Part shown: positions 1-64,000 of the stretch, piece by piece
Layout of the letters: every line of letters starts with the position of its first letter
Numbering within the stretch: the stretch's first letter is position 1
Assembly: GCF_020510705.1 (NCBI RefSeq)
Contig: NZ_CP075184.1
Span: forward strand, 248,001 to 312,000
Reading direction: 5' to 3'
Length of the DNA: 64,000 nt
From: Acidovorax radicis
GTDB taxonomy: Bacteria > Pseudomonadota > Gammaproteobacteria > Burkholderiales > Burkholderiaceae_C
The notes under the pieces: model-generated
Databases searched by the model: none
Told to the model about the DNA's origin: nothing
Seen by the model: only the letters and a program-made list of their open reading frames with translations
Program-made: the position numbers and the translations under genes

Positions 1-921
1 CCCACAGCCGATACATTCGTATTGAAGGCCGTTGCGGATGTCGATGCCCGTGGGGCATACCTGCACACACAACGAGCAGTCAATGCAGTCGCCCAGGCCC
101 AGTGCCTTCGGATCCATTTTTTTGCTGCGTGCGCCGCGCGGTTCGCCGCGCTCGGTGTCGTAGGTCACGATGAGGGTGTCCTTGTCGAACATGGCGCTCT
201 GAAAACGTGCATAGGGGCACATGTATTTGCACACCTGCTCGCGCATGTAGCCTGCATTGCCATACGTGGCAAAACCATAGAACCCCACCCAGAACAATTG
301 CCAGGAGCCGTGCAACGCCAGCAGCTCGGCACCCAGCAGCCGGATCGGCACAAAGTAACCGACGAAGGTGAACCCCGTCCAGCCGGCAACGGCCAGCCAT
401 GACACCTGTTTGCCCGCCTTGCGCCACAGTTTGTCCAGCGACCAGGGGCTTTTGTCGAGGCGCATGCGAGCGCTGCGGTCGCCTTCGAAGCGGCGCTCCA
501 GCCACATGAAAATCTCCGTGTACACCGTCTGTGGGCACGCAAACCCACACCACAGCCGCCCGGCCACGGCGGTAAACAAAAACAGCGACAGCGCCGAGAT
601 GATGAGCAGGCCCGTGAGGTAGATGAAATCCTGGGGATACAACACCAGTCCAAACAGGTAAAACCGCCGCGCACCGAGGTCGAAGAGCACCATTTGCCGT
701 GGGCCCCATTCGAACCATGGCAGCCCATAAAAAGCGATCTGCGTGAGAAACACCATGGCCCAGCGCAGCCGCGCGAACACACCATCCACAGAGCGGGGAT
801 AGATCTTTTGGTGGGCTGCGTACAGGTCGATGTAGTCGTCTGGTGGGGCGGCTGCGGGGCCCGCTGTGTCGATGGTGGGCGCAGGGGCGGGGGGCTTTAG
901 GGTGGCAGGCATTGGGGCCAT
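1..921 (-). CDS. ccoG: Cytochrome c oxidase accessory protein CcoG, 3' end beyond window
   Basis: CcoG (FixG/RdxA) is a membrane iron-sulfur protein needed to assemble cbb3-type cytochrome oxidase, probably in copper delivery. The reading frame is open from the ATG at 921 (a second in-frame ATG is at 912) to the window edge, giving 307 codons of a family usually near 470. After a Pro/Ala-rich start, membrane segments surround LWCGFACPQTVY (the CxxxCP motif), then comes KYMCPYARFQSAMFD, and the partial ferredoxin motif CIDCSLCVQVCPTGIDIR followed by CIGCG at the edge. These are classic CcoG blocks. It lies 89 bases downstream of the Rieske gene on the same strand, so the two may be co-transcribed. 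No good ribosome site is visible, which leaves the choice between the two ATGs open. No ccoNOQP is visible in the window. Confidence 0.93.
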   Translation of the reverse strand, partial: MAPMPATLKPPAPAPTIDTAGPAAAPPDDYIDLYAAHQKIYPRSVDGVFARLRWAMVFLTQIAFYGLPWFEWGPRQMVLFDLGARRFYLFGLVLYPQDFIYLTGLLIISALSLFLFTAVAGRLWCGFACPQTVYTEIFMWLERRFEGDRSARMRLDKSPWSLDKLWRKAGKQVSWLAVAGWTGFTFVGYFVPIRLLGAELLALHGSWQLFWVGFYGFATYGNAGYMREQVCKYMCPYARFQSAMFDKDTLIVTYDTERGEPRGARSKKMDPKALGLGDCIDCSLCVQVCPTGIDIRNGLQYECIGCG

Positions 922-1010
922 CGTTTCAGGGTGTGGGGGCGAGAAGGTGCAATGTGTTGCAGGGGGCACCGGGGTGCGGCGGGGGCGCGGCCCGCGAGCC
1001 CCCCGCTTCG

Positions 1011-1682
1011 TCAAGCGCTGTTGTCGTCACCGATCCGCAGTTGGGTGGCGGTGATGAACTGGTGCGGCGGCACCTCCAGGTTGGTAGGCGCTGGTTTGTT
1101 GCGGTACACGCGTCCGGCGTTGTCAAACGTGGAGCCATGGCACGGGCAGAAGAAGCCACCCGGCCAGCTCTCGCCAAGCCCCGGTTGCGCCGAACCCAGT
1201 GGCACTTGCGTGGGTGAGCAGCCCAGGTGCGTGCAGATGCCCACGGCGACAAACACATCCGGCTGTATGGAGCGCTGCGCGTTGCGCGCGTAGGCTGGTT
1301 GCTGGTCTTTGGCAGACCGGGGGTCTGCAAGCTCCGTGTCATGCCCTTCCAGCGCTTGCAGCATCTGAGGCGTGCGCCGCACGATCCAGACGGGTTTTCC
1401 GCGCCATTCGACCGTGCGCGTTTCACCCGGGGCGAGGTCTGCAATGTCCACCTCAATGGCCGCGCCCAAGGAGCGGGCGCGCTCGCTGGGTGCCAGGCTG
1501 GAGACAAAAGGCACGGCCATCGCCAGCGCCGCGACGCCACCGGCCGCAGCCGTCGCCTGGATGAGGTTGCGGCGTTCCATATCGGCGTGGGGCGGGCCGT
1601 GGGGTTTGTTGGGGGTGCGCTGCACGTCTTTTGCGTCAGGGGCGCCTGGTAGATGGGGGCTGGGCATTGCAGTGGTGGTCAT
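1011..1682 (-). CDS. Rieske iron-sulfur protein, lone PetA-like subunit
   Basis: This is a Rieske 2Fe-2S protein of the ubiquinol-cytochrome c reductase (PetA) type, which carries electrons from quinol to cytochrome c1 in the bc1 complex. In the 223 residues, a twin-arginine-like ERRNLIQA begins at about residue 36 and is followed by a hydrophobic anchor. The cluster ligands are intact: CTHLGC at 150-155 and CPCHGS at 179-184. The ATG at 1682 has an AGGAA ribosome site; Met35 (1580) is an alternative with none. The 35-residue extension before the twin arginine is unusual. No petB or petC follows; the next gene is ccoG. It may be a second Rieske copy that serves bc1 under particular conditions or works with another partner. 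The family is sure; the partner complex is not visible. Confidence 0.88.
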   Translation of the reverse strand: MTTTAMPSPHLPGAPDAKDVQRTPNKPHGPPHADMERRNLIQATAAAGGVAALAMAVPFVSSLAPSERARSLGAAIEVDIADLAPGETRTVEWRGKPVWIVRRTPQMLQALEGHDTELADPRSAKDQQPAYARNAQRSIQPDVFVAVGICTHLGCSPTQVPLGSAQPGLGESWPGGFFCPCHGSTFDNAGRVYRNKPAPTNLEVPPHQFITATQLRIGDDNSA

Positions 1683-1832
1683 GGCGGGTTCCTGGGCAAA
1701 GTGGGTTGCATGGCCGAAAGGTCGTGCATGCCTTGCTGCAACTCAAGACCCGTGCCAGCCCACGGGCATCTCGCTCAAGTAAAAAAAGCCTGTGAAAACA
1801 AGCACTTAACCGCGGTTGGTGGCCGGGCATCA

Positions 1833-1848
1833 GGCCAAATGGGTGCCA
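1833..1848 (-). promoter_or_regulatory. Candidate sigma-54 promoter for the Rieske gene
   Basis: On the minus strand the sequence TGGCACCCATTTGGCC has GG of the -24 element at 1847-1846 and GC of the -12 element at 1835-1834, with the exact 12-base offset sigma-54 requires. Six of six -24 bases match TGGCAC. Transcription would start near 1822, about 140 bases before the Rieske ATG. The divergent gene at 1985 encodes a sigma-54 activator, which makes the assignment more likely. The remainder of the 302-base gap (1683-1984) shows no gene. Confidence 0.6.
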
Positions 1849-1853
1849 GATGG

Positions 1854-1879
1854 GTGACAACATATGCCATTGGTGTCAC
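1854..1879. promoter_or_regulatory. Candidate operator, GTGACA-N14-TGTCAC
   Basis: Perfect 6-base inverted arms at 1854-1859 and 1874-1879 lie in the gap between the divergent Rieske gene and the sigma-54 activator. A second inverted pair, TGCCAT at 1865-1870 and ATGGCA at 1883-1888, overlaps it. The site begins only 6 bases beyond the -24 element, close for an enhancer, so it might instead mediate autoregulation of the activator. Confidence 0.4.
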
Positions 1880-1984
1880 GATATGGCACATGCACGACCC
1901 GGCATCTCACCACGGGGGCACTACCGCCACCCGCATCGCAGCCATCGGTCCCTGCCTGGGGCGCTGCTCTCAGGCTCCGTCTTC

Positions 1985-3388
1985 ATGATCTCTGCCCCAT
2001 TACCCGCCGATAGCGGCAGCCCCGCGCTGCCCGAACTCACCGCCTACCTCGACGCCTTGCCCGAGCCCCACATCCTGTTCGACCGCCAGTACCGCATCGT
2101 GGCCGCCAACGCAGCCTACCGGCGCCAGTTTGGACAAGGGGCGCCGGTGGTTGGGCGCACCTGCCACGAGGTGTCGCACCACTCACCGGTGCCCTGCGAC
2201 CAGGCGGGCGAGACCTGCCCGCTGGCCCGCTCCGTGTTGAGCGGGCAACGCGAGCGTGTGCTGCACCTGCACCACACGCCGAGGGGCGAAGACTATGTGC
2301 AGATCGAGCTGGTGCCGCTGCGTGACGCGCGCGGCCAACCAAGCTATTTCCTGGAAAAGATGGAGCCCCTGCCTATCGCCCAGAGCAGGGCAGACGCGCA
2401 GGGGATGATCGGGCGTTCGCCGCCATTCCAGGCGGTGCTGGAGCTCATCGCCCGCGTGGGCCCATCGCAGGCCAGCGTGTTGCTGCTGGGCGAGTCCGGC
2501 ACAGGCAAGGAGCTGGCGGCGCGGGCCGTGCACCAGGCGAGCCACAGGGCCTCCCGTGCGCTGGTGGCTGTGGACTGCGCCAGCCTGCCCGAGACCCTGT
2601 TCGAGAGCGAGCTGTTTGGCCACGAGAAAGGCGCCTTCACGGGCGCTCACGCCGCGCGGGCCGGGCTGGTGGAGGCCGCGCATGGCGGCACCCTGTTTCT
2701 GGACGAAGTGGGCGACATCCCGATGACCATGCAGGTCAAGCTGCTGCGCCTGCTCGAAAGCGGCACCTACCGCCGCGTGGGGCAGACCGAGCTGCGCCGC
2801 GCGGACATTCGTGTGGTGGCCGCGACCCACCGCAACCTCAAGGCCATGGTGGCCGAGGGGCGGTTTCGCGAAGACCTGTATTACCGGCTCAGCACCTTCC
2901 CTATCCTGCTGCCCGCATTGCGTGACCGGGCCGAAGACATCGCCCTGCTGGCCCACGCCCTGCTCGAGCGCGTGGCACCAGGCCGCGCGCTCGCCATGGC
3001 CCCCGCCGCCATGCGCCGCCTGGCGCAACATCCCTTTCCGGGCAATGTGCGCGAGCTGCGCAACGTGCTGGAGCGCGCCGCCCTGCTGACAGACGGCGCC
3101 ATCGTGACCGCGCCCACCATCGAACGGTCGCTCGCCTTCGATGCCTTCGACGGCAGCGGTGCACAGGCGCTTGTGGGGGTATTCCAGGGCGCGGCCGGGC
3201 CTCACGCATCCCACGCACGGCGCGATGCCACGCTGCGCAGCGTGGAAGACGCGGCACTGCGCTTGGCCCTGAGCACCACGGCCGCAACACGCCAGGAGCT
3301 GGCGCGGGCGTTGGGTATCAGCACCCGCACGCTCTATCGCAAACTGCGTGCGCTGGGCGATCAAAGCGGAGTGGGTGAAAACGGCTAA
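1985..3388 (+). CDS. Sigma-54-dependent activator with Cys/His-rich PAS domain
   Basis: Bacterial enhancer-binding proteins of this kind use ATP to open sigma-54 promoters. The 467-residue protein has an N-terminal PAS-like domain (about 15-125), a AAA+ core and a Fis-type helix-turn-helix (about 437-458). The core shows Walker A GESGTGKE at 169-176, GAFTGA at 216-221, which contacts sigma-54, and GTLFLDE at 235-241. The PAS domain holds a dense run of Cys and His: Cys60, His61, His65, His66, Cys71 and Cys78. That suggests a metal, haem or redox sensor, which is inference. No receiver domain is present. It is divergent from the Rieske gene and ccoG, whose upstream region has a sigma-54 promoter, so those genes are its likely targets. 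The ATG at 1985 starts where PAS homology begins; the frame is open further upstream, but that part is compositionally unlike a protein. Confidence 0.9.
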   Translation: MISAPLPADSGSPALPELTAYLDALPEPHILFDRQYRIVAANAAYRRQFGQGAPVVGRTCHEVSHHSPVPCDQAGETCPLARSVLSGQRERVLHLHHTPRGEDYVQIELVPLRDARGQPSYFLEKMEPLPIAQSRADAQGMIGRSPPFQAVLELIARVGPSQASVLLLGESGTGKELAARAVHQASHRASRALVAVDCASLPETLFESELFGHEKGAFTGAHAARAGLVEAAHGGTLFLDEVGDIPMTMQVKLLRLLESGTYRRVGQTELRRADIRVVAATHRNLKAMVAEGRFREDLYYRLSTFPILLPALRDRAEDIALLAHALLERVAPGRALAMAPAAMRRLAQHPFPGNVRELRNVLERAALLTDGAIVTAPTIERSLAFDAFDGSGAQALVGVFQGAAGPHASHARRDATLRSVEDAALRLALSTTAATRQELARALGISTRTLYRKLRALGDQSGVGENG

Positions 3389-3500
3389 GAGAACCCGCAG
3401 CGACTGCGGCGCAACCGGGCAGCGTCGAACAACGGCGCGCGCAGGGCCTTATGCAGGCGGGGCGCTGGCATGGTTCTGCATTCCCTTAAAATCCGCCGTC

Positions 3501-3592
3501 CCCCCGAGGAGCGTTGCAACGCCCGCCGACCATCTTCGGCGGTGCCGTCAGGCTCGGGCAGGATTTGGCCGCCACGATTGAACGACGCTCAC
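3501..3592 (+). promoter_or_regulatory. S-adenosylhomocysteine (SAH) riboswitch
   Basis: The leader of metH carries the conserved blocks of the SAH riboswitch: CCCGAGGAGCG near 3503, GTCAGGCTCGGG ending at 3558, and AACGACGCTCACC starting at 3581. CCCGAG (3503-3508) pairs with CTCGGG (3553-3558). GAGCG (3509-3513) pairs with CGCTC (3586-3590), and an internal hairpin CGCCGA/TCGGCG sits between. In Betaproteobacteria this element turns on SAH-recycling genes (ahcY, metH, metF) when SAH accumulates. A TTAAAAT at 3486 could be the -10 box of the promoter. Confidence 0.88.
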
Positions 3593-3626
3593 CTGTTTCA
3601 AATAACCGATTGCGCAGGTGAGCCTT

Positions 3627-6377
3627 ATGTCTGCTGTTTTGTCCGCTGTATCTCCCCCCCCCATGAAGCTGTCCGGCCTGGAGCCCGTCTCCATTGGCGA
3701 GGGCAGCCTGTTCGTCAACATCGGCGAGCGCACCAACGTCACGGGTTCCAAGGCGTTTGCGCGCATGATCCTGAACGGCCAGTACGAAGAGGCCCTGGCC
3801 GTGGCGCGCCAGCAGGTCGAGAACGGCGCGCAGGTCATCGACATCAACATGGACGAGGCCATGCTCGACAGCAAGGCGGCCATGGTGCGTTTTCTGCAGC
3901 TGATCGCGTCCGAGCCCGACATTGCGCGTGTGCCCATCATGGTGGACAGCTCCAAGTGGGAGGTGATCGAGGCCGGGCTGCGCTGCATCCAGGGCAAGGG
4001 CATCGTCAACTCCATCAGCATGAAAGAAGGCGTCGAGGCGTTCAAGCGCCAGGCCAAGCTCGTCAAGCGCTATGGGGCGGCGGCCGTGGTGATGGCGTTC
4101 GACGAACAAGGCCAGGCCGACACCTATGCGCGCAAGATCGAGATCTGTGAGCGCGCCTACCGCATCCTGGTCGATGAAGTGGGCTTTGCGCCCGAAGACA
4201 TCATCTTCGACCCCAACATCTTTGCCGTGGCCACCGGCATCGAAGAGCACAACAACTACGCGGTCGACTTCATCGAGGCTGTGCGCTGGATCAAGCAGCA
4301 CCTGCCGGGGGCCAAGGTGTCGGGCGGCGTGTCGAATGTGTCGTTCAGCTTCCGCGGCAACGACCCGGTGCGCGAGGCCATCCACACGGTGTTCCTGTAC
4401 CACGCCATCCAGGCGGGCATGGACATGGGCATCGTCAACGCGGGCATGGTGGGCGTGTACGACGACCTGGAGCCCGTGCTGCGTGAGCGTGTGGAAGACG
4501 TGGTGCTCAACCGCCGCCCCGACGCGGGTGAGCGCCTGGTGGAGATCGCCGAAACCGCCAAGAGCGGCGCCAAGGACGAGAGCAAGAAGCTCGAATGGCG
4601 CGGAACGCCCGAGCACCCCAAGACCGTGGGTGAGCGCCTGTCGCACGCGCTGGTGCATGGCATCACCGACTTCATCACCGAAGACACCGAAGAGGCTTAC
4701 CGCGCCATCCTGGCCAAGGGCGGCCGCCCGCTGCACGTCATTGAAGGCCCGCTCATGGACGGCATGAACGTGGTGGGCGACCTGTTTGGCGCCGGCAAGA
4801 TGTTTTTGCCCCAGGTGGTGAAAAGCGCCCGCGTGATGAAGTCTGCCGTGGCCCACCTCATTCCCTACATCGAAGAAGAAAAACGCCAGGACGAAGCCGC
4901 CGGGCGCGACGTGCGCAGCAAGGGCAAGATCATCATCGCCACCGTCAAGGGTGACGTGCACGACATTGGCAAGAACATCGTCACCGTGGTCTTGCAGTGC
5001 AACAACTTCGAAGTGGTGAACATGGGCGTGATGGTGCCCTGCCACGAGATCCTGGCACGCGCCAAGGTCGAAGGGGCCGACATCGTGGGCCTGTCAGGCC
5101 TGATCACCCCCAGCCTCGAAGAGATGCAGTACGTGGCGGGCGAGATGCAGAAGGACGAGCACTTTCGCATCAAGAAAATCCCGCTGCTCATCGGCGGCGC
5201 CACCTGCAGCCGTGTGCACACCGCCGTCAAGATCGCCCCGCACTACGAAGGCCCCGTGGTCTATGTGCCCGACGCCTCGCGCAGCGTGAGCGTGGCGCAG
5301 AGCCTGCTGGGCGATGGCGTCGAGAGCTACGTGGCAGAGGTCAACGCCGACTACGACAAGGTGCGCACCCAGCACGCCAACAGAAAGCAGACCCCGCTGT
5401 GGCCCCTGACCAAGATCCGCGCCAACAAGACCCCGGTGGACTGGAGCCATTACCAGCCCACTGTGCCGCGCGCGCTGGGCCGCCGGGTGTTCAGTAATTT
5501 CGACCTGGCCGAGCTGGCCAAATACATCGACTGGGGCCCTTTCTTTCAGACCTGGGACCTGGCCGGCCCGTACCCCGCCATCCTCCAAGACGAGATCGTG
5601 GGCGAAGAGGCCACGCGCGTGTTTGCCGACGGCCAGGCCATGCTGAAAAAAATCATTGAAGGCCGCTGGCTCACGGCGTCGGGTGTGTTGGCGCTGTACC
5701 CCGCCAATTCCGTCAACGATGACGACATCGAGTTCTACACCGACGAATCGCGCACCGAGGTCGCCATGACCTGGTATGGCCTGCGCCAGCAGGCCGAGAA
5801 ACACGTCATCGACGGCGTGACGCGCCCCAGCCGGTGCCTCGCCGACTTTGTGGCCCCCAAAAGCAGCGGCATTGCCGACTATGCCGGCATGTTCGCCGTG
5901 ACCGGTGGCCTGGGAGTGGAAAAGCGCGAGAAGGCCTTTATCGACGCCTTTGACGACTACTCCGCCATCCTGTTCAAGAGCCTCGCCGACCGCCTGGCCG
6001 AGGCCTTTGCCGAGTGCCTGCACCAGCGCGTGCGCACGGACCTGTGGGGCTACGCCGCCAACGAAAATCTTGGCAGCGCCGACATGATTGCCGAGAAATA
6101 CCAAGGCATCCGCCCAGCGCCCGGCTATCCCGCCTGCCCCGACCACAGTGCCAAGACCGACCTCTTTCGTGTGCTGCAGTGCGAAGACATCGGCATGCAA
6201 CTCACCGAAAGCCTGGCCATGATGCCCGCCGCCAGCGTGAGCGGCTTCTACATCGGCCACCCGGACAGCGTGTATTTCAACGTGGGCAAGATTGGTGAGG
6301 ACCAGCTGCACGACATGGCCGAACGCCGGGGCATGGATGAGGCGGTGTTGGCGCGGCTGCTGGCGCCTATTCTGTGA
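3627..6377 (+). CDS. metH: Cobalamin-dependent methionine synthase, C-terminal type (split MetH)
   Basis: MetH transfers a methyl group from methyltetrahydrofolate through cobalamin to homocysteine. This protein starts directly in the pterin-binding domain ([13 protein letters not shown] near residue 30) and continues through the cap and cobalamin domain (GDVHDIGKN supplies the cobalt-ligating His). It ends with the SAM-binding activation domain. Total length is about 916 residues, against about 1220 for one-chain MetH. The N-terminal homocysteine/zinc domain is absent and not encoded upstream in the window, so a separate homocysteine methyltransferase gene must lie elsewhere; split metH is common in Burkholderiales. 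The ATG at 3627 has AGGTGAG in front; a GTG at 3618 is a weaker alternative. An SAH riboswitch sits in the leader. Confidence 0.96.
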
Positions 6378-6434
6378 TGCTATTGATTGTGTAGCTGTTG
6401 GCGCTTATCAATAAAGCGCTTAAGGCCAATTTGG
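6378..6434 (+). repeat. GCGCTT-hairpin interspersed repeat, copy A
   Basis: This copy follows the metH stop directly. It has the family pattern TAGCTG, then the GCGCTT (6401-6406)/AAGCGC (6414-6419) hairpin, then AAGGCC. It could end metH transcription, but no clear T-run follows. Nine further full or partial copies lie in this window (7940, 11597, 17331, 34410, 41870, 43646, 50310, 57921, 62360). Confidence 0.75.
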
Positions 6435-6496
6435 CTTGATAAATGGCTCTGCGGATGCGCCTTTTGGTTTCTGCCAGAGCCGCGTCTTCCGCCGAG

Positions 6497-6886
6497 TTAC
6501 GGCAGCTTCGCAATCACCTTGATCTCGAACTGAAACCCATACAGCCACGTCACGCCAATGCCGGTGAGCGTGGGGTAGGGCGCCTCGCCCCAGAACTCGG
6601 GCACGATGCTCCACACCGCCTCGAAATTCGCCTCGGGGTTCACCACGAACATCGTTACATCCACCACGTCGTCAAACGTGCACCCCGCAGCCTGCAACAC
6701 CGCGTTCAGGTGGACAAACGCCAGGCGGACCTGTGCCTTCAGGTCCGGCTCAGGCGAGCCGTCCTCGCGACTGCCCACCTGGCCTGAGACAAACAGAAAC
6801 CCGTTGGACCGAACCGCCGGCGAATAGCGGTTGCGTTCATACAGCGCCTGGCGCCCGGCAGGAAACACCACATCACGTTGGGCCAT
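6497..6886 (-). CDS. RidA/YjgF family protein
   Basis: RidA-family proteins hydrolyse reactive enamine and imine intermediates made by PLP enzymes. This 129-residue protein has the usual family length and core blocks (NGFLFVSGQVG, DVVDVTMFVVNPE, PTLTGIGVTWLYG). The conserved Arg of true RidA near the C-terminus (NxPxRxxxxV) is not visible, so it is probably one of the RidA paralog subgroups with an uncertain substrate. The ATG at 6886 is preceded by AGGAG. It is divergent from a LysR regulator at 7029, its likely controller. Confidence 0.85.
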   Translation of the reverse strand: MAQRDVVFPAGRQALYERNRYSPAVRSNGFLFVSGQVGSREDGSPEPDLKAQVRLAFVHLNAVLQAAGCTFDDVVDVTMFVVNPEANFEAVWSIVPEFWGEAPYPTLTGIGVTWLYGFQFEIKVIAKLP

Positions 6887-6954
6887 CAAAAACTCCTTCT
6901 GTCCGTCAATCAAATGCGATGAAGGCACTGTAGAAGCGCGCGCCGCCCGGATAA

Positions 6955-6968
6955 ACAGGCAAGCCTGT
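6955..6968. promoter_or_regulatory. Palindrome in the ridA-like/lysR divergent promoter
   Basis: ACAGGC-AA-GCCTGT is a perfect 14-base palindrome midway between the two divergent genes. It is a reasonable operator for the LysR-type regulator at 7029, but no second site was found to support it. Confidence 0.3.
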
Positions 6969-7028
6969 CCACCACTGTTTTTAGAATCCAAACAATCGGC
7001 GCCAAGCGCCTTCCCACACAAGTGCACC

Positions 7029-7943
7029 ATGGACCGTTTTGACGCAATGCTGGCCTTTGCCCGCGTGGTGGAATCCGGCAGCTTTACCAAGGCCGCCCAC
7101 ACCTTGCACATGAGCCGCACCACCATCACGCAGCTCGTGCAGCAACTGGAGGACCGCCTGCGCGTGAAGCTGCTGCACCGCACCACACGGCGTGTGCAAG
7201 TCACCGTCGATGGCGCCGCGTACTACGAACGTGTGGTGCGCTTGCTAGCCGACCTGGATGACGCCGAAACCAGCCTCTCCGCAGCATCGTGCGCGCCGCG
7301 CGGCCGCCTGCGGGTGGATGTGCCAAGCCCCCTGGCCCGGCTCGTCCTCATCCCCGCGCTGCCCGCATTCCACGTGCAGTACCCCGACATCCTCATCCAC
7401 ATGGGTGTGAGCGACCGCCCCGTGGACATGATTGGCGACAACGTGGACTGCGTGGTGCGCGGAGGCTCCATCACCAATCCCTCGCTGGTTGCGCGCCATG
7501 TGGGTGACCTGCAGTTGCGCGTATACGCCGCCCCCAGCTACTTGCAGCGCGCTGGCATGCCGGACCACCCGCAGGTGCTGGAAGGCCCGCACCATCGCAC
7601 CGTGGGGTTTCTGTGGGCGCGCACGGGCCAGCCACTGCCGTTTGATATGCGCCGTGGCACCGAACACGTGCGCGCCCAGGGCCACGACATCTGCGCGGTG
7701 GACGACGGCAACGCCTACCTGGCCGCAGGGTTGGCGGGCCTGGGCGTGCTCTGGCTGCCCGACTACATGGCCCGTCCCCATGTGGCCACCGGCGAACTGG
7801 TGCCCCTGCTGCAGGACTGGACGCTGGAGCCGATGCCCCTGTACGTGGCCTACCCACCCCAACGCCATGTGAGCGCCAAGTTGCGGGTGTTCATTGATTG
7901 GGTGGTGGGGTTGATGGCGCTGCATGCGCCGCTTCAGGGATGA
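7029..7943 (+). CDS. LysR-family transcriptional regulator
   Basis: LysR-type regulators bind DNA through an N-terminal winged helix and sense a small molecule with a periplasmic-binding-like C-terminal domain. The 304 residues have the usual length. The HTH (about 1-60) contains GSFTKAAHTLHMSRTTITQLVQQLE, split here as a typical LysR block, followed by LLHRTTRRVQVT. The C-terminal domain (about 88-295) includes VDCVVRGG, common in the AaeR/PecT-like subgroup. The ATG at 7029 begins the conserved MDRFDAMLAF. It faces the RidA-like gene across 142 bases, so control of that gene is likely. Its effector is unknown. Confidence 0.9.
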   Translation: MDRFDAMLAFARVVESGSFTKAAHTLHMSRTTITQLVQQLEDRLRVKLLHRTTRRVQVTVDGAAYYERVVRLLADLDDAETSLSAASCAPRGRLRVDVPSPLARLVLIPALPAFHVQYPDILIHMGVSDRPVDMIGDNVDCVVRGGSITNPSLVARHVGDLQLRVYAAPSYLQRAGMPDHPQVLEGPHHRTVGFLWARTGQPLPFDMRRGTEHVRAQGHDICAVDDGNAYLAAGLAGLGVLWLPDYMARPHVATGELVPLLQDWTLEPMPLYVAYPPQRHVSAKLRVFIDWVVGLMALHAPLQG

Positions 7944-7990
7944 AGCTATCAAATCAATAGCTTCTCCCGCTTGATGGGTGCGCTCAGGCA
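7940..7990 (+). repeat. GCGCTT-hairpin repeat, degenerate copy B; gap 7944-8254
   Basis: Just after the LysR stop, AGCTATCAAATCAATAGCT followed by CGCTTGATGGGTGCGCT is a decayed copy of the family. The AGCTAT/ATAGCT arms make a small hairpin. The rest of the 311-base gap before the GGDEF gene shows no gene I can support. Confidence 0.5.
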
Positions 7991-8254
7991 GTAACCACAA
8001 CCCTTGGTGTGCAGCCCACGTACCGTGGCTTGACGGGCGTGTTACACACACTTACCATTCGCGCTCGACGGATCCCTGTCGCTCCAAGCAACCGTTGTGT
8101 GAATCGCGCAGCGCGTGCGCTGCAGCCGCACTTGGCGTGGCGATTCGCGCTGTTGCATTCTGGGAGCGTTAATCGGGGTTTCTCTCAGGCGCGCCTTGGC
8201 ACCCTCACCGCGGATCTGCGGCCGTCGCCGCTGCCTTTTCATTTGCGCTCATCC

Positions 8255-9439
8255 ATGGTTGCCACTGTTGTCCTCGGCATGCTCTGCGTGCACCTTCTGT
8301 GCTTTAGCGGGATGTTCATGCTGATCAGCACCCGGCTGCGTGGCAGGAAGATGGGTACCGATGTCTTTGCCATTGGCAGTCTCTTGCTGGGTTTGGCCTA
8401 CGTGTTGCAGCTTCTGGACGCCCCCCGGACCTGGGGGCTGATGAGCGTCGTCAACCACACCCTGACGCTGTGCGCCCCCGTGGCTTATGGGCTGGGCGCA
8501 GCCAGGTTTTTTGATCGACCGGTTTCTGTGGTGCGCCCCCTGCTTGCCTTGGCCGGGGGCTACACCGTAGCGCAGGTGTTGGTGCAAGCAATGCTCGGAT
8601 CGGAGGCCCGCTATGCATTGCTGGCCGCTGCATGTGCCTTGCTCTTTGTGGTGATGGCGGTGGTCTTGCTCTATGGCATGCGCACGTTTGCGAGGCATCT
8701 GCGTGCCGAGATGGCCGTGTTTGCCGCCCTGATCGGTGGCCTCGGTGCCATGAATGCGGCGAAGTGTGTGTTGATTCTCTCGGGCGGGCTGGACAGCCTC
8801 GACATGGGTCACCCCTTCCAGACGGCGTTCTACATCTACATGTCGTTCCTGGGGACGGTGCTTCCGCCGGCGGTGGTGTGGTTGGTTCTGCACCGCTTGA
8901 CGGATGATCTGCGGGTCATGGCGGTGCATGACCCGCTCACCGGGGTGCTCAACCGGCGCGGTCTGGCGGATGCGCTGGATGCATATTTCCGCTCACGCCC
9001 AGCAGCAAAGGCGCACTTGTTGATGGTGGATATAGATCATTTCAAGCGTATCAACGATACCTACGGCCACAAGGCGGGCGACATCGTTTTGCGCGCGGTG
9101 GCCGCAATCATTCAACGCACGGCCCGCCAAGGCGATCTCACCTGCCGGTTGGGCGGTGAGGAGTTCGTGGTCATTGCGCTCGACACGGACAGCGCTGGCG
9201 CCATGCAACTGGCAGAGCGTGTGCGCGATGCGATTGAGCACAGCGAATTTCCCGGAGTCGGCCCGCACGGACCGATTCGATGCACCGTCACCCTCGGCCT
9301 CACCGGGAGTTTTGCCAGCATGGACGCGCTGGACGCCAGCATGCAGCAAGCGGATGCCGCGCTCTACCGGGGCAAGAGGTCAGGGCGCAATCGCGTGGAA
9401 TGGGCGCAGGCCCCAGAGGCCCCTGGGCAGCCCGCATAG
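8255..9439 (+). CDS. Membrane diguanylate cyclase (GGDEF)
   Basis: It makes cyclic di-GMP from two GTP. The N-terminal half (about 1-210) is hydrophobic with about six membrane segments and no recognisable sensor motif. The C-terminal GGDEF domain (about 222-385) carries the active site as RLGGEEF, and RQGD five residues earlier is an inhibitory I-site, so feedback inhibition is likely. The ATG at 8255 begins the first membrane segment. The frame is open upstream to 8009, but that stretch is Arg-rich and unlike a protein start; no clear ribosome site helps decide. It converges on aroK. Confidence 0.88.
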   Translation: MVATVVLGMLCVHLLCFSGMFMLISTRLRGRKMGTDVFAIGSLLLGLAYVLQLLDAPRTWGLMSVVNHTLTLCAPVAYGLGAARFFDRPVSVVRPLLALAGGYTVAQVLVQAMLGSEARYALLAAACALLFVVMAVVLLYGMRTFARHLRAEMAVFAALIGGLGAMNAAKCVLILSGGLDSLDMGHPFQTAFYIYMSFLGTVLPPAVVWLVLHRLTDDLRVMAVHDPLTGVLNRRGLADALDAYFRSRPAAKAHLLMVDIDHFKRINDTYGHKAGDIVLRAVAAIIQRTARQGDLTCRLGGEEFVVIALDTDSAGAMQLAERVRDAIEHSEFPGVGPHGPIRCTVTLGLTGSFASMDALDASMQQADAALYRGKRSGRNRVEWAQAPEAPGQPA

Positions 9440-9572
9440 CGCCCTGCGTGTGTTGGGGATGGCCCGGCGAGGGCCGCCGCGTGGCATTTTGGGGCGATGA
9501 AGCGGTGGCGCCAGCCTTGGGCCCCCTGCGGCAGGCAGACGCCCCGCCCACTGCAGCCGTGAATGCGAGGTC

Positions 9573-10133
9573 TCAGGCGCCGGGGCTGGGCGCTTCGGGA
9601 GCGCCCGCGCCCGCGCTCTCCGCCATCTCCAACTGCATCATCACCATGTTGACCAGCGTATGCACCGAGGGTCGCCCGGTCTCGATCACGTAATGGGCGG
9701 TTTCGCGGTACAGGTGGTCGCGCTGGGCGTAGAGCGCGCGCAGCTTGTCCATGGGGTTGCCGCCTTGCAGCAGCGGGCGGGTCTTGTCGTGTTTGACGCG
9801 CTTGTAGATTTCTTCGGGCGAGGCGCGCAGGTACAGCACGTTGCCGAACTGGCGCAGCACTTCGCGGTTTTCGGGGCGCAGCACGGCGCCGCCGCCGGTG
9901 GACAGCACCATGCCGCCGGGCTGGCGGGCCACGTCGGCCAGCACCTGGGCTTCGATGTCGCGAAAGCGCGCTTCGCCCTCGGCCTCGAAAAAGCTGCGGA
10001 TGGTGGTGCCCAGGGTCTGTTCCAGCCGGTGGTCCAGGTCGATGAAGGGCACACCCGCCCGGTGGGCCAGTTGCCGGCCGACGGTGGATTTGCCCGAGCC
10101 GGGCATGCCGACCAGTGCGCAGCGAATCTGCAT
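9573..10133 (-). CDS. aroK: Shikimate kinase
   Basis: AroK phosphorylates shikimate with ATP in the chorismate pathway. The 186 residues show the P-loop GMPGSGKSTVG at 9-19, DLDHRLE with the substrate-binding Asp near 32-34, FRDIE for the shikimate Arg, the STGGGAVLRPENR loop, and TRPLL in the lid. A short Ala/Gly/Pro tail (AGAGAPEAPSPGA) extends the usual end. In most Betaproteobacteria aroB follows aroK; here the next gene downstream is the convergent GGDEF gene, so aroB is elsewhere. Confidence 0.93.
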   Translation of the reverse strand: MQIRCALVGMPGSGKSTVGRQLAHRAGVPFIDLDHRLEQTLGTTIRSFFEAEGEARFRDIEAQVLADVARQPGGMVLSTGGGAVLRPENREVLRQFGNVLYLRASPEEIYKRVKHDKTRPLLQGGNPMDKLRALYAQRDHLYRETAHYVIETGRPSVHTLVNMVMMQLEMAESAGAGAPEAPSPGA

Positions 10134-10259
10134 AGGTTCAAAAAAGAGGTCTGGGGGACGGGCTTGCGTACTGCGGGTGGGGCTGTGTCGCGTGCCGTGA
10201 CTGGGCGTTGAGTGTAAGCCGGTGCCCCCGTTGCCATGCGCAGCGGTTGCAACTGGCGC

Positions 10260-10372
10260 TGCCCAGTCGAGGGACGCCGAGCAAGGGCCGCCCCGCAGCG
10301 AGGGCGTCGTCCCCCTGCCCGCGCGCAGCGCGAGAGCGGGGGGAAGGAGCGAAGCTCCTCAGGGGGGGTGTC
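10260..10372 (-). repeat. GGGGGACGACGCCC-type repeat, copy 1
   Basis: Read on the minus strand this follows the serine hydrolase stop directly: CCCCCTGAG, a GGAGCTTCGCTCC hairpin, TTCCCCCC, a second GC hairpin, then GGGGGACGACGCCCTCGC. Related copies stand in the same position after the genes ending at 43921 and 47845. The placement suggests a transcription end or a 3'-end-targeting repeat. Confidence 0.65.
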
Positions 10373-11527
10373 CTATTGAAGCGCCGCATACACCAGCGCC
10401 GGGTACAGCTCGCACAGATACCGCAGCTGGCCGGGCGCCTGGGTGAGCAGGATGGCAAACAGGTCTTCCGCAGGGTCCACAAAAAAGAAGGTGCCGCCCA
10501 GGCCACTCCAACTGTAGTGCCCTGCCGATCCTGGGCGTGTGGTCAGCCCCGTGGCGGTGCGCACGGCCACCCCCAGGCCAAAGCCGTAGCCCGTGGGCAG
10601 GATGTCGCCCGCCACGGGCAGATTGTCCAGGTGGTCGGCGGTCATGAAGTCCACGGTGGCGCGGCCCAGCAGGCGCACGGGGCCGTTGGGCCCCGATGCT
10701 GTGCCCCGGCCCAGCATGAGCTGCAGAAAACGCGCGTAGTCGCTGGCGGTGGACACGAGCCCGCCGCCGGCCGACTCGAATGCGGACAGGGCGGTCACGT
10801 CGATCAGCGGCATGCTGAGCCCGGTCTGCGGGTCGCGCGCAAAGGGTTCGGCCAGGCGGTGTTGCTGCGCGGCGGGCACCGCAAAGCCCGTGTCTTGCAT
10901 GCCCAGGGGGCCGAACACCCGGCGTTGCAGGATGGTGCTCAGGCTCTCGCCCTCGATCACTTCCAGCACGGCCCCCAGCACGTCGGTGGCGCGGCTGTAT
11001 TCCCAACAGGTGCCGGGTTGGTGCACCAGCGGCAGCGGGCCCAGCGCGGCGGCCAGCTCGGCATTGCTGTGGCGGCGCGAGCCGATGCGGGCGGTGCGGT
11101 AGGCGTCGGGCACCGTGCCGGTCTCCCAGGCGTAGCTCAGGCCGGCGGTGTGGCGCAGCAGGTCGTGCACGGTGGCTTCGCGCCGCGCGGGTGTGGTGGT
11201 GCCGGTGGCGGGGTCAAACACCTGCTGCCCGGCAAACGCGGGCAGGTAGTGCGCCACGGGGTGTGACAGCAGCAGGCGGCCTTCTTCCATAAGCATCATC
11301 GCCACCAGCGAGGCGATGGGCTTGGTCATGGAGTAGATGCGGAACACCGTGTCGGGTGCCATCGCGGGCATCGCCGCCTCGGTGGAGGGCGGGCGCTGGT
11401 GGCCCACGGCCTCGTGCAGCACGGTATGGCCCCGGTGGTGCACCAGCGCCACGGCGCCGGGCAGAAGGCCCTGGTCCACATGGGTTTGGAGCACGGAGCG
11501 CAGGCGGGCGAGGGCGGTGGGGTTCAT
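10373..11527 (-). CDS. Serine hydrolase, class C beta-lactamase/esterase fold
   Basis: Proteins of this family (Pfam Beta-lactamase) are mostly esterases, transesterases or D-aminopeptidases rather than true beta-lactamases. The 384 residues contain the nucleophile motif SMTK at 66-69, with Ser66 and Lys69, and a YSR (YxN-like) motif near residue 160. A His/Gly motif, HYSWSGLGGTFFF, lies in the C-terminal part. There is no signal peptide, so it acts in the cytoplasm. It lies upstream of aroK on the same strand, about 240 bases away with a repeat between, so a shared operon is unlikely. Substrate unknown. Confidence 0.85.
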   Translation of the reverse strand: MNPTALARLRSVLQTHVDQGLLPGAVALVHHRGHTVLHEAVGHQRPPSTEAAMPAMAPDTVFRIYSMTKPIASLVAMMLMEEGRLLLSHPVAHYLPAFAGQQVFDPATGTTTPARREATVHDLLRHTAGLSYAWETGTVPDAYRTARIGSRRHSNAELAAALGPLPLVHQPGTCWEYSRATDVLGAVLEVIEGESLSTILQRRVFGPLGMQDTGFAVPAAQQHRLAEPFARDPQTGLSMPLIDVTALSAFESAGGGLVSTASDYARFLQLMLGRGTASGPNGPVRLLGRATVDFMTADHLDNLPVAGDILPTGYGFGLGVAVRTATGLTTRPGSAGHYSWSGLGGTFFFVDPAEDLFAILLTQAPGQLRYLCELYPALVYAALQ

Positions 11528-11596
11528 GGAGGGTCAGCGAAGGTTTGAACAGGCTTTAAGGTGTTTTTGGCCTCTGGCGCAATAGGGTAAGCACAA

Positions 11597-11615
11597 GAAG
11601 CTATCAAAATAATAG
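11597..11615. repeat. GCGCTT-hairpin repeat, partial copy C
   Basis: Only the AAGCTATCAAAATAATAGC hairpin end of the family remains, between the CoA ligase stop and the serine hydrolase start. The GCGCTT part is lost. Confidence 0.4.
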
Positions 11616-11644
11616 CGATATGAAGGAACTTCGGGCTGGGCGCC

Positions 11645-13336
11645 TCATGCCGACGCACTGGCGGCGCGGCTGCGCTCCTGCTCCTGCAGCTCACGCCACT
11701 GCACCTTGCCCGTGCCGGACTTGGGCAGGCTGTCCACAAGCTGCACGATGCGCGGGCTTTTGTAGGCGGCCATGTGGTCGTGGCTCCAGTCGATGATGGC
11801 CTGCTCGCTCACCTGGCCCTTGAAGGCGTCGCGCAGCACGACCAGGGCCTTCACCGTTTCGCCCCGGCGCTCGTCGTGCGCGGCGATCACGCACACCTCC
11901 TGGATGGCGGGGTGGGCGTACATCATGGCCTCGACCTCGGCGGGCCAGACCTTGAAGCCCGACGCATTGATCATGCGCTTGAGCCGGTCCACCATGAAGA
12001 AGTAGCCGTCCTCGTCCACCTGCGCCAGGTCGCCGGTGCGCAGAAAGCGCTTGCCGTCCAGCGTCACAAAGCTGTCGGCTGAGGCCTGCGGGTTGTTCCA
12101 ATAGCCTTGCATGACCTGCGGGCCATGCACCACGATCTCGCCAATTTCGCCCGGGGGCAGTTCGGCGAACGTGGCCGGGTCCACCACGCGCGCATCCACG
12201 TCAAACACAGGGATGCCCAGGCACTGCGGCTTGGGGCGGTGCGGCGGGTTGATGTGGGTGGCGGCCATGGTTTCGGACATGCCGTAGCCCTCCACGTAGT
12301 CGAGCCCGGTCAGCTCCTTCAGGCGCTGCGTCACGGCCTTGGGCATGGCCGCGCCGCCGCCGCGTATGGCCTGGATGCTGCTGATGTCGTAGTCGGCGAT
12401 GCGCGGGTTGGCCAGAAAGTCCACCACCATGGTCGATATGGCCTGCCAGATGCTGATGCGGTAGCGCTGCATGAGTTGGGCCGTGGCGTCGCGGTCCCAG
12501 CGGGGCAGCACCACCACGGTGGCGCCGATGAACAGCGGTCCGTTCATGCTGCCCGACATGCCGGTGACGTGGAACAGCGGCAGCACGGCGAGGTAGGTGG
12601 CGTCTTGCGTGCGCGAAAACCACTGCACGCCGCCCACCAGCGTGCTCATGGCGCTGCGGTGGGTGTGCATGCAGCCCTTGGGGTGGCCCGTGGTGCCCGA
12701 GGTGTAGGGCATCACGCACAGGTCGTCGGGCCCGGTGGTGATGGGGCCGGGGGTGCGCTGCTGCGCCAGCATGTTGCTCCACAGCGTGACGCCGGGTGCA
12801 TCAATGGCCTGGCGCGGCGCCGACACGAAAGCGGGCACGGGCAGGTCGGTGGGCACCTGCAGGTAGTCGCTGTACGCGGCCACGATGAGGTGCTGCAGTG
12901 TGCCTTCGCTCCCCGCCACATCCACCAGCGGCTGGGCCTGCGCATGCAGGTCCTGAGGCACAAAGGCCACGGTGGCGCCGCTGTCCTGTACGTAGTGGCG
13001 CAGCTCGTCGGTGAGGTTCATCGGGTTCACCGGCACCACCACCGCATTGGCGCGCAGGATGCCGTAGAACGCCAAAATCCACTGCGGGCTGTTCTGCATG
13101 TACAGCAGCACGCGGTCGCCCGCCTTCACGCCACACACCTGCTGCAGAAAACCCGCGATGTGCTCGGCCTGTTGCTGGAACTGCCGGAACGTGACCAGCG
13201 TGTCGTAGAACACCAAAAAGGGCTTGTCGGGGTAGCGTGCCGCAGACACCTCGGCGTTGTGGAACAGGTTGGTCTGCGGCAGCGTGAGGTGGCGTGACAG
13301 CCCGGGGGGCCAGTGGGCAAGGTGGCGGTCAGACAT
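11645..13336 (-). CDS. AMP-forming acyl-CoA ligase
   Basis: It activates a carboxylic acid to its CoA thioester through an acyl-adenylate. The 563 residues have the full ANL layout: phosphate loop YTSGTTGHPKG (near 190), VEGYGMSET, the adenine/ribose motif YFFMVDRLKRMINASGFKVWP, and the C-terminal lysine in SGTGKVQW. The family resembles medium/long-chain fatty acid CoA ligases; the true substrate is not readable. The ATG at 13336 begins MSDRHLAHWP; an open frame runs to 13504 but overlaps the preceding gene. It follows an acyl-CoA dehydrogenase and an SDR on the same strand, fitting one degradative operon. Confidence 0.9.
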   Translation of the reverse strand: MSDRHLAHWPPGLSRHLTLPQTNLFHNAEVSAARYPDKPFLVFYDTLVTFRQFQQQAEHIAGFLQQVCGVKAGDRVLLYMQNSPQWILAFYGILRANAVVVPVNPMNLTDELRHYVQDSGATVAFVPQDLHAQAQPLVDVAGSEGTLQHLIVAAYSDYLQVPTDLPVPAFVSAPRQAIDAPGVTLWSNMLAQQRTPGPITTGPDDLCVMPYTSGTTGHPKGCMHTHRSAMSTLVGGVQWFSRTQDATYLAVLPLFHVTGMSGSMNGPLFIGATVVVLPRWDRDATAQLMQRYRISIWQAISTMVVDFLANPRIADYDISSIQAIRGGGAAMPKAVTQRLKELTGLDYVEGYGMSETMAATHINPPHRPKPQCLGIPVFDVDARVVDPATFAELPPGEIGEIVVHGPQVMQGYWNNPQASADSFVTLDGKRFLRTGDLAQVDEDGYFFMVDRLKRMINASGFKVWPAEVEAMMYAHPAIQEVCVIAAHDERRGETVKALVVLRDAFKGQVSEQAIIDWSHDHMAAYKSPRIVQLVDSLPKSGTGKVQWRELQEQERSRAASASA

Positions 13337-13500
13337 GCAAAGGTGGAGAAAGTTGGATAGGAAGCGGGTGCACCGTGAAGGGTGCAGGCTCTGGGCATGG
13401 CGGAATGCGGGGCTGCGCGCAGGGCCGAGGTCATTGTGTGACTGCGTGACTGCGTCATGCGCCCGTGCCCCCCATCGGCCCCGGTCATCCGTCGGGGTAT

Positions 13501-14727
13501 TCAACCCTTTTTCATGTGGCGGGCCAGCTCGTCTTTGGCGATGGCGTTGCGGTGCACTTCATCCGGGCCGTCGGCAAACCGCAGGGTGCGGGCCTGGGCG
13601 TAGGCCGCTGCCAGCGGAAAGTCGTCGCTCACGCCCCCGCCGCCGTGTACCTGCATGGCCCAGTCGATCACCTGGCAAGCCATGCTGGGCGCGGCCACCT
13701 TGATCATCGCGATTTCTTTGCGCGCGACCTTGTTGCCCACCGTGTCCATCATCTGCGCGGCGTTGAGCACGAGGAAGCGCGCCTGGTCGATCAGGATGCG
13801 CGCATTGGCAATGCGTTCGCGCGTCACGCCCTGGTCGGCCACGGGCCGGTGAAAGGCCACACGGCCCAGGGCGCGCTGGCACATCAGCTCGAGCGCGCGC
13901 TCGGCCACGCCGATGAGTCGCATGCAGTGGTGAATGCGCCCGGGGCCCAGGCGGCCCTGGGCGATCTCGAAACCCCGCCCTTCGCCCAGCAGGATGTTGG
14001 CCACCGGCACGCGCACGTTCGCGAAGCTCACCTCGCCGTGGCCGTGGGGCGCGTGGTCGTAGCCGAACACGGGTAGGGCGCGTTCCATGGTCACGCCGGG
14101 TGTGTCCATGGGCACGAGGATCATCGACTGCTGCTGGTGCCGGTTGGCATGGTCGGGGTCGGTCTTGCCCATGAAGATCAGGATCTCGCAGCGCGGGTCG
14201 GGCGCGCCCGAGGTCCACCACTTGCGGCCGTTGATCACATAGTGGTCGCCGTCGCGTTCAATGCGGGCTTCGATGTTGGTGGCGTCCGACGAAGCCACGT
14301 CGGGCTCCGTCATGGCAAAGGCCGAGCGGATCTTGCCGTCGAGCAATGGCAGCAACCAGCGCTGTTGCTGCTCGGGCGTGGCGTAGCGCGCCAGCGTCTC
14401 CATGTTGCCGGTGTCGGGGGCCGAGCAGTTGAAGGCCTCGGGCGCAATGTGCGAGCGGCCCATGATTTCGCACAGGGGCGCGTACTCGAGGTTGGTCAGG
14501 CCCGCGCCCAGGTTCGACTCCGGCAGAAACAGGTTCCACAGGTCGGCGGCCTTGGCCTTGGCCTTGAGTTCTTCCATCACCTTCGTGGGCTGCCAGGCGT
14601 TGCCGGCCTTGCGGTTGGCGGCCACTTCGTGGTGGTACACCGATTCGGCCGGGTAGATGTGCTCGTCCATGAAGGCCGTCAAGCGCTTTTGCAAGGCGAC
14701 GACCTTGGGGGGGTAGGTGAAATCCAT
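13501..14727 (-). CDS. Acyl-CoA dehydrogenase (ACAD11-like)
   Basis: A FAD enzyme that introduces the alpha-beta double bond in an acyl-CoA. The 408 residues show [16 protein letters not shown] (FAD binding), [11 protein letters not shown], and the C-terminal [16 protein letters not shown] helix motif of the ACAD10/11-like group often called acyl-CoA dehydrogenase family 11. The ending [12 protein letters not shown] matches that group. It sits between the SDR (43-base gap) and the CoA ligase (164-base gap), so the three probably activate, oxidise and dehydrogenate one acid, for example a branched or hydroxy fatty acid. Confidence 0.92.
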
Positions 14728-14770
14728 GGGGGTTCGCTTTCTGCGGAATGGGTGGGGTTGTGCGGGGTGG

Positions 14771-15544
14771 TCAGATCAGACTGGCGCCGCCATCGACCAC
14801 GATGGCTTCGCCCGTGATGTGGCGCGATGCGGCGGATGCCAGGAACACCACCGTGCCCTTGAGGTCTTCATCGCCGCCGATGCGGCGCAGCGGCGTGCGT
14901 TCGATCATGGCGGGGCCGAGTTTTTCAATCAGGCCGTTGGCGAGCTTGGTGGGGAAGAAGCCGGGGCAGATCGCGTTGACGCGGATGCCGTAGTGACCCC
15001 ACTCGGACGCCAGCGTCCGCGCGAAGTGAATGGCCGCTGCCTTGGAGGTGTTGTAGGCGATGGTGTTCATGCCCGGCGGTGTGCCCTTGAGGCCCGCCAC
15101 CGAGGCCGTGACGATGATCGAGCCCTTGCCGCGCGGGATCATGCAGCGCTTGCCCACCTCGCGCGACAGGAAAAACGGCGCGCTCACGTTCAGGTCCATC
15201 ACCTTGTGCCAGGCAGCGTCGGGGTAGTCCTCGGCCTTGGCGCCCCAGGTCGCACCCGCGTTGTTGACCAGGATGTCGATGGTGCCAAAGCGAGCGACGA
15301 CCTGGTCCACCAGGCCGGGAATGTCTTCGGTCTTTTGCAGATCGTTGGTCACCGTCAGCACTTCATAGCCCAGGCCTTCCAGGTGTTTTTTGGCCTCGGC
15401 CAGTTCATCGGCCTTGCGTGCCGTGATGGCGAGTTTGGCGCCCATCTCGCCCAGCGCCTCGGCCATCTGCAGGCCCAGACCGCGCGAGCCGCCGGTGACC
15501 AGGGCCACCTGGCCGGTGAGATCGAAGAGTTGCTTGACGCTCAT
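14771..15544 (-). CDS. SDR-family NAD(P) oxidoreductase
   Basis: A 257-residue classical short-chain dehydrogenase. The cofactor motif TGGSRGLG is near residue 18, NNAGA near 92, and the catalytic YNTSK with an upstream Ser follows. The C-terminus [15 protein letters not shown] is typical. The ATG at 15544 gives [19 protein letters not shown]; longer versions of the frame start in low-complexity sequence. It is first in the minus-strand run with the acyl-CoA dehydrogenase and CoA ligase, so a 3-hydroxyacyl or similar alcohol substrate in that pathway is likely. Confidence 0.9.
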
Positions 15545-15933
15545 GGAAAGTGCTTTCGTGAAAAATGAGAAGAAAAGAAGGGCTGGGGAGCCATCGTTCG
15601 CCGGTGATGCATGAGGTGGCGGCACGCGGGGCGTGTGAACAGGTGTCTGAACAGGCGTGATGTGCAAAGGCAGTGCGGGGAATCGGAGCCCATGCTATGC
15701 GGCGCGGCAGGCCCTGTAAAACGGTTGCTGTCACCTGCGAAACTCGCCGTGCCGATGGGCGGAGGGCCGCTGGCGCCTGCGCGACAGCCCGGCATTGATA
15801 TGGCGCATGGCCCGGCGCTTTTTTGCCGTTGGCTTGCGACTTGCATTTGCGGGTGGTGTTGTGGGATCGGGCCTACCTCTGACCGCGATAACGGCGGATG
15901 GACCATCACGCCTGCAAGGGTTAATGTGGTGCG
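15545..15933. other. Divergent intergenic region with a direct repeat
   Basis: This 389-base gap separates the SDR operon from the YihY gene. TGAACAGG occurs twice in tandem, at 15636-15643 and 15648-15655, a 12-base period. It might be an operator for the fatty-acid-like operon. No gene could be supported here. Confidence 0.35.
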
Positions 15934-16848
15934 ATGACTGTGCCCCCCGTTCTTCAGCGTTTTTCCCGCCCGCTCATGCCCCTGTGGCGGTGGGTGGAGC
16001 CTTTCTGGCGCGCCGTGCAGATGTGGCTGGACGCCGACGGCCTGCGCATGAGCGCGGCCATGTCGTTCTATGGCATGTTGAGCCTGGCGCCGCTGCTGCT
16101 GTTGCTGGTGGGCGTGCTGGGCTGGTGGATGGATCGCAGCTATCTGGAGGCCAACCTGGTCTCGCAAGTGCAGTCGGTGATGGGGCAACAGGTGGCCGAC
16201 GTGGTGCGCCAGGCCATGGCCAGTGCGCGGGAGCCCGCCGAGGGCAGGCTGGCATCGATGCTGGGGTTTGTGGTGCTGCTGTCTGGTGCCACCGGGGTGT
16301 TTGTCGAGCTGCAGTCGGCCCTGGAGCGCCTGTGGCGGCGCGATGGAGCAGCCCCCGAGCAACGGGCCGCCTGGTGGCGCATGGCCTCGCTGCGGCTGCG
16401 TGGGCTGGCGTATGTGCTGGCACTGGGATTCTTGTTGCTGGTGTCGCTGGCGCTTTCAACGCTGATCAATGTGCTGGCCGGCTGGGCCGGATCGCGCTTG
16501 TCCATTGCACCGCTGGCCCCCCTGCTGCAAATCGTCAATGAAGCCGTGGCCTTTGGGTTTGCGGTGGCGCTTTTTGTGGGGCTGATGCGCATCGGCATGG
16601 GCCCCAAGCCTTCCATGCGCTACCTGGTCATGGGGGCGCTGGTGGGTGCGCTGCTGTTCACGTTGGGCAAACAGCTGCTGGCCTGGTATCTGTCCACGGC
16701 GGCCGTGGTGTCGGCCTACGGCGCGGCCGGCTCGCTGGTGGTGCTGCTGATGTGGATCTATTTTTCGTCGGCCATCCTGCTTTTTTCGGCTAGCTGCGCG
16801 CAGGCGTTCGAGGCCGTATCGCCGCACCCGAAGGCGCGGGAGCTGTAA
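15934..16848 (+). CDS. YihY/BrkB family membrane protein
   Basis: A 304-residue inner-membrane protein of the YihY/BrkB family (once misnamed RNase BN), with about six membrane segments. Hallmarks are the amphipathic start DGLRMSAAMSFYGMLSLAPLL, split by the first helix, and the late YLVMGALVGALLFTLGKQLL and SAYGAAGSLVVLLMWIYFSS blocks. Its molecular function is not established; family members are proposed transporters. The start ATG at 15934 is consistent with family length. It stands alone, divergent from the SDR operon. Confidence 0.88.
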   Translation: MTVPPVLQRFSRPLMPLWRWVEPFWRAVQMWLDADGLRMSAAMSFYGMLSLAPLLLLLVGVLGWWMDRSYLEANLVSQVQSVMGQQVADVVRQAMASAREPAEGRLASMLGFVVLLSGATGVFVELQSALERLWRRDGAAPEQRAAWWRMASLRLRGLAYVLALGFLLLVSLALSTLINVLAGWAGSRLSIAPLAPLLQIVNEAVAFGFAVALFVGLMRIGMGPKPSMRYLVMGALVGALLFTLGKQLLAWYLSTAAVVSAYGAAGSLVVLLMWIYFSSAILLFSASCAQAFEAVSPHPKAREL

Positions 16849-17094
16849 ATGTTCGCAACCAATGTGGGGGCGCGCGATAGGGGGCGGCGCGAGGCGCTGG
16901 CGTCGGCGGCACTGCGCCTGCCGCTGTGGCGTGGGCCTTGCCACGCGGCCCCAAACGATTACCCCCTCTTACAAAGCGATGGCGCTGCGTTGACGCAGCC
17001 TGTGTACCTTTGCACCCACCGCGCGCGTTAGACACGTTAGGCAGTTTGCTGATCGTTCGCGCCACTCACACAACAACAGGGAAGTAAAACCACC

Positions 17095-17904
17095 ATGAAC
17101 CTCACCACAGAACCCCGCACCGCCCCGACCACCCCTTTGGCCGCCGCCCCGGCGGGTGCCCACAGCCTCAAATGGATGTGGGTCGCCATCGGTGTGCTGG
17201 GCACGAGCGTGTTGGCACTGGGGGCCACGCTGGTGCTGCAGCAGCGCCCACCGTCAGCCAGCGCAGCAGAGGCGGTGCAGGTCGCGCAAACAAGCCTGGC
17301 ACCCCGCACGCCCGAGTCTCAAATTATTGATGAAAAAAGGCCTGTAGCGCTTATGCAGTCTGCGCAATCAGCTATCAATAACGGAGCAAATGGTGCGGCA
17401 TCCTCACGCGCAGGCACACAGTCCGGGGGGCAGGGCCTGTCGCCAGGCTGGGCGCCGCCCGCGCAGGCCATGCAAGCCGCGCGTGCACAAGCGCCGGTGT
17501 GCCAAAGCTGCGGCCGGGTGGAGTCGGTGCAGGCAGTGGAACAGGCGGCCCCCGCCACGGGCGTGGGCGCAGTCGCCGGTGGCGTCCTGGGCGCTGTCGT
17601 GGGCAACCAAGTGGGCAAGGGCAACGGACGCACTGCGGCCACGCTGCTGGGCGCGGTCGGTGGCGGGTATGTCGGCCACAAGGTGGAGCAGCGCACGCGC
17701 ACCCACACGGTGTATGAGGTGTCGGTGCGCATGGACGACGGATCGGTGCGCCGCTTTCAGCGCGCGCAACCCACCGCCGTGGGCACGCCCGTGGTGCTGC
17801 AGGGCAAGGGTTTTCGCGTGGACCAGGGTGGCGGCGACGGACGCAGTGCCGGGTCCTACACGCAGGCCCAGCCTGGCGCCGTGCGGGTTGCAGATACCTA
17901 CTGA
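17095..17904 (+). CDS. Glycine-zipper 2TM-domain protein with in-frame repeat insert
   Basis: The 269-residue protein has one N-terminal membrane segment (about 24-43) and a glycine zipper (GAVAGGVLGAVVGNQVG then GRTAATLLGAVGGGYVG) in the second half. This is the SlyB/17-kDa-antigen type 2TM domain that inserts in or spans envelope membranes. The segment after it (HKVEQRTRTHTVYEVSVRMDDG) is the usual companion. Residues about 80-96 (IIDEKRPVALMQSAQSA) are encoded by a reversed copy of the GCGCTT interspersed repeat, read in frame. The ATG at 17095 is preceded by an AGGGAAG-like site. The function is probably envelope integrity; the specific role is unknown. Confidence 0.85.
   Translation: MNLTTEPRTAPTTPLAAAPAGAHSLKWMWVAIGVLGTSVLALGATLVLQQRPPSASAAEAVQVAQTSLAPRTPESQIIDEKRPVALMQSAQSAINNGANGAASSRAGTQSGGQGLSPGWAPPAQAMQAARAQAPVCQSCGRVESVQAVEQAAPATGVGAVAGGVLGAVVGNQVGKGNGRTAATLLGAVGGGYVGHKVEQRTRTHTVYEVSVRMDDGSVRRFQRAQPTAVGTPVVLQGKGFRVDQGGGDGRSAGSYTQAQPGAVRVADTY
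17331..17382 (-). repeat. GCGCTT-hairpin repeat, copy D, inside a gene
   Basis: Read on the minus strand it gives TTGATAGCTGATTGCGC, a short spacer, ATAAGCGCTACAGGCC and a T-run, matching the family well. It lies inside the glycine-zipper gene without breaking the frame. Confidence 0.7.
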
Positions 17905-17955
17905 TCCCTGGGGCCTGCGCCGTGTGGGTGCCGCCACGGCCCCGCATCCCCTCCA

Positions 17956-17987
17956 AAAAAAGGGCGCCAACCCTGGAGCCCTTTTTT
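17956..17987. terminator. Bidirectional rho-independent terminator
   Basis: AAAAAAGGGC (17956-17965) pairs perfectly with GCCCTTTTTT (17978-17987), giving a stem flanked by A and T runs on the two strands. It sits between the converging glycine-zipper and enamidase-like genes and can serve both. Confidence 0.85.
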
Positions 17988-18026
17988 GTGGGTGACTGCG
18001 GTGTGCTGAGCGCCTGCAGCGCGGGG

Positions 18027-19214
18027 CTACAGCACCACCGGGATCTCTGTGGCTGGCGGTGTGTTGCGGCTGCGGCCACAGCGCACCAAGCCATCGATCA
18101 TCACCATGCCGATGCCCGGGATGTCGCCGAGCTGCACACTTTCGAGCAGCGTGGCGCCGGCGGTGTGCTGGGCGCGGTCCATGAACACAAAGTCGGCGGC
18201 GCGGCCCACTTCGATGAGCCCGCAGTTCAGGTTGCGGATGCGCGCGGTGTTGCCTGTGGCAAAGCAGAACACCAGCTCGGCGGGGATGTCGGCAAAGCTC
18301 GATATCAGCGCAATCATGCGCAGCATGCCCAGCGGCTGCACGCCCGAGCCGGCCGGGCCGTCGGTGCCCAGGATCACGCGGTGCGGGCACTTGAGCTCGA
18401 TGGCGGCGCGCGCGGCCTGGATGGCGATCTTCTCGTTGCCGTTGTGTACCAGCTCGATGGCGCGGGACGACTTCTCGCACAGCTCGCACACATGCTTCCA
18501 GGGCAACGAGGTGTGGCCGCCGTTGATGTGGCCGATCACGTCGGCATCGGCCTCGAGCACCACGTCCTTGTCGATCAGGCCTGAGCCCGGGATGGACGGG
18601 CCGCCCGTGTGGATGGTGCTCTGGATGCCATGCTTGCGCGCCCAGGCCACCATTTGCTGGGCCTCGTAGCCTGCCTTGACGGAACCCAGGCCGACTTCGC
18701 CCAGCAGCGTGACACCCGCATCGGCCAGGTCCTTGAAGTCCTGCTCGGTCATGCCCTTTTCGATCACGGGGGCGCCCGCAATCACCTTCACGCCGCCGGG
18801 GCGAAAGTTGTCGAACGAGCGCTGCGCGGTGATGGCCAGAGCCTTCAGGCCCACGATGTCCTTGGGGCGGCCGGGCAGGTGGACTTCGCCGGCCGAGACC
18901 ATGGTGGTCACGCCACCGTTCATGGTCGAGTCGATCCAGCCGATCTGGTTCTGGCGCGGTGTCCAGTCGCCAAAAACCGGGTGCACGTGGCTGTCGATGA
19001 GGCCGGGTGCCACGCAGGTCTGGCGCGCATCGATCACGGTGTTGGCGTGTTCGGTGTCGCAATCCTTGTAGCGGCCCACCGCCGCTATGAGGCCGTCGTT
19101 CACCACGATGGTATCGGCTTCAAGAATCGGGTGATCGAGGTCACCGGACAATAAAAGGCCGATGTTCTGGATGACGACCTTGCCCGACTTGCCGCCTGCT
19201 GCTGCTTCTGCCAT
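18027..19214 (-). CDS. Enamidase-like amidohydrolase
   Basis: The 396-residue protein belongs to the metal-dependent amidohydrolases and closely resembles enamidase, which opens 1,4,5,6-tetrahydro-6-oxonicotinate to 2-formylglutarate and ammonia in Eubacterium barkeri. Shared blocks from memory of that family: the metal site HVHPVFGDWTPRQ, GGVTTMVSAGEVHLPGRPKD, GVKVIAGAPVIEKGMTE, IHTGGPSIPGS, IGHINGGHTS, ILGTDGPAGSG and the ending SRNTPPATE. Metal ligands appear intact. The ATG at 19214 precedes MAEAAAGGKSGK. It is last in a minus-strand run after fpr and tetR, divergent from the 6-hydroxynicotinate-reductase-like gene, as expected if it acts on that enzyme's product. The exact substrate is inferred from homology and neighbours. 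Confidence 0.82.
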   Translation of the reverse strand: MAEAAAGGKSGKVVIQNIGLLLSGDLDHPILEADTIVVNDGLIAAVGRYKDCDTEHANTVIDARQTCVAPGLIDSHVHPVFGDWTPRQNQIGWIDSTMNGGVTTMVSAGEVHLPGRPKDIVGLKALAITAQRSFDNFRPGGVKVIAGAPVIEKGMTEQDFKDLADAGVTLLGEVGLGSVKAGYEAQQMVAWARKHGIQSTIHTGGPSIPGSGLIDKDVVLEADADVIGHINGGHTSLPWKHVCELCEKSSRAIELVHNGNEKIAIQAARAAIELKCPHRVILGTDGPAGSGVQPLGMLRMIALISSFADIPAELVFCFATGNTARIRNLNCGLIEVGRAADFVFMDRAQHTAGATLLESVQLGDIPGIGMVMIDGLVRCGRSRNTPPATEIPVVL

Positions 19215-19278
19215 GGTTTCTCCTCGTGGGTGGGGTGACTGGCAGTGCCCTGGCCGGGCCACTACCGAAAACGGGGGA

Positions 19279-19992
19279 TCAGTTCGCCTTGCGCCGTGGC
19301 GGCGAGCGTTCGGGGGCGACCGTGCGCAGCACGCTGTCGATGACAAACAGCTCCCAGTTCGCCATCGCCTCGGGTGCCTCCAGGTCTTCGCCCAGAAACG
19401 CCGAGAGCGTGTGCCGGTTGGACATGTAGAAATACCCCGTGGCGGCAATCAGCAGGTATACGTCACGGGCCGCGATGTCCTGGCGAAACACCCCTTGTGC
19501 CTGGCCGCTGTCCAGTACCCGGCGAATCACCTCGATGGCCGGCGACGAGTATTCGCGGGCGCGCATCGACTTGGCGATGTGTTTGCCCTTGTGCAGGTTT
19601 TCGGTGTTGAGCAGGGTGACGAAGTCGGGGTGTTTGCGGTAGTAACCCACCACAAAACGAATGACGGCCTGCAGCGCTTCGAGGGGGTTGCCGGTGTCCA
19701 GGTCCAGGCGCGACTCGGCATCGTTCATGCGGCGGTAGGCTTCTTCAAGCACCTCGATGAACAGGCCTTCCTTGCTACCGAAGTAGTAGTAGATCATCCG
19801 GTCGTACGACTTGGCGGCCTTGGAGATCTTCTCCACGCTGCCGCCTTCGTAGCCATACCGCGCGAACACCTTGGTGGCGGCCTTCAGGATATTGTCGCGC
19901 GTGGTCTGCGCCGCCTGCTCGCGCACCCCCGTTTTGCGAGCCGATGCGGAGGGGGCGGCCGTTGTCCGGGTCCTGGTGGGTGTGGCAGCCAT
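19279..19992 (-). CDS. TetR-family regulator of the N-heterocycle cluster
   Basis: A 237-residue TetR repressor. After a basic Thr/Ala/Arg-rich start, the HTH (about 30-75) reads TRDNILKAATKVFARYGYEG and MIYYYFGSKEGLF. The ligand domain (YYRKHPDFVTLLNTENLHKG) is of the RutR/NicS-like class, known for sensing pyrimidines or pyridine acids; that comparison is from memory. It lies between fpr and the enamidase-like gene. A 21-base palindrome in the divergent promoter (21119-21139) is its likely operator. Regulation of both arms by the substrate or 6-hydroxynicotinate is inferred. Confidence 0.85.
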   Translation of the reverse strand: MAATPTRTRTTAAPSASARKTGVREQAAQTTRDNILKAATKVFARYGYEGGSVEKISKAAKSYDRMIYYYFGSKEGLFIEVLEEAYRRMNDAESRLDLDTGNPLEALQAVIRFVVGYYRKHPDFVTLLNTENLHKGKHIAKSMRAREYSSPAIEVIRRVLDSGQAQGVFRQDIAARDVYLLIAATGYFYMSNRHTLSAFLGEDLEAPEAMANWELFVIDSVLRTVAPERSPPRRKAN

Positions 19993-20043
19993 GGCGGGTC
20001 CTGGTGGATGGTGCGGGCCCTCAGGCGTGGGGCCCGCCGGGGT

Positions 20044-20820
20044 TCACTGCTCCGCGAACGCGCGTTCGATCACGAAGTCACCGGGTTTGGTGGTGTTGCC
20101 TTCGTTGAAGCCGCGCTCTTCCATCATGTGCTTGAGGTCGCGCAGCATTTCCGGGCTGCCGCAGATCATCACGCGGTCTTCCGTGGGGTTCAGTGCGGGC
20201 AGGCCCAGATCGCGCGCCAGCTGGCCGTTTTCGATCACGGTGGTGACGCGGCCCTGGTGCTTGAACTCCTCACGTGTCACGGTGGGGTAGTACTTGAGCT
20301 GCTTGCTCACCATCTCGCCCAGAAACTCGTGTTTGGGCAGCTCTTGCGTGATGTAGTCGTAGTAGGCGAGTTCCTTCACTTCGCGCACACCGTGCACCAG
20401 GATCACTTCCTCGAATTTTTCATAGGTTTCGGGGTCGCGGATCAGGCTCAGAAACGGCGCCACACCGGTGCCCGTGGAGAGCATGTACAGGCGCTTGGCG
20501 GGCAGCAGGTAGTCGATGAGCAGCGTGCCGGTGGGCTTTTTGCCCACCACGATGGTGTCACCCACCTTGATGTGCTGCAGGCGTGACGTCAGCGGGCCGT
20601 CGGGCACCTTGATGGAGAGGAACTCCAGGTGCTCTTCATAGTTGGGGCTGACGATGCTGTAGGCACGCAGCAGGGGTTTGCCCGTTTCGCCGCGCAGGCC
20701 GATCATCGTGAAATGGCCATTGGAAAAGCGCAGGGCCGTGTCGCGTGTGGTCGTGAAGGAGAAAAGGCGATCTGTCCAGTGGTGGACAGTCAGGACGCGT
20801 TCATCAAGAAAGGCGCTCAT
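20044..20820 (-). CDS. fpr: Ferredoxin-NADP reductase
   Basis: A 258-residue FAD enzyme that exchanges electrons between NADPH and ferredoxin or flavodoxin. The FAD motif is RAYSIVSPN (near 55), the NADP pocket STGTGVAPFLSLIRDP (near 115), and the C-terminus ends VIERAFAEQ, the short bacterial subclass pattern. Its place as the first gene of the run divergent from the 6-hydroxynicotinate-reductase-like gene suggests it supplies low-potential electrons to that reductase through ferredoxin. It could also be a general housekeeping copy; family members are common. Confidence 0.9.
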   Translation of the reverse strand: MSAFLDERVLTVHHWTDRLFSFTTTRDTALRFSNGHFTMIGLRGETGKPLLRAYSIVSPNYEEHLEFLSIKVPDGPLTSRLQHIKVGDTIVVGKKPTGTLLIDYLLPAKRLYMLSTGTGVAPFLSLIRDPETYEKFEEVILVHGVREVKELAYYDYITQELPKHEFLGEMVSKQLKYYPTVTREEFKHQGRVTTVIENGQLARDLGLPALNPTEDRVMICGSPEMLRDLKHMMEERGFNEGNTTKPGDFVIERAFAEQ

Positions 20821-21118
20821 GGTGCTGGTGTCGACAAAGTTAAGAAAACAACAAAAAACTGGCTGAAGTTCGGTCTCTCAGGCGTCTCATGGCGCGAGAT
20901 GGGGCCGGAAAGCTTGTGGCTCACAACCCTCCATTGTTCCGCATCTCGCCAAGGCGGCATTTCGCGGGTGCCGTGAACCCCTTGCTGGGGACCATGCCAA
21001 GGCGGCCCGGCTGCCCACAAACAGTGCACATGGCGTGAGCCATTCGCCTCATTTTCGTGCTCCTTCTGCACCATTTTTGGGTGCGCAAAAACACCATTGC
21101 AGACCATGAATGATTGCG

Positions 21119-21139
21119 CTACATTGGCATCAAATGTAG
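21119..21139. promoter_or_regulatory. Candidate TetR operator, CTACATT-N7-AATGTAG
   Basis: Perfect 7-base inverted arms at 21119-21125 and 21133-21139 form a 21-base palindrome, the size TetR dimers prefer. A further CTACA half-site lies at 21168-21172, facing TGTAG at 21135. The location, about 90 bases before the reductase-like gene and in the shared promoter region, fits the TetR protein at 19279. Confidence 0.6.
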
Positions 21140-21172
21140 TGAACGCAACATTTAAGTTAAGTGAATGCTACA
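21139..21172 (+). repeat. Tandem GTGAAYGCWACA direct repeats
   Basis: GTGAACGCAACA (21139-21150) and GTGAATGCTACA (21161-21172) are direct repeats 22 bases apart, which puts them on the same face of the helix about two turns apart. They overlap the TetR palindrome at one end. They could be sites for a second regulator or half-sites for cooperative binding. Confidence 0.5.
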
Positions 21173-21227
21173 CAAAATGCCATGACCGTACAAGCGTTTC
21201 AAGAGCCGCAAAAAGCAGGCCGCCACC

Positions 21228-22895
21228 ATGACTGAACACACCAAAACAGATGGACTTCCGGGCATGGATGCCCCCGGGTTGCCTCAGGTGCTGGAGCGCG
21301 CTCTGTCTCGCAACGAGCGCATGCACACCAGCAAGGTGGAGTGCAACGCCTGCCCGGTTCTGTGCCAGATATCGGAAGGCCGGGTCGGCGCGTGCGACCG
21401 GTATGCCAACCAAGGCGGTGTGCTGGTGCGGCTCGACCCTGTCGTGTTTCTGCGCAGAACGCTGGAGGCGGCAGAGACCACGCTGGTGCCGTTCGCCCTG
21501 GGTGCGGTGCAGGCTGCTTCAGGGGGCGAAGGCGGCGGCACGGTGGAAGGGGGGGGCGATGCCGCGTTGCCCGCTGGCCCTGCCGCCATTGCGCAGCCCT
21601 GGTCGGGTGACCTGTTGCTGGCCGATCAGGTGTTTGTGACCGGGGTAGGTTCTTCCACCACCTACCCTGACTACAAGCCTGCACCGTTCATCGTGGGCTC
21701 GCAGGTGCAGGGTGTGGACATGGTGACCGTGGTGACCGAGGGCATCTTTAGCTACTGCAGCTTCAAGGTGAAGATCGATACCGACCGGTTCCTCGGGGCC
21801 GAGCAGGCCAATGTGCGCTGCAAGGGCGAGGTGGTGGGCCATGTGACCACCGCTGAATATGGCTCGCAGATGTTGTCGCTGGGCGGCGTGCACCATCTCA
21901 CGGGCGGCACCAAAAAGGAAGGCCGCATCACCGCCGAGATGATGCAGTTGCTGGGTAACAAGCAGTCGGTGGAGTTGGCCATCGACGGCGGCTCGCAGTT
22001 GGTCATTCAGGCGGGCCGGGCTCCTGTTGTCAATGGGGTGGCCGAGCAGCGCATGCGCGTGGGTTGCGGCTCGGCTGCCATCGGCATTTTTGCGCGGCAG
22101 TTCCATGGCCACGCCGACGAGGTGGTGGTGGTGGACGACCACATCACCGGCGTGCTGACCGAACACCAGGCGGGCCGTTGCCTGGGCATGGTGCCTTCGG
22201 GCATACAGATGCGTGGGCGCAAGTCCACGCCGGGGCGGTATTTTCAGGTGGCCAACCCGGGCACGGGCTGGGGCGGCACCGACATTGCAGACCCGCTGGC
22301 CATCATCGATGGCTGGGACGCCGCCGTGGCCTGGCCCGGCCTGCGTTTGCTCATGACATCCACCACCGGCGAGCACGCCAGCTGGTACGTGCTGGACGAC
22401 AACCTCACGCCTGTTGAAACCGACATGCCACTGGAAGTGCGGCGCATCGTGGAGCGCATTGGTGAAAACTGCGAACCATCGCTGGCATCGGTGCTTTTTC
22501 TGGGTGGGGCCGGTGGCAGCCTGCGGGCGGGGGTGACCGAAAACCCGGTGCTGCTCACGCGCTCCATCAAGAACGCACTGGTCAACGTGACCTGTGGTGG
22601 TGCCCCGGCTTACGTCTGGCCCGGTGGCGGCATCACGGTGATGGCCGATGTGCTGCGCATGCCTGACAGCAGTTTTGGCACCGTGCCCACCCCTGCCATC
22701 GTGGCGCCGATTGAGTTCAGCATGCGGCGGGCAGACTATGAGGCGCTGGGCGGGCACGTCCATCAGATCCGGGGGCTGCGCGAGGTGCTTGAACGTGGTG
22801 CATGGCACAGCGACGGTGCGCCGCAGGCGCGTGTCTGGCAGGCACTGCCGTCGGGCAATCCCTGGCCATTGGGCCAACCACCGATGTTGGGTTGA
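21228..22895 (+). CDS. 6-hydroxynicotinate reductase-like protein
   Basis: The known enzyme, from Eubacterium barkeri, reduces 6-hydroxynicotinate to 1,4,5,6-tetrahydro-6-oxonicotinate with ferredoxin and contains iron-sulfur clusters and a covalently bound flavin. The 555-residue protein has an N-terminal cluster motif CNACPVLC with a fourth Cys in GACDRY (Cys39, 42, 46, 56). A Gly/Ala-rich linker follows (about 90-120), then a large conserved domain (GSSTTYPDYKPAPF at 141-154, GIFSYCSFKVKIDTDRF, GGTKKEGRITAEMM, TPGRYFQVANPGTGWGGT). My assignment rests on family recognition and on the enamidase, Fpr and NicA/NicB-type neighbours. The ATG at 21228 lacks a strong ribosome site. It leads the plus-strand run. 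Confidence 0.75.
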   Translation: MTEHTKTDGLPGMDAPGLPQVLERALSRNERMHTSKVECNACPVLCQISEGRVGACDRYANQGGVLVRLDPVVFLRRTLEAAETTLVPFALGAVQAASGGEGGGTVEGGGDAALPAGPAAIAQPWSGDLLLADQVFVTGVGSSTTYPDYKPAPFIVGSQVQGVDMVTVVTEGIFSYCSFKVKIDTDRFLGAEQANVRCKGEVVGHVTTAEYGSQMLSLGGVHHLTGGTKKEGRITAEMMQLLGNKQSVELAIDGGSQLVIQAGRAPVVNGVAEQRMRVGCGSAAIGIFARQFHGHADEVVVVDDHITGVLTEHQAGRCLGMVPSGIQMRGRKSTPGRYFQVANPGTGWGGTDIADPLAIIDGWDAAVAWPGLRLLMTSTTGEHASWYVLDDNLTPVETDMPLEVRRIVERIGENCEPSLASVLFLGGAGGSLRAGVTENPVLLTRSIKNALVNVTCGGAPAYVWPGGGITVMADVLRMPDSSFGTVPTPAIVAPIEFSMRRADYEALGGHVHQIRGLREVLERGAWHSDGAPQARVWQALPSGNPWPLGQPPMLG

Positions 22896-22909
22896 GCCAG
22901 GGCCTTCGT

Positions 22910-23836
22910 ATGCATGCAACCCGTCACACGCTGCCCGGCGGCCGCTGGCATTTTCAGCATGGCCCCATCGATCTCATCCTTCAGGCCGAAGGTGAGCCGC
23001 TGGTGGTGGCGGCTTGTCACGAACAGGCGTGGCTGCGTTTCTCAGCCCTGTTGCAACAGTTGGTAGACGAGCTGCCGGCCCTGCGCGCACCAGTGCGTGG
23101 CCCTTGTGGTCTGCGCGGCGTGGTGGCGCGCCGCATGTGGGCGGCCTGCGCGCCTTATCGCGCTGGATTCATCACGCCCATGGCGGCCGTGGCCGGGGCG
23201 GTGGCGCAAGAGATACTGGGCTGCTATGCGGGCGCGGGCATTGACCGCGCCTGGGTCAACAATGGCGGGGATATTGCGCTGCATCTGGCGCCCGGGCAGT
23301 CGGCGGCGGTGGGTGTGTATTGCGACCTGTCTGCCCTCGACGCCACGCAGCTGCGCGACGGCCTCTTGCTGGACGGCCAGATTCACATCACCAGCGCCAT
23401 GCCGGTGCGCGGGGTGGCCACCAGTGGCTGGCGAGGGCGCAGCCAGTCACTGGGCATTGCCGACAGCGTGACGGTGCTGGCGCGCACGGCGGCCGAGGCC
23501 GATGCAGCGGCCACCATCGTGGCCAATGCCGTGGATGTGGCCGACCCTCGCATTCAACGCCTGCCCGCACGGCAAGTGCGGGATGGCAGCGACCTGGGGG
23601 ATATCCCCGTCACGGTGGATGTCCCGCTGCTGCACCATGCACAGGTGCGCCGGGCGTTGCAGCAAGGGTTGCAAAAAGCGCAAGAATTGCAGTCCCGGGG
23701 TTTGTTGTGGTGTGCGCTGCTCGCCTGCCAGGGGCAGCTGGTGGCGACAACAGCGAATGAGAATGTTGCCACGCAGGTGATAGCCGGGTGGCCCGGTTCC
23801 ATCATCGGTACCGAAGTTGGTTCAGTATTTGCTTAA
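22910..23836 (+). CDS. UPF0280 family protein (ApbE superfamily)
   Basis: A 308-residue member of UPF0280 (COG2122), placed in the ApbE superfamily, whose characterised members attach FMN covalently to proteins. Visible blocks are TPMAAVAGAVAQEIL near 87, WVNNGGDIALHL (the Asn-Asn-Gly-Gly-Asp motif shared with ApbE), and SLGIADSVTVLARTAAEADAAAT, split by a loop, which matches the ApbE-like late core. It starts 14 bases after the 6-hydroxynicotinate-reductase-like gene, whose characterised relative carries covalent flavin. A role as its flavin-attaching factor is a specific inference. The ATG at 22910 is chosen by spacing after the previous stop. Confidence 0.78.
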   Translation: MHATRHTLPGGRWHFQHGPIDLILQAEGEPLVVAACHEQAWLRFSALLQQLVDELPALRAPVRGPCGLRGVVARRMWAACAPYRAGFITPMAAVAGAVAQEILGCYAGAGIDRAWVNNGGDIALHLAPGQSAAVGVYCDLSALDATQLRDGLLLDGQIHITSAMPVRGVATSGWRGRSQSLGIADSVTVLARTAAEADAAATIVANAVDVADPRIQRLPARQVRDGSDLGDIPVTVDVPLLHHAQVRRALQQGLQKAQELQSRGLLWCALLACQGQLVATTANENVATQVIAGWPGSIIGTEVGSVFA

Positions 23837-23857
23837 CGAATTGCACAGGTTGCCACC

Positions 23858-24499
23858 ATGATCCAGATACGACGCGTTTTTACCCATGTGGAAGAAATCA
23901 GGCACGAGTTCGGGCCCGTGGCGGATGTGCCTTTGCTGCGTGGCGCCATCGGCGCGGTGCTGACCAATCCCTATGCCGGGCGCTATGAGCCCGACATCCT
24001 TCCCATGATGGACGCTTTGCAGCCCGTGGGGCTGGACATGGCGCGGCGCTTGCTGAAAACCATGGCCGTGCCTGCCGAGCGCATCGAGACATACGGCAAA
24101 GGCGCGATTATTGGCGCTGCGGGTGAGCTGGAGCATGGGGCCCTGTGGCATGTGCCCGGGGGGTATGCCATGCGTGAACTGCTGGGCTGGAAGGGCGACC
24201 GCAACGCCTACGCCAAAGGTGAGGCCGAGAAGAAGACCGGGCAACCGGCCAATGCCTTGTCTATCGTGCCATCGACCAAGAAGGTGGGCGCGCCCGGTGC
24301 GGCGCTGGATGTGCCGCTCACCCACATCAACGCGAGCTACGTGCGCAGCCACTTTGATGCCATCGAGGTCCGGGTGCCCGGTGCGCCCTTGTCCGACGAG
24401 ATTGTTTTTATCCTCGCGATGTCCACTGGCGCACGCATCCACGCCCGTGTGGGTGGGCTTAAGGCCGCAGACATCAGCCAGTGGGATGGCTTGCGCTGA
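23858..24499 (+). CDS. DUF1185 (amino acid synthesis family) protein, paralog 1
   Basis: A 213-residue protein of the DUF1185 family, labelled amino acid synthesis without a proven reaction. Its blocks NPYAGRYEPD, YGKGAIIGAAGELEHGA, VPSTKKVGAPGAALDVPLTH and YVRSHFDAIEVRVPGAP recur in the next gene, so the two are tandem paralogs. It is 21 bases after the UPF0280 gene in the same run. Conservation of Tyr/Lys/Glu/His in the shared blocks suggests an enzyme. No cofactor site is recognisable. In this context it might act on a ring or an opened-ring intermediate. Confidence 0.8.
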   Translation: MIQIRRVFTHVEEIRHEFGPVADVPLLRGAIGAVLTNPYAGRYEPDILPMMDALQPVGLDMARRLLKTMAVPAERIETYGKGAIIGAAGELEHGALWHVPGGYAMRELLGWKGDRNAYAKGEAEKKTGQPANALSIVPSTKKVGAPGAALDVPLTHINASYVRSHFDAIEVRVPGAPLSDEIVFILAMSTGARIHARVGGLKAADISQWDGLR

Positions 24500-24540
24500 G
24501 CGTCGCCCACAACCCCCATACAAAAGCCAAGGAGCCACAC

Positions 24541-25125
24541 ATGCCAGCCAAGATCCGGAAAATCATCGTTCAGACCGACGAAGTCCGCGTGGAAATGGGA
24601 CGTGACATACAGCCGCCTGCGCGCAAGGCGCTTGCCATGGCCGTGATTGAAAACCCGTGTGCGGGCCGTTATGTCGAGAACCTCGATGAACTGGTGGCCA
24701 TCGGTGAAGAGCTGGGGGCGCTGCTGGGCGCCCGTTGTGTCGAGGCCCTGGGCATCGAGCCGGGCCAGGCGCAAAGCTACGGCAAGGCCGCTATCGTGGG
24801 CGAGGCCGGCGAGCTTGAACATGCTGCGGCGCTGCTGCACCCCAAGCTGGGCGCGCCGCTGCGTGTGGCGGTCGAAAAAGGGGCGGCGCTCGTGCCCTCC
24901 AGCAAAAAGATCGGCGGCCTGGGCACCTCCATCGACGTGCCTTTGGGCCACAAGGATGCCGCTTACGTGCGCAGCCACTTTGATGCCATGGAGGCACGCG
25001 TGGCCGATGCGCCCCGGGCCAATGAAATCGTGGTCGCCATCGTCGTGACCGACAGCGGACGGCCTTTGGCTCGCGTCGGGGGATTGAAGGCCTCTGAAAT
25101 CCAGGGCGCGGACGGGCTGCGCTGA
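24541..25125 (+). CDS. DUF1185 (amino acid synthesis family) protein, paralog 2
   Basis: A 194-residue paralog of the preceding gene. It shares NPCAGRYVENL, SYGKAAIVGEAGELEHAA, VPSSKKIGGLGTSIDVPLGH and YVRSHFDAMEARV at matching positions, but lacks about 20 residues of the N-terminal half. AAGGAG precedes the ATG at 24541. Two diverged copies side by side suggest a heteromeric complex or two similar steps. The gap of 41 bases after paralog 1 keeps it in the run. Function unknown. Confidence 0.8.
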   Translation: MPAKIRKIIVQTDEVRVEMGRDIQPPARKALAMAVIENPCAGRYVENLDELVAIGEELGALLGARCVEALGIEPGQAQSYGKAAIVGEAGELEHAAALLHPKLGAPLRVAVEKGAALVPSSKKIGGLGTSIDVPLGHKDAAYVRSHFDAMEARVADAPRANEIVVAIVVTDSGRPLARVGGLKASEIQGADGLR

Positions 25126-25215
25126 GCCCTTCGGCCCGCGCCAGCGCGTTGCACCGCACTACCATCACCCACCCTCAACGATCTCCCTGCCCACCCACTT
25201 TTCAGGAGTTTCCCC

Positions 25216-26421
25216 ATGACGATGCGACGAAACCTCATGCGCGCCACAGCGGCTGCCGCGCTGGCCCTCACGCTGGCCCCTGTGTATGCGCAGGGTGTCA
25301 TCAAAATTGGCGAGATCAACAGCTACAAGGCGCAGCCCGCCTTCCTGGAGCCCTACAAGAAGGGCATGGAGATGGCCGTTGAAGAGATCAATGCCAAAGG
25401 CGGCGTCAATGGCAAGAAGCTTGAGCTCATCAGCCGTGATGACAACGCCAACCCGGGCGATGCCGTGCGCGTGGCCGAGGAGCTGATTTCGCGAGAGAAG
25501 GTGGATGTGTTGGCGGGGGCTTTCTTGTCCAACACCGGGTTGGCGCTGGCCGATTTCGCCAAACAAAAGAAGTTCTTTTACCTGGCCGCCGAGCCGCTGA
25601 CCGACAAGATTGTGTGGAGCAGCGGCAACCGCTACACCTACCGCCTGCGGCCGTCGACCTACATGCAGGTGGCAATGCTCGTGCCCGAGGCCGTCAAGCT
25701 CAAAAAAAAGCGCTGGGCGGTGGTGTACCCCAACTATGAATACGGCCAGTCGTCGGTCGCCACGTTCAAGCAGCTGCTCAAGGCGGCGCAACCCGATGTG
25801 GAATTTGTGGGCGAGCAGGCCCCGCCGCTGGGCAAGGTGGATGCCGGCAGCGTGGTGCAGGCCCTGGCAGATTCCAAGCCCGACGCGATTTTTAACGTGT
25901 TGTTTGGCGCTGACCTGTCCAAGTTCGTGCGTGAGGGCAATACCCGGGGCCTGTTCAAGGGTCGCGAAGTGGTCAGCGTGCTCACGGGCGAGCCCGAATA
26001 CCTCGATCCACTCAAGGACGAAGCGCCCACTGGCTGGGTGGTCACCGGCTACCCTTGGTACGGTGTGAAGACGCCCGAGCACAAGGCCTTTCTGGACGCA
26101 TACCAGGCCAAGTTCAAAGACTATCCGCGCCTGGGTTCGGTGGTGGGCTACACGGCCATCTACTCGATTGCAGAAGGGGCCAAAAAGGCCGGCAGCACCG
26201 ACACCGAAAAGCTCATTGCCGCCTTCAAGGGGTTGGAGCTGATGAGTCCGTTTGGCAAGTTTCACTACCGCCCGCAGGACAACCAGTCCACCATGGGCGC
26301 CTACGTGGGCAAGACGAAAAACGACGGCGGCAAGGGTGTCATGGTGGACTACGTTTACCTTGATGGCAGCAAGTTCCAGCCGACCGACGAAGAAGTCAAA
26401 AAACTCCGTCCCGCCGACTGA
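25216..26421 (+). CDS. ABC transporter substrate-binding protein, Liv type
   Basis: A 401-residue periplasmic receptor of the branched-chain-amino-acid type. A signal peptide (about 1-25, ending VYA-QG) is followed by IKIGEINSYKAQPAFLEPYKKG, LISREKVDVLAGAFLSNTG and YEYGQSSVATFKQLL, which match the type I binding fold. Such receptors in catabolic clusters often bind aromatic or heterocyclic acids rather than amino acids. AGGAG precedes the ATG at 25216. The permease and two ATPase genes follow on the same strand, so import of the cluster's substrate, perhaps nicotinate, is inferred. Confidence 0.9.
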   Translation: MTMRRNLMRATAAAALALTLAPVYAQGVIKIGEINSYKAQPAFLEPYKKGMEMAVEEINAKGGVNGKKLELISRDDNANPGDAVRVAEELISREKVDVLAGAFLSNTGLALADFAKQKKFFYLAAEPLTDKIVWSSGNRYTYRLRPSTYMQVAMLVPEAVKLKKKRWAVVYPNYEYGQSSVATFKQLLKAAQPDVEFVGEQAPPLGKVDAGSVVQALADSKPDAIFNVLFGADLSKFVREGNTRGLFKGREVVSVLTGEPEYLDPLKDEAPTGWVVTGYPWYGVKTPEHKAFLDAYQAKFKDYPRLGSVVGYTAIYSIAEGAKKAGSTDTEKLIAAFKGLELMSPFGKFHYRPQDNQSTMGAYVGKTKNDGGKGVMVDYVYLDGSKFQPTDEEVKKLRPAD

Positions 26422-26576
26422 ACGGTCTAAGCGGTCTAAGCGGCCTGTGCGCTTTTGCACTCAACCACCCCGGCGCCGAGCTGGGTCCGGTGGTGCTTTG
26501 CGCAGGATTCGACCATGTGGTGCCGCAATTCGTCGCAGGCACAGCGGGCCACGCCCCCCCCAATTGAGGAATCTGA

Positions 26577-28472
26577 ATGAGCTTCTCAGGCTTTGTTGTC
26601 CAGTTGTTGAATGGTCTGGCCGGTGCCTCGTCGCTGTTCCTGGTGGCTGCGGGCCTGTCGCTGATTTTTGGCGTGACGCGCATCGTCAATTTCGCGCATG
26701 GCTCGTTCTTCATGGTGGGCATTTACATGGCCTACACCCTCGTCGAGCGCCTGGGTGGCACCTTGGGCTTTTGGCCGGCGCTGCTGCTGGCTGCGGTGGC
26801 TGTCGGGGTGCTCGGTGCGCTCATCGAGGTGGTACTGCTGCGCCGTATCTACAAGGCCCCCGAGCTGTTTCAGCTGCTCGCCACCTTTGCGCTGGTGCTG
26901 GTCATCAAGGACGCCGTCCTGTGGCTGTGGGGCCCCGACGAATTGTTGGGCCCGCGTGCGCCCGGCCTGGGGGGGGCGGTAGAAATCCTCGGGCGCCAGT
27001 TCCCGTCCTATGACCTTTTCCTGATTGTGGTGGGCCCCGCCGTGCTGGCGCTGATCTGGTTGCTGCTGACACGCACGCGTTTTGGCACGCTGGTGCGCGC
27101 CGCCACCCAAGACCGCGAAATGGTGAGCGCGCTGGGCGTCAACCAGGCATGGCTGTTCACCGCAGTGTTTGCCCTGGGCGCCTTGCTGGCGGGCCTGGGT
27201 GGCGCACTGCAACTGCCGCGCGAGCCCGCCACGCTGGAGATGGACCTCAACACCATCGGCGCCGCGTTTGTGGTGGTGGTGGTGGGCGGCATGGGATCGC
27301 TGCCCGGCGCCTATGTGGCTGCCTTGCTCATCGCACAGATCAAGGCGGTGTGTATCTGGCTGGGCGTGGTGGATATTTTTGGCATCAGTGTGTCGTTTTC
27401 CAAGCTCACGCTGATGGTGGATTTTCTGGTGATGGCTGCCGTGCTGGTGTGGCGCCCCTGGGGCTTGTTCGGGCGACCCCAGGCCCCCAGCCGTTATGTG
27501 GGCATGCCTGAAGCACCGCTGCGGCGCTCGGGCCCGGTTTACCTTGCCGTGGCTGCGGTCTTGGTGTTGGTGCTGGCGGCACTGCCGTTTGCCACCGCCA
27601 ATTCGCCCTACACGCTGGTGCTGATGATCGACCTGCTGATAGCCGCGCTGTTTGCCGCCAGCCTGCACTTCATCATGGGGCCCGCAGGCATGCACTCGTT
27701 TGGCCACGCCGCCTACTTTGGCCTGGGGGCCTACGGCGCGGCGCTGCTGGTGCGCCAGCTGCAGCTGCCCATGGAGGTCGCGTTGTTCGCGGCGCCCCTG
27801 GTGGCGGCGGTGGGTGCGTTGGTGTATGGGTGGTTTTGTGTACGCCTGTCGGGTGTCTATCTGGCCATGCTCACGCTCGCTTTTGCCCAGATCACCTGGG
27901 CCATCACCTACCAGTGGGATGCGTTCACAGGGGGCAGCAACGGCCTGACCGGCGTGTGGCCGGCCGAATGGCTGAGCGACAAGCGCACCTACTACTGGCT
28001 CACGCTGGTGCTGGTGGGCGCTGGGGTGTGGTGGATGCGGCGCGTGTTGTATTCGCCCTTTGGCTACGCCCTGCGGGCGGGGCGCGACTCGGTGCTGCGT
28101 GCCGACGCGATCGGTATCGACGTCAAGCGCATGCAGTGGGCGGCGTTTGTGATCTCGGGCACCGTGGCGGGCCTGGCGGGGGCATTGTATGCGTTCTCCA
28201 AGGGCAGCATTTCGCCCGAGAGCCTGTCCGTCGGCAAGTCGGTGGATGGCCTGGTGATGGTGCTGCTCGGTGGCATCCAGACGCTGGCGGGCCCGGTGGT
28301 GGGGGCGGTGACGTTCACCTGGCTGCACGACACTGTGGCGCGCAACACCGACTACTGGCGCGCCATGCTCGGCGGCATCATCTTGCTGCTGGTGTTGCTG
28401 TTCCCGCAGGGCATCGCGGGCGGCATCCGACAGCTCTTTGACAACCTGCGCTCATCCAAGGAGGCACCATGA
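26577..28472 (+). CDS. Fused Liv-type ABC permease (LivH-LivM)
   Basis: A single 631-residue protein carries both permease subunits that are usually separate. Residues about 1-300 match LivH (IFGVTRIVNFAHGSFFMVG; VVVGGMGSLPGAYVAALL). After a short cytoplasmic joint (RPQAPSRYVGMPEAPLRR) the rest matches LivM (MHSFGHAAYFGLGAYGAALL; LAMLTLAFAQITWAI; VMVLLGGIQTLAGPVVGA). Each half keeps the EAA-like contact loop for the ATPases. The frame is continuous with no sign of error. GAGGAA precedes the ATG at 26577, and the stop overlaps the next start (ATGA), so translation is coupled to livG. Confidence 0.92.
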   Translation: MSFSGFVVQLLNGLAGASSLFLVAAGLSLIFGVTRIVNFAHGSFFMVGIYMAYTLVERLGGTLGFWPALLLAAVAVGVLGALIEVVLLRRIYKAPELFQLLATFALVLVIKDAVLWLWGPDELLGPRAPGLGGAVEILGRQFPSYDLFLIVVGPAVLALIWLLLTRTRFGTLVRAATQDREMVSALGVNQAWLFTAVFALGALLAGLGGALQLPREPATLEMDLNTIGAAFVVVVVGGMGSLPGAYVAALLIAQIKAVCIWLGVVDIFGISVSFSKLTLMVDFLVMAAVLVWRPWGLFGRPQAPSRYVGMPEAPLRRSGPVYLAVAAVLVLVLAALPFATANSPYTLVLMIDLLIAALFAASLHFIMGPAGMHSFGHAAYFGLGAYGAALLVRQLQLPMEVALFAAPLVAAVGALVYGWFCVRLSGVYLAMLTLAFAQITWAITYQWDAFTGGSNGLTGVWPAEWLSDKRTYYWLTLVLVGAGVWWMRRVLYSPFGYALRAGRDSVLRADAIGIDVKRMQWAAFVISGTVAGLAGALYAFSKGSISPESLSVGKSVDGLVMVLLGGIQTLAGPVVGAVTFTWLHDTVARNTDYWRAMLGGIILLLVLLFPQGIAGGIRQLFDNLRSSKEAP

Positions 28473-29251
28473 GTCTGCTCAAAGTTTCTGGCCTGGGCAA
28501 GGCGTTCGGGGGTGTCAAGGCGGTGGACGGCATCCACTTCGAGCTGGCCGCTGGCGAGCTGCTGGCGCTGATCGGGCCCAACGGTGCGGGCAAGTCCACG
28601 ACGTTCAACATGGTCAACGGCCAGCTGGCGGCCGATGTCGGGTCGATCACGCTCGACGGGCAGGAGCTTGTAGGCCGCAAGCCCCGCGATATCTGGCGCA
28701 TGGGGGTGGGCCGCACCTTTCAGATCGCCGAAACCTTTGCATCGCTGACGGTGGTCGAAAACGTGCAGATGGCGCTGTTGTCGCACGACCGACTTTTGTT
28801 CTCGTTATGGCGGCCGGCCAGCGACCACCAACGCGACGAAGCCCTGGCGCTGCTCGACCAGGTGGGCATGAAGGCCCAGGCCGACCGCCCCTGCAGCGTG
28901 CTCGCGTATGGCGACGTCAAGCGCGTGGAGCTGGCCATTGCCATGGCCAATGCACCCAAATTGCTGCTCATGGACGAGCCCACAGCCGGCATGGCGCCCA
29001 AAGAGCGCAATGACCTCATGGCGCTGACCAAGCAACTGGTGGTGGATCGCAACATGGCGGTGCTGTTCACCGAGCACAGCATGGATGTGGTGTTTGCCTA
29101 TGCCGACCGCATGATCGTGCTGGCGCGGGGGCGGCTCATTGCCGAGGGCAAGCCGCTGGAGTTGCGCGACCACCCCAAGGTGCAGGAGGTGTACTTCGGC
29201 ACCGGCAAGACGTTTGAGAAGAAAGCCGCAACCGCTGCGGAATCGGCATGA
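28469..29251 (+). CDS. ABC transporter ATPase, LivG type
   Basis: A 260-residue ATP-binding subunit. Walker A GPNGAGKST is near 36, signature-region LAYGDVKRVELAIAMA near 147, and Walker B LLLMDEPTAGM near 170, with the H-loop in LFTEHSMDVVF. The signature is degenerate (LAYGD rather than LSGGQ), as is usual for LivG. AAGGAGG precedes the ATG, which overlaps the permease stop, and its own stop overlaps livF. It energises uptake with the fused permease. Confidence 0.93.
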   Translation: MSLLKVSGLGKAFGGVKAVDGIHFELAAGELLALIGPNGAGKSTTFNMVNGQLAADVGSITLDGQELVGRKPRDIWRMGVGRTFQIAETFASLTVVENVQMALLSHDRLLFSLWRPASDHQRDEALALLDQVGMKAQADRPCSVLAYGDVKRVELAIAMANAPKLLLMDEPTAGMAPKERNDLMALTKQLVVDRNMAVLFTEHSMDVVFAYADRMIVLARGRLIAEGKPLELRDHPKVQEVYFGTGKTFEKKAATAAESA

Positions 29252-29997
29252 CCATGACAACAAGCGAAACCAAAGAAGTGCTGCTGCAGGCCAAGGGGCT
29301 GCAGGCCTGGTACGGTGCGGCGCAAATCCTGTACGACGTGGATCTCGACGTGCGCCGTGGCGAGGTGGTGGCGCTGATGGGGCGCAATGGTGCGGGCAAG
29401 TCCACCACACTCAAGACGCTGATGGGCATGCTGGCCAAGCGCAAGGGCCAGATCCAGTTCATGGGCAAGGACATCTCCAAAAGCGACCCCCATGACGCCG
29501 CCCGCCTGGGCCTGGGATTCGTGCCCGAAGACCGCCGCGTTTTCACCGACCTCACGGTGATGGAGAACCTTGAAGTAGGCCGCCAGCCGGCCCGCACCTG
29601 GCCCGACGGCACGGCCGCCCCGGTGTGGACGCCCGAACGCCTGTTCAAGCTCTTCCCCAACCTGGGCGAAATGCCCCAACGCCCCGGTGGCCGAATGAGT
29701 GGCGGCGAGCAGCAGATGCTCACCGTGGCCCGCACGCTCATGGGCAACCCGTATCTGGTGCTGCTCGATGAGCCGTCGGAGGGTGTGGCGCCCGTGATCG
29801 TGGAACAGATGGCGCACATGATCCTGGAGCTCAAGGAGCAAGGCGTGAGCATCCTGCTGTCCGAGCAGAACATGCACTTTGCCGAACTGGTGTCCGACCG
29901 CGCCTATGTGCTGGAAAAGGGCCAGATCCGCTACCACGCCACCATGGCCGATCTGGCGGCCAATGAGGAGGTGCGCCGGGCCTACCTGAGCGTGTAA
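29248..29997 (+). CDS. ABC transporter ATPase, LivF type
   Basis: A 249-residue ATP-binding subunit, partner of the preceding ATPase. Walker A GRNGAGKST near 46, signature MSGGEQQMLTVARTL near 150 and Walker B LVLLDEPSEGVAP near 170 are intact. The insert ARTWPDGTAAPVWTPERLF (about 112-130) is a loop longer than in most LivF. The start at 29248 overlaps the livG stop; a second ATG at 29254 is possible. The nicA-like gene begins 88 bases later, so the hydroxylase may be in the same transcript. Confidence 0.93.
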   Translation: MTMTTSETKEVLLQAKGLQAWYGAAQILYDVDLDVRRGEVVALMGRNGAGKSTTLKTLMGMLAKRKGQIQFMGKDISKSDPHDAARLGLGFVPEDRRVFTDLTVMENLEVGRQPARTWPDGTAAPVWTPERLFKLFPNLGEMPQRPGGRMSGGEQQMLTVARTLMGNPYLVLLDEPSEGVAPVIVEQMAHMILELKEQGVSILLSEQNMHFAELVSDRAYVLEKGQIRYHATMADLAANEEVRRAYLSV

Positions 29998-30085
29998 GCG
30001 TTCAAGCCGCCGATCCGGCCCGCTGCCTGCCGCTTTTTTCGAGCCCATCCCTGCTCCTGTGGCCACCGATTTCGGAGTGTTCAAC

Positions 30086-30622
30086 ATGCAAGCTGTCTTG
30101 CCGCGCAACGGCGCAGCCCACCGCCCGGGCCTAGTGGTCAACGGCCAGGCATGCGCCTTGCCGGCCCACGGCGCTGCACCGGCCACGCTGCTGCACGTGT
30201 TGCGCAACGACCTGTGCCTCAACGGCCCCAAATTCGGTTGCGGTCTGGGCCAGTGTGGCGCGTGTACCGTGCTGGTCGATGGGGTGGCCGCCCGGGCTTG
30301 CGTGATTCCGGCGGACGGCGTGGCCGGGCGTGACATCACCACGCTGGAGGGTTTGCCTGCGCGACGCGGCATGGCGGCGGGTGCCGGGGCCGCGTTGCAC
30401 CCGGTGCAGCAGGCATTTGTGGACGCCCAGGCCGCGCAATGCGGCTATTGCCTGAACGGTATGGTGATGATGACCGTGGCCTTGCTGGAACGAACCCCCG
30501 ACCCTGACGAGGCCACGATCCGGCGCGAGCTCTCTGGCAACCTGTGCCGCTGCGGCACCCACGTGGAAATCATGCGCGCTGTGTTGCGCGCGGCGGTGTT
30601 GATGCGCGAGGCGCAGCCATGA
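30086..30622 (+). CDS. Molybdenum hydroxylase 2Fe-2S subunit, NicA-like
   Basis: The small iron-sulfur subunit of a xanthine-dehydrogenase-family hydroxylase, equivalent to NicA of the aerobic nicotinate pathway of Pseudomonas putida. The 178 residues carry the plant-type cluster (KFGCGLGQCGACTVL plus a later Cys in ARACVIPAD) and the second cluster (QCGYCLNGM and GNLCRCGTH). It passes electrons from the Mo centre to the haems of the next protein. The ATG at 30086 has GGAG ten bases ahead; a GTG at 30059 is an upstream alternative. Its stop overlaps the next start (ATGA). Confidence 0.88.
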   Translation: MQAVLPRNGAAHRPGLVVNGQACALPAHGAAPATLLHVLRNDLCLNGPKFGCGLGQCGACTVLVDGVAARACVIPADGVAGRDITTLEGLPARRGMAAGAGAALHPVQQAFVDAQAAQCGYCLNGMVMMTVALLERTPDPDEATIRRELSGNLCRCGTHVEIMRAVLRAAVLMREAQP

Positions 30623-33600
30623 CCCGTGTGGACCCCGGGCGGCCATTGCGCGCCAGCATGCCGCACACGCGTGCGGATTTTCATGCGGCGCAGAGCGTCT
30701 TGCTGGTGGTGCGCAACCCGCCGCCCGCGCCCAACCCGGTCAAGGGCCAGCCTGTGCTGGTGGCTGGCAATCCTGCTGAAGGGCTGGAGATTTTGTTGGC
30801 GGTGTGGGATGACGGCAGCGTCACGGCCCTCAACGGCCACGTGGATCTGGGCACCGGCATCCGCACCGCCCTGGCGCAGATCGTGGCCGAAGAGCTGGAT
30901 GTGCCGTTGGCGCAGGTGCACATGGTGTTGGGCGATACCGCCAGCGCACCCAACCAGGGCGCCACCATTGCGAGTGCGTCTCTGCAGATCCATGCCAGGC
31001 CGCTGCGCACGGCGGCGGCGCAGGCACGCCAATGGCTGCAGGCGCAGGCCGCACAGCAACTGGGCATGGCACCCGATGCCCTGCAGCTGCAAGGCGGTGT
31101 GGTGCGGGCCATTACCCCCGCAGGTCATCCGGACAAGCCCGGCCACAGCCTGCCCTATGGCGCGCTGATCGAAGGCCGCCACGAGGTGCTGCAGCTCGAT
31201 GACAACACCCGCACCAAGCCGCCAGGCGACTACACCGTGGTGGGCACGTCGGTGCCGCGTGTGGACATTCCGGCCAAGGTGCGCGGCGATCTGATGTACG
31301 TGCACGACATGCGTGTGCCTGGCATGCTGCATGGCCGCGTGGTGCGCCCGCCTTACGCCGGGGCCGACCACGGCGACTTCATCGGCCACACGCTGGAGTC
31401 GGTGGACCAGGGCTCCATTGCACACATCCCGGGCATCCGCGCGGTGGTGGTCATCCGCGACTTTGTCGGCATCGTGGCCGAGCGTGAAGAGCAGGCCGAG
31501 CAGGCCCTGCAGGATCTGCATGTCGTGTGGAGGGACTGGCCCGGGTTTCCGCGCCAGGACAGCCCCGAGGCCATCGCCCAGGCCATCCGTGCCAACCCGT
31601 TCACACAACGGCGTCTGGTGGACGAGGGCGATGTCGATGCCGCCCTGGCACGTGCCGAGCACCCCATGCCGCGCACCTATGTGTGGCCTTACCAGATGCA
31701 CGCCTCCATCGGCCCTTCGTGCGCGGTGGCCGAGTGGCGGGGGGACGATGGTGCGGGCCAGCCGCGCATGACCGTGTGGGCCGGCACCCAGAACCCCCAT
31801 GTACTGCGTGCGGACCTGGCCCGCCTGATGGGCATGGCCGATGTGGACGTGGACCTGATCCGCATGGAGGCCGCTGGCTGCTACGGCCGCAATGCGGCCG
31901 ATGATGTGGCGGCCGACGCCGCGCTGCTCTCACGCGCCGTGGGTGCCCCTGTGCGTGTGCAGCTCACGCGTGAGCAAGAGCACCGGTGGGAGCCCAAGGG
32001 CGCTGCCCAGCTCATGCAGGTGCGCGGTGGGCTCAACGGCGATGGTTCCGTGGCGGCCTACGACTTCGAGACCTCCTACCCCTCCAACGGCGCCCCGCTG
32101 CTGGCGCTGCTGCTCACGCGCACCATCGAGCCCGTCGCCCAGGCCTACGAAATGGGCGACCGCACCGCGCGCCCGCCCTACGCCTATGACAACCTGCGCG
32201 TGGCCGTCAACGACATGGCGCCCATCGTGCGGTCGTCATGGCTGCGCGGTGTGTCGGCCTTGCCTAACTCGTTTGCGCACGAGTCGTATGTGGATGAGCT
32301 GGCCATTGCCGCTGGGGTTGATCCGGTGCAGTTTCGCCTGCAGTTGCTCGACGACCCGCGCGCCGCCGAACTGGTGCAGGCCACCGCCGACAAGGCCGGC
32401 TGGGTGCCCCACACGGCCCCCCGGCCGTGCAGCGGCAACGCACCGGACGGCGATTGGCTGCACGGACAGGGCTTTGCCTATGCCCGCTACATCCACAGCA
32501 AATGGCCGGGGTTTGGTGCCGCCTGGTCCGCCTGGGTGGCCGATGTGGACGTGAACAAGAAAACGGGCGAGGTGCATGTGCGCCGGGTGGTGGTGGGGCA
32601 CGATGCCGGTTTGCTGGTGAACCCCGCAGGGGTTGACCAGCAGGTGCATGGCAACGTGCTGCAAACCACCAGCCGCGCGCTCAAGGAGCAGGTGCGGTTC
32701 GAGCCGGTCAAGCAGTCCGTGGAAAGCCGCGAATGGGGCAGCTACCCCATCCTGAGTTTTCGGGAGGTGCCGGTCATCGAGGTCATGCACATGCCCCGGC
32801 CCGATGAGGCCCCGCTGGGCGCGGGGGAATCATCGTCGGTGCCCGGCACGGCGGCCATTGCCAACGCCATCTTCGACGCCACGGGCGTGCGGTTTCGCGC
32901 GCCGCCCTTCACCCCCGAGGTGGTGCGCGCGGGCTTGAGCCCACTCACGCAGGCAGGGGCGGCCGCCACCACGGGGCACCACGGCGGCACGGGCAACCAC
33001 GCGGGTAGCAATGCTGGCGGCACGCCTGTGGCACCGGCCGATGTGTTGCCTGCGCCTGCATTGCCAGCCCCCTCGCTGCCGGCCGATGCCCCCTGGCCCC
33101 TGCGCCGCGGCATCTGGGCGCGTGCTGCGGCGCTGCTCGCTGGCGTCTTTGCCATGGGGGCCTCGCTGCTGGGATGGCGCCCCTCCATTGCGCCCGTGGT
33201 GCAGACGGCAAGCGTGTCGGTGTACAACGCCGCCACCATTGAGCGCGGGCGCTTGCTGGCGGCGGCGGGCGACTGTGTGGTGTGCCACACCGCCCCGGGT
33301 GGCACGCCCAACACCGGTGGGCGCGGCATGGACACGCCCTTTGGCAAGGTCTACACCACCAACCTCACGCCCGATGCGGAGACCGGCATTGGCCAGTGGT
33401 CGTTCAGCGCCTTCCAGCGTGCCCTGCGCGAAGGCATCTCGCGCGATGGCAAGCACCTGTACCCCGCGTTCCCCTACACGTCGTTCGCCAAGATGAGCGA
33501 CGACGACCTGACCGCGCTGTATGCCTATCTCATGGCCCAGCCCGCCGTGCGCGCCGAGGTGCCCCCAACCAGGCTGGCTTTTCCATTCAGCGTGCGGCCC

Positions 33601-34404
33601 CTGATGGCTGGCTGGAACGCGCTGTTCCATGACGCCACCCCGTTCAAACCCGACCCCACCCGCCCCCCCGAATGGAACCGGGGCGCCTACCTGGTGCAGG
33701 GCGTGGGCCACTGCGGCGCCTGCCACACACCGCGCAATGCGCTGGGGGCTGAGTGGGGTGGTGCGGCCTTCCTGTCGGGCGCGATGGTGGATGGCTGGGA
33801 GGCGCCCGCGCTCACTGGCCTGGCGAAAACGCCGGTGCCCTGGACGGCCGATGCGCTGTACCGCTACCTGCGCGATGGCCACAGCCCGCAACACGGCAGT
33901 GCATCCGGCCCCATGGCGCCGGTGGTGCGCGAGCTGGCGCACCTGCCGGACGACGACATCCGCGCCATGGCCAGCTATCTTGCGTCGTTCACCGCCCATG
34001 AGCCTGCGGACGAGCCCCAGCAGCTGGCACAAGCCGCCGTGGCCCGTGCCGCCGCGCTGGCCCCACAGCCCGGCCAGGCCCAGCGCCTGTTCGATGGCGC
34101 CTGCGCTGCCTGCCACCACGACGGCGACGGCCCCACCTTGTTGGGCGTGAATGTGCCCTTGGCCCTCAACAGCAACCTGCACAGCGACCGGCCCGACAAC
34201 CTGCTGCAGGTCATCGTGAACGGCATCCGCGAGCCCGCCGGGCGGGACATAGGCTTCATGCCTGCGTTCGGCCACGCGCTCAGCGATGCGCAGATCACCG
34301 AGTTGGCGGGCTACATGCGCCAACGCTATGCACCGGGCCGGCCTGGGTGGAACGACCTGCCGGGCGCCCTGGCGCGGGTGCGCGCAGGGCCTGAGCATCG
34401 ATGA
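30619..34404 (+). CDS. Molybdopterin hydroxylase fused to three c-type cytochrome domains, NicB-like
   Basis: The 1261-residue large subunit resembles NicB, which with NicA converts nicotinate to 6-hydroxynicotinate; isoquinoline oxidoreductase IorB is a related alternative. The Mo part (about 1-790) has GHVDLGTGIRTALAQI, MEAAGCYGRNAADD and GAGES with the catalytic Glu at 737. A low-complexity Gly/His/Ala/Pro stretch and one membrane segment (about 831-853) follow. Then come three CxxCH haem sites at Cys886 (CVVCH), Cys1032 (CGACH) and Cys1162 (CAACH). Electrons thus leave by cytochrome c rather than NAD. The ATG at 30619 overlaps the NicA-like stop by four bases. No Moco-chaperone gene is adjacent. 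Substrate assignment rests on the cluster. Confidence 0.85.
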   Translation: MTRVDPGRPLRASMPHTRADFHAAQSVLLVVRNPPPAPNPVKGQPVLVAGNPAEGLEILLAVWDDGSVTALNGHVDLGTGIRTALAQIVAEELDVPLAQVHMVLGDTASAPNQGATIASASLQIHARPLRTAAAQARQWLQAQAAQQLGMAPDALQLQGGVVRAITPAGHPDKPGHSLPYGALIEGRHEVLQLDDNTRTKPPGDYTVVGTSVPRVDIPAKVRGDLMYVHDMRVPGMLHGRVVRPPYAGADHGDFIGHTLESVDQGSIAHIPGIRAVVVIRDFVGIVAEREEQAEQALQDLHVVWRDWPGFPRQDSPEAIAQAIRANPFTQRRLVDEGDVDAALARAEHPMPRTYVWPYQMHASIGPSCAVAEWRGDDGAGQPRMTVWAGTQNPHVLRADLARLMGMADVDVDLIRMEAAGCYGRNAADDVAADAALLSRAVGAPVRVQLTREQEHRWEPKGAAQLMQVRGGLNGDGSVAAYDFETSYPSNGAPLLALLLTRTIEPVAQAYEMGDRTARPPYAYDNLRVAVNDMAPIVRSSWLRGVSALPNSFAHESYVDELAIAAGVDPVQFRLQLLDDPRAAELVQATADKAGWVPHTAPRPCSGNAPDGDWLHGQGFAYARYIHSKWPGFGAAWSAWVADVDVNKKTGEVHVRRVVVGHDAGLLVNPAGVDQQVHGNVLQTTSRALKEQVRFEPVKQSVESREWGSYPILSFREVPVIEVMHMPRPDEAPLGAGESSSVPGTAAIANAIFDATGVRFRAPPFTPEVVRAGLSPLTQAGAAATTGHHGGTGNHAGSNAGGTPVAPADVLPAPALPAPSLPADAPWPLRRGIWARAAALLAGVFAMGASLLGWRPSIAPVVQTASVSVYNAATIERGRLLAAAGDCVVCHTAPGGTPNTGGRGMDTPFGKVYTTNLTPDAETGIGQWSFSAFQRALREGISRDGKHLYPAFPYTSFAKMSDDDLTALYAYLMAQPAVRAEVPPTRLAFPFSVRPLMAGWNALFHDATPFKPDPTRPPEWNRGAYLVQGVGHCGACHTPRNALGAEWGGAAFLSGAMVDGWEAPALTGLAKTPVPWTADALYRYLRDGHSPQHGSASGPMAPVVRELAHLPDDDIRAMASYLASFTAHEPADEPQQLAQAAVARAAALAPQPGQAQRLFDGACAACHHDGDGPTLLGVNVPLALNSNLHSDRPDNLLQVIVNGIREPAGRDIGFMPAFGHALSDAQITELAGYMRQRYAPGRPGWNDLPGALARVRAGPEHR

Positions 34405-34409
34405 TATGG

Positions 34410-34465
34410 GGTGTTTTGATCGTTAGCGCTTGATGGGTAAGCGCTGAATGCTATAAAAACAGGAG
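34410..34465 (+). repeat. GCGCTT-hairpin repeat, copy E; gap 34405-34725
   Basis: TTTTGATCGTTAGCGCTTGA then TGGGTAAGCGCTGAATG is a good family member right after the large hydroxylase gene. Its GCGCTT/AAGCGC hairpin could act as a transcript end. The rest of this 321-base gap shows nothing I can name apart from the ribosome site of the small gene at 34726. Confidence 0.65.
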
Positions 34466-34725
34466 TGATTAAGGCCAGAATGCGGCGCGGCAGTCGCGCG
34501 CCTGCGGGCCGTGGACGCCCCCCTGGGCATTAGCAGCGTCGAACAGCGCCGTCATTGCACCCCACATCGGCGCATCACCCCCGCGCCACGTCGGCACAGT
34601 GGTGTCGGGCCTGTTCCAGGGTGGGGCAAGCCCGGGTGCTGGTGGGTCTGCTGGCCCGCTGCATGCACCCCGATCGGTCGGCCTGCCCGCGTGGTGGCCG
34701 AAGACTTTCCTCCAAGGAGAACACC

Positions 34726-34842
34726 ATGCCCACTGGCGACCTGGAAATTCACGTGATCGTGCTGCGGATGCTGCGCGAAGGTTATGCCTCCCTCACCGCA
34801 GCACAACGAAGAATTGTTGACGCATTGATGGCCGTGTGCTGA
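34726..34842 (+). CDS. Small hypothetical protein, 38 residues
   Basis: A short frame with a textbook ribosome site (AAGGAGA, seven bases before the ATG). The product starts MPTGDLEIHVIVLRMLREGY and continues with ASLTAAQRRIVDALMAVC. It is predicted to be mostly helical and amphipathic, with no membrane segment. The upstream frame is open further but is Arg/His/Pro-rich and unlike a protein. I do not recognise it. It could be a small regulator or an orphan gene. Confidence 0.5.
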   Translation: MPTGDLEIHVIVLRMLREGYASLTAAQRRIVDALMAVC

Positions 34843-34940
34843 TCGATGGGCTGCATCGTTTGATGTAGGCCCCTTGAGACGCCTATAGCAAGGGTGCAAG
34901 GGCAAGGGAGCGCCCGGGTTTGCCGCAGGGTGGCGTGTGG

Positions 34941-35483
34941 CTATGCCAGATGCAGCAATGCGGCATCCGCCCCCATCGCCTGCGCAATGAGCCGCATATC
35001 GTGGTCGCTGACGGCGAACAGCCCGAAGCGGAACTTGCCGCCCCAGTGCGTGCGGTCGTCCACCCACTCGAAGCTGTCCAGCAGCGGTGCAATCGCAGCT
35101 TCCTGCGCGGGCACATAGGCCACGTCCTTGCGGAACGGCACAAACCCGCCGCCCATGTCAAACGCATAGGGCGCGCCGGGTAGCACGATGCCGATCGAGA
35201 CAAACGCCTGCAGCCGCTCCTTGCCACCCAGGGTGACGGTAGGCGCGTAATACGCCACGCGGTCCCCGGGGCGTATGCGCTGCAGCGGCGTCGCCTTGCC
35301 ATGACACACCTGCATGTAGCCCGCGCCGGGCGTGGCGCAGCCCCTGCGGGCGTGCTGGGCGCAGGCCACGGCGATCCAGTTGCGGCGCGCCGTGGCGGCG
35401 GCGGTCGCTGCCGACATAGGCATGTCCCTGCGTGCAGGCTCGGCATCCGTCCAAAGGGTGTGTTGCAGCACGGCGTCGGTCAT
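34941..35483 (-). CDS. EVE-domain protein
   Basis: EVE domains belong to the PUA-like fold and bind modified nucleotides in DNA or RNA; stand-alone copies are thought to act in RNA or defence-related recognition. The 180 residues show [48 protein letters not shown] and the late [22 protein letters not shown] block, a full-length domain. The ATG at 35483 has AGGAG ahead. A 22-base palindrome at 35528-35549 in its promoter is also found before two other loci in this window and suggests control by the WYL regulator at 62434. Confidence 0.85.
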
Positions 35484-35527
35484 GAAAAAGCTCCTGGGGA
35501 TAGAAGCCACCGATGGTGCGGGTGCGC

Positions 35528-35549
35528 TGCTGACACCGCAGTGTCAGTA
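35528..35549. promoter_or_regulatory. TGCTGACA-N6-TGTCAGTA palindrome, site 1
   Basis: The left arm is TGCTGACA (35528-35535), the spacer CCGCAG and the right arm TGTCAGTA (35542-35549), about 45 bases upstream of the EVE gene start. A further half-site TGTCAGCA is at 35565-35572. The same palindrome with the same 6-base spacer stands at 37661 and 61647. Confidence 0.65.
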
Positions 35550-35605
35550 CCTTTGCAGTATCCCTGTCAGCAACGCACGACCCCAGGGAGATCGCCAACA
35601 CGTTC

Positions 35606-36226
35606 TCAGACCAGCTGCCCCCACTGCCACAACGCAAACCCGCCCAGCAGCAGGGCCGACGCCCGGTTGATGCGCTGGCGCCAGGCGGGCGTAAAGCGCT
35701 GCCGTTGGTAAGCAATCGCGCCGGTCAGCAGCAGCCACCAGGCGGCAGAGCCCACCAGCACGCCCGCCACCATCCACAGCGGCGACGGTAGGCTGGGCCG
35801 GCCGCCGCCCAGCGAGCCAAACACCGCAATGAACGACACGATGGTGGCCGGGTTGGCCAGCGTCAGTGCAAATGTGCCGGCCGCCAGGCCCAGCAGCCCC
35901 CGCGCATCGCGTGCTGGTGCGGCGGTGTGGGCCACCGGCGCGTGCCAGGTGCGCCAGGCCAGCACCAGCAGCAGTGCGCCGCCGCCCAGCGCCAGCGGCG
36001 TCTTGGCCTGGGTCAGCCCATCGATGAGCCAGCGCATGCTGAAGGCGCCCACGGCGCCATACACCGCATCGGCCGCAGCCGCGCCCAGGCCGGTGGCAAG
36101 CCCGGCCGCCAGGCCCCGCTCCAGGGTGCGTTGCATGGTCAACAGGCCAATGGGGCCCACAGGGGCCGCGATGAGCACGCCGATAACGGCGGCTTGCAGA
36201 AACACGGTGATTGAGGTGAAGTCCAT
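35606..36226 (-). CDS. LysE-family amino acid exporter
   Basis: A 206-residue inner-membrane exporter of the LysE/RhtB superfamily with about six membrane segments. The start ITVFLQAAVIGVLIAAPVGP and GLLTMQRTLERGLAAGLATG is the conserved LysE opening (PVGPIxxxxxxxxxxxG). It probably expels amino acids or related compounds. It is divergent from an Lrp/AsnC regulator with a good palindrome between them, the usual arrangement for control by an amino acid ligand. Confidence 0.92.
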   Translation of the reverse strand: MDFTSITVFLQAAVIGVLIAAPVGPIGLLTMQRTLERGLAAGLATGLGAAAADAVYGAVGAFSMRWLIDGLTQAKTPLALGGGALLLVLAWRTWHAPVAHTAAPARDARGLLGLAAGTFALTLANPATIVSFIAVFGSLGGGRPSLPSPLWMVAGVLVGSAAWWLLLTGAIAYQRQRFTPAWRQRINRASALLLGGFALWQWGQLV

Positions 36227-36267
36227 GCACCAATGCTAGGGCGGCGGCTGGCGGTGGAGAATGCAGA

Positions 36268-36289
36268 AAATTCGGCGATTCCAGAATTT
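36268..36289. promoter_or_regulatory. Candidate Lrp operator, AAATTC-N10-GAATTT
   Basis: Perfect 6-base arms at 36268-36273 and 36284-36289 lie in the 101-base gap between the LysE exporter and the Lrp/AsnC gene. AT-rich palindromes of this size are typical Lrp-family sites. Confidence 0.5.
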
Positions 36290-36327
36290 GGTTTCGGTTT
36301 TTTCTGTGTCGATCAATAAAGGCTTTT

Positions 36328-36777
36328 ATGGAAGTCGATGACAAAGCCTGGCGCCTGATCAGCGCGCTGCAGGCCGATGGCCGCGCCTCGCTCAAGGAAC
36401 TGGCCGAGGCCGTGGGCCTGTCGGTGCCCGCCACGCTGGAGCGCCTGCGCCGCCTGCAAGAGGCGGGCGTAGTGCGCGGTGTGCATGCCGACATCGACCC
36501 CGTCAAAGTCGGCTACGGCGTGCGGGCCGTGGTGGGCATCAACGTGTCGCAGCCCGGCAAGAAGGCGCTGATCGACAAGCTGCGCCAGTCACCCCAGGTG
36601 CTCGAATGCCACCACGTCAGCGGCAACGACTCGTATGTGATGCAGGTCGTGGCGCGCGACCTGCCCGACCTGGAGCGCTTTCTGGGCGACATCAACGGCT
36701 ATGGAGAAACACGCACGTCCATCGTGTTCTCCACGCCTATCCCGTTGCGCGGCCTTGCCCGGCCGAAGGCGGGCTAA
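36328..36777 (+). CDS. Lrp/AsnC-family regulator
   Basis: A 149-residue feast/famine regulator. The HTH (about 1-60) reads DDKAWRLISALQADGRASLKELAEAVGLS, in separate helices, and the RAM ligand domain (about 65-140) has YGVRAVVGINVS, HHVSGNDSYVMQVVARDL and FSTPIPLRGLARPKAG at the end. Length and layout are standard. It is divergent from the LysE-type exporter, which it most likely activates in response to the exported amino acid. Confidence 0.92.
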   Translation: MEVDDKAWRLISALQADGRASLKELAEAVGLSVPATLERLRRLQEAGVVRGVHADIDPVKVGYGVRAVVGINVSQPGKKALIDKLRQSPQVLECHHVSGNDSYVMQVVARDLPDLERFLGDINGYGETRTSIVFSTPIPLRGLARPKAG

Positions 36778-36785
36778 ACCGCACC

Positions 36786-37214
36786 TCAGAATGTGATCTT
36801 CACCGAAGCCGCACTGCGCTGCGCGTCACCGTGGAACACCGCTTCGACGTTGTTGCCGTCCGGGTCCAGCACAAACGCAGCGTAGTAGCCGGGGTGATAG
36901 GGGCGCTCGCCGGGTGCGCCGTTGTCGGTGCCACCGTGGGCCAGCGCGGCGCGGTAGAAAGCGTCCACCATTGCCCGATCCTGCGCCTGGAAGGCCAGGT
37001 GGTGCCGCCCGGTCAGATGCCCCTGCGCGGCCACGCTGTCGGCGGTGGAGATGAACAGCTCATCCGCCCAGAAGTAGTCATCTGCCGTGCCGCCCATCGG
37101 CACCTGCAGGGCCTCCAGCACCGCCGTGTAAAACGCCCGGCTGGCTGCCAGATCGCGCACAACGAGCTGGATGTGGTCAATCAGCCGGCCCCGGTGCAGT
37201 TCCTGTGTTTCCAT
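36786..37214 (-). CDS. VOC (glyoxalase/dioxygenase fold) protein, gene 2 of pair
   Basis: A 142-residue vicinal-oxygen-chelate protein. It shows IDHIQLVVRDLAASRAFY, GRHHLAFQAQDRAMVDAFY and AFVLDPDGNNVEAVFHG, the two babab halves with candidate metal ligands His and Glu. Family members range from glyoxalases to drug-binding proteins, and the substrate is not readable. AAGGAC precedes the ATG at 37214; a TTG at 37232 is an alternative start. It follows the other VOC gene by 14 bases. Confidence 0.85.
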   Translation of the reverse strand: METQELHRGRLIDHIQLVVRDLAASRAFYTAVLEALQVPMGGTADDYFWADELFISTADSVAAQGHLTGRHHLAFQAQDRAMVDAFYRAALAHGGTDNGAPGERPYHPGYYAAFVLDPDGNNVEAVFHGDAQRSAASVKITF

Positions 37215-37228
37215 GCGGTTGTCCTTCT

Positions 37229-37606
37229 TCAAAAAAGTGCGTGAAGACCCACGCGGTTGCCATCCAGATCGTGGATGTGCGCAAAAAACCCCATGCCCGG
37301 TGGCAGCGCCTGGCGGGGCTGGGCCACTTGGCCGCCGTGTGCCACCACCCGGTCCAGCGCGGCGTCGAGCGAGGGCGATGCGTCCAAGTACACCAGTGTG
37401 CCGCTGCCCGATACCTGCGGTGCTGTCGGGCCCATCATCAACGCACCGCCCACACCGTCTGCATCGCCATCGTAGGCAAACACGGCACCTTCGCTGGGCC
37501 CCATGTTCTCGCGGCGCAGGGGCTGGCCCAGCACGGCTTCGTAAAAGGCCTGGGCGCGGTCCAGCTGGGTGGTGGGGATTTCAAACCAGGTGATAGCGTT
37601 TTTCAT
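37229..37606 (-). CDS. VOC-family protein, gene 1 of pair
   Basis: A 125-residue VOC protein of the small two-module class similar to PhnB/glyoxalase-like stress proteins: ITWFEIPTTQLDRAQAFYEA, ALMMGPTAPQVSGSG, LDAALDRVVAHGGQ and HIHDLDGNRVGLHA. It leads the two-gene operon. The palindrome at 37661-37682, about 55 bases before its ATG, is shared with the EVE gene and the GyrI-like gene. AAGGAG precedes the ATG. Confidence 0.88.
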   Translation of the reverse strand: MKNAITWFEIPTTQLDRAQAFYEAVLGQPLRRENMGPSEGAVFAYDGDADGVGGALMMGPTAPQVSGSGTLVYLDASPSLDAALDRVVAHGGQVAQPRQALPPGMGFFAHIHDLDGNRVGLHALF

Positions 37607-37660
37607 GAAGGGCTCCTTTGTGTGAGTGAAGAAAAGGAAACCCTTATGGTGAGCGGGGGT

Positions 37661-37682
37661 TGCTGACAGCGGAGTGTCAGCA
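37661..37682. promoter_or_regulatory. TGCTGACA-N6-TGTCAGCA palindrome, site 2
   Basis: Both 8-base arms are perfect (37661-37668 and 37675-37682) around GCGGAG. It stands 55 bases before the first VOC gene. This is the most symmetric of the three sites found. Another TGTCA lies at 37686. Confidence 0.7.
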
Positions 37683-38237
37683 GGGTGTCACGCGGGTCGC
37701 GGCGTGTTGATGTGCGGAGCCGGGTGCGGTCCACCGCACCAAGCTTCAGCCTGCCTCACGCGAACGGATGAGGGTCGAGCGCGTCAGACGAGGTGGGGAT
37801 TCAGCTCATCATCTGCACGTACATGGAAAAGTCTCTCGCACCAGTCGCCGACTAAAACGGCGACAGCAGCAGGCTAGACCTGTATTCGCAGAAAGCCCTG
37901 GACGCGTGTGGAAGACCCAGCGCTTCTCGTGGGAGGTGACAGCCATGCTGCAAACCTTTCCCGATTTGCTGGACTACTACCATTGCTGCAGGACACGGAT
38001 TGGGCATATCTGTTTTCGCCAGAGAACGCACGGGCTCGTTGGGGGAAAGCAATGTCGTTCGCCCAAGCCTGATCGACAGCTTGAGGCTGGTAGCTGGCCG
38101 TCGCCGTGGCTCCGTCCAATGACCGCTTTGTCCCAGAGCGGTGATCTGAACTGCAAGCGCGAGCAGCCGTAGAGCTGACAATTGAGGCTCGCGGTGATGA
38201 GCTTTCAGAACGTCAGCGCACCAAACGGGAGGGAGTC
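37683..38237. other. Gene-free accessory boundary region
   Basis: About 555 bases between the VOC operon and the SEC-C gene without a credible gene. A perfect hairpin GTCGCCG-ACTAAAA-CGGCGAC lies at 37844-37864. From about 37780 the base composition falls toward that of the SEC-C gene, which suggests the left edge of inserted DNA is here. No attachment site or tRNA end was recognised. Confidence 0.45.
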
Positions 38238-40388
38238 ATGAAGAAGCCGAGGGAAGAGATCCAGATTCTTGAAGAACTTGAAGCGTTAGCTGCATCACCA
38301 GGGTTTGCTCACGCGGTCGCACAACTCTGTTTTCGGGACAACGTCATTCACATCCAGGGGAAGCTGAAGCCAGCGGACATGGATTGGCTCTTCAGCAGAG
38401 AGCGCCTCATTCGTACGGAACTGACGACGGTCATCGGTTTGATGGCAAAGAAGCCACTTGACGTCGCTCAGCAGCGGCCCGAGGTGATACAGGGCTACGT
38501 CAAGCGCACTGATGCCTTGATGAAAGAGCTGCACAACGCCATGTCCTACCCCATGTTCTCGGCGCTGTTTGACGCAGCCAAGTCTGGCGATGCCAGGCCT
38601 AACCCTTGGCACGGACCCGGAATGCGTGAACCCATCTTCTATGGCACCGAATCGGCCTATGCGTTTCAATACCGCGACCTGGTGCCTGAAAAGTACGGTG
38701 CCGATGACGAATGGATGCTCAAGAACAAGGGCTTTACTAGCGGTCAGGCGCGAACCGTCGCAAGAACCATGTGCAACCTGATGGACCAGAAGGTGACACG
38801 GCTGCTCGTAGAGTCACGGGCAGCCAAGGCTCCCCCAGCAACGTGGCTACCCGCGTTTGAGTTTTCTCAAGAGGAAGTGATTTCCTATAGTGGCGTCGCC
38901 AAGGAGGTGGTGGATGCCTTCTTCCGCGCGTTCACGTACTCAGGGAACAACGCGGGGTTCAAAGAGGCCGGTGATTTCAATGAGGTTGCCGCTTGGCCTC
39001 TGCTTCCAACCGGTCGCGGGACTGTGCTCTTGTTCTCGCACTACGCTGTACTAGAAGCTCTGTATGAATCCCCGTTCTTCTGGATGTTGGAAGACAAGGC
39101 CTACCGATCGATGGCTGCTAAGCATCGTGGGGCCTTTACTGAGCAGTTCGCCGCGCGACGCTTGTCTGGAGTTTTTGGGCGCCATCATGTCCACACGAAT
39201 GTGAATCTGTTTCGTGGCAAGGATGTCGCGGGAGAGGCGGATGTTCTGGTCATCTATGGAGATCGGCTCATCATCGTGCAGGCGAAAGCGAAGAAGCTCA
39301 CGATCGCCGCCCGCAAGGGGAACGATAAGCAACTTAAAGCCGACTTTGGCGCGGCTATCCAAGACTCGTACGACCAGGGAGGGTTGTGCGCGAACGAGAT
39401 GCTTGCGGGCGGATGTCGGTTGGTCAATGACGGAGGAAATGAGGTCGCATTGCCGGAGAGCATCAAGGAGGTATTCCTGGTTAGCCTCGTGTCGGACCAT
39501 TACCCAGCGTTGGCGTTCCAGGTAAAGCAGTCGCTGAAGTTCAAGACTACCGACGTCATCCGACCACCCTTTGTGATGGATGTGTTTCTACTGGACACGC
39601 TGACGGAGATGTTGGCGAGCCCGCTGCGATTGCTTAGCTATCTCAAGTTGCGCGTCGACGTCACCGACAAGTTGATGAGTGGGCACGAGTTGACCGTACT
39701 TGGCTACCACCTGCAGCAGAATCTCTGGCTCGATGGGGAGCACGACCTCGTTGTGCTCGATGACTCGGTTGCTCGTGATCTGGACGCTGCAATGATGGTT
39801 CGACGGGACAACCAGCCGGGCGCCGACACACCGACCGGCATCCTTACGAAGATGCGCGGAACCCTCTATGAGGGCCTCATCAAACAGATTGAAGATCGGG
39901 CCGACCCTGCAACCCTGGAGCTTGGCTTCCACTTGTTGTCAATGGCCGAGGACTCTTGCAGAGACGTCCATTCGCTGCTCGAGACAATCATTCGGAAAAC
40001 ACAGGCTGATGGTAAGCGGCATGACGTCACGCTAGCGTCCAGCACGGACCCATCTGGAGTCACCTTCCATTGCAATCCGAAGCCTTCGGTTGAAGCGGTC
40101 GCCTCCCTAGAGAATCACTGTGTGAGACGGAAATACGCGCTGCGGGCACCTCGGTGGTTCGGTATCTCTATCGGTCCGGCTTGCGACGTCCAATTCGGTG
40201 TCACGCTCGACTTCCCATGGGAAGCATCAGATGAGATGGAACAGTTGACGGCCGGCATGAAGGCACCGCTACAGGTACGTGATGCCTTGCCAAAGTTCGT
40301 GCGAGACGCGCGACGTATGAAGCTCGGACGGAATGACCCATGCCACTGCGGCAGCGGGATTAAGTACAAAAAGTGCTGCATGCCTTAA
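38238..40388 (+). CDS. PD-(D/E)XK-like nuclease with C-terminal SEC-C motif
   Basis: A 716-residue protein of unknown role. The middle has the outline of a PD-(D/E)XK nuclease: Glu302 in TEQFAARRL, GEADVLVIYGDRLIIVQAK with Glu333, Asp335 and Lys350, and a following basic helix. The C-terminus (about 697-714) is a zinc-binding SEC-C motif, GRNDPCHCGSGIKYKKCC, with Cys702, 704, 713 and 714. The long N-terminal part (1-290) is not recognised. GGAGG precedes the ATG at 38238. Base composition is lower in GC than the neighbours, and an IS30-family element follows, so this is accessory DNA. A defence nuclease is a fair guess; the motif match is by eye. Confidence 0.7.
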   Translation: MKKPREEIQILEELEALAASPGFAHAVAQLCFRDNVIHIQGKLKPADMDWLFSRERLIRTELTTVIGLMAKKPLDVAQQRPEVIQGYVKRTDALMKELHNAMSYPMFSALFDAAKSGDARPNPWHGPGMREPIFYGTESAYAFQYRDLVPEKYGADDEWMLKNKGFTSGQARTVARTMCNLMDQKVTRLLVESRAAKAPPATWLPAFEFSQEEVISYSGVAKEVVDAFFRAFTYSGNNAGFKEAGDFNEVAAWPLLPTGRGTVLLFSHYAVLEALYESPFFWMLEDKAYRSMAAKHRGAFTEQFAARRLSGVFGRHHVHTNVNLFRGKDVAGEADVLVIYGDRLIIVQAKAKKLTIAARKGNDKQLKADFGAAIQDSYDQGGLCANEMLAGGCRLVNDGGNEVALPESIKEVFLVSLVSDHYPALAFQVKQSLKFKTTDVIRPPFVMDVFLLDTLTEMLASPLRLLSYLKLRVDVTDKLMSGHELTVLGYHLQQNLWLDGEHDLVVLDDSVARDLDAAMMVRRDNQPGADTPTGILTKMRGTLYEGLIKQIEDRADPATLELGFHLLSMAEDSCRDVHSLLETIIRKTQADGKRHDVTLASSTDPSGVTFHCNPKPSVEAVASLENHCVRRKYALRAPRWFGISIGPACDVQFGVTLDFPWEASDEMEQLTAGMKAPLQVRDALPKFVRDARRMKLGRNDPCHCGSGIKYKKCCMP

Positions 40389-40493
40389 CTGATCCCGCCG
40401 CAGCGTGCAGAACTGAAAGCGGACTCGGGAAGCGGACCGCTCCTTGCGCATCAGCCGTCTTTCAGCGATTGACTTTCACTGTCCGCTCCCGCT

Positions 40494-40521
40494 GGCAGAT
40501 TCAACCGGTCGATGCAACACA
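40494..40521 (+). repeat. Left terminal inverted repeat of the IS30 element
   Basis: Starts GGCAGATTCAACC and ends ATGCAACACA. It is the exact reverse complement of 41695-41722 over all 28 bases. Confidence 0.9.
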
Positions 40522-40554
40522 CTAACCACCGCGTAGGCGCAAGGAGTGTTGCAG

Positions 40555-41715
40555 ATGAAACAGCGACCAAGAATCTACTATTCAGATACCCAGAAGGCGC
40601 TGATGTGGGAGCGCTGGAAGCAAGGCTGGACGCTGCATGAGATCGGCAAGCTCTTTGATCGCGCCCACTCGTCGATCCATCGGATACTTGCAGAGACGGG
40701 CGGATTCCGGCCTGCGCAGCGATCACGTGCAGCAATTGCATTGACGTTGGCAGAGCGCGAGGAGATCTCGCGGGCGATGGTGTCAGGCGAATCGATTCGC
40801 TCCATCGCAACGCGGCTCGGGCGAGCACCGTCGACGATCAGCCGAGAGATCAAGCGCAATGGCGGCTGTGATGGCTACCGTGCAACTCAGGCAGATGAAG
40901 CGGCTTGGAATCGAGCGCAGCGCCCAAAGCGCTGCAAGCTCAGGCAGAACCGTGCATTGGCCCGGATCGTGGCTCACAAGCTGCGGATGCTGTGGTCGCC
41001 GGAGCAAATTGCAGGTTGGCTCAAGCAAACTTATCCTTGCGACGAGAGCCAGCACGTGTCACACGAGACCATCTACCGCAGTCTGTTCATTCAAGCGCGT
41101 GGCGCCTTGAAGAAGGAGCTGTTGGAGCACCTCAGACGCACTCGTGGAATGCGCCGATCACGGCACTACACACAGAAGACGGCAATTCACGGAAAGATCG
41201 TTGACGCTGTTTCGATCAGCGAGCGCCCCGCTTGCGTCGAGGACCGGGCAGTGCCTGGTCACTGGGAAGGCGACTTGGTCTTTGGCAGTGGCAACAGCCA
41301 AATTGCGACACTGGTTGAACGTCAAACGCGATACGTGATGCTGGTGAAGCTGAATGGCAAAGACTCGCAGTCGGTCGTCAAGGCACTCATCAAGAGCGCC
41401 AGCAAGCTACCGCAGGAACTGTACAAGTCACTGACCTGGGACAGAGGCTCGGAGATGCATGCTCACAAGCAATTCACGATGGCTACCGACATCCAGGTGT
41501 ACTTCTGCGACCCGCGAAGCCCATGGCAGCGGGGAAGCAACGAGAACACGAACGGCTTACTCAGGCAGTACATGCCCAAGGGCATGAATCTCTCGGGTCT
41601 CTCACAGCTTCAGCTCAACGCCATTGCGAGACAATTGAATGAGAGGCCGCGCAAGACGCTGGGCTTCCACACACCCGCTGAGATGTTCAGCGAATGTGTT
41701 GCATCGACCGGTTGA
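40555..41715 (+). CDS. IS30-family transposase
   Basis: A 386-residue DDE transposase. Two N-terminal HTH regions (KQGWTLHEIGKLFDRAHSSI and SGESIRSIATRLGRAPSTIS) bind the ends. The catalytic core shows the first Asp in GHWEGDLVFGSG, the second in LTWDRGSE, and the Glu in RGSNENTNGLLRQYMPKG. AAGGAG precedes the ATG at 40555; a GTG at 40546 is also in frame. The last residues are encoded by the right inverted repeat. No frameshift is present. Confidence 0.95.
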   Translation: MKQRPRIYYSDTQKALMWERWKQGWTLHEIGKLFDRAHSSIHRILAETGGFRPAQRSRAAIALTLAEREEISRAMVSGESIRSIATRLGRAPSTISREIKRNGGCDGYRATQADEAAWNRAQRPKRCKLRQNRALARIVAHKLRMLWSPEQIAGWLKQTYPCDESQHVSHETIYRSLFIQARGALKKELLEHLRRTRGMRRSRHYTQKTAIHGKIVDAVSISERPACVEDRAVPGHWEGDLVFGSGNSQIATLVERQTRYVMLVKLNGKDSQSVVKALIKSASKLPQELYKSLTWDRGSEMHAHKQFTMATDIQVYFCDPRSPWQRGSNENTNGLLRQYMPKGMNLSGLSQLQLNAIARQLNERPRKTLGFHTPAEMFSECVASTG

Positions 41716-41722
41716 ATCTGCC
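41695..41722 (-). repeat. Right terminal inverted repeat of the IS30 element
   Basis: Starts TGTGTTGCATCG and ends TTGAATCTGCC. It is perfect against the left end and overlaps the last codons and stop of the transposase. Confidence 0.9.
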
Positions 41723-41744
41723 CTGCAAAGTAGTCCGTAGATTA

Positions 41745-41762
41745 GCCCGGCATATGCCGGGC
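41745..41762. terminator. Perfect 18-base palindrome beyond the IS
   Basis: GCCCGGCATATGCCGGGC is fully self-complementary and followed by TTCGCAATTT. It may end transcription leaving the transposase, or be the stem of a terminator that belonged to the site before insertion. No strong T-run follows. Confidence 0.5.
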
Positions 41763-41869
41763 TTCGCAATTTCAATCCCCCCCACTTGGAGCTAAAAGTG
41801 CCGCGATGCCAAGTCGCTGCCGCCCCATGCGGCCCCGGCACGCTGCGGAAGGGCAAGCGAGGATTCGGC

Positions 41870-41933
41870 TTTTTGCTATTTAATCAATAGCTGTCAGCGC
41901 TTATCTATAAAGCGCTAGCGGCCATTTTTGGCA
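41870..41933 (+). repeat. GCGCTT-hairpin repeat, copy F, supplying a gene's stop
   Basis: TTTAATCAATAGCTGTCAGC then GCTTATCTATAAAGCGCTAG and CGGCCATTTTTGG is a full copy. Its right part overlaps the 3' end of the acyl-CoA dehydrogenase on the other strand: the last residues (KMAASAL) and the stop are encoded by the repeat. Confidence 0.75.
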
Positions 41934-43635
41934 ATGATTCAAACGCCTGGGCAATGCGCTGGCGGATGATGGCCGCGCGCAGGTCGAACTCGGGCAGCAC
42001 CCACTGGGCGAAGGCCTGGGCGGGTGCGGTCCAACGGTCTGTAGCGGCCGTGGGCTGCTCTGTGCGTTGGGGGCGGGCGGCGCCGATCTGGGCCCAGGCC
42101 CATTCCAGCAGCACCAGCGCCACGGCGCGCAGGTAGTCGTCGGCCACCCAGTAGGGCAGTTCGGGGTCGGACTGGGCGGCAATCGCCAGGGTCTGCGTGA
42201 TCTCCACCAGTGCATGGCGGCGCGCGCTGGCGGCGGCGCTGGGGGCCGCGCCGGGCAGGCTGCCCAGCAGCGCGCCCAGGCCCTGGCCGCCATCGGCCAG
42301 CACCTTGCGCACCAGCAGGTCGATGGCCTGAATCTCGTTGGTGCCCTCGTAGATCATGGCCACGCGCGCGTCGCGCACGATCTGCTCGATGCCCCATTCA
42401 CGCACATAGCCATGGCCGCCAAACACCTGCAGGCAGGCGCTGGCGCCGTGAAACGCTTCGGTTGTGAGCGCGGCCTTGAGCACGGGCGTGACCAGCGCGC
42501 ACCAGCGCTGCGCGGCGGCGCGTTCGCCCGCGTCGGTGCTGTGTTTGGCCACATCGAGCTGCAAAGCCGTGTGGTAGGCCAGCACGCGGCCACCGTCGAT
42601 CCAGGCGCGCTGTGTGTGCAGGATGCGGCGGATGGCGGGGTGGTCTTGAATCAGGCTGGTGTCCTTGGCGCCGGGGGCGCGCATCTGGCGACGCTCTGCG
42701 GCGTAGGCGCTGGCCTTTTGCCAGGCGGCCTCCAGCAGGCCGATGCCTTGCAGGCCCACATGCAGGCGCGCGGCGTTCATCATCACGAACATGGCGTTCA
42801 GCCCCTTGTGGGGCTCGCCCACCAGCCAGCCGGTGGCGTCGTCAAAGCGCATCACGCAGGTGGGGCTGCCGTGCAGGCCCATCTTTTCTTCGATGCGCTC
42901 GCACACGACCACATTGCGGGTGCCGTCTTCCAACACCTTGGGCACCAGGAACAGCGACAGGCCCTTGGGCCCCGCAGGCGCATCGGGCAGCCGCGCCAGC
43001 ACCAGGTGCACGATGTTGTCCGTCAGGTCGTGTTCACCGCCAGAGATAAAAATCTTGCTGCCGTTCACGCGCACGCTACCGTCAGGCTGCTCTACGGCGC
43101 GTGTGCGCACCATGCCCAGGTCGCTGCCCGCGTGGGCTTCGGTCAGGCACATGGTGGCCAGCCATTCGCCGGTGGCGACCTTCTCTAGGTACTGCGCCTT
43201 GAGTGCGTCGCTGGCGTGGTGCTTGATGCATTCGTACGCGCCGTGCAGCAGGCCGGGCGCCATGGTCCAGCCGTGGTTGACACCGGCCAGCCATTCAAAC
43301 AGCACACATTCGAGCACTGCGGGCAGGCCCTGGCCGCCATCCTCGGGCGCGCATGACAACGACGGCCAGCCTGCTTGCCAGAAGGCCTGGTACGCATCGC
43401 GAAAACCTGCAGGGGTGTGCACGCGCCCGGCATCAAAGCGGCAGCCTTCTTCATCGCCGCTGCGCTGCAGCGGGGCGATGGCGCTGTCCACAAACTTGGC
43501 CGCCTCGTCCAGCACCTGGGCAGCCAGGTCGCCATCGGTATCCGCAAACGGCGCCAGGCCCTGCCAGCGCGTGGGCGCCTTCAGCACAGTGGTCAGCAGG
43601 TGCTGGATGTCGGCAAGGGTCTGGCGGGCTTGCAT
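41905..43635 (-). CDS. Acyl-CoA dehydrogenase, long (DmdC-like) form
   Basis: A 576-residue acyl-CoA dehydrogenase of the long class, similar to 3-(methylthio)propionyl-CoA dehydrogenase DmdC, with an extra C-terminal domain. Signatures are MCLTEAHAGSDLG (FAD), GSKIFISGGEHDL, EEKMGLHGSPTC, FGGHGYVREWGIEQIVRDARV, split here only by helix, and IYEGTNEIQAIDL. In this cluster it could oxidise a hydro-phenylpropanoyl-CoA to the cinnamoyl form. The ATG is at 43635. The last seven residues and stop come from an interspersed repeat, so the natural C-terminus may have been replaced. Confidence 0.9.
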   Translation of the reverse strand: MQARQTLADIQHLLTTVLKAPTRWQGLAPFADTDGDLAAQVLDEAAKFVDSAIAPLQRSGDEEGCRFDAGRVHTPAGFRDAYQAFWQAGWPSLSCAPEDGGQGLPAVLECVLFEWLAGVNHGWTMAPGLLHGAYECIKHHASDALKAQYLEKVATGEWLATMCLTEAHAGSDLGMVRTRAVEQPDGSVRVNGSKIFISGGEHDLTDNIVHLVLARLPDAPAGPKGLSLFLVPKVLEDGTRNVVVCERIEEKMGLHGSPTCVMRFDDATGWLVGEPHKGLNAMFVMMNAARLHVGLQGIGLLEAAWQKASAYAAERRQMRAPGAKDTSLIQDHPAIRRILHTQRAWIDGGRVLAYHTALQLDVAKHSTDAGERAAAQRWCALVTPVLKAALTTEAFHGASACLQVFGGHGYVREWGIEQIVRDARVAMIYEGTNEIQAIDLLVRKVLADGGQGLGALLGSLPGAAPSAAASARRHALVEITQTLAIAAQSDPELPYWVADDYLRAVALVLLEWAWAQIGAARPQRTEQPTAATDRWTAPAQAFAQWVLPEFDLRAAIIRQRIAQAFESLPKMAASAL

Positions 43636-43645
43636 GGTTTGCTCA

Positions 43646-43697
43646 CAATTTAGTAGCTGTTTGCGCTTGCTGCATAAGCGGCAGAGGCCGTTTTCTT
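43646..43697 (+). repeat. GCGCTT-hairpin repeat, copy G
   Basis: TTTAGTAGCTGTTTGCGCTT then GCTGCATAAGCGGCAGAGGCC and TTTTC. It lies just upstream of the acyl-CoA dehydrogenase start, between that gene and the Bug receptor gene, and one arm has a mutation (AAGCGG). Confidence 0.65.
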
Positions 43698-43874
43698 CTC
43701 AATTTCGTCTGCGCAAGCAAGACGGCTGTTTGCGCCCTGGCTTCGACAGGCTCAGCCCGAACGGGTGGGTGGGCCGCTGCAAGGAGGGCAGAGCGCCCTG
43801 TGTTGCGCCCCGGCCGCAACACAGGGCGTGGCCCAGACCAGTGCCACCGTGGAACTGGCTTGGCCAGGCCACGG

Positions 43875-43920
43875 GTGGCGTCCCCCTCAGGGGGAAGCGG
43901 CGAAGCCGCTCAGGGGGAGC
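43875..43920 (-). repeat. GGGGGACGCC-type repeat, copy 2
   Basis: On the minus strand, directly after the Bug receptor stop: CCCCCTGAG, a GCGGCTTCGCCGC hairpin, TTCCCCCTGAGGGGGACGCC. It is shorter than copies 1 and 3 but shows the same order of parts. Confidence 0.6.
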
Positions 43921-44910
43921 TTAGGACTCTGCGGTGAAGCCGATCTTCTTGATCAGCGGACCCCAGCTGTCGTACTCGGCCTTTTGCCAGCGGGCCTGTT
44001 CTTCAGGGGTGGAGCCATGGGGCATCAGGCCCACGATGGCCAGGCTGTCGATGACCGACTTTTCTTTCAGCGCAGCGTTGATGGCGGCGTTGGCAGCCGC
44101 AATCACCGGCTTGGGCGTGGCGGCCGGGGCGTAGAAGCCGAACCATTCTTCGGTGGTCAGCTCGGGGAAGCCTTGTTCGGCGAACGTGGGCACATCCGGC
44201 ACGTAGATGGAGCGCTTGGGGCCCGAGGTGGCCAGGATGCGCAGCTTGCCGGCCTTGTAGTTGGCGATGAAGTCACCGTGCGGCGTGACCATGGCAGCCA
44301 CCTGGCCGCCCACCACGTCCGTCACGCCAGGGATGGAGCCACGGTAGGGCACGTGGCGCAGGTCCACGCCGCTGTTGATGCCCAGCAGCGCGCCCAAAAA
44401 GTGGGGCGTGGAGCCCGCGCCGGGCGAGCCGTAGCTGGCGTCCTTGGGGTTGGCCTTGGCCCAGGCCAGGAAGTCCTTCACCGTCTTCACGCTGGCGGGC
44501 ACCATGGGGCCCACGGCCAGGCCGTGGTGCATGATGGCCGCGATCGACACGGGCGCGAAGTCCTTGTCGGTGTAGTTCATCTTGCTGTAGATGTGCGGGT
44601 AGTTGGCCAGGGCCGATACCTGCGCCACGGCCAGCACCGAGCCGTCAGCGGGCGCAGCTTTGAGCGTCTCCAGCGCAATGCGGCCGCCTGCGCCGGGCTT
44701 GTTTTCCACCACGCCTGGGTTCTTGCTGAACGCGCTGCCGGCCCACTTCTCAGCCACGCGGCGGGCCACGGTGTCGCCCGAGCTGCCGGCGGGGAAGCCG
44801 AAATACACCTTCACCTGGTCCACCTGGGCGTTGGCGGCAAAGGGGTGGAAGGCGCCCAGTGCGGCGCTGGCGCCAAGGGCCTGAACAAATTGACGGCGGG
44901 TGGTGGTCAT
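43921..44910 (-). CDS. Bug-family (tripartite tricarboxylate type) solute receptor
   Basis: A 329-residue periplasmic receptor of the Bug/TctC family, expanded in Bordetella and Comamonadaceae. A twin-arginine-like signal (TTTRRQFVQALG, cleaved near ANA-QV) is followed by VKVYFGFPAGSSGDTVARRV, NKPGAGGRIALETL and the GSPGAGSTPHFLGALL block that defines the fold. Receptors of this type bind small carboxylates or aromatic acids. No TctA/TctB membrane genes are near, as is common for orphan Bug proteins. Its place among phenylpropanoid genes suggests it binds a hydroxycinnamate or product. Confidence 0.9.
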   Translation of the reverse strand: MTTTRRQFVQALGASAALGAFHPFAANAQVDQVKVYFGFPAGSSGDTVARRVAEKWAGSAFSKNPGVVENKPGAGGRIALETLKAAPADGSVLAVAQVSALANYPHIYSKMNYTDKDFAPVSIAAIMHHGLAVGPMVPASVKTVKDFLAWAKANPKDASYGSPGAGSTPHFLGALLGINSGVDLRHVPYRGSIPGVTDVVGGQVAAMVTPHGDFIANYKAGKLRILATSGPKRSIYVPDVPTFAEQGFPELTTEEWFGFYAPAATPKPVIAAANAAINAALKEKSVIDSLAIVGLMPHGSTPEEQARWQKAEYDSWGPLIKKIGFTAES

Positions 44911-45008
44911 GCTGATGTCTCCTGGTGTGTGTCTGACGGAAATCTCGGGGGGCAAGCCGGGGCGCTTGCGCGCCCTCTTGTTATTGATGGGTGTGTGGCG
45001 CCGATTGT

Positions 45009-45794
45009 TTACCGGGGCGCCATGCGCAAGGCACCGTCCAGGCGAATGACTTCGCCGTTCAGGTGGCCGTTGGTCACGATATGGCAAGCCAGCTCGGCAA
45101 ACTCTTCGGGTTTGCCCAGGCGTGGCGGGAAGGGGATGCTGGCCGCCAGCGACTGCTGCACGGCCTCGGGCAGCTCCTTCATCAGCGGCGTGGCAAACAG
45201 GCCGGGCGCCACGGTGCACACGCGGATGGCGTGCTGTGCCAGGTCGCGCGCCATGGGCAGCGTCATGCCGGCCAGGCCCGCCTTGGATGCGCTGTAGGCC
45301 TGCTGGCCCACCTGGCCGTCAAAGGCGGCGACGGAGGCGGTGAACATCATCACGCCGCGCTCGCCGTTGTCCAGCACCGGCAGCTTGCTGCAGGCGGCCG
45401 CAAACAGGCGGCTCACGTTGTAGGTGCCGATCAGGTTGATATTGACCACGCGCACAAAGTCTTCGAGCGGTGCCGCGCTGCCGTCGCGCTGCACCACGCG
45501 CTTGGCGCTGCCGATGCCGGCCACGTTCATGAGGATGCGGGCGGGGCCGTGGGCTGCGGCGGCCTTCTCCAGCGCTGCCGTCACGCTGGCGGCGTCGGTG
45601 ATGTCGCAGGGGCAGGCCACGGCGCAGCCGTTGCCAAATTCGGCGCTGATTGCCGCCGCGACTTTTTCGGCCAACTCGGCATTGCGGTCGAGCACAGCCA
45701 CCTTGGCGCCCAGGCGGGCGAGTTCGCGTGCGGTGGCCTCGCCGAGGCCCGATGCGCCGCCGGTCACGAGGGCGGCTTGTCCTTGAATCTGCAT
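45009..45794 (-). CDS. SDR, 3-hydroxyacyl-CoA dehydrogenase type II-like
   Basis: A 261-residue SDR. TGGASGLGEATARELA binds NAD near residue 12, NVAGIGSAKRV and the catalytic YSASKAGLAG are present, and the C-terminal ACHIVTNGHLNGEVIRLDGALR is typical of HADH-II-like members. This fits oxidation of a 3-hydroxyacyl-CoA, the step after the enoyl-CoA hydratase encoded at 47845. It is 29 bases downstream of the CoA synthase gene, thus in the same operon. Confidence 0.9.
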   Translation of the reverse strand: MQIQGQAALVTGGASGLGEATARELARLGAKVAVLDRNAELAEKVAAAISAEFGNGCAVACPCDITDAASVTAALEKAAAAHGPARILMNVAGIGSAKRVVQRDGSAAPLEDFVRVVNINLIGTYNVSRLFAAACSKLPVLDNGERGVMMFTASVAAFDGQVGQQAYSASKAGLAGMTLPMARDLAQHAIRVCTVAPGLFATPLMKELPEAVQQSLAASIPFPPRLGKPEEFAELACHIVTNGHLNGEVIRLDGALRMAPR

Positions 45795-45823
45795 GGTGGG
45801 TCTGTCCTGTTCGGGGTGGGGTT

Positions 45824-47701
45824 TCAGGCGCCGGGCTTGAGGATGCCCGGTGCCGAGTCGTCGTGCAAGGCCGTGACGAGCGCATCGCGGTGCTTGAGCA
45901 CGGCACGCTGGTTGACGGAGCCCTTGTCGGTGATCTCGCCCTTGTCGATGGAGGGCGGCTCGGCCATCAGCAGCGCGCGGGCCACGCGGCTGGCGCTGCC
46001 GGTGGCCTCGCGGGCCAGCCCGTCCAGCACGGCCTCGATGCGCTGGCGCACGGCGGGGTGGGTCACCACGTCGGCCCAGGGGGCGTCCGGGCCCAGGCCC
46101 GCAGCTTCCGCCACGGCGCGGCAGGCGGGGGAGGGGAACAGCAGGGCGCCGACTTCCTTCATGTTCAGGCCGGTGAGCACCACGTCCTGGATGTAGGGCG
46201 CGCCCGCCACGATGATCTTGGCGCGCATGGGGCCCACGCTCACGAAGGTGCCGGTGGAGAGCTTGAAGTCCTCGGCAATGCGGCCGTCAAACGCCAGGCC
46301 CCGGTGGATGTTGTTCTCGTCAATCCACTTCACGGCGTCGCCGGTGCACAGGTAGCCTTCGTCGTCAAACGCGTCGCGCGTGGCGGCGTCGGAGCGCCAG
46401 TAGCCGGGCGTGACGTTGGGGCCGCGGTAGCGAACCTCGGTCTTGCCGTCCACCTCCACCAGCTTGAGCACCATGCCGGGCACGGGCGCGCCGATGTGGC
46501 CGGAGCGCACGTCGGGGCTGTTGCAGAACATGGCCGAGGGGGCGGATTCCGTCATCCCCAGGCCCGTGCACATCACGATGCGCTCGCCAATGGCGGCCTC
46601 TTGCGTGGCGTGCAGGCTGTCCCACACGGGCTGGGCCAGGCCGGCGCCCGAGTAGAAGAACAGGCGCACGCGCGACAGCAGGTTGGCGCGCAGCTGGGCG
46701 TCGGTCTTCATGGCCTCGGCAATCATTTCAAAGCCGGTGGGCACGTTGAAGTACACCGTGGGTGCGATCTCGCGCAGGTTGCGCAGGGTCTCGCCAATCA
46801 GTGCGGCCGTGGGCTTGCCGTCGTCGATGTACAGCGTGCCGCCATGCATCATCGTGAGGCCGAAGTTGTGGTTGCTGCCGAAGGTGTGGTTCCACGGCAG
46901 CCAGTCCACCAGCACGGGCGGGGCCTCGGCCAGCACGGGCAGCGACAGCGTGATCTGCTGCAGGTTGGCGCACCACATGCGCTGGGTGTTGATGACCGGC
47001 TTGGGCATCTTGGTGGAGCCGCTGGTGAACAGGAACTTCACGATGGTGCCGGGGCCGGTGGCGTGCATGGCCGCGTCCACCGCCGGGGTGGCGGTGGTGT
47101 GGCGCAGGCTCTGGAAGGTGCCGGCCTTGCGGCCCTCCAGCGCGCCCTGGGCCAGGATCACTTCGACATCGGCCGCCACGGTGGCTGCGATGGCCTTGCC
47201 GTAGCGTGCGCCGTCGGCGGCAAACACCAGGCCGGGGGTGAGGGTGTCGATGACGTGGCGCAGCTTGTCGTAGTCCTGGCTTACGGTGGCGTAGGCGGGC
47301 GACACGGGGCAGTAGGGCACACCGGCGTAAATGCAGCCCAGCGCCAGCAGCGCGTGTTCGACAGTGTTCTCGCTCAGCACCACCACTGGGCGCTCGGCGT
47401 TCAGGCCCCGGTCCAGCAGGGCCTGGCCGATGCTGCGCGCGGCGTCGAGTGCCTGGGCGTAGTTCACGTGTTGCCAGTCGCCTGTCTTGCCCTCGCCCAG
47501 TGGCTCGCGCCGCGCCAGAAAGCTGTGGTCGGGCGTAGCCTCGGCCCAGTGCACCAGGTAGTCCGTCACGCGCCGGGCAAAGGCGCCCAGGGGCAGGTTG
47601 GCCTGCAGGTAACGCACGCCCGGTGCACCGTCGCGCAGGCTGACGCGGGTCACGCCGAAGCTCACGGGGCGGTAGCGGGCGGTGGATATAGCGGCAGTCA
47701 T
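45824..47701 (-). CDS. fcs: Feruloyl-CoA synthase-like AMP-forming ligase
   Basis: A 625-residue ligase resembling feruloyl-CoA synthase, which activates hydroxycinnamates for side-chain shortening. Motifs include the phosphate loop FTSGSTKMPKPV, WLPWNHTFGSNHNFGL, GLGMTESAPSAMF, and the late GRIAEDFKLSTGTFVSVGP that marks the Fcs subgroup. GGAG stands just before the ATG at 47701. It is transcribed after the enoyl-CoA hydratase gene and before the SDR. The substrate may be ferulate, p-coumarate or a hydro derivative. Confidence 0.88.
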   Translation of the reverse strand: MTAAISTARYRPVSFGVTRVSLRDGAPGVRYLQANLPLGAFARRVTDYLVHWAEATPDHSFLARREPLGEGKTGDWQHVNYAQALDAARSIGQALLDRGLNAERPVVVLSENTVEHALLALGCIYAGVPYCPVSPAYATVSQDYDKLRHVIDTLTPGLVFAADGARYGKAIAATVAADVEVILAQGALEGRKAGTFQSLRHTTATPAVDAAMHATGPGTIVKFLFTSGSTKMPKPVINTQRMWCANLQQITLSLPVLAEAPPVLVDWLPWNHTFGSNHNFGLTMMHGGTLYIDDGKPTAALIGETLRNLREIAPTVYFNVPTGFEMIAEAMKTDAQLRANLLSRVRLFFYSGAGLAQPVWDSLHATQEAAIGERIVMCTGLGMTESAPSAMFCNSPDVRSGHIGAPVPGMVLKLVEVDGKTEVRYRGPNVTPGYWRSDAATRDAFDDEGYLCTGDAVKWIDENNIHRGLAFDGRIAEDFKLSTGTFVSVGPMRAKIIVAGAPYIQDVVLTGLNMKEVGALLFPSPACRAVAEAAGLGPDAPWADVVTHPAVRQRIEAVLDGLAREATGSASRVARALLMAEPPSIDKGEITDKGSVNQRAVLKHRDALVTALHDDSAPGILKPGA

Positions 47702-47756
47702 TGTTCTTGTCTCCAAATCGTTCTAGTGCGCTGCGTTTGAGTGGGGCGCGGCCCAG

Positions 47757-47844
47757 GCCCGCGGGCGCCTGGCAAGGGCTGCCCGGCGGCGAGGGCGTCG
47801 TCCCCATCCCCGCTCAGCGAGAGGAGGGGACGCGGCGCTGCCGC
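47757..47844 (-). repeat. GGGGGACGACGCCC-type repeat, copy 3
   Basis: Starting at the enoyl-CoA hydratase stop on the minus strand: CCCCCTGAGCGGCAGCGCCG, then CGTCCCCTCCTC, a hairpin, and GGGGACGACGCCCTCGCCG. It resembles copy 1 along most of its length. Here it lies inside the presumed operon before fcs. Confidence 0.6.
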
Positions 47845-48630
47845 TCAGGGGGCGGGCTTCACCTTCGCGGCGCGCCCCTCGAGGAAGTCGGCCAGGCGGG
47901 ACTTGGCTTCCGGGGCGCTCTGGGCAATCGCGGCCATCATGGCTTCGGTGAAGAAGCCTTGGTCGGCAGGCTGCTCAGCAATGCGCGGCAGCGCGTGCAT
48001 CAGGGCGTAGTTGGTCAGTGGCGCGTTCTGCGCCACGCGCACGGCCAGCTCGTAGGCCTTGTCAAACGCCTGGCCTTCGGGCACGAGGTACTGGGCAAAG
48101 CCCACCTTCTCGCCGTCTTGCGCGTTGTAGACGCGGCCGGTGAGCATCATGTCTGTCATGCGCGCGGCGCCGATGAGCTTGGGGATGCGCACCGCACCGC
48201 CGCCGCCCACGAAGATGCCGCGCGAGCCCTCGGGCAGCGCGTAGAAGGTGGATGCATCGGCCACGCGGATGTGGCAGGCGCTGGCCAGCTCGAGCCCACC
48301 GCCCACCACGGCGCCATGCAGCGCGGCGATGACGGGCACGGGGCCGAACTGCACGCGCTCCAGCGCGGCATGCCACATGCGCGAGTGGTGCAGGCCCTGG
48401 CCGGCGTCGCGTTCTTTCAGCTCCGACAGGTCGAGCCCGGCGCAGAAGTGGGGGCCCTCGCCGTCAATGACGGCGGCACGCACGGTGCCGGGCATTTTTT
48501 CGAACAGGTCGCGCAGCGCCAGGATCAGGCCGTCGTTGAGCGCGTTGCGCTTGGCGCTGCGCGTGAGGCGGATCACGGCAACTTCCTGCTCGTCGCCGCG
48601 CAGCTCGAAATGGATGTCTGGATGGATCAT
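47845..48630 (-). CDS. Enoyl-CoA hydratase/isomerase family protein
   Basis: A 261-residue crotonase. HFCAGLDLSELKERDAG and the oxyanion-hole block ALHGAVVGGGLELASACHIRVAD, separated here as two pieces of one site, are typical; the glutamates used for water addition are replaceable in this branch, so hydratase, isomerase or aldol-type action is possible. It heads the minus-strand operon hydratase-fcs-SDR. The palindrome at 48648-48680 lies 18 bases before its start and is probably where the MarR regulator acts. Confidence 0.9.
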   Translation of the reverse strand: MIHPDIHFELRGDEQEVAVIRLTRSAKRNALNDGLILALRDLFEKMPGTVRAAVIDGEGPHFCAGLDLSELKERDAGQGLHHSRMWHAALERVQFGPVPVIAALHGAVVGGGLELASACHIRVADASTFYALPEGSRGIFVGGGGAVRIPKLIGAARMTDMMLTGRVYNAQDGEKVGFAQYLVPEGQAFDKAYELAVRVAQNAPLTNYALMHALPRIAEQPADQGFFTEAMMAAIAQSAPEAKSRLADFLEGRAAKVKPAP

Positions 48631-48647
48631 GAAGGCTTTCTAGATGG

Positions 48648-48680
48648 TTGAATTGTGGTTATAGTTCATAATCAATTCAA
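48648..48680. promoter_or_regulatory. Candidate MarR operator, TTGAATTG-N17-CAATTCAA
   Basis: Perfect 8-base arms (48648-48655 and 48673-48680) enclose a smaller imperfect palindrome, TTAT-N5-ATAA. It is in the divergent promoter between the hydratase operon and the amidohydrolase gene. CAGTAC-type motifs at 48703, 48729 (inverted) and 48752 lie beyond it. Confidence 0.6.
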
Positions 48681-48789
48681 GCAAGTACGCTCTGTTTTTC
48701 GTCAGTACTTACCCTTGATCTGCATCATGTACTGTGGTGCGCAATCACGGACAGTACGGCGCAAAAGCAAGCCAACCCAGGAGACACGC

Positions 48790-49677
48790 ATGGACCACGC
48801 CAATCTGATTGCCATCGACATCCACACGCACGCCGAGGTGAGCTGCTGGAACCCGTTCGACAACTACGGCGAGGAATACGACCGCGCCGCCGACAAGTAC
48901 TTCAAGAACGGCCGCCGCCCCACCATTGCCGAGACGGTGGCGTACTACCGCGAGCAGAAGATTGGCCTGGTGATGTTCACCGTGGACGCCGAGTCCAAGA
49001 TGGGCCGCCGCCGCATCCCCAACGAAGAGATCGCCGAGGCCGCCAAGGCCAACAGCGACATGATGACGGCCTTCGCCAGCATCGACCCGCACAAGGGCAA
49101 GATGGGCGCACGCGAGGCCCGCCGCCTGATCGAAGAGTTCGGTATCAAGGGCTTCAAGTTCCACCCCACGGTGCAGGCCTACCACCCCTACGACAAGATG
49201 GCCTGGCCCATCTACGAAGTGATTGCCGAATACGGCATGCCCGCCATCTTTCATACCGGCCACAGCGGTATCGGCAGCGGCATGCGCTGCGGCGGCGGCT
49301 TGCGGCTGGAGTACAGCAACCCCATGCACCTGGACGATGTGGCCATCGACTTCCCCGACATGCAGATCGTGATGGCCCACCCGAGTTTTCCGTGGCAGGA
49401 CGAGGCATTGAGCGTGGCCACGCACAAGCCCAATGTGTGGATCGACCTGTCGGGCTGGAGCCCCAAGTACTTTCCCAAGCAGCTGGTGCAGTACGCCAAC
49501 ACGCTGCTCAAAGACCGCATCCTGTTCGGCAGCGACTACCCGCTCATCACGCCCGAACGCTGGATGAAGGACTTCCAGGAAGCAGGCTTCAAGCCCGAGG
49601 TCATGCCCGGCATCCTCAAGGGCAATGCGGTGCGGTTGCTGGGGCTGGACAAGCCCCAGGCGGTGGCTGCCGCTTGA
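48790..49677 (+). CDS. Amidohydrolase-2 family (decarboxylase/hydrolase) protein
   Basis: A 295-residue TIM-barrel metal enzyme of the amidohydrolase-2 family, which includes aromatic decarboxylases and lactonase-like hydrolases. Metal ligands: HTHAE at the start, HTGHSG, MAHPSFPWQDEAL and FGSDYPLITPERW near the end. The ATG at 48790 has AGGAGA ahead. It is divergent from the feruloyl-CoA-type operon with a shared palindrome, which suggests it processes a product of that pathway. Exact reaction unknown. Confidence 0.85.
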   Translation: MDHANLIAIDIHTHAEVSCWNPFDNYGEEYDRAADKYFKNGRRPTIAETVAYYREQKIGLVMFTVDAESKMGRRRIPNEEIAEAAKANSDMMTAFASIDPHKGKMGAREARRLIEEFGIKGFKFHPTVQAYHPYDKMAWPIYEVIAEYGMPAIFHTGHSGIGSGMRCGGGLRLEYSNPMHLDDVAIDFPDMQIVMAHPSFPWQDEALSVATHKPNVWIDLSGWSPKYFPKQLVQYANTLLKDRILFGSDYPLITPERWMKDFQEAGFKPEVMPGILKGNAVRLLGLDKPQAVAAA

Positions 49678-49705
49678 TACAGCCAGGCCCGCTGCGGCCG
49701 CCTGG

Positions 49706-50224
49706 TCAGTCGTAGACCTTTTGCAGCAGGCGGATTAGCGTCTTGCGCTCGGTGGCCGTGAGGCGGGCCGTGGCGTCTTCCTCAAGGTGCGCGGCGGTCT
49801 GCTCTGCCTGTGCCGTCAACTCCACGCCTTGAGGGGTGAGGTGCACCCCCATGGCGCGTCCGTCGCTGGGGTGGGGGCGGCGCTCGATCAGGCCGCGCCG
49901 CTCCAGCGAGGCAATCAGCCCCACCATGTTGGGCGGCAGCACGTTGAGCGTGGCGCACAGTTGGCGTGACGTAACGCCGGGGTTGTGCGCCACCAGCGAG
50001 AGCACCGAAAAATCCACCACCTTGAGCCCATACACCGCCATGCGCTGCATGAACACGTCAATGATGGACAGCGATGCACGGCGCGCGTTGTAGCCCACCA
50101 GCGTACGCAGATAACTGGTGCTGACCGCATCCACCGACTGGCCAGGCGCGACAGCATCCGGTTGCGCGCACGCTGGGGCATCGGGCAGGGGAAGGGGGGG
50201 CAATAGACGGGTGCGGGGGGCCAT
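49706..50224 (-). CDS. MarR-family regulator
   Basis: A 172-residue MarR repressor. After a Pro-rich start (about 1-25) the winged HTH shows FSVLSLVAHNPGVTSRQLC and NVLPPNMVGLIASLERRGLI, then RRPHPSDGRAMGVHLTPQG for the wing. MarR proteins commonly control hydroxycinnamate genes by sensing CoA thioesters (FerC, CouR). It converges on the amidohydrolase at the cluster edge, and the palindrome at 48648 is a suitable site. The ATG at 50224 is likely; one at 50254 is also in frame. Confidence 0.87.
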   Translation of the reverse strand: MAPRTRLLPPLPLPDAPACAQPDAVAPGQSVDAVSTSYLRTLVGYNARRASLSIIDVFMQRMAVYGLKVVDFSVLSLVAHNPGVTSRQLCATLNVLPPNMVGLIASLERRGLIERRPHPSDGRAMGVHLTPQGVELTAQAEQTAAHLEEDATARLTATERKTLIRLLQKVYD

Positions 50225-50309
50225 GGGGTTGAAGGGGCGGCGGTGCAGAGGCACCCCGTGCGACGATTTTAATGAAATTGGCCTGCAGGCGAGATTGATC
50301 TAGCGCGGG

Positions 50310-50328
50310 TAGCTATCAAAAAGGTAGC
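50310..50328. repeat. GCGCTT-hairpin repeat, partial copy H
   Basis: Only AGCTATCAAAAAGGTAGCT remains of the family, in the 181-base gap between the MarR gene and the LysR gene. No other element is visible in the gap. Confidence 0.35.
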
Positions 50329-50405
50329 TCCTTCGCCGCTCCCCTTCACCTCACCTCGTCTGTCATGGCCTGGCGAGCTTCCGTGAGCGAAGCGACACCC
50401 CACCT

Positions 50406-51308
50406 TCACACCAGGCGAGCCTGAACCACCTTGGCGAGCCAGTCCATCACCACCCGCACCCGCTGGGGCAGGTGGCGCCGGTGGGCATACAGCAGCGTGA
50501 CGGGCATGGGCGGCGGAGGGTGTGCGGTCAGCACGGGCACCAGCAGGCCTTGCTCCACCAGGTCTTGTGCACCCAGGAGCGGCACCTGGATCAGGCCCAG
50601 CCCCGCAAGGCAGGCGCCCAGATAGGCTTCGGCGCTGTTCACGGTGACGCGGCCTGCCATGGGCAAGAAGGCGGCGTTGCCGCCCTCCATCACCTCAAAC
50701 CCTGCCGAGCGGGTGCCCAGGGTGCTTACGTAATGCACCAGTTCGTGCTGCGCCAAGTCGTCCAGCGTGCTCGGTGTGCCCCTTTGGGCCAGATAGCTGG
50801 GGCTGGCGCAGGTGGCCACCCGCACATGGCCCAGTGGCCGCGCCACCAGCCCGGGTTCGGCCACCGGGCCCACGCGGATCACGCAGTCAAACCCCTCGCG
50901 TACCAGGTCCACGCGGCGGTCGGTGCTGCTCACTTCCACCTCCAGCTGCGGGTGGCGCTGCAGCAGTTCAGGCAGTGCTGGCAACACCATGTGGCGCGCC
51001 ACGCCCGTAGACATGTCAATGCGCACCCGGCCGCGCAGCGCCGTGCCCTCGGGCTGGTGGAACATGGCTTGCAGCTCGTCCACATCGTCCAGCAGGTCCT
51101 TGCACCGGTCGTGATAGGCCTGCCCGTCCTGGGTGAGCTGCACGCGCCGCGTGGTGCGGTGCAGCAGGCGCGTGCCCAGCTGGGCCTCCAGCTGCTGCAC
51201 CGCCAGGGAGGCGCTGGCTTTGGGAATGCCCAGCACCTGCGCCGCCTGTGTGAAGCTGCTCAGCTCTGCCACGCGGGCGAAGATTTGCATCTGATCGAGA
51301 GGGTTCAT
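50406..51308 (-). CDS. LysR-family transcriptional regulator
   Basis: A 300-residue LysR-type regulator. HTH: SSFTQAAQVLGIPKASASLA, then LLHRTTRRVQLTQDG; effector domain from about 90 with FDCVIRVGPV and VNSAEAYLGACLAGLGLIQVP. It matches the AaeR/DmlR-like subgroup. The ATG at 51308 starts MNPLDQMQIFARV; longer open frame exists upstream but crosses the palindrome and promoter region. It is divergent from the SDR at 51436, which it should control. Confidence 0.9.
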   Translation of the reverse strand: MNPLDQMQIFARVAELSSFTQAAQVLGIPKASASLAVQQLEAQLGTRLLHRTTRRVQLTQDGQAYHDRCKDLLDDVDELQAMFHQPEGTALRGRVRIDMSTGVARHMVLPALPELLQRHPQLEVEVSSTDRRVDLVREGFDCVIRVGPVAEPGLVARPLGHVRVATCASPSYLAQRGTPSTLDDLAQHELVHYVSTLGTRSAGFEVMEGGNAAFLPMAGRVTVNSAEAYLGACLAGLGLIQVPLLGAQDLVEQGLLVPVLTAHPPPPMPVTLLYAHRRHLPQRVRVVMDWLAKVVQARLV

Positions 51309-51318
51309 TGTTTTCAAT

Positions 51319-51339
51319 AATTGGACAATCAATCCAATT
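51319..51339. promoter_or_regulatory. Candidate LysR operator, AATTGGA-N7-TCCAATT
   Basis: Perfect 7-base arms make a 21-base palindrome 11 bases upstream of the LysR start and about 97 before the SDR start. It contains the T-N11-A core of LysR sites. Autorepression and activation of the SDR gene are expected from this layout. Confidence 0.6.
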
Positions 51340-51435
51340 TTGCGCTGTTTATCCGGTGGATGGATGTCAATAAAGTGCCCATCTGTTCCGGCCACGTTGG
51401 GTGGCCGGGCGTATGACACCCCCAAGGATTCAGCC

Positions 51436-52221
51436 ATGACATCAGCTTCCACTTCTTCAAATCCGGTGGCCTCCATCGTTCTCATTACCGGCGGCAGCCG
51501 GGGCCTGGGCCGCAGCGCGGCACTGGCCGCCGCCCGCAGCGGCATCGACGTGGTGCTGACCTATCTGAAGCAATCCACCGAAGCGCAAACCGTGGTGGCC
51601 GAGATCGAACGCCTGGGCCGCCGTGCCGTGGCCCTGCCGCTGGACGTGGGCAACGTGCGCAGTTTTGAGGGGTTTGCCGGCGAGCTGGCGCAGGCCCTGA
51701 AGACCCACTGGCAACGCGAGCGGTTTGATTTTCTGGTCAACAACGCTGGCATGGGCGTGCATGCCCCGATCACCGACACCACCGAAGCGCAGTTCGACGC
51801 GCTGGTGAATGTGCATCTGAAGGGGGTGTTTTTTCTCACGCAGCAATTGCTGCCGTTGATGAACGATGGCGGACGCATCCTGAATTTTTCGTCGGGCCTG
51901 GCGCGTTTTGCCTTGCCGGGCTACGGCGCCTACGCAGCCATGAAGGGCGCTATCGAGGTGCTGAGCCGCTACCTGGCCAAAGAGTTGGGCCCGCGCGGCA
52001 TCGCCGTGAATGTGGTGGCCCCTGGTGCCATCGAAACCGACTTTGGCGGCGGCGCCGTGCGTGACAACGCCGAGCTCAATGCCTACGTGGCTACCCACAC
52101 CGCACTGGGCCGTGTGGGCCAGCCCGAAGACATTGGCCCGCTGGTGGCAGCCCTGCTGCAACCGGCCACACGCTGGGTCAACGCACAGCGCATTGAAGCG
52201 TCGGGTGGCATGTTTCTTTGA
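51436..52221 (+). CDS. SDR-family oxidoreductase
   Basis: A 261-residue classical [22 protein letters not shown] binds NADP near residue 19, NNAGMGVHAPI and the catalytic YAAMKGAIEVLS are present; the ending RIEASGGMFL is standard. AAGGA precedes the ATG at 51436. It is divergent from a LysR regulator with a palindromic operator between, a common two-gene module for inducible detoxification or aldehyde reduction. The substrate is unknown. Confidence 0.9.
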   Translation: MTSASTSSNPVASIVLITGGSRGLGRSAALAAARSGIDVVLTYLKQSTEAQTVVAEIERLGRRAVALPLDVGNVRSFEGFAGELAQALKTHWQRERFDFLVNNAGMGVHAPITDTTEAQFDALVNVHLKGVFFLTQQLLPLMNDGGRILNFSSGLARFALPGYGAYAAMKGAIEVLSRYLAKELGPRGIAVNVVAPGAIETDFGGGAVRDNAELNAYVATHTALGRVGQPEDIGPLVAALLQPATRWVNAQRIEASGGMFL

Positions 52222-52308
52222 GCCTGGGGTGAGGGCCGCCACGGGCGCGCAGGCAACACCAGGCCGGTCGCACGGGTCTGCAGCAGCCTTCAGAACGTGT
52301 TCACGATC

Positions 52309-53853
52309 TCAGCCCGGCGCACGCAACACACGGCGGTATTGCACCGCCTCGGCGACATGGCTGACCTCGGTGGTGGGCGCGCCTGCCAGGTCGGCGATGG
52401 TGCGCGCCACCTTCAGCGCCCGGTGCGTGCTGCGGGCCGACCAGCCCAGGCGCGCTGCAGCGACGTTGAGGAACTTGGCCGCTGCTGCGTCCAGGTGCAC
52501 GTGGTCGTCGATCTCCTGGCCCTGCAGCGCCTGGTTGGTTTTGCCCTGGCGGGCCATGGCCAGGGCCCGCGCACGCTCCACCCGCTCGCGCATGGTGGCC
52601 GTGGCCTCGCCTGCGGGTGCCTGCACCAGTTGGTCGGGCGGCAGGGCGGGTACTTCCACATGCAGGTCGATGCGGTCGAGCAGCGGGCCGCTGAGTTTGC
52701 CCTGATAGCGTGCCACCTGGTCGGGCGTGCACCGGCAGGCGCGCTGGGGCGAGCCCAGAAAGCCGCAGGGGCAGGGGTTCATGGCCGCAATCATCTGAAA
52801 CCGGGCCGGAAACTCTGCCCGCTGCGCCGCCCGCGAAATGGTGATGTGCCCGGTCTCCAGGGGCTCGCGCAAGGCCTCCAGCGCTGCCCTGGGGAATTCC
52901 GGCAATTCATCCAGAAAAAGCACGCCCTGGTGGGCCAGCGAAATTTCGCCGGGCCGGGGTGGAGAGCCGCCACCCACCAGCGCCACCGCACTGGCGGTGT
53001 GGTGCGGTGTTCCGGTGGGCCGGCGGCCCCAGGTGTCGGGGCTGAAACGCCCGGCCAGGCTGGCGATGGCCGCGCTCTCTAGTGCTTCTTCGACCGTCAT
53101 GGCAGGCAGCAGCCCCGCAAAACGCAGCGCCAGCATCGACTTGCCCGAGCCGGGCGGGCCTGCCATGAGCACGCTGTGCCCCCCCGCCGCCGCAATCTCC
53201 AGCGCGCGTTTGGCGGCGGCCTGGCCCTTGACGTCGGCCATGTCGGGGCCGGTGTTGCTCACCGCCATGGGGGTGGCCTGCAACCGTGTCCAGCCGTCGT
53301 TGGGGATATCGGCATCGCCACCAGCCACGCTGCCCGGTGGCAAAAAGGCCTGCACCACATCCAGTAGATGGCAGGCGCGCACCACTTGGGCGGCGGGCAC
53401 CAGGGCCGCTTCTTCGGCGCTGCCGGGCGGCAGCACCAGTTGGGCGTCGATCTGCTGCGTTTGCAGCGCCAGGCTGGTGGCCAGCGCGCCCCGCACGGGG
53501 CGCAATTCGCCGGACAGCGACAGTTCGCCCGCGAACTCATACCCCGCCAGTTGCGCGCCATCGATCTGCCCGCTGGCCGCGAGGATGCCCAAGGCAATGG
53601 GGAGGTCGAAGCGGCCGGAATCCTTGGGCAGGTCGGCAGGGGCGAGATTGACGGTAATGCGCTTGTTGGTCGGGAACTCCAGCCCCGCGTTCTGCAGCGC
53701 CGAGCGCACGCGTTCGCGGGCTTCTTTGACCTCGACCTCAGCGAGACCTACCAGGGTGAAGCTGGGCAGGCCATTGGCCAGGTGCACTTCAACGGTGACC
53801 GCAGGGGCCTGCAGCCCCACAAGCGCGCGACTTTGCACCAAAGCAAGACTCAT
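52309..53853 (-). CDS. comM: ComM/YifB-family AAA+ ATPase
   Basis: ComM is a hexameric helicase that promotes branch migration when foreign DNA is taken up by transformation; the family is also called Mg-chelatase-like YifB. The 514 residues show the N-terminal ChlI-like domain (ALVGLQAPAVTVEVHLANGLPSF in pieces, PADLPKDSGRFDLPIALGIL), Walker A GPPGSGKSM near 225, Walker B VLFLDELPEF, and the C-terminal domain with LSGPLLDRIDLHVEVP. The Cys-rich PCPCGFLGSPQRACRC binds zinc. It is divergent from torF. Confidence 0.94.
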   Translation of the reverse strand: MSLALVQSRALVGLQAPAVTVEVHLANGLPSFTLVGLAEVEVKEARERVRSALQNAGLEFPTNKRITVNLAPADLPKDSGRFDLPIALGILAASGQIDGAQLAGYEFAGELSLSGELRPVRGALATSLALQTQQIDAQLVLPPGSAEEAALVPAAQVVRACHLLDVVQAFLPPGSVAGGDADIPNDGWTRLQATPMAVSNTGPDMADVKGQAAAKRALEIAAAGGHSVLMAGPPGSGKSMLALRFAGLLPAMTVEEALESAAIASLAGRFSPDTWGRRPTGTPHHTASAVALVGGGSPPRPGEISLAHQGVLFLDELPEFPRAALEALREPLETGHITISRAAQRAEFPARFQMIAAMNPCPCGFLGSPQRACRCTPDQVARYQGKLSGPLLDRIDLHVEVPALPPDQLVQAPAGEATATMRERVERARALAMARQGKTNQALQGQEIDDHVHLDAAAAKFLNVAAARLGWSARSTHRALKVARTIADLAGAPTTEVSHVAEAVQYRRVLRAPG

Positions 53854-53914
53854 GAAGTAGTTTCTCCCCAGATGGGTGCGTTTTATGGGCTTTTAGTGCG
53901 TCCCGGCAACGCAT

Positions 53915-53931
53915 TGCACCAGTTGGGTGCT
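53915..53931. promoter_or_regulatory. NtrC binding site, TGCACC-N5-GGTGCT
   Basis: TGCACC (53915-53920), AGTTG, GGTGCT (53926-53931) matches the NtrC consensus TGCACC-N5-GGTGCA at all but the last base. It lies roughly 110-125 bases upstream of the start point predicted from the sigma-54 promoter at 54015, a normal enhancer distance. Confidence 0.75.
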
Positions 53932-54014
53932 GGGTGGCGGGCCCGCGTTGCCTGACTGTACCGGCGTTTGTTGTAACTCGGCGCAACAAGGCGAAGAGCG
54001 GTCGCCATGCAGTG

Positions 54015-54030
54015 TGGCACGGTCCATGCT
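54015..54030 (+). promoter_or_regulatory. Sigma-54 promoter of torF-glnK-amtB
   Basis: TGGCACGGTCCATGCT has GG at 54016-54017 and GC at 54028-54029 with exact spacing, and differs from the consensus core by one base. The start point would be near 54041, 27 bases before the torF ATG. Together with the NtrC site it puts these genes under nitrogen control. Confidence 0.8.
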
Positions 54031-54067
54031 TAAAGCGGTCATCCCTACTTTGTCCACCGGAGGAATC

Positions 54068-54778
54068 ATGACCCACGCCATCATCAAGTCCCTGGGCGTT
54101 GCCCTTGTCGCAGCTCTTCCCCTGCTGGCCAGCGCCCAGCTCACTGGCAACATCAGCCTGACTACGAACTACAAGTTCCGTGGCCAGGACCAGGACACTT
54201 CCAAGGTCAAGACCGTCAAGCCAGCGATTCAAGGCGGGTTTGACTATGCCTTCGGAGAGTCCGGCTGGTACGTGGGCAACTGGAACTCCAGCGTGGACTG
54301 GCTGTCGGGCAATTCCATCGAGTCCGATCTGTATGGCGGCTACAAATTCAAGGCGGGTGGGGCGGATCTGGATGTCGGTCTGCTGACGTACATCTACCCC
54401 GGCAACAGCAACGGCAACACCACCGAGGCCTATGGCGCAGCCACCTTCGGCCCCGTGACCGCCAAGTATTCGCACACGTTGTCCAAAGACTACTTCGCCT
54501 ACGCGGGGCCAGGCTTCAAGGGGCGCAACACAGGCTATCTGAACTTTGCGTTTGCGCAGGAAGTGGCGCCCAGCATCACGCTGAAGGCCTCGGTGGGTTT
54601 CACCCGGTTTGCGAGTGACATCACCGCGCCGAATTACATGGATTACAGCGTGGGCGCGGCCTATGACTTCGGCTCGGGCCTGTCGCTGGGCGGTGCCGTT
54701 GTGGGCGCCAACAAGAAGGACTTTTTCGGTCCCATCAACAAGTCCCGCGTGATCGTCACGCTGACCAAAACCCTGTAA
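54068..54778 (+). CDS. TorF-family putative outer-membrane porin
   Basis: A 236-residue beta-barrel protein of the Gcw_chp/TorF family. A signal peptide (about 1-23, ending ASAQ) precedes LTGNISLTTNYKFRGQDQD, the family hallmark, then repeated aromatic-ended strands (SDLYGGYKFKAGG, AYAGPGFKGRN) and a C-terminal strand ending TKTL. It may pass ammonium or other nitrogen sources across the outer membrane. GGAGGAAT precedes the ATG at 54068. It leads the NtrC/sigma-54 operon with glnK and amtB, an order that recurs in Betaproteobacteria. Confidence 0.88.
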   Translation: MTHAIIKSLGVALVAALPLLASAQLTGNISLTTNYKFRGQDQDTSKVKTVKPAIQGGFDYAFGESGWYVGNWNSSVDWLSGNSIESDLYGGYKFKAGGADLDVGLLTYIYPGNSNGNTTEAYGAATFGPVTAKYSHTLSKDYFAYAGPGFKGRNTGYLNFAFAQEVAPSITLKASVGFTRFASDITAPNYMDYSVGAAYDFGSGLSLGGAVVGANKKDFFGPINKSRVIVTLTKTL

Positions 54779-54806
54779 ATCTCGCAGGACTGACGCCGAC
54801 AAGGAT

Positions 54807-54821
54807 GCACAAAGCGCGTGC
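54807..54821. promoter_or_regulatory. Possible second NtrC site before glnK
   Basis: GCAC-N7-GTGC (54807-54810, 54818-54821) fits the NtrC half-site spacing, though the flanking bases deviate from consensus. A poor sigma-54-like sequence with TTTTGC follows at about 54853. It may give glnK-amtB extra control or be chance. Confidence 0.35.
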
Positions 54822-54845
54822 CCACAGGGTAAGCGTCTTGCCTGA

Positions 54846-55247
<402 letters not shown>

Positions 55248-55285
55248 GGGCCCGCCGCATCACACGAAACAAGAGAAGAAACGCC

Positions 55286-56707
55286 ATGAAAAAACTGCTT
55301 GCTTCCTTTATCCTGGGGCTGAGTCTGCTGTCGGGTGGCTCGGCTGTGTTGGCCCAAACCCCGGTCAGCCCCGCCATCCCAGCCTCCGAGGCCACCGCGG
55401 CGCCCGCTGCTGACGCGCCTGCCGCTGCGGTCGCGGCGCCTGCGGGGGCAGCCCCTGTTGCTGCGCCTGCGGCCCCCGTGCCCAAGATCGACTCGGGCGA
55501 CACCGCCTGGATGTTGACCTCCACCTTGTTGGTGATCTTGATGACCATCCCGGGCCTGGCACTGTTCTATGGCGGCCTGGGCCGTTCCAAGAACATGTTG
55601 TCGGTGCTGGTGCAGGTCTTCGTGATCTTCTCGCTGATCTCGTTGCTGTGGGCCATCTATGGCTATAGCCTGGCGTTCTCTGGCGAGGGCAAGTTCTTCG
55701 GCGGGTTCGACAAGATCTTCCTCAAGGGAGTGACCCAGGAGACCTTTGGTGCACTGATCACCATCCCCGAATATGTGTTCTTCGCGTTCCAGGGCACGTT
55801 TGCCGCCATCACCGTTGCACTGGTGGTGGGCTCGTTTGCCGAGCGCATGAAGTTCGCTGCGGTGCTGATTTTCGCGGTGCTCTGGTTCACTTTCAGCTAT
55901 GTGCCCATGGCCCATATCGTGTGGGGCGGCGGTCTGCTGGGTGCTGACGGTGCGCTGGACTTTGCCGGTGGCACGGTGGTGCACATCAACGCCGGTATCG
56001 CCGGTCTGGTGGGTGCCTACATGGTGGGCAAACGCATCGGCTTCGGCAAAGAGGCGCTCACGCCCCACAGCCTGACGCTGACCATGGTGGGTGCATCCCT
56101 GCTATGGGTGGGCTGGTTTGGCTTCAACGCCGGGTCTGCCGGTGCTGCCAACGCCAACGCTGGTCTGGCATTCGTGAACACGGTGCTGGCCACTGCTGCA
56201 GCCACGCTGTCGTGGATCGCCGGTGAAGGCCTGCACAAGGGCAAGGCATCCATGTTGGGCGCGGCCTCTGGTGCGGTGGCAGGCCTTGTGGCCGTGACCC
56301 CCGCCGCCGGCTTTGTCGGCCCCATGGGCGCCATCGTGCTCGGCCTGCTGGCTGGTGTGATCTGCTTGTGGGGTGTGGGTGGCTTGAAGCGCCTGCTCAA
56401 TGTGGACGACGCGTTTGACGTGTTTGGCGTGCACGGTGTGGGCGGCATTCTGGGCGCCATCCTGACCGGTGTGTTTGCGTCGCAAAGCCTCGGCGGCACC
56501 GGCGGCCTGACCCCCGACACCTTTGCCATGGGCGCTCAGGTGTGGATCCAGGTCAAGAGCGTGTTGTTCACCATCGTGTGGTCGGGTGTGGTGGCCTTCA
56601 TCTCCTACAAGATTGCCGATCTGCTGGTGGGCCTGCGTGTCTCGGAAGAAGCGGAACGCGAAGGTCTGGACATCACTTCACACGGCGAAACGGCGTACAA
56701 CCGCTGA
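55286..56707 (+). CDS. amtB: Ammonium transporter AmtB
   Basis: A 473-residue ammonium channel. A signal peptide (about 1-23) is followed by an Ala/Pro-rich periplasmic stretch (about 25-65), longer than in E. coli AmtB, then eleven membrane segments. Family blocks: TAWMLTSTLLVILMTIPGLA, FYGGLGRSKN, VVGSFAERMKF, YVPMAHIVWGGG (first pore His) and DVFGVHGVGG (second His region). The C-terminal tail (RVSEEAEREGLDITSHGE) is the GlnK-docking part. It lies 38 bases after glnK, and a strong terminator at 56792 follows. Confidence 0.95.
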   Translation: MKKLLASFILGLSLLSGGSAVLAQTPVSPAIPASEATAAPAADAPAAAVAAPAGAAPVAAPAAPVPKIDSGDTAWMLTSTLLVILMTIPGLALFYGGLGRSKNMLSVLVQVFVIFSLISLLWAIYGYSLAFSGEGKFFGGFDKIFLKGVTQETFGALITIPEYVFFAFQGTFAAITVALVVGSFAERMKFAAVLIFAVLWFTFSYVPMAHIVWGGGLLGADGALDFAGGTVVHINAGIAGLVGAYMVGKRIGFGKEALTPHSLTLTMVGASLLWVGWFGFNAGSAGAANANAGLAFVNTVLATAAATLSWIAGEGLHKGKASMLGAASGAVAGLVAVTPAAGFVGPMGAIVLGLLAGVICLWGVGGLKRLLNVDDAFDVFGVHGVGGILGAILTGVFASQSLGGTGGLTPDTFAMGAQVWIQVKSVLFTIVWSGVVAFISYKIADLLVGLRVSEEAEREGLDITSHGETAYNR

Positions 56708-56791
56708 TACCGCTGGCATCCACGTGCTGCGGTGTCTGGTGGCACCGCAGCGTGGCAACAAAAACAAGCGAGTTACTCCTTCAGGTGTTTC

Positions 56792-56818
56792 GGCCCGCCG
56801 GCAACGGCGGGCCTTTTT
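56792..56818 (+). terminator. Rho-independent terminator after amtB
   Basis: GGCCCGCCG (56792-56800), loop GCAA, CGGCGGGCC (56805-56813), then TTTTT. It is a classic terminator and ends the torF-glnK-amtB transcript, separating it from glcE. Confidence 0.92.
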
Positions 56819-56940
56819 GCGTAGACACGTTGGCCCTGCGGGTTTGCTTGCGCGGCCCACAGCGATTTGCACGGGGGGCGTTCAAAAAATTCACACGCTG
56901 TATCGGGCTGCCCTGCGGCCGCTGCCGCTACGATGCGCAG

Positions 56941-58071
56941 ATGGATTCCACTCTTGCATCGATTGCTGACCGTGTGCGCGCCGCTGCGGCCGACCAGACC
57001 CCTTTGCGCATCCGGGGCGGGGGCACCAAAGACTTCCACGGGCTGGCCCTGCATGGCGAGGTGCTCGACACCCGGGGCCTCAGCGGCATCGTGAGTTACG
57101 AGCCCAGTGAGCTGGTGGTGACGGTGCGTGCCGGAACCCCCCTGGCCGAACTGGAAGCCGTGCTGGCCGGGAACGGGCAGTGCCTGCCGTTTGAACCCCC
57201 CCACTTTGCGCGTGGCCCCGAAGACGCGGCCACCGTGGGCGGCATGGTGGCTGCCGGCTTGTCAGGCCCGGCCCGCGCCAGTGTGGGCGCGGTGCGCGAC
57301 TACCTGCTGGGTGTCACGCTGCTCAATGGGCGTGCCGAGCTGCTGACCTTTGGCGGCCAGGTCATGAAAAATGTGGCGGGGTACGACGTGTCGCGCCTTA
57401 TGGCGGGTGCCTGGGGCACGCTGGGCCTGCTCACCGAGATCAGTCTCAAGGTGCTGCCCATCGCGCCCGCCGAGGCCACGCTGCGTTTTGAATGCAACCA
57501 GGCCGACGCCTTGCGCAAGCTGCACGCCTGGGGCGGGCAACCCCTGCCGCTGAACGCGAGCTGCTGGGTGCAGGACGGCAGTGCCGGTGCCGGCACGCTG
57601 TATGTGCGCCTTCGTGGCGCGGTGGCGGCGGTAGAGGCTGCCTGCCGGACGATGGGGGGCACCCGCATGGACAACGCCACCGTGGCCCCCGACTGGGCGG
57701 CCTGCCGTGAGCAGACGTTGCCCTGGTTTGCGGCCCGCGCCACACAGCCAGGCCATGCGCTGTGGCGGTTGTCCGTGCCCGCCACGGCCCCGGTGCTGGC
57801 CCTGCCCGACGGTGCGCAGCCGCTGGTCGAGTGGCACGGAGCGCTGCGCTGGGTGCAGGCGCCAGAATCCGTTGGCGAGGAGCTGCGCAAGGCCGCGCAG
57901 GCTGTGGGTGGGAGTGCTTCTGTTTTTATAGCGTCTAGCGCTTGTGCATCAAGCGCTAGCGGTGGTTTTGACCATGCATCACGGGCCGTGGGACAGATCC
58001 ATGCGCGGCTCAGGCAGAGCTTCGACCCGGCGGGCATCTTCAACCCCGGCCGCATGGAGCGCGGCGGGTAG
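56941..58071 (+). CDS. glcE: Glycolate oxidase FAD-binding subunit GlcE, with repeat-derived insert
   Basis: GlcE is one of three subunits oxidising glycolate to glyoxylate. The 376 residues have the FAD-binding outline RIRGGGTKDFHG, EPSELVVTVRAGTPLAELE, RGPEDAATVGGMVAAGLSGP, split naturally, and GGQVMKNVAGYDVSRLM. The ending ARLRQSFDPAGIFNPGRM is standard. Residues about 327-341 (VFIASSACASSASGG) are encoded by an interspersed GCGCTT repeat in frame. The usual partner glcD is not upstream; amtB is. The ATG is at 56941 and the frame is open further 5' in antisense-like sequence. Confidence 0.92.
   Translation: MDSTLASIADRVRAAAADQTPLRIRGGGTKDFHGLALHGEVLDTRGLSGIVSYEPSELVVTVRAGTPLAELEAVLAGNGQCLPFEPPHFARGPEDAATVGGMVAAGLSGPARASVGAVRDYLLGVTLLNGRAELLTFGGQVMKNVAGYDVSRLMAGAWGTLGLLTEISLKVLPIAPAEATLRFECNQADALRKLHAWGGQPLPLNASCWVQDGSAGAGTLYVRLRGAVAAVEAACRTMGGTRMDNATVAPDWAACREQTLPWFAARATQPGHALWRLSVPATAPVLALPDGAQPLVEWHGALRWVQAPESVGEELRKAAQAVGGSASVFIASSACASSASGGFDHASRAVGQIHARLRQSFDPAGIFNPGRMERGG
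57921..57972 (+). repeat. GCGCTT-hairpin repeat, copy I, inside glcE
   Basis: TTTTTATAGCGTCTAGCGCT, then TGTGCATCAAGCGCTAGCGG and TGGTTTTGACC. The hairpin arms AGCGCTT/AAGCGCT are perfect. It is read in frame as part of GlcE. Confidence 0.75.
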
Positions 58072-58150
58072 GCTGTCACCGCCTCCGTTCCATTTCATTT
58101 CATTTCATTCCACTGCAACGCCACCGTTCGCTCAACCGCCTTTCATCTGC

Positions 58151-58936
58151 ATGCGTCGCCTTCGCCATCTCACCGGCCATCACCGCACTGTGGCCAGCAA
58201 CCGCATGCTGGGGTTGCTGCTCGCGTTCAACGCCGGGGCTGTCAACGCCGGCGGGTTTCTGGTGGTACACCTCTACACATCGCACATGACGGGTTTTGTA
58301 TCGATGCTGGCGGACAACCTGGTGCTGGGCAACATGGCGCTGGTGCTGGGCGCGCTGGGGGCGCTGCTGGCATTTATCAGCGGTGCGGCCACTACCGCCA
58401 TCATGGTCAACTGGGCGCGCCAGCGCAAGCTGCACAGCAGCTATGCCATGCCGCTGCTGCTGGTGGCGCTGCTCATGCTGGTGTTTGGCCTGGTGGGGGC
58501 CATTACCCTCAACTGGCCCACCCCGTTTGCCGTGCCCATGACGGTGCTGCTGCTTTCTTTCATCATGGGGCTGCAAAACGCCACCGTCACCAAGATGTCG
58601 TCCTCGCAGATCCGCACCACCCACATGACGGGGATAGTGACAGACGTGGGCATCGAGCTGGGCAAGATGCTCTACTGGAACCGCACCGGCGCCCCGCCGG
58701 AGTCGCAGGTGCATGCCAACCATGTGCGGCTGCGGCTGTATGCCGGGTTGCTGGGCATGTTTCTGGTGGGTGGCGTGGCGGGCGCGGCGGGCTTCAAACA
58801 CGTGGGTTTTGTGTTTGTGCTGCCTCTGGCGCTGTTGCTGCTGGGTTTTTCGCTGCCACCTTTGTGGGCTGACCGTGCGCGCCTGCGCCATCCATTGCGC
58901 AAGGCGCGGCCCCCCGTGTTGCCAGACGCGCATTGA
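58151..58936 (+). CDS. DUF1275 (YoaK) family membrane protein
   Basis: A 261-residue inner-membrane protein of the YoaK/DUF1275 family with about six segments. FNAGAVNAGGFLVVHLYTSHMTGFVS and the second-half repeat GLQNATVTKMSSSQIRTTHMTGIVTD, each in pieces, are the hallmark; the Thr-His-Met-Thr-Gly motif occurs in both halves. Function is unproven; transport is presumed. It sits between glcE and glcF, about 80 and 42 bases from them, so it may take part in glycolate or glyoxylate movement. Confidence 0.88.
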   Translation: MRRLRHLTGHHRTVASNRMLGLLLAFNAGAVNAGGFLVVHLYTSHMTGFVSMLADNLVLGNMALVLGALGALLAFISGAATTAIMVNWARQRKLHSSYAMPLLLVALLMLVFGLVGAITLNWPTPFAVPMTVLLLSFIMGLQNATVTKMSSSQIRTTHMTGIVTDVGIELGKMLYWNRTGAPPESQVHANHVRLRLYAGLLGMFLVGGVAGAAGFKHVGFVFVLPLALLLLGFSLPPLWADRARLRHPLRKARPPVLPDAH

Positions 58937-58978
58937 GCCGGCGCCTTTCTTGTTTTCTTTTCTTTCCAGGCATGCCCC

Positions 58979-60226
58979 ATGCAGACCCAACTTGTCCCTG
59001 AATACGCCGCCCGCGCCGATGGCCTCGAGGCCGAAGCCATTCTGCGCAAATGTGTGCATTGCGGCTTTTGCACCGCCACCTGCCCCACCTACCAGCTGCT
59101 GGGCGACGAGCTGGACGGCCCGCGCGGCCGCATCTACCTCATCAAGCAGGTGCTCGAAGGCGCCGAGCCCACGCGTGCCACGCAGAGGCACCTGGACCGG
59201 TGCCTGACCTGCCGCAATTGCGAAAGCACCTGCCCCAGCGGCGTGGAATATGGCCACCTGGTAGACATTGGCCGCAAGATCGTCGATGAAAAAGTGCCCC
59301 GTCCGCTGGGTGAAAAAACCTTGCGCTGGGCGCTGAAGGAAGGACTGCCCTCGCCGCTTTTTGCCCCTGCCATGAAAGCCGGGCAATTGGTGCGTGGCCT
59401 GCTGCCCGCCGCGCTCAAGGCCAAGGTGCCTGCCCCCCAGCCGTCGGGGGCCTGGCCCACGCGCCAGCATGCACGCAAGGTGTTGTTGCTGGCCGGTTGT
59501 GTGCAGCCCGCCATGATGCCCAACATCAACACCGCCACCGCGCGCGTGCTCGATGCGGTGGGTGTGCAGACCGTGATTGCGCCCAAGGCCGGTTGCTGTG
59601 GCGCCGTGAAGTTCCACCTCAACGACCAGGAAGGTGGCAAGGCCGAAATGCGCGCCAACATCGACGCCTGGTGGCCGCTGGTGGAGCAGGGCGTGGAGGC
59701 CATTGTCATGAACGCCTCGGGCTGCGGTGTCACTGTCAAGGAGTACGGCCACATCCTCAAGGACGACGCCCAGTACGCGGCCAAGGCCGAGCGCATCAGC
59801 GCCCTCACGCGCGACCTGTCGGAGCTGTTGCCCGCCATGCTGCCCGAGCTGGCCGACAAGCTGCAAGGCCGCGTGCAGCAGCCCGACACGCTGTACGCCT
59901 ACCACCCGCCCTGCACCCTGCAGCACGGCCAGAAGCTGCGCGGCGGCGTCGAGTCGCATCTGAACCAGTTGGGCTTCAGGCTGCGCACGGCGCGCAACGA
60001 ATCCCACCTGTGCTGTGGCTCGGCGGGCACCTATTCGGTGTTGAACCCCGAGCTCTCGTACCAACTGCGCGACCGCAAGCTGGGGGGGCTGAGCGAGGCT
60101 TTTGGCGCACAGCCGCCCGACATGATCCTGTCGGCCAACATTGGCTGCATTACGCACCTGCAAAGCGGCACGGGCATCCCCGTGCGGCATTGGGTTGAAG
60201 TGCTGGACGAGGCGCTGCAAGCGTGA
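58979..60226 (+). CDS. glcF: Glycolate oxidase iron-sulfur subunit GlcF
   Basis: A 415-residue protein with two 4Fe-4S sites (CVHCGFCTATCPTY near 24-37 and CLTCRNCESTCPSGVEY near 78-94) and two CCG-type domains (LLAGCVQPAMMPNIN, AGCCGAVKFHL; HPPCTLQHGQKL, LCCGSAGTYSVLNP). It accepts electrons from the GlcDE flavin subunits at the membrane. The layout and length are those of GlcF. The ATG at 58979 follows an AGG-rich stretch. Confidence 0.95.
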   Translation: MQTQLVPEYAARADGLEAEAILRKCVHCGFCTATCPTYQLLGDELDGPRGRIYLIKQVLEGAEPTRATQRHLDRCLTCRNCESTCPSGVEYGHLVDIGRKIVDEKVPRPLGEKTLRWALKEGLPSPLFAPAMKAGQLVRGLLPAALKAKVPAPQPSGAWPTRQHARKVLLLAGCVQPAMMPNINTATARVLDAVGVQTVIAPKAGCCGAVKFHLNDQEGGKAEMRANIDAWWPLVEQGVEAIVMNASGCGVTVKEYGHILKDDAQYAAKAERISALTRDLSELLPAMLPELADKLQGRVQQPDTLYAYHPPCTLQHGQKLRGGVESHLNQLGFRLRTARNESHLCCGSAGTYSVLNPELSYQLRDRKLGGLSEAFGAQPPDMILSANIGCITHLQSGTGIPVRHWVEVLDEALQA

Positions 60227-60315
60227 GTCCATGGCCTGCGCATTGCCATGGTTTGGAGTGTGTGCGCCCAACACTGGCATGATTGAGGGTTTTGTTGCCC
60301 CCCAATCGCACCCCC

Positions 60316-61254
60316 ATGATCGACTCTGTGTCCGCCCAAGAACAACCGAACGCAGCCCCTGCCGCACCGCTGGCAGCGCCTGCCTCCGCCGAGGTTGCCT
60401 CTGGCGCAGCAGCACAGGCGCCCGAAGCGGCACCTGCACAAGCCGCATCGACGGATGGGGCCGCACCCCGCCCGCGTGCCGACGGTGCACGCCGTGGTGG
60501 GCGTAACCGGCGCAATCCCGGTGCGCAGCAGGCGTCGTCGGGTGTGGCGGATGCTTCGGCGCCCGGCGCCCCTCGCGCGCCCCAGCGCGTGCACCCGGCG
60601 CTGGAGCAGCTGGCCGCGCTGTACCCGCATCTGTTTGGCGCGGTGTTCCGCCCTCTCAAACGCGGCATCTTCCAAGATCTGCTGGCGGCACACCCCGAGA
60701 TGTTCAAGCGCGATGCGCTGAAGGTGGCGCTGGGCATTCACACCCGCTCCACGCGCTATCTGCAAAGTGTGGCCGCTGGCGACAAGCGCCACGACCTGGC
60801 CGGTCAGCCCGCGGAAGACATGGCCCCCGAGCATGTGCACCACGCGCTGCTGGAGGTGTACCGCCGCAGGAGCCACAGCAAGGCCCGCGCTACCGAAGAC
60901 CTGCTGCCCAAGCTGCGCAACCGCATGATGGCCGCGTTCGAGGCCTCGGGCCTCACGCGCGAGGCCTACACCGAGCTGGTGCAAGGCCGCGACGAGGCGG
61001 CCAATGCCATCCTCGACGAGGCCTTTGCCGAGTGGGCAGCCCGCAATGCCAAGGACGAAGCGCTGCTGCGCGCGTTTGAGGCCAGCGGCCAGACGCTGGA
61101 GGCCTTCGCCGACATGTACGGCATGGTGGCCCGCACGGTGGGCCAACAGATCGAGCGTGCGCGCAAGCTGGCGGCGGTGGCCGCAGCGACAACTGCCACT
61201 GCAATCGCCACTGAAGTCGCCGCAACGCCCGCAACACCTGCCGACGAGGCCTGA
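60316..61254 (+). CDS. ProQ/FinO-domain RNA chaperone
   Basis: A 312-residue protein. The first 85 residues are Ala/Pro-rich, followed by a basic PRPRADGARRGGRNRR patch. The ProQ/FinO domain (about 94-200) reads LEQLAALYPHLFGAVFRPLK, RGIFQDLLAAHPEMF, RTRYLQ-like TRYLQSVAAGDKRHDLAG and ALLEVYRRR. It is expected to bind structured 3' ends of mRNAs and small RNAs. A helical C-terminal part (about 205-312) with repeated FEASG motifs is an uncharacterised addition. The ATG at 60316 starts MIDSVSAQEQ. Confidence 0.88.
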   Translation: MIDSVSAQEQPNAAPAAPLAAPASAEVASGAAAQAPEAAPAQAASTDGAAPRPRADGARRGGRNRRNPGAQQASSGVADASAPGAPRAPQRVHPALEQLAALYPHLFGAVFRPLKRGIFQDLLAAHPEMFKRDALKVALGIHTRSTRYLQSVAAGDKRHDLAGQPAEDMAPEHVHHALLEVYRRRSHSKARATEDLLPKLRNRMMAAFEASGLTREAYTELVQGRDEAANAILDEAFAEWAARNAKDEALLRAFEASGQTLEAFADMYGMVARTVGQQIERARKLAAVAAATTATAIATEVAATPATPADEA

Positions 61255-61743
61255 GCTGGCCAGAGCCGTGGGCTGCGGCATGCCGCAGCCCATCGGTGCG
61301 TGCTGGGCCACCGCGTGACGCGGCCAGCCATTCCCCCCCCTTTCCCTCCCTTTTCCCTTGCCTCGCTGATCCAGCGTCTTGCGCGCAGCCGTGCTCCACA
61401 GGCTCCGTGCTTTTTGCGCCTGGGATTTCCAGGCCGGGTGAGGTGGTACGTGCCCCCGTCACGGATGTCGGGTGCGTTGCCGCTCACTGAGGGCAGCCCG
61501 GGTGTCCGTATGCCCGTGTGCCAGCATGCCCGTGCGCCTTCGCCAGAGGGCAGGGCCAAACCGTCGGTGTGCTGGCCTGCGCGCCGCGCGCCGGCTGGTT
61601 GCCCGGGCGCACGGAATGCACCGCGCGTGCAGGTCGTGGGCATCCCTGCTGACATGAGGTTGTCAGTAGCGCGGCGGCACTATCGCGGCCCACACCAACG
61701 TTCTCATACCTTCACCGTCCAACCACCGGCAAGGGCCCTGCAC
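61255..61743. other. Long leader region of the GyrI-like gene
   Basis: 489 bases without a supported gene. A C-rich tract near 61330 and the palindrome at 61647 are the only notable parts. The frame of the GyrI-like gene is open through most of it, but the encoded sequence is Arg/Pro/Cys-rich and unlike a protein. Confidence 0.5.
61647..61668. promoter_or_regulatory. TGCTGACA-N6-TGTCAGTA palindrome, site 3
   Basis: Arms at 61647-61654 and 61661-61668 around TGAGGT. It is about 76 bases before the GyrI-like gene, which is followed by the WYL regulator. The arms are identical to site 1 at 35528. Confidence 0.7.
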
Positions 61744-62223
61744 ATGATGACCTCACCTTTCAGCACCCACATGGGCGCATTCAGCGTCGCCGGCCTGTCC
61801 GTGCGCACCCGCAACAGCGACGAAATGAACCCTGCCACGGCCCGCATTGGGGACCTGTGGGAGCGGTTTTTCAGCCAGAGCTGGGAGCGCAGCCTGCCCG
61901 CGCGCGGCGCCGCAGACGATCGCATCTTCGGGGTCTACAGCGGCTACGAATCCAACGAACACGGCGCGTTTGACGTCACCGCGGGCGTCGCCGTGCCGCC
62001 GCCCATCACCCCGGTGGCCGGGGCCGTGCAGGTGAACGTGCAGGCAGGGCACTACCTGGTGTTTGTCGGCCAGGGTGAGATGCCGCAGACGGTGATAGAG
62101 GCATGGAAGGATGTCTGGCGCTACTTTGCCCAGAATCCCCACGTCAAGCGCCGCTTTGGCACCGATTTCGAGGTGTATACGGGGCCCGACAAGGTGGCCA
62201 TTCACATCGGTGTGCTTGATTGA
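61744..62223 (+). CDS. GyrI-like/AraC effector-binding-domain protein
   Basis: A 159-residue protein with a stand-alone GyrI-like domain. FSVAGLSVRTRNSDEMN, ARIGDLWERFF, FGVYSGYESNEHGAFDVTAG and a late VYTGPDKVAIHIGVLD are the family outline. Members bind amphipathic drugs or toxins or modulate gyrase. Two adjacent ATGs at 61744 and 61747 are possible. It is followed after a repeat by the WYL regulator gene, and palindrome site 3 precedes it. Confidence 0.85.
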   Translation: MMTSPFSTHMGAFSVAGLSVRTRNSDEMNPATARIGDLWERFFSQSWERSLPARGAADDRIFGVYSGYESNEHGAFDVTAGVAVPPPITPVAGAVQVNVQAGHYLVFVGQGEMPQTVIEAWKDVWRYFAQNPHVKRRFGTDFEVYTGPDKVAIHIGVLD

Positions 62224-62359
62224 TGCCGCAGCGGTCTGCGGCTGCAGGCGTGCTCTGGTGGTGTAAGCCCTGGGCGATACATCCGTTCGGCGCCATGCCA
62301 CACCGTGCGGCCCGAAGCCGTTACGCTACCCCGGCAGAACATGTCTCGCCTCTTTCACT

Positions 62360-62410
62360 CTTTATTTGATAGCTGCTTGCGCTTGATGGATAAGCGCTAG
62401 AGGCCTAAAA
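62360..62410 (+). repeat. GCGCTT-hairpin repeat, copy J (closest to consensus)
   Basis: TTTATTTGATAGCTGCTTGC, then GCTTGATGGATAAGCGCTAG, then AGGCC. It is the cleanest copy in the window and lies just upstream of the WYL regulator, between it and the GyrI-like gene. Confidence 0.8.
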
Positions 62411-62433
62411 CGTTAAAAACCTAGAAACCTGCA

Positions 62434-63168
62434 ATGCGCCGTGCCGACCGCCTGTTCCAGATCGTGCAGCTCATCCGTGGGCGGCGCCTGACCACCGCTG
62501 CCTTTCTGGCCGAGCGGCTGGAGGTCTCGCCCCGCACCATCTACCGTGACGTGGCGGATTTGCAGCACCAGGGCGTCCCCATCGAAGGCGAGGCCGGGGT
62601 GGGCTACCGCTTGGGTGCGGGTTTTGATTTGCCCCCGCTGATGTTCAGCCAGGCAGAGGCCAACGCGCTGGTGGCGGCGGCCCGGCTGGCCCAGGCCTGG
62701 CTCGACACCTCCATGGCGCGCGATGTGGAGGCCGCCCTGGGCAAGATCCTGTCGGTGTTGCCCCCGGCCGCCCGCGTGGCCGCCGAGGCACAGGCGCTGT
62801 ATGCCCCATCGGTGGGGCTGGAGCCCCATGTGCAGGTCCATCTGCAAACCCTGCGCGAAGCCGTGCACAGCCGCCAAGTGGTGCAGATCGACTACGCCGA
62901 CGTGCAGGGCCGCGCGAGCGTGCGCCGCCTGCGCCCGCTGGGGTGCTTTTATTGGGGCAAGGTCTGGACGCTGTCGGCCTGGTGCGAGCTGCGCAATGAC
63001 TTTCGCGGCTTCCGCATCGACCGCATTGCGGCCATCAGCGTGTTGGACGAACAGTTTCGGCAGGAGCCCGGCAAGACCCTGGCCGACTTGCTGCGCAAGG
63101 TGGAGGGGGAGATGGCGGGGCGATCAGCGGAATGCGCGACTGCGCCAGGGGCCGCGGTAAATTCCTGA
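62434..63168 (+). CDS. YafY-type WYL-domain transcriptional regulator
   Basis: A 244-residue regulator with an N-terminal HTH_11 domain (RADRLFQIVQLIRGRRLTTA, FLAERLEVSPRTIYRDVADL) and a WYL ligand-sensing domain (about 138-220) with VVQIDYADVQG and VWTLSAWCELRNDFRGFRID, the WYL core. WYL regulators sense small molecules or nucleic acids. It is 210 bases after the GyrI-like gene. The shared palindrome before that gene, the VOC operon and the EVE gene is its best candidate target site. A low-complexity tail ends the protein. The 257 bases beyond it (63169-63425) show no gene. Confidence 0.88.
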   Translation: MRRADRLFQIVQLIRGRRLTTAAFLAERLEVSPRTIYRDVADLQHQGVPIEGEAGVGYRLGAGFDLPPLMFSQAEANALVAAARLAQAWLDTSMARDVEAALGKILSVLPPAARVAAEAQALYAPSVGLEPHVQVHLQTLREAVHSRQVVQIDYADVQGRASVRRLRPLGCFYWGKVWTLSAWCELRNDFRGFRIDRIAAISVLDEQFRQEPGKTLADLLRKVEGEMAGRSAECATAPGAAVNS

Positions 63169-63425
63169 AAGAGTGAATCGCGGGAATAAGGGTATGGGCC
63201 CTGAGCAGACCATTGGCAATAATGCCGGACAGCCGCCGTTCACATGCTACCCGCTTCCTGACAGTTCAAAACGTGATGTCTAGGTGTCCACTGTCAGCCT
63301 ATAGTTTGCTGAGTTGATGCCTCCAGCCCAATCTGCAACTACTTCTTGGCGGAACAAGTGTCCAGAGTGTCCCACGGTCCAGTTTATCCCGTAGGTTATG
63401 CGGTCTAAGTTACGTTAGGTGTCTC

Positions 63426-64000
63426 ATGCGATACGTTGCAACTGGTCGAATCCACCCCGAGCGAGCAGGTATTCGCTTCGGTCCTATTGAATGGAAGATT
63501 CCCGATCATGGACGGGCCGTCGCGCAATGTGACTCATCCCAAGTCACCATACTTCTAGATCTCAAGTCAATCGACGGCTTTATCACCGCATACATTGCTG
63601 CTGAGCACTTTGCTCATATCGTCGTGGGTGCGCTGGGCTTCTCGCTTGGTTCAGGCTACTCAGTCGAACTGATTCAAGTTACAGAGGAAGATGGAACTCC
63701 GCATGTATTTGGAGTCCGTCCCGCAGGTGAATCGCCGACCGAGACGCTCGCAATTGAACCACATGGTCCGGTCTTCAATCGAGCTTTCACACTGGCGAAT
63801 CACGATCTCTTCTTCAGGTTAGCACTGCGTGACTACCTGCGAGCTATCAACGACACAACTGACTGCGCTACCTACTGCTTCCGCGTTGTTGAAAGTCTCA
63901 AGTCTGCATTTGCCTTCAAGACCGGCAAGGACAGTTGGCAACCTCTACACGACGCCTTGGGTACAGATCGCGCAAGCATCGACAACACCATAAAGGTGTA
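63426..64000 (+). CDS. Hypothetical protein, 3' end beyond window
   Basis: An ATG at 63426 opens a frame of 191 codons with no stop before the window edge. The product begins MRYVATGRIHPERAGIRFGP and later reads FRLALRDYLRAINDTTDCAT and FAFKTGKDSWQPLHDALG. I do not recognise the family. Base composition is clearly lower in GC than the preceding genes and resembles the SEC-C gene, so it is probably acquired DNA. No ribosome site stands out (TTAGGTGTCTC precedes it). It may be part of an accessory island continuing to the right. Confidence 0.6.
   Translation, partial: MRYVATGRIHPERAGIRFGPIEWKIPDHGRAVAQCDSSQVTILLDLKSIDGFITAYIAAEHFAHIVVGALGFSLGSGYSVELIQVTEEDGTPHVFGVRPAGESPTETLAIEPHGPVFNRAFTLANHDLFFRLALRDYLRAINDTTDCATYCFRVVESLKSAFAFKTGKDSWQPLHDALGTDRASIDNTIKV

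Follow-up and report, generated by a model that had tools for sequence, protein, structure and literature searches.

Analysis of the window, the whole 64 kb stretch of Acidovorax radicis DNA studied here, revealed a cluster of 13 genes (18027-34404) arranged in two divergent runs, in which the key reductase, a 6-hydroxynicotinate reductase homolog (Hnr), travels with a partner gene of its own, UPF0280. This pairing is the newer part of our findings. As a whole, we consider it probable that the cluster serves the import and reductive degradation of nicotinate, with Hnr being fed by an Fpr-like reductase or a carrier, the UPF0280 protein acting in its maturation, and a TetR-family regulator controlling both runs. 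That the route leads from nicotinate to 2-formylglutarate is likely.

The minus-strand run has the order fpr-tetR-enamidase and the plus-strand run the order hnr-UPF0280-DUF1185-DUF1185-Liv importer-nicA-nicB. Each gene that the initial annotation had named in these two runs was located at its coordinates. That the arrangement is not due to chance is inferred from a Comamonadaceae plasmid (L004), which has the identical set of 13 genes in the identical order. Nicotinate uptake would be carried out by the Liv-type importer, which consists of a periplasmic substrate-binding protein (25216-26421, plus strand; Peripla_BP_6, 248.8 bits), a fused LivH-LivM permease (26577-28472, plus; two BPD_transp_2 stretches), a LivG-like ATPase (28469-29251, plus; ABC_tran and BCA_ABC_TP_C) and a LivF-like ATPase (29248-29997, plus; ABC_tran, with UrtE and LivF models).

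The divergent promoter between the runs contains a palindrome, CTACATT-N7-AATGTAG (21119-21139), which is the sole match in the 64 kb and was found 0 times in 100 shuffles. We predict it to be a candidate operator for the TetR-family regulator (19279-19992, minus; TetR_C_29 150.2 bits, TetR_N 49.7 bits), which would govern both runs from this one site. The palindrome recurs in relatives: counting the window, 11 of 46 loci have a looser form, TACA-N8..14-TGTA, ahead of hnr, as compared with a mean of 1.0 and a maximum of 5 in shuffles.

The first enzyme of the proposed route has a NicA-like [2Fe-2S] subunit (30086-30622, plus; Fer2_2, 94.6 bits, and xanthine dehydrogenase small-subunit models) and a NicB-like Mo hydroxylase with a C-terminal three-haem cytochrome c part (30619-34404, plus; MoCoBD_1/2 and cytochrome c domains). 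The NicB-like protein has CXXCH motifs at 886, 1032 and 1162, a GAGE motif at 734 and a hydrophobic stretch at ~832-852. This is a NicAB-like layout with three haem c motifs, from which nicotinate as the substrate is not readable. NicAB of P. putida is alike in layout, pairing a small [2Fe-2S] subunit with a Mo subunit to which three c-type haem motifs are fused. In contrast to P. putida, the NicAB-like genes here adjoin reductive and not oxidative ring-opening genes. The enzyme would hydroxylate nicotinate at C6 and deliver the electrons to the respiratory chain by way of its c-type haems.

The resulting 6-hydroxynicotinate would be reduced by Hnr (21228-22895, plus) to 1,4,5,6-tetrahydro-6-oxonicotinate. 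This protein had no Pfam match at E 0.001, and it is identified by the names of its homologs, several of the 120 listed bearing the name 6-hydroxynicotinate reductase, and by its 40% identity to the counterpart encoded by the E. barkeri nicotinate locus (L010), in agreement with the homology to the E. barkeri reductase that had been proposed. In an alignment of 38 sequences, 98 positions were invariant, among them Cys39, 42, 46 and 56; the E. barkeri-type site is present. The E. barkeri Hnr, however, starts with two 4Fe-4S ferredoxin motifs, and the window Hnr is a form without this domain: no ferredoxin motif was found ahead of the four-Cys site in the window protein or in any of the 56 rows from the alpha- and betaproteobacterial side (the window, plasmids, class and family loci, and 30 of the 120 listed Hnr proteins). 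Reductases from the anaerobic side had one or two such motifs in 37/37 rows. As Hnr has no ferredoxin domain, its electrons probably come from NADPH via Fpr or a soluble carrier. The candidate donor is the Fpr-like ferredoxin/flavodoxin NADP reductase (20044-20820, minus), which at 158.5 bits is under the NF008178 cut-off of 390 and is therefore a relative and not a curated member. Of 29 family loci, 24 have fpr and hnr in divergent orientation, and in the other five no fpr was seen adjoining hnr.

Ring opening would fall to the enamidase-like amidohydrolase (ena, 18027-19214, minus), which we expect to convert 1,4,5,6-tetrahydro-6-oxonicotinate to 2-formylglutarate and ammonia. A start of ena at TTG 19448 was rejected as too far upstream. 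Homology to the characterised E. barkeri enamidase was confirmed, as the protein matched 2VUN at 369.5 bits over 381 aligned residues, with the HxH block and the later His/Asp blocks aligned, and it is 47% identical to the ena product of L010. In that locus, as here, hnr adjoins UPF0280 and ena adjoins DUF1185; there, unlike in the window, the Mo protein is split into two frames and DUF1185 is single. The E. barkeri locus also continues with a 614-residue gene (taken as 2-methyleneglutarate mutase) that has no full counterpart in the genome of the window, the only match being 33% over 116 residues, and for this reason the anaerobic lower route is unlikely here. The 2-formylglutarate, for whose further conversion no genes were located, would probably go to glutarate, as is stated for Azorhizobium in a passage of PMC3511419.

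UPF0280 (22910-23836, plus; NF003322 383.5 bits, cut-off 290) encodes a COG2122 protein that is a remote relative of ApbE. Together with DUF1185, it is the most constant companion of hnr, and both are also present in the E. barkeri locus. The initial annotation had assigned neither a role. In a set of 200 genomes, UPF0280 adjoined hnr in all 33 that bear hnr; the 167 genomes without hnr gave one UPF0280 match, at a sub-cut-off 20.8 bits. In the anaerobes, UPF0280 copy number tracked Hnr plus the homocysteine enzyme DUF39: six further genomes, with one known hnr locus each, had 1, 2, 1, 1, 1 and 2 copies of UPF0280 and 0, 1, 0, 0, 0 and 1 copies of DUF39.

The E. barkeri Hnr reportedly carries a covalent flavin, and we know of no enzyme that attaches it. 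We hypothesize, as a proposal and not as a result, that UPF0280 may do so. A profile of Hnr-type UPF0280 proteins matched ApbE at 94.8% (E 5e-8; 32 and 9 sequences), as against 0.2% for three controls, and all 32 UPF0280 sequences have the GGD block and the AD..AT motif, whose Asp and Thr we take to be the ApbE metal site. The Pfam ApbE model PF02424 scored 12.3 bits on UPF0280, below its cut-off of 25.6, and ApbE's DPxTG motif is missing: D[PA].TG was found in 0/32 sequences, and the H.IDPxTG segment of ApbE, which presumably has a catalytic role, is a gap in the profile alignment. A different reading, which we hold to be quite possible but short of an even chance, is that UPF0280 is not a flavin transferase and serves Hnr and DUF39 alike through sulfur or iron-sulfur chemistry, e.g., persulfide handling. 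It sits poorly with the ApbE match of the Hnr-type profile, the two conserved motifs and the covalent flavin. It draws support from the missing D[PA].TG, from the DUF39-type UPF0280 paralogs, which matched ApbE at only 4.7%, and from passages of PMC5764234, in which COG2122 is required alongside DUF39 in homocysteine synthesis, a persulfide proposal for COG2122 is quoted, and a remark is quoted that its ApbE homology stops short of the flavin-binding region.

The DUF39-NIL/ferredoxin-COG2122 system in those passages of PMC5764234 is alike in that one UPF0280/COG2122 protein serves one client enzyme. The clients themselves showed no significant sequence relation, with an hhalign match of Hnr to PF01837, the DUF39/HcyBio superfamily, of 0.4% (111 and 31 sequences) and a DUF39-Hnr pairwise score that was reached by 594 of 1000 shuffles. 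We suggest that UPF0280 would mature Hnr as one partner per client enzyme, in a role most plausibly tied to the covalent flavin. The more specific proposal, in which UPF0280/COG2122 is a client-specific maturation factor, present in one copy per client, that flavinylates Hnr covalently in the manner of ApbE with a different catalytic residue, while its paralog does likewise for DUF39, is tentative and rather less likely than not.

The plus run has two DUF1185/PF06684 genes, of which the first (23858-24499; 222.5 bits) has an insert in the alignment and the second (24541-25125; 241.3 bits) matched 2QTP at 290.7 bits. According to a passage of PMC2954203, the Pfam name "Amino acid synthesis" rests partly on nearby transporter genes of the branched-chain amino-acid type. 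This name may mislead, because in the loci examined DUF1185 genes sit mostly within catabolic clusters.

The hnr-UPF0280-DUF1185 group was also observed beside a Mo hydroxylase of a different type in L005 and L006, and in L006-L009 it is accompanied by HyuA/HyuB-type genes, the examined stretch giving no enamidase match, so that Hnr homology alone leaves the substrate unfixed. It occurs with different regulators and transporters as well. Such variation would suit another N-heterocycle as the substrate, such as a substituted pyridine carboxylate or a related lactam, the nicotinate names being inherited and Hnr being a general 2-pyridone reductase module. We regard this as unlikely. Passages of PMC3511419 tie a like cluster in SG-6C to 6-hydroxynicotinate, which was identified by HPLC/MS as the product from 6-chloronicotinate, a link made there by BLAST and metabolites, with no hnr mutant in these passages. 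In addition, the window unites NicAB-like, Hnr and enamidase genes, the last being 47% identical to its E. barkeri counterpart. That NicAB serves an oxidative nic route (nicCDXFET) encoded in another part of the genome, with the reductive genes being remnants or for another compound, would fit the P. putida oxidative route from which NicAB-type enzymes are best known, but is highly improbable given that all 13 frames are open (GC3 0.73-0.85) and that, within the family sample, conservation of hnr with its neighbours extends over 24 genera.

The initial annotation had called the combination in a respiring betaproteobacterium apparently little described; its homology claims stood, but for such a route in respiring bacteria this claim does not hold in general. 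The parts of PMC3511419 (2012) that concern such clusters place them in Azorhizobium, Bradyrhizobium, Rhodopseudomonas and SG-6C, aerobic hosts as here, where they were found by BLAST with E. barkeri genes, and credit Kitts et al. (1989 and 1992) with the aerobic route through THON. These hosts are Alphaproteobacteria, and they are likened to the window by text description; the words enamidase and cytochrome have 0 occurrences each in the main text of PMC3511419.

Overall, with this cluster a known reductive route of aerobic bacteria gains betaproteobacterial members. Of wider value is that UPF0280 pairs tightly with two clients that differ from each other, Hnr and DUF39. According to the passages of PMC5764234, loss of COG2122 has been tied genetically to homocysteine synthesis, its chemistry being unsettled. 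If client-specific flavinylation were true, it would explain together the source of the covalent flavin of Hnr and the requirement for COG2122 in homocysteine synthesis.

All of the genes that the initial annotation had claimed for the cluster were found in the window (bases 248001–312000 of a genome assembled as one contig of 4,995,154 bases) by ORF, domain and family-model searches. The minus-strand run consists of fpr, tetR and the enamidase-like gene ena, consecutive in that order from 20820 down to 18027. The plus-strand run (21228–34404) begins with hnr (21228–22895), whose product is a 6-hydroxynicotinate reductase homolog, followed in order by a UPF0280 gene, a pair of DUF1185 genes, the four genes of a Liv-type importer (one for the binding protein, one for a fused permease and two for ATPases), nicA and nicB. 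The proposed homology of the reductase and the enamidase to their E. barkeri counterparts was borne out. By protein alignment Hnr is 40% identical to E. barkeri Hnr, and tblastn of the window proteins on the E. barkeri nicotinate locus gave 37% for hnr and 47% for ena. The enamidase aligned over 381 residues with the E. barkeri enamidase structure 2VUN (369.5 bits); among the four PDB sequences listed, the second best reached 26.3 bits. Scanned against genomes, the 2VUN sequence hit the E. barkeri locus at 100% and ten other loci, one weakly (25%). We take the substrate of 2VUN to be tetrahydro-6-oxonicotinate, after Alhapel et al. (2006). A Pfam search of the hnr product gave no family of its own.

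NicB (30619–34404) combines Mo-cofactor domains with a GAGE motif (734), a single hydrophobic stretch near 832–852 and three CXXCH motifs (886, 1032, 1162); the nearest PDB relative of its haem part is 8gy3 chain A, which is a cytochrome c subunit from an aldehyde dehydrogenase. The Mo domains were observed to match xanthine dehydrogenase chains in altered order, with residues 59–132 corresponding to positions near 1020–1093 and residues 283–494 to positions near 667–870.

The finding is real, and its reading as a pathway that joins a NicAB-like hydroxylase to reductive ring opening is likely. The aerobic reductive route is of an already known kind, because PMC3511419 describes the route via 1,4,5,6-tetrahydro-6-oxonicotinate, first found in E. 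barkeri, in aerobic Azorhizobium, where it leads onward through glutarate, and reports an Hnr homolog in SG-6C that is 42% identical to E. barkeri Hnr. The initial annotation's view, that the combination appears little described in a respiring betaproteobacterium, therefore does not stand in general where the reductive route in respiring bacteria is concerned. The words enamidase and cytochrome are absent from the text of that paper, and a literature search on 6-hydroxynicotinate reductase and enamidase, covering mainly openly available papers, returned no betaproteobacterial case by title or abstract. For the E. barkeri gene of 614 residues that follows ena and DUF1185, presumably 2-methyleneglutarate mutase from its length and its place, the best match in the window's genome was 33% over 116 residues only. 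A minus-strand run at 11645–15667 holds long-chain fatty acid CoA ligase-like, acyl-CoA dehydrogenase and short-chain dehydrogenase genes, which do not make up a clear glutaryl-CoA set. Elsewhere in the window are a SAH riboswitch (RF01057) at 3500–3597 (+), at 47.5 bits (gathering score 37), and a SEC-C-motif gene (38238–40388) ahead of a transposase-like gene (40546–41715, +) whose product has both an integrase core (rve) and an HTH_38 domain.

Between the two divergent runs lies a perfect palindrome, CTACATT-N7-AATGTAG (21119–21139), the only match in the window; in the simplest reading it is a candidate TetR operator for both runs. At 11 of the 46 loci examined (the window, the Comamonadaceae plasmid locus L004 and nine family loci), hnr is preceded by the pattern TACA-N8..14-TGTA; single-base shuffles gave 1.0 such locus on average and at most 5. 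The pattern was missing from 35 of the 46, many family loci among these.

The E. barkeri Hnr N-terminus has two CxxCxxCxxxC motifs, whereas the window Hnr has none there. We counted ferredoxin motifs in the region before the four-Cys site of 93 Hnr sequences, some of them protein rows without a named host. None was found in 56/56 on the window's side (the window, six plasmids, 19 class or family loci and 30 proteins), and one or two in 37/37 on the anaerobic side (seven loci and 30 proteins), where six rows had one motif, E. barkeri being included in these only through a too-late start in that count. Cys39/42/46/56 of Hnr were invariant across 38 aligned sequences. At 24 of the 29 family loci the fpr gene is divergent to hnr; at the other five (L033, L036, L043, L044 and L057) it was not found in that position. 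Because of this arrangement and the missing ferredoxin motifs on the window's side, we infer that electrons would pass from NADPH via Fpr to Hnr, a reasonable path. At six further loci (L022–L027) the match was confined to the Cys region near the Hnr N-terminus (roughly residues 29–84), which hit short stretches of 367–776-residue frames; this suggests a shared metal-binding motif.

Named homologs among the best 120 Hnr matches listed came from Acidovorax, Curvibacter, Polaromonas, Variovorax, Ramlibacter and Hydrogenophaga, which points to a probably Comamonadaceae-like betaproteobacterial host. The gene was present in 33 of 200 genomes of the host's family, and a long match in 2 of 185 genomes drawn evenly at class level; in one genome (G051; L021/L028) an in-frame TAG breaks the match near the N-terminus. 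Plasmid records with hnr numbered 26 (12 Sulfitobacter, 4 Rhizobium), and the six examined in detail (L004–L009) all have hnr, UPF0280 and DUF1185 (one copy in L006 and L008, two in the others). L004 has 13 genes identical in kind and order to the window; L005 has the enamidase, but its hydroxylase has a xanthine-dehydrogenase-type FAD subunit. No enamidase was matched by tblastn within the fetched stretches of L006–L009, which have HyuA/HyuB-type (hydantoinase/oxoprolinase) genes; in L007 and L008 the annotation of these genes is acetophenone carboxylase subunit. They are a possible second way of opening the reduced ring. In hnr-less genomes (L101, L106, L110) the DUF1185 genes have zinc-type dehydrogenase and Tct receptor genes close by, surroundings that resemble the hcd coumarin cluster.

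UPF0280 and Hnr are partners. The UPF0280 gene lies directly 3' of hnr in all 33 hnr genomes of the 200, with 8–104 bases between matched ends, and scores above the model cut-off in 32, the remaining one (G288) being a 27-position piece at a contig end. The 167 hnr-less family genomes gave one match (G364, 20.8 bits); with this counted as negative and relatedness uncorrected, the Fisher p for the association is 1.7e-38. The two are paired in distant genomes as well: in those of L010, L012, L015, L016, L018 and L019, the UPF0280 copies (1, 2, 1, 1, 1, 2) equal one known hnr locus per genome plus the DUF39 copies (0, 1, 0, 0, 0, 1). The second UPF0280 copy is at most 0.8 kb from DUF39 in G395 and on a different contig from it in G399. 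In 59 genomes of G399's phylum, under a score split set after the fact, hnr was upstream of 13/13 high-scoring UPF0280 genes, and low-scoring copies occurred in 41 genomes; DUF39 was likewise present in 41, and 39 genomes had both (p 2e-10). We take the UPF0280 family to be COG2122, which agrees with the links of both to DUF39 and ApbE. According to PMC5764234, COG2122 is required together with DUF39 for homocysteine synthesis, by a chemistry that is not settled. Judging by titles, none of the papers listed for UPF0280 or COG2122 deals with Hnr.

The UPF0280 profile matched ApbE at 94.8% (E 5e-8), and control comparisons with DUF39, DUF1185 and Hnr gave 0.2% each. The AD..AT motif and the GGD block are kept in 32/32 sequences and TSGxxGRS in 31/32; in the PDB, the closest sequence is that of the hypothetical protein 2O34 (28.4 bits). 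Alhapel et al. reportedly found, in 2006, a covalent flavin on E. barkeri Hnr. Because of the ApbE match, the kept motifs and this flavin, it is plausible, if unproven, that UPF0280 attaches flavin. A role in persulfide or cluster chemistry instead is a tentative alternative, favored by the absence of the ApbE DPxTG motif from all 32 UPF0280 sequences, which is in line with a remark on ApbE homology quoted in PMC5764234, and by the DUF39-type paralogs, whose profile match to ApbE is only 4.7%. These paralogs have AD..AT in 18/19 and GGD in 19/19. A protein at L065 (genome G391) with a UPF0280-like N-terminus and a below-cut-off Pfam ApbE match (20.6 bits, E 5.1e-4) may be a further hint of the UPF0280–ApbE link. 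Of the results presented here, the one that merits a bench test is that UPF0280 pairs with both Hnr and DUF39.
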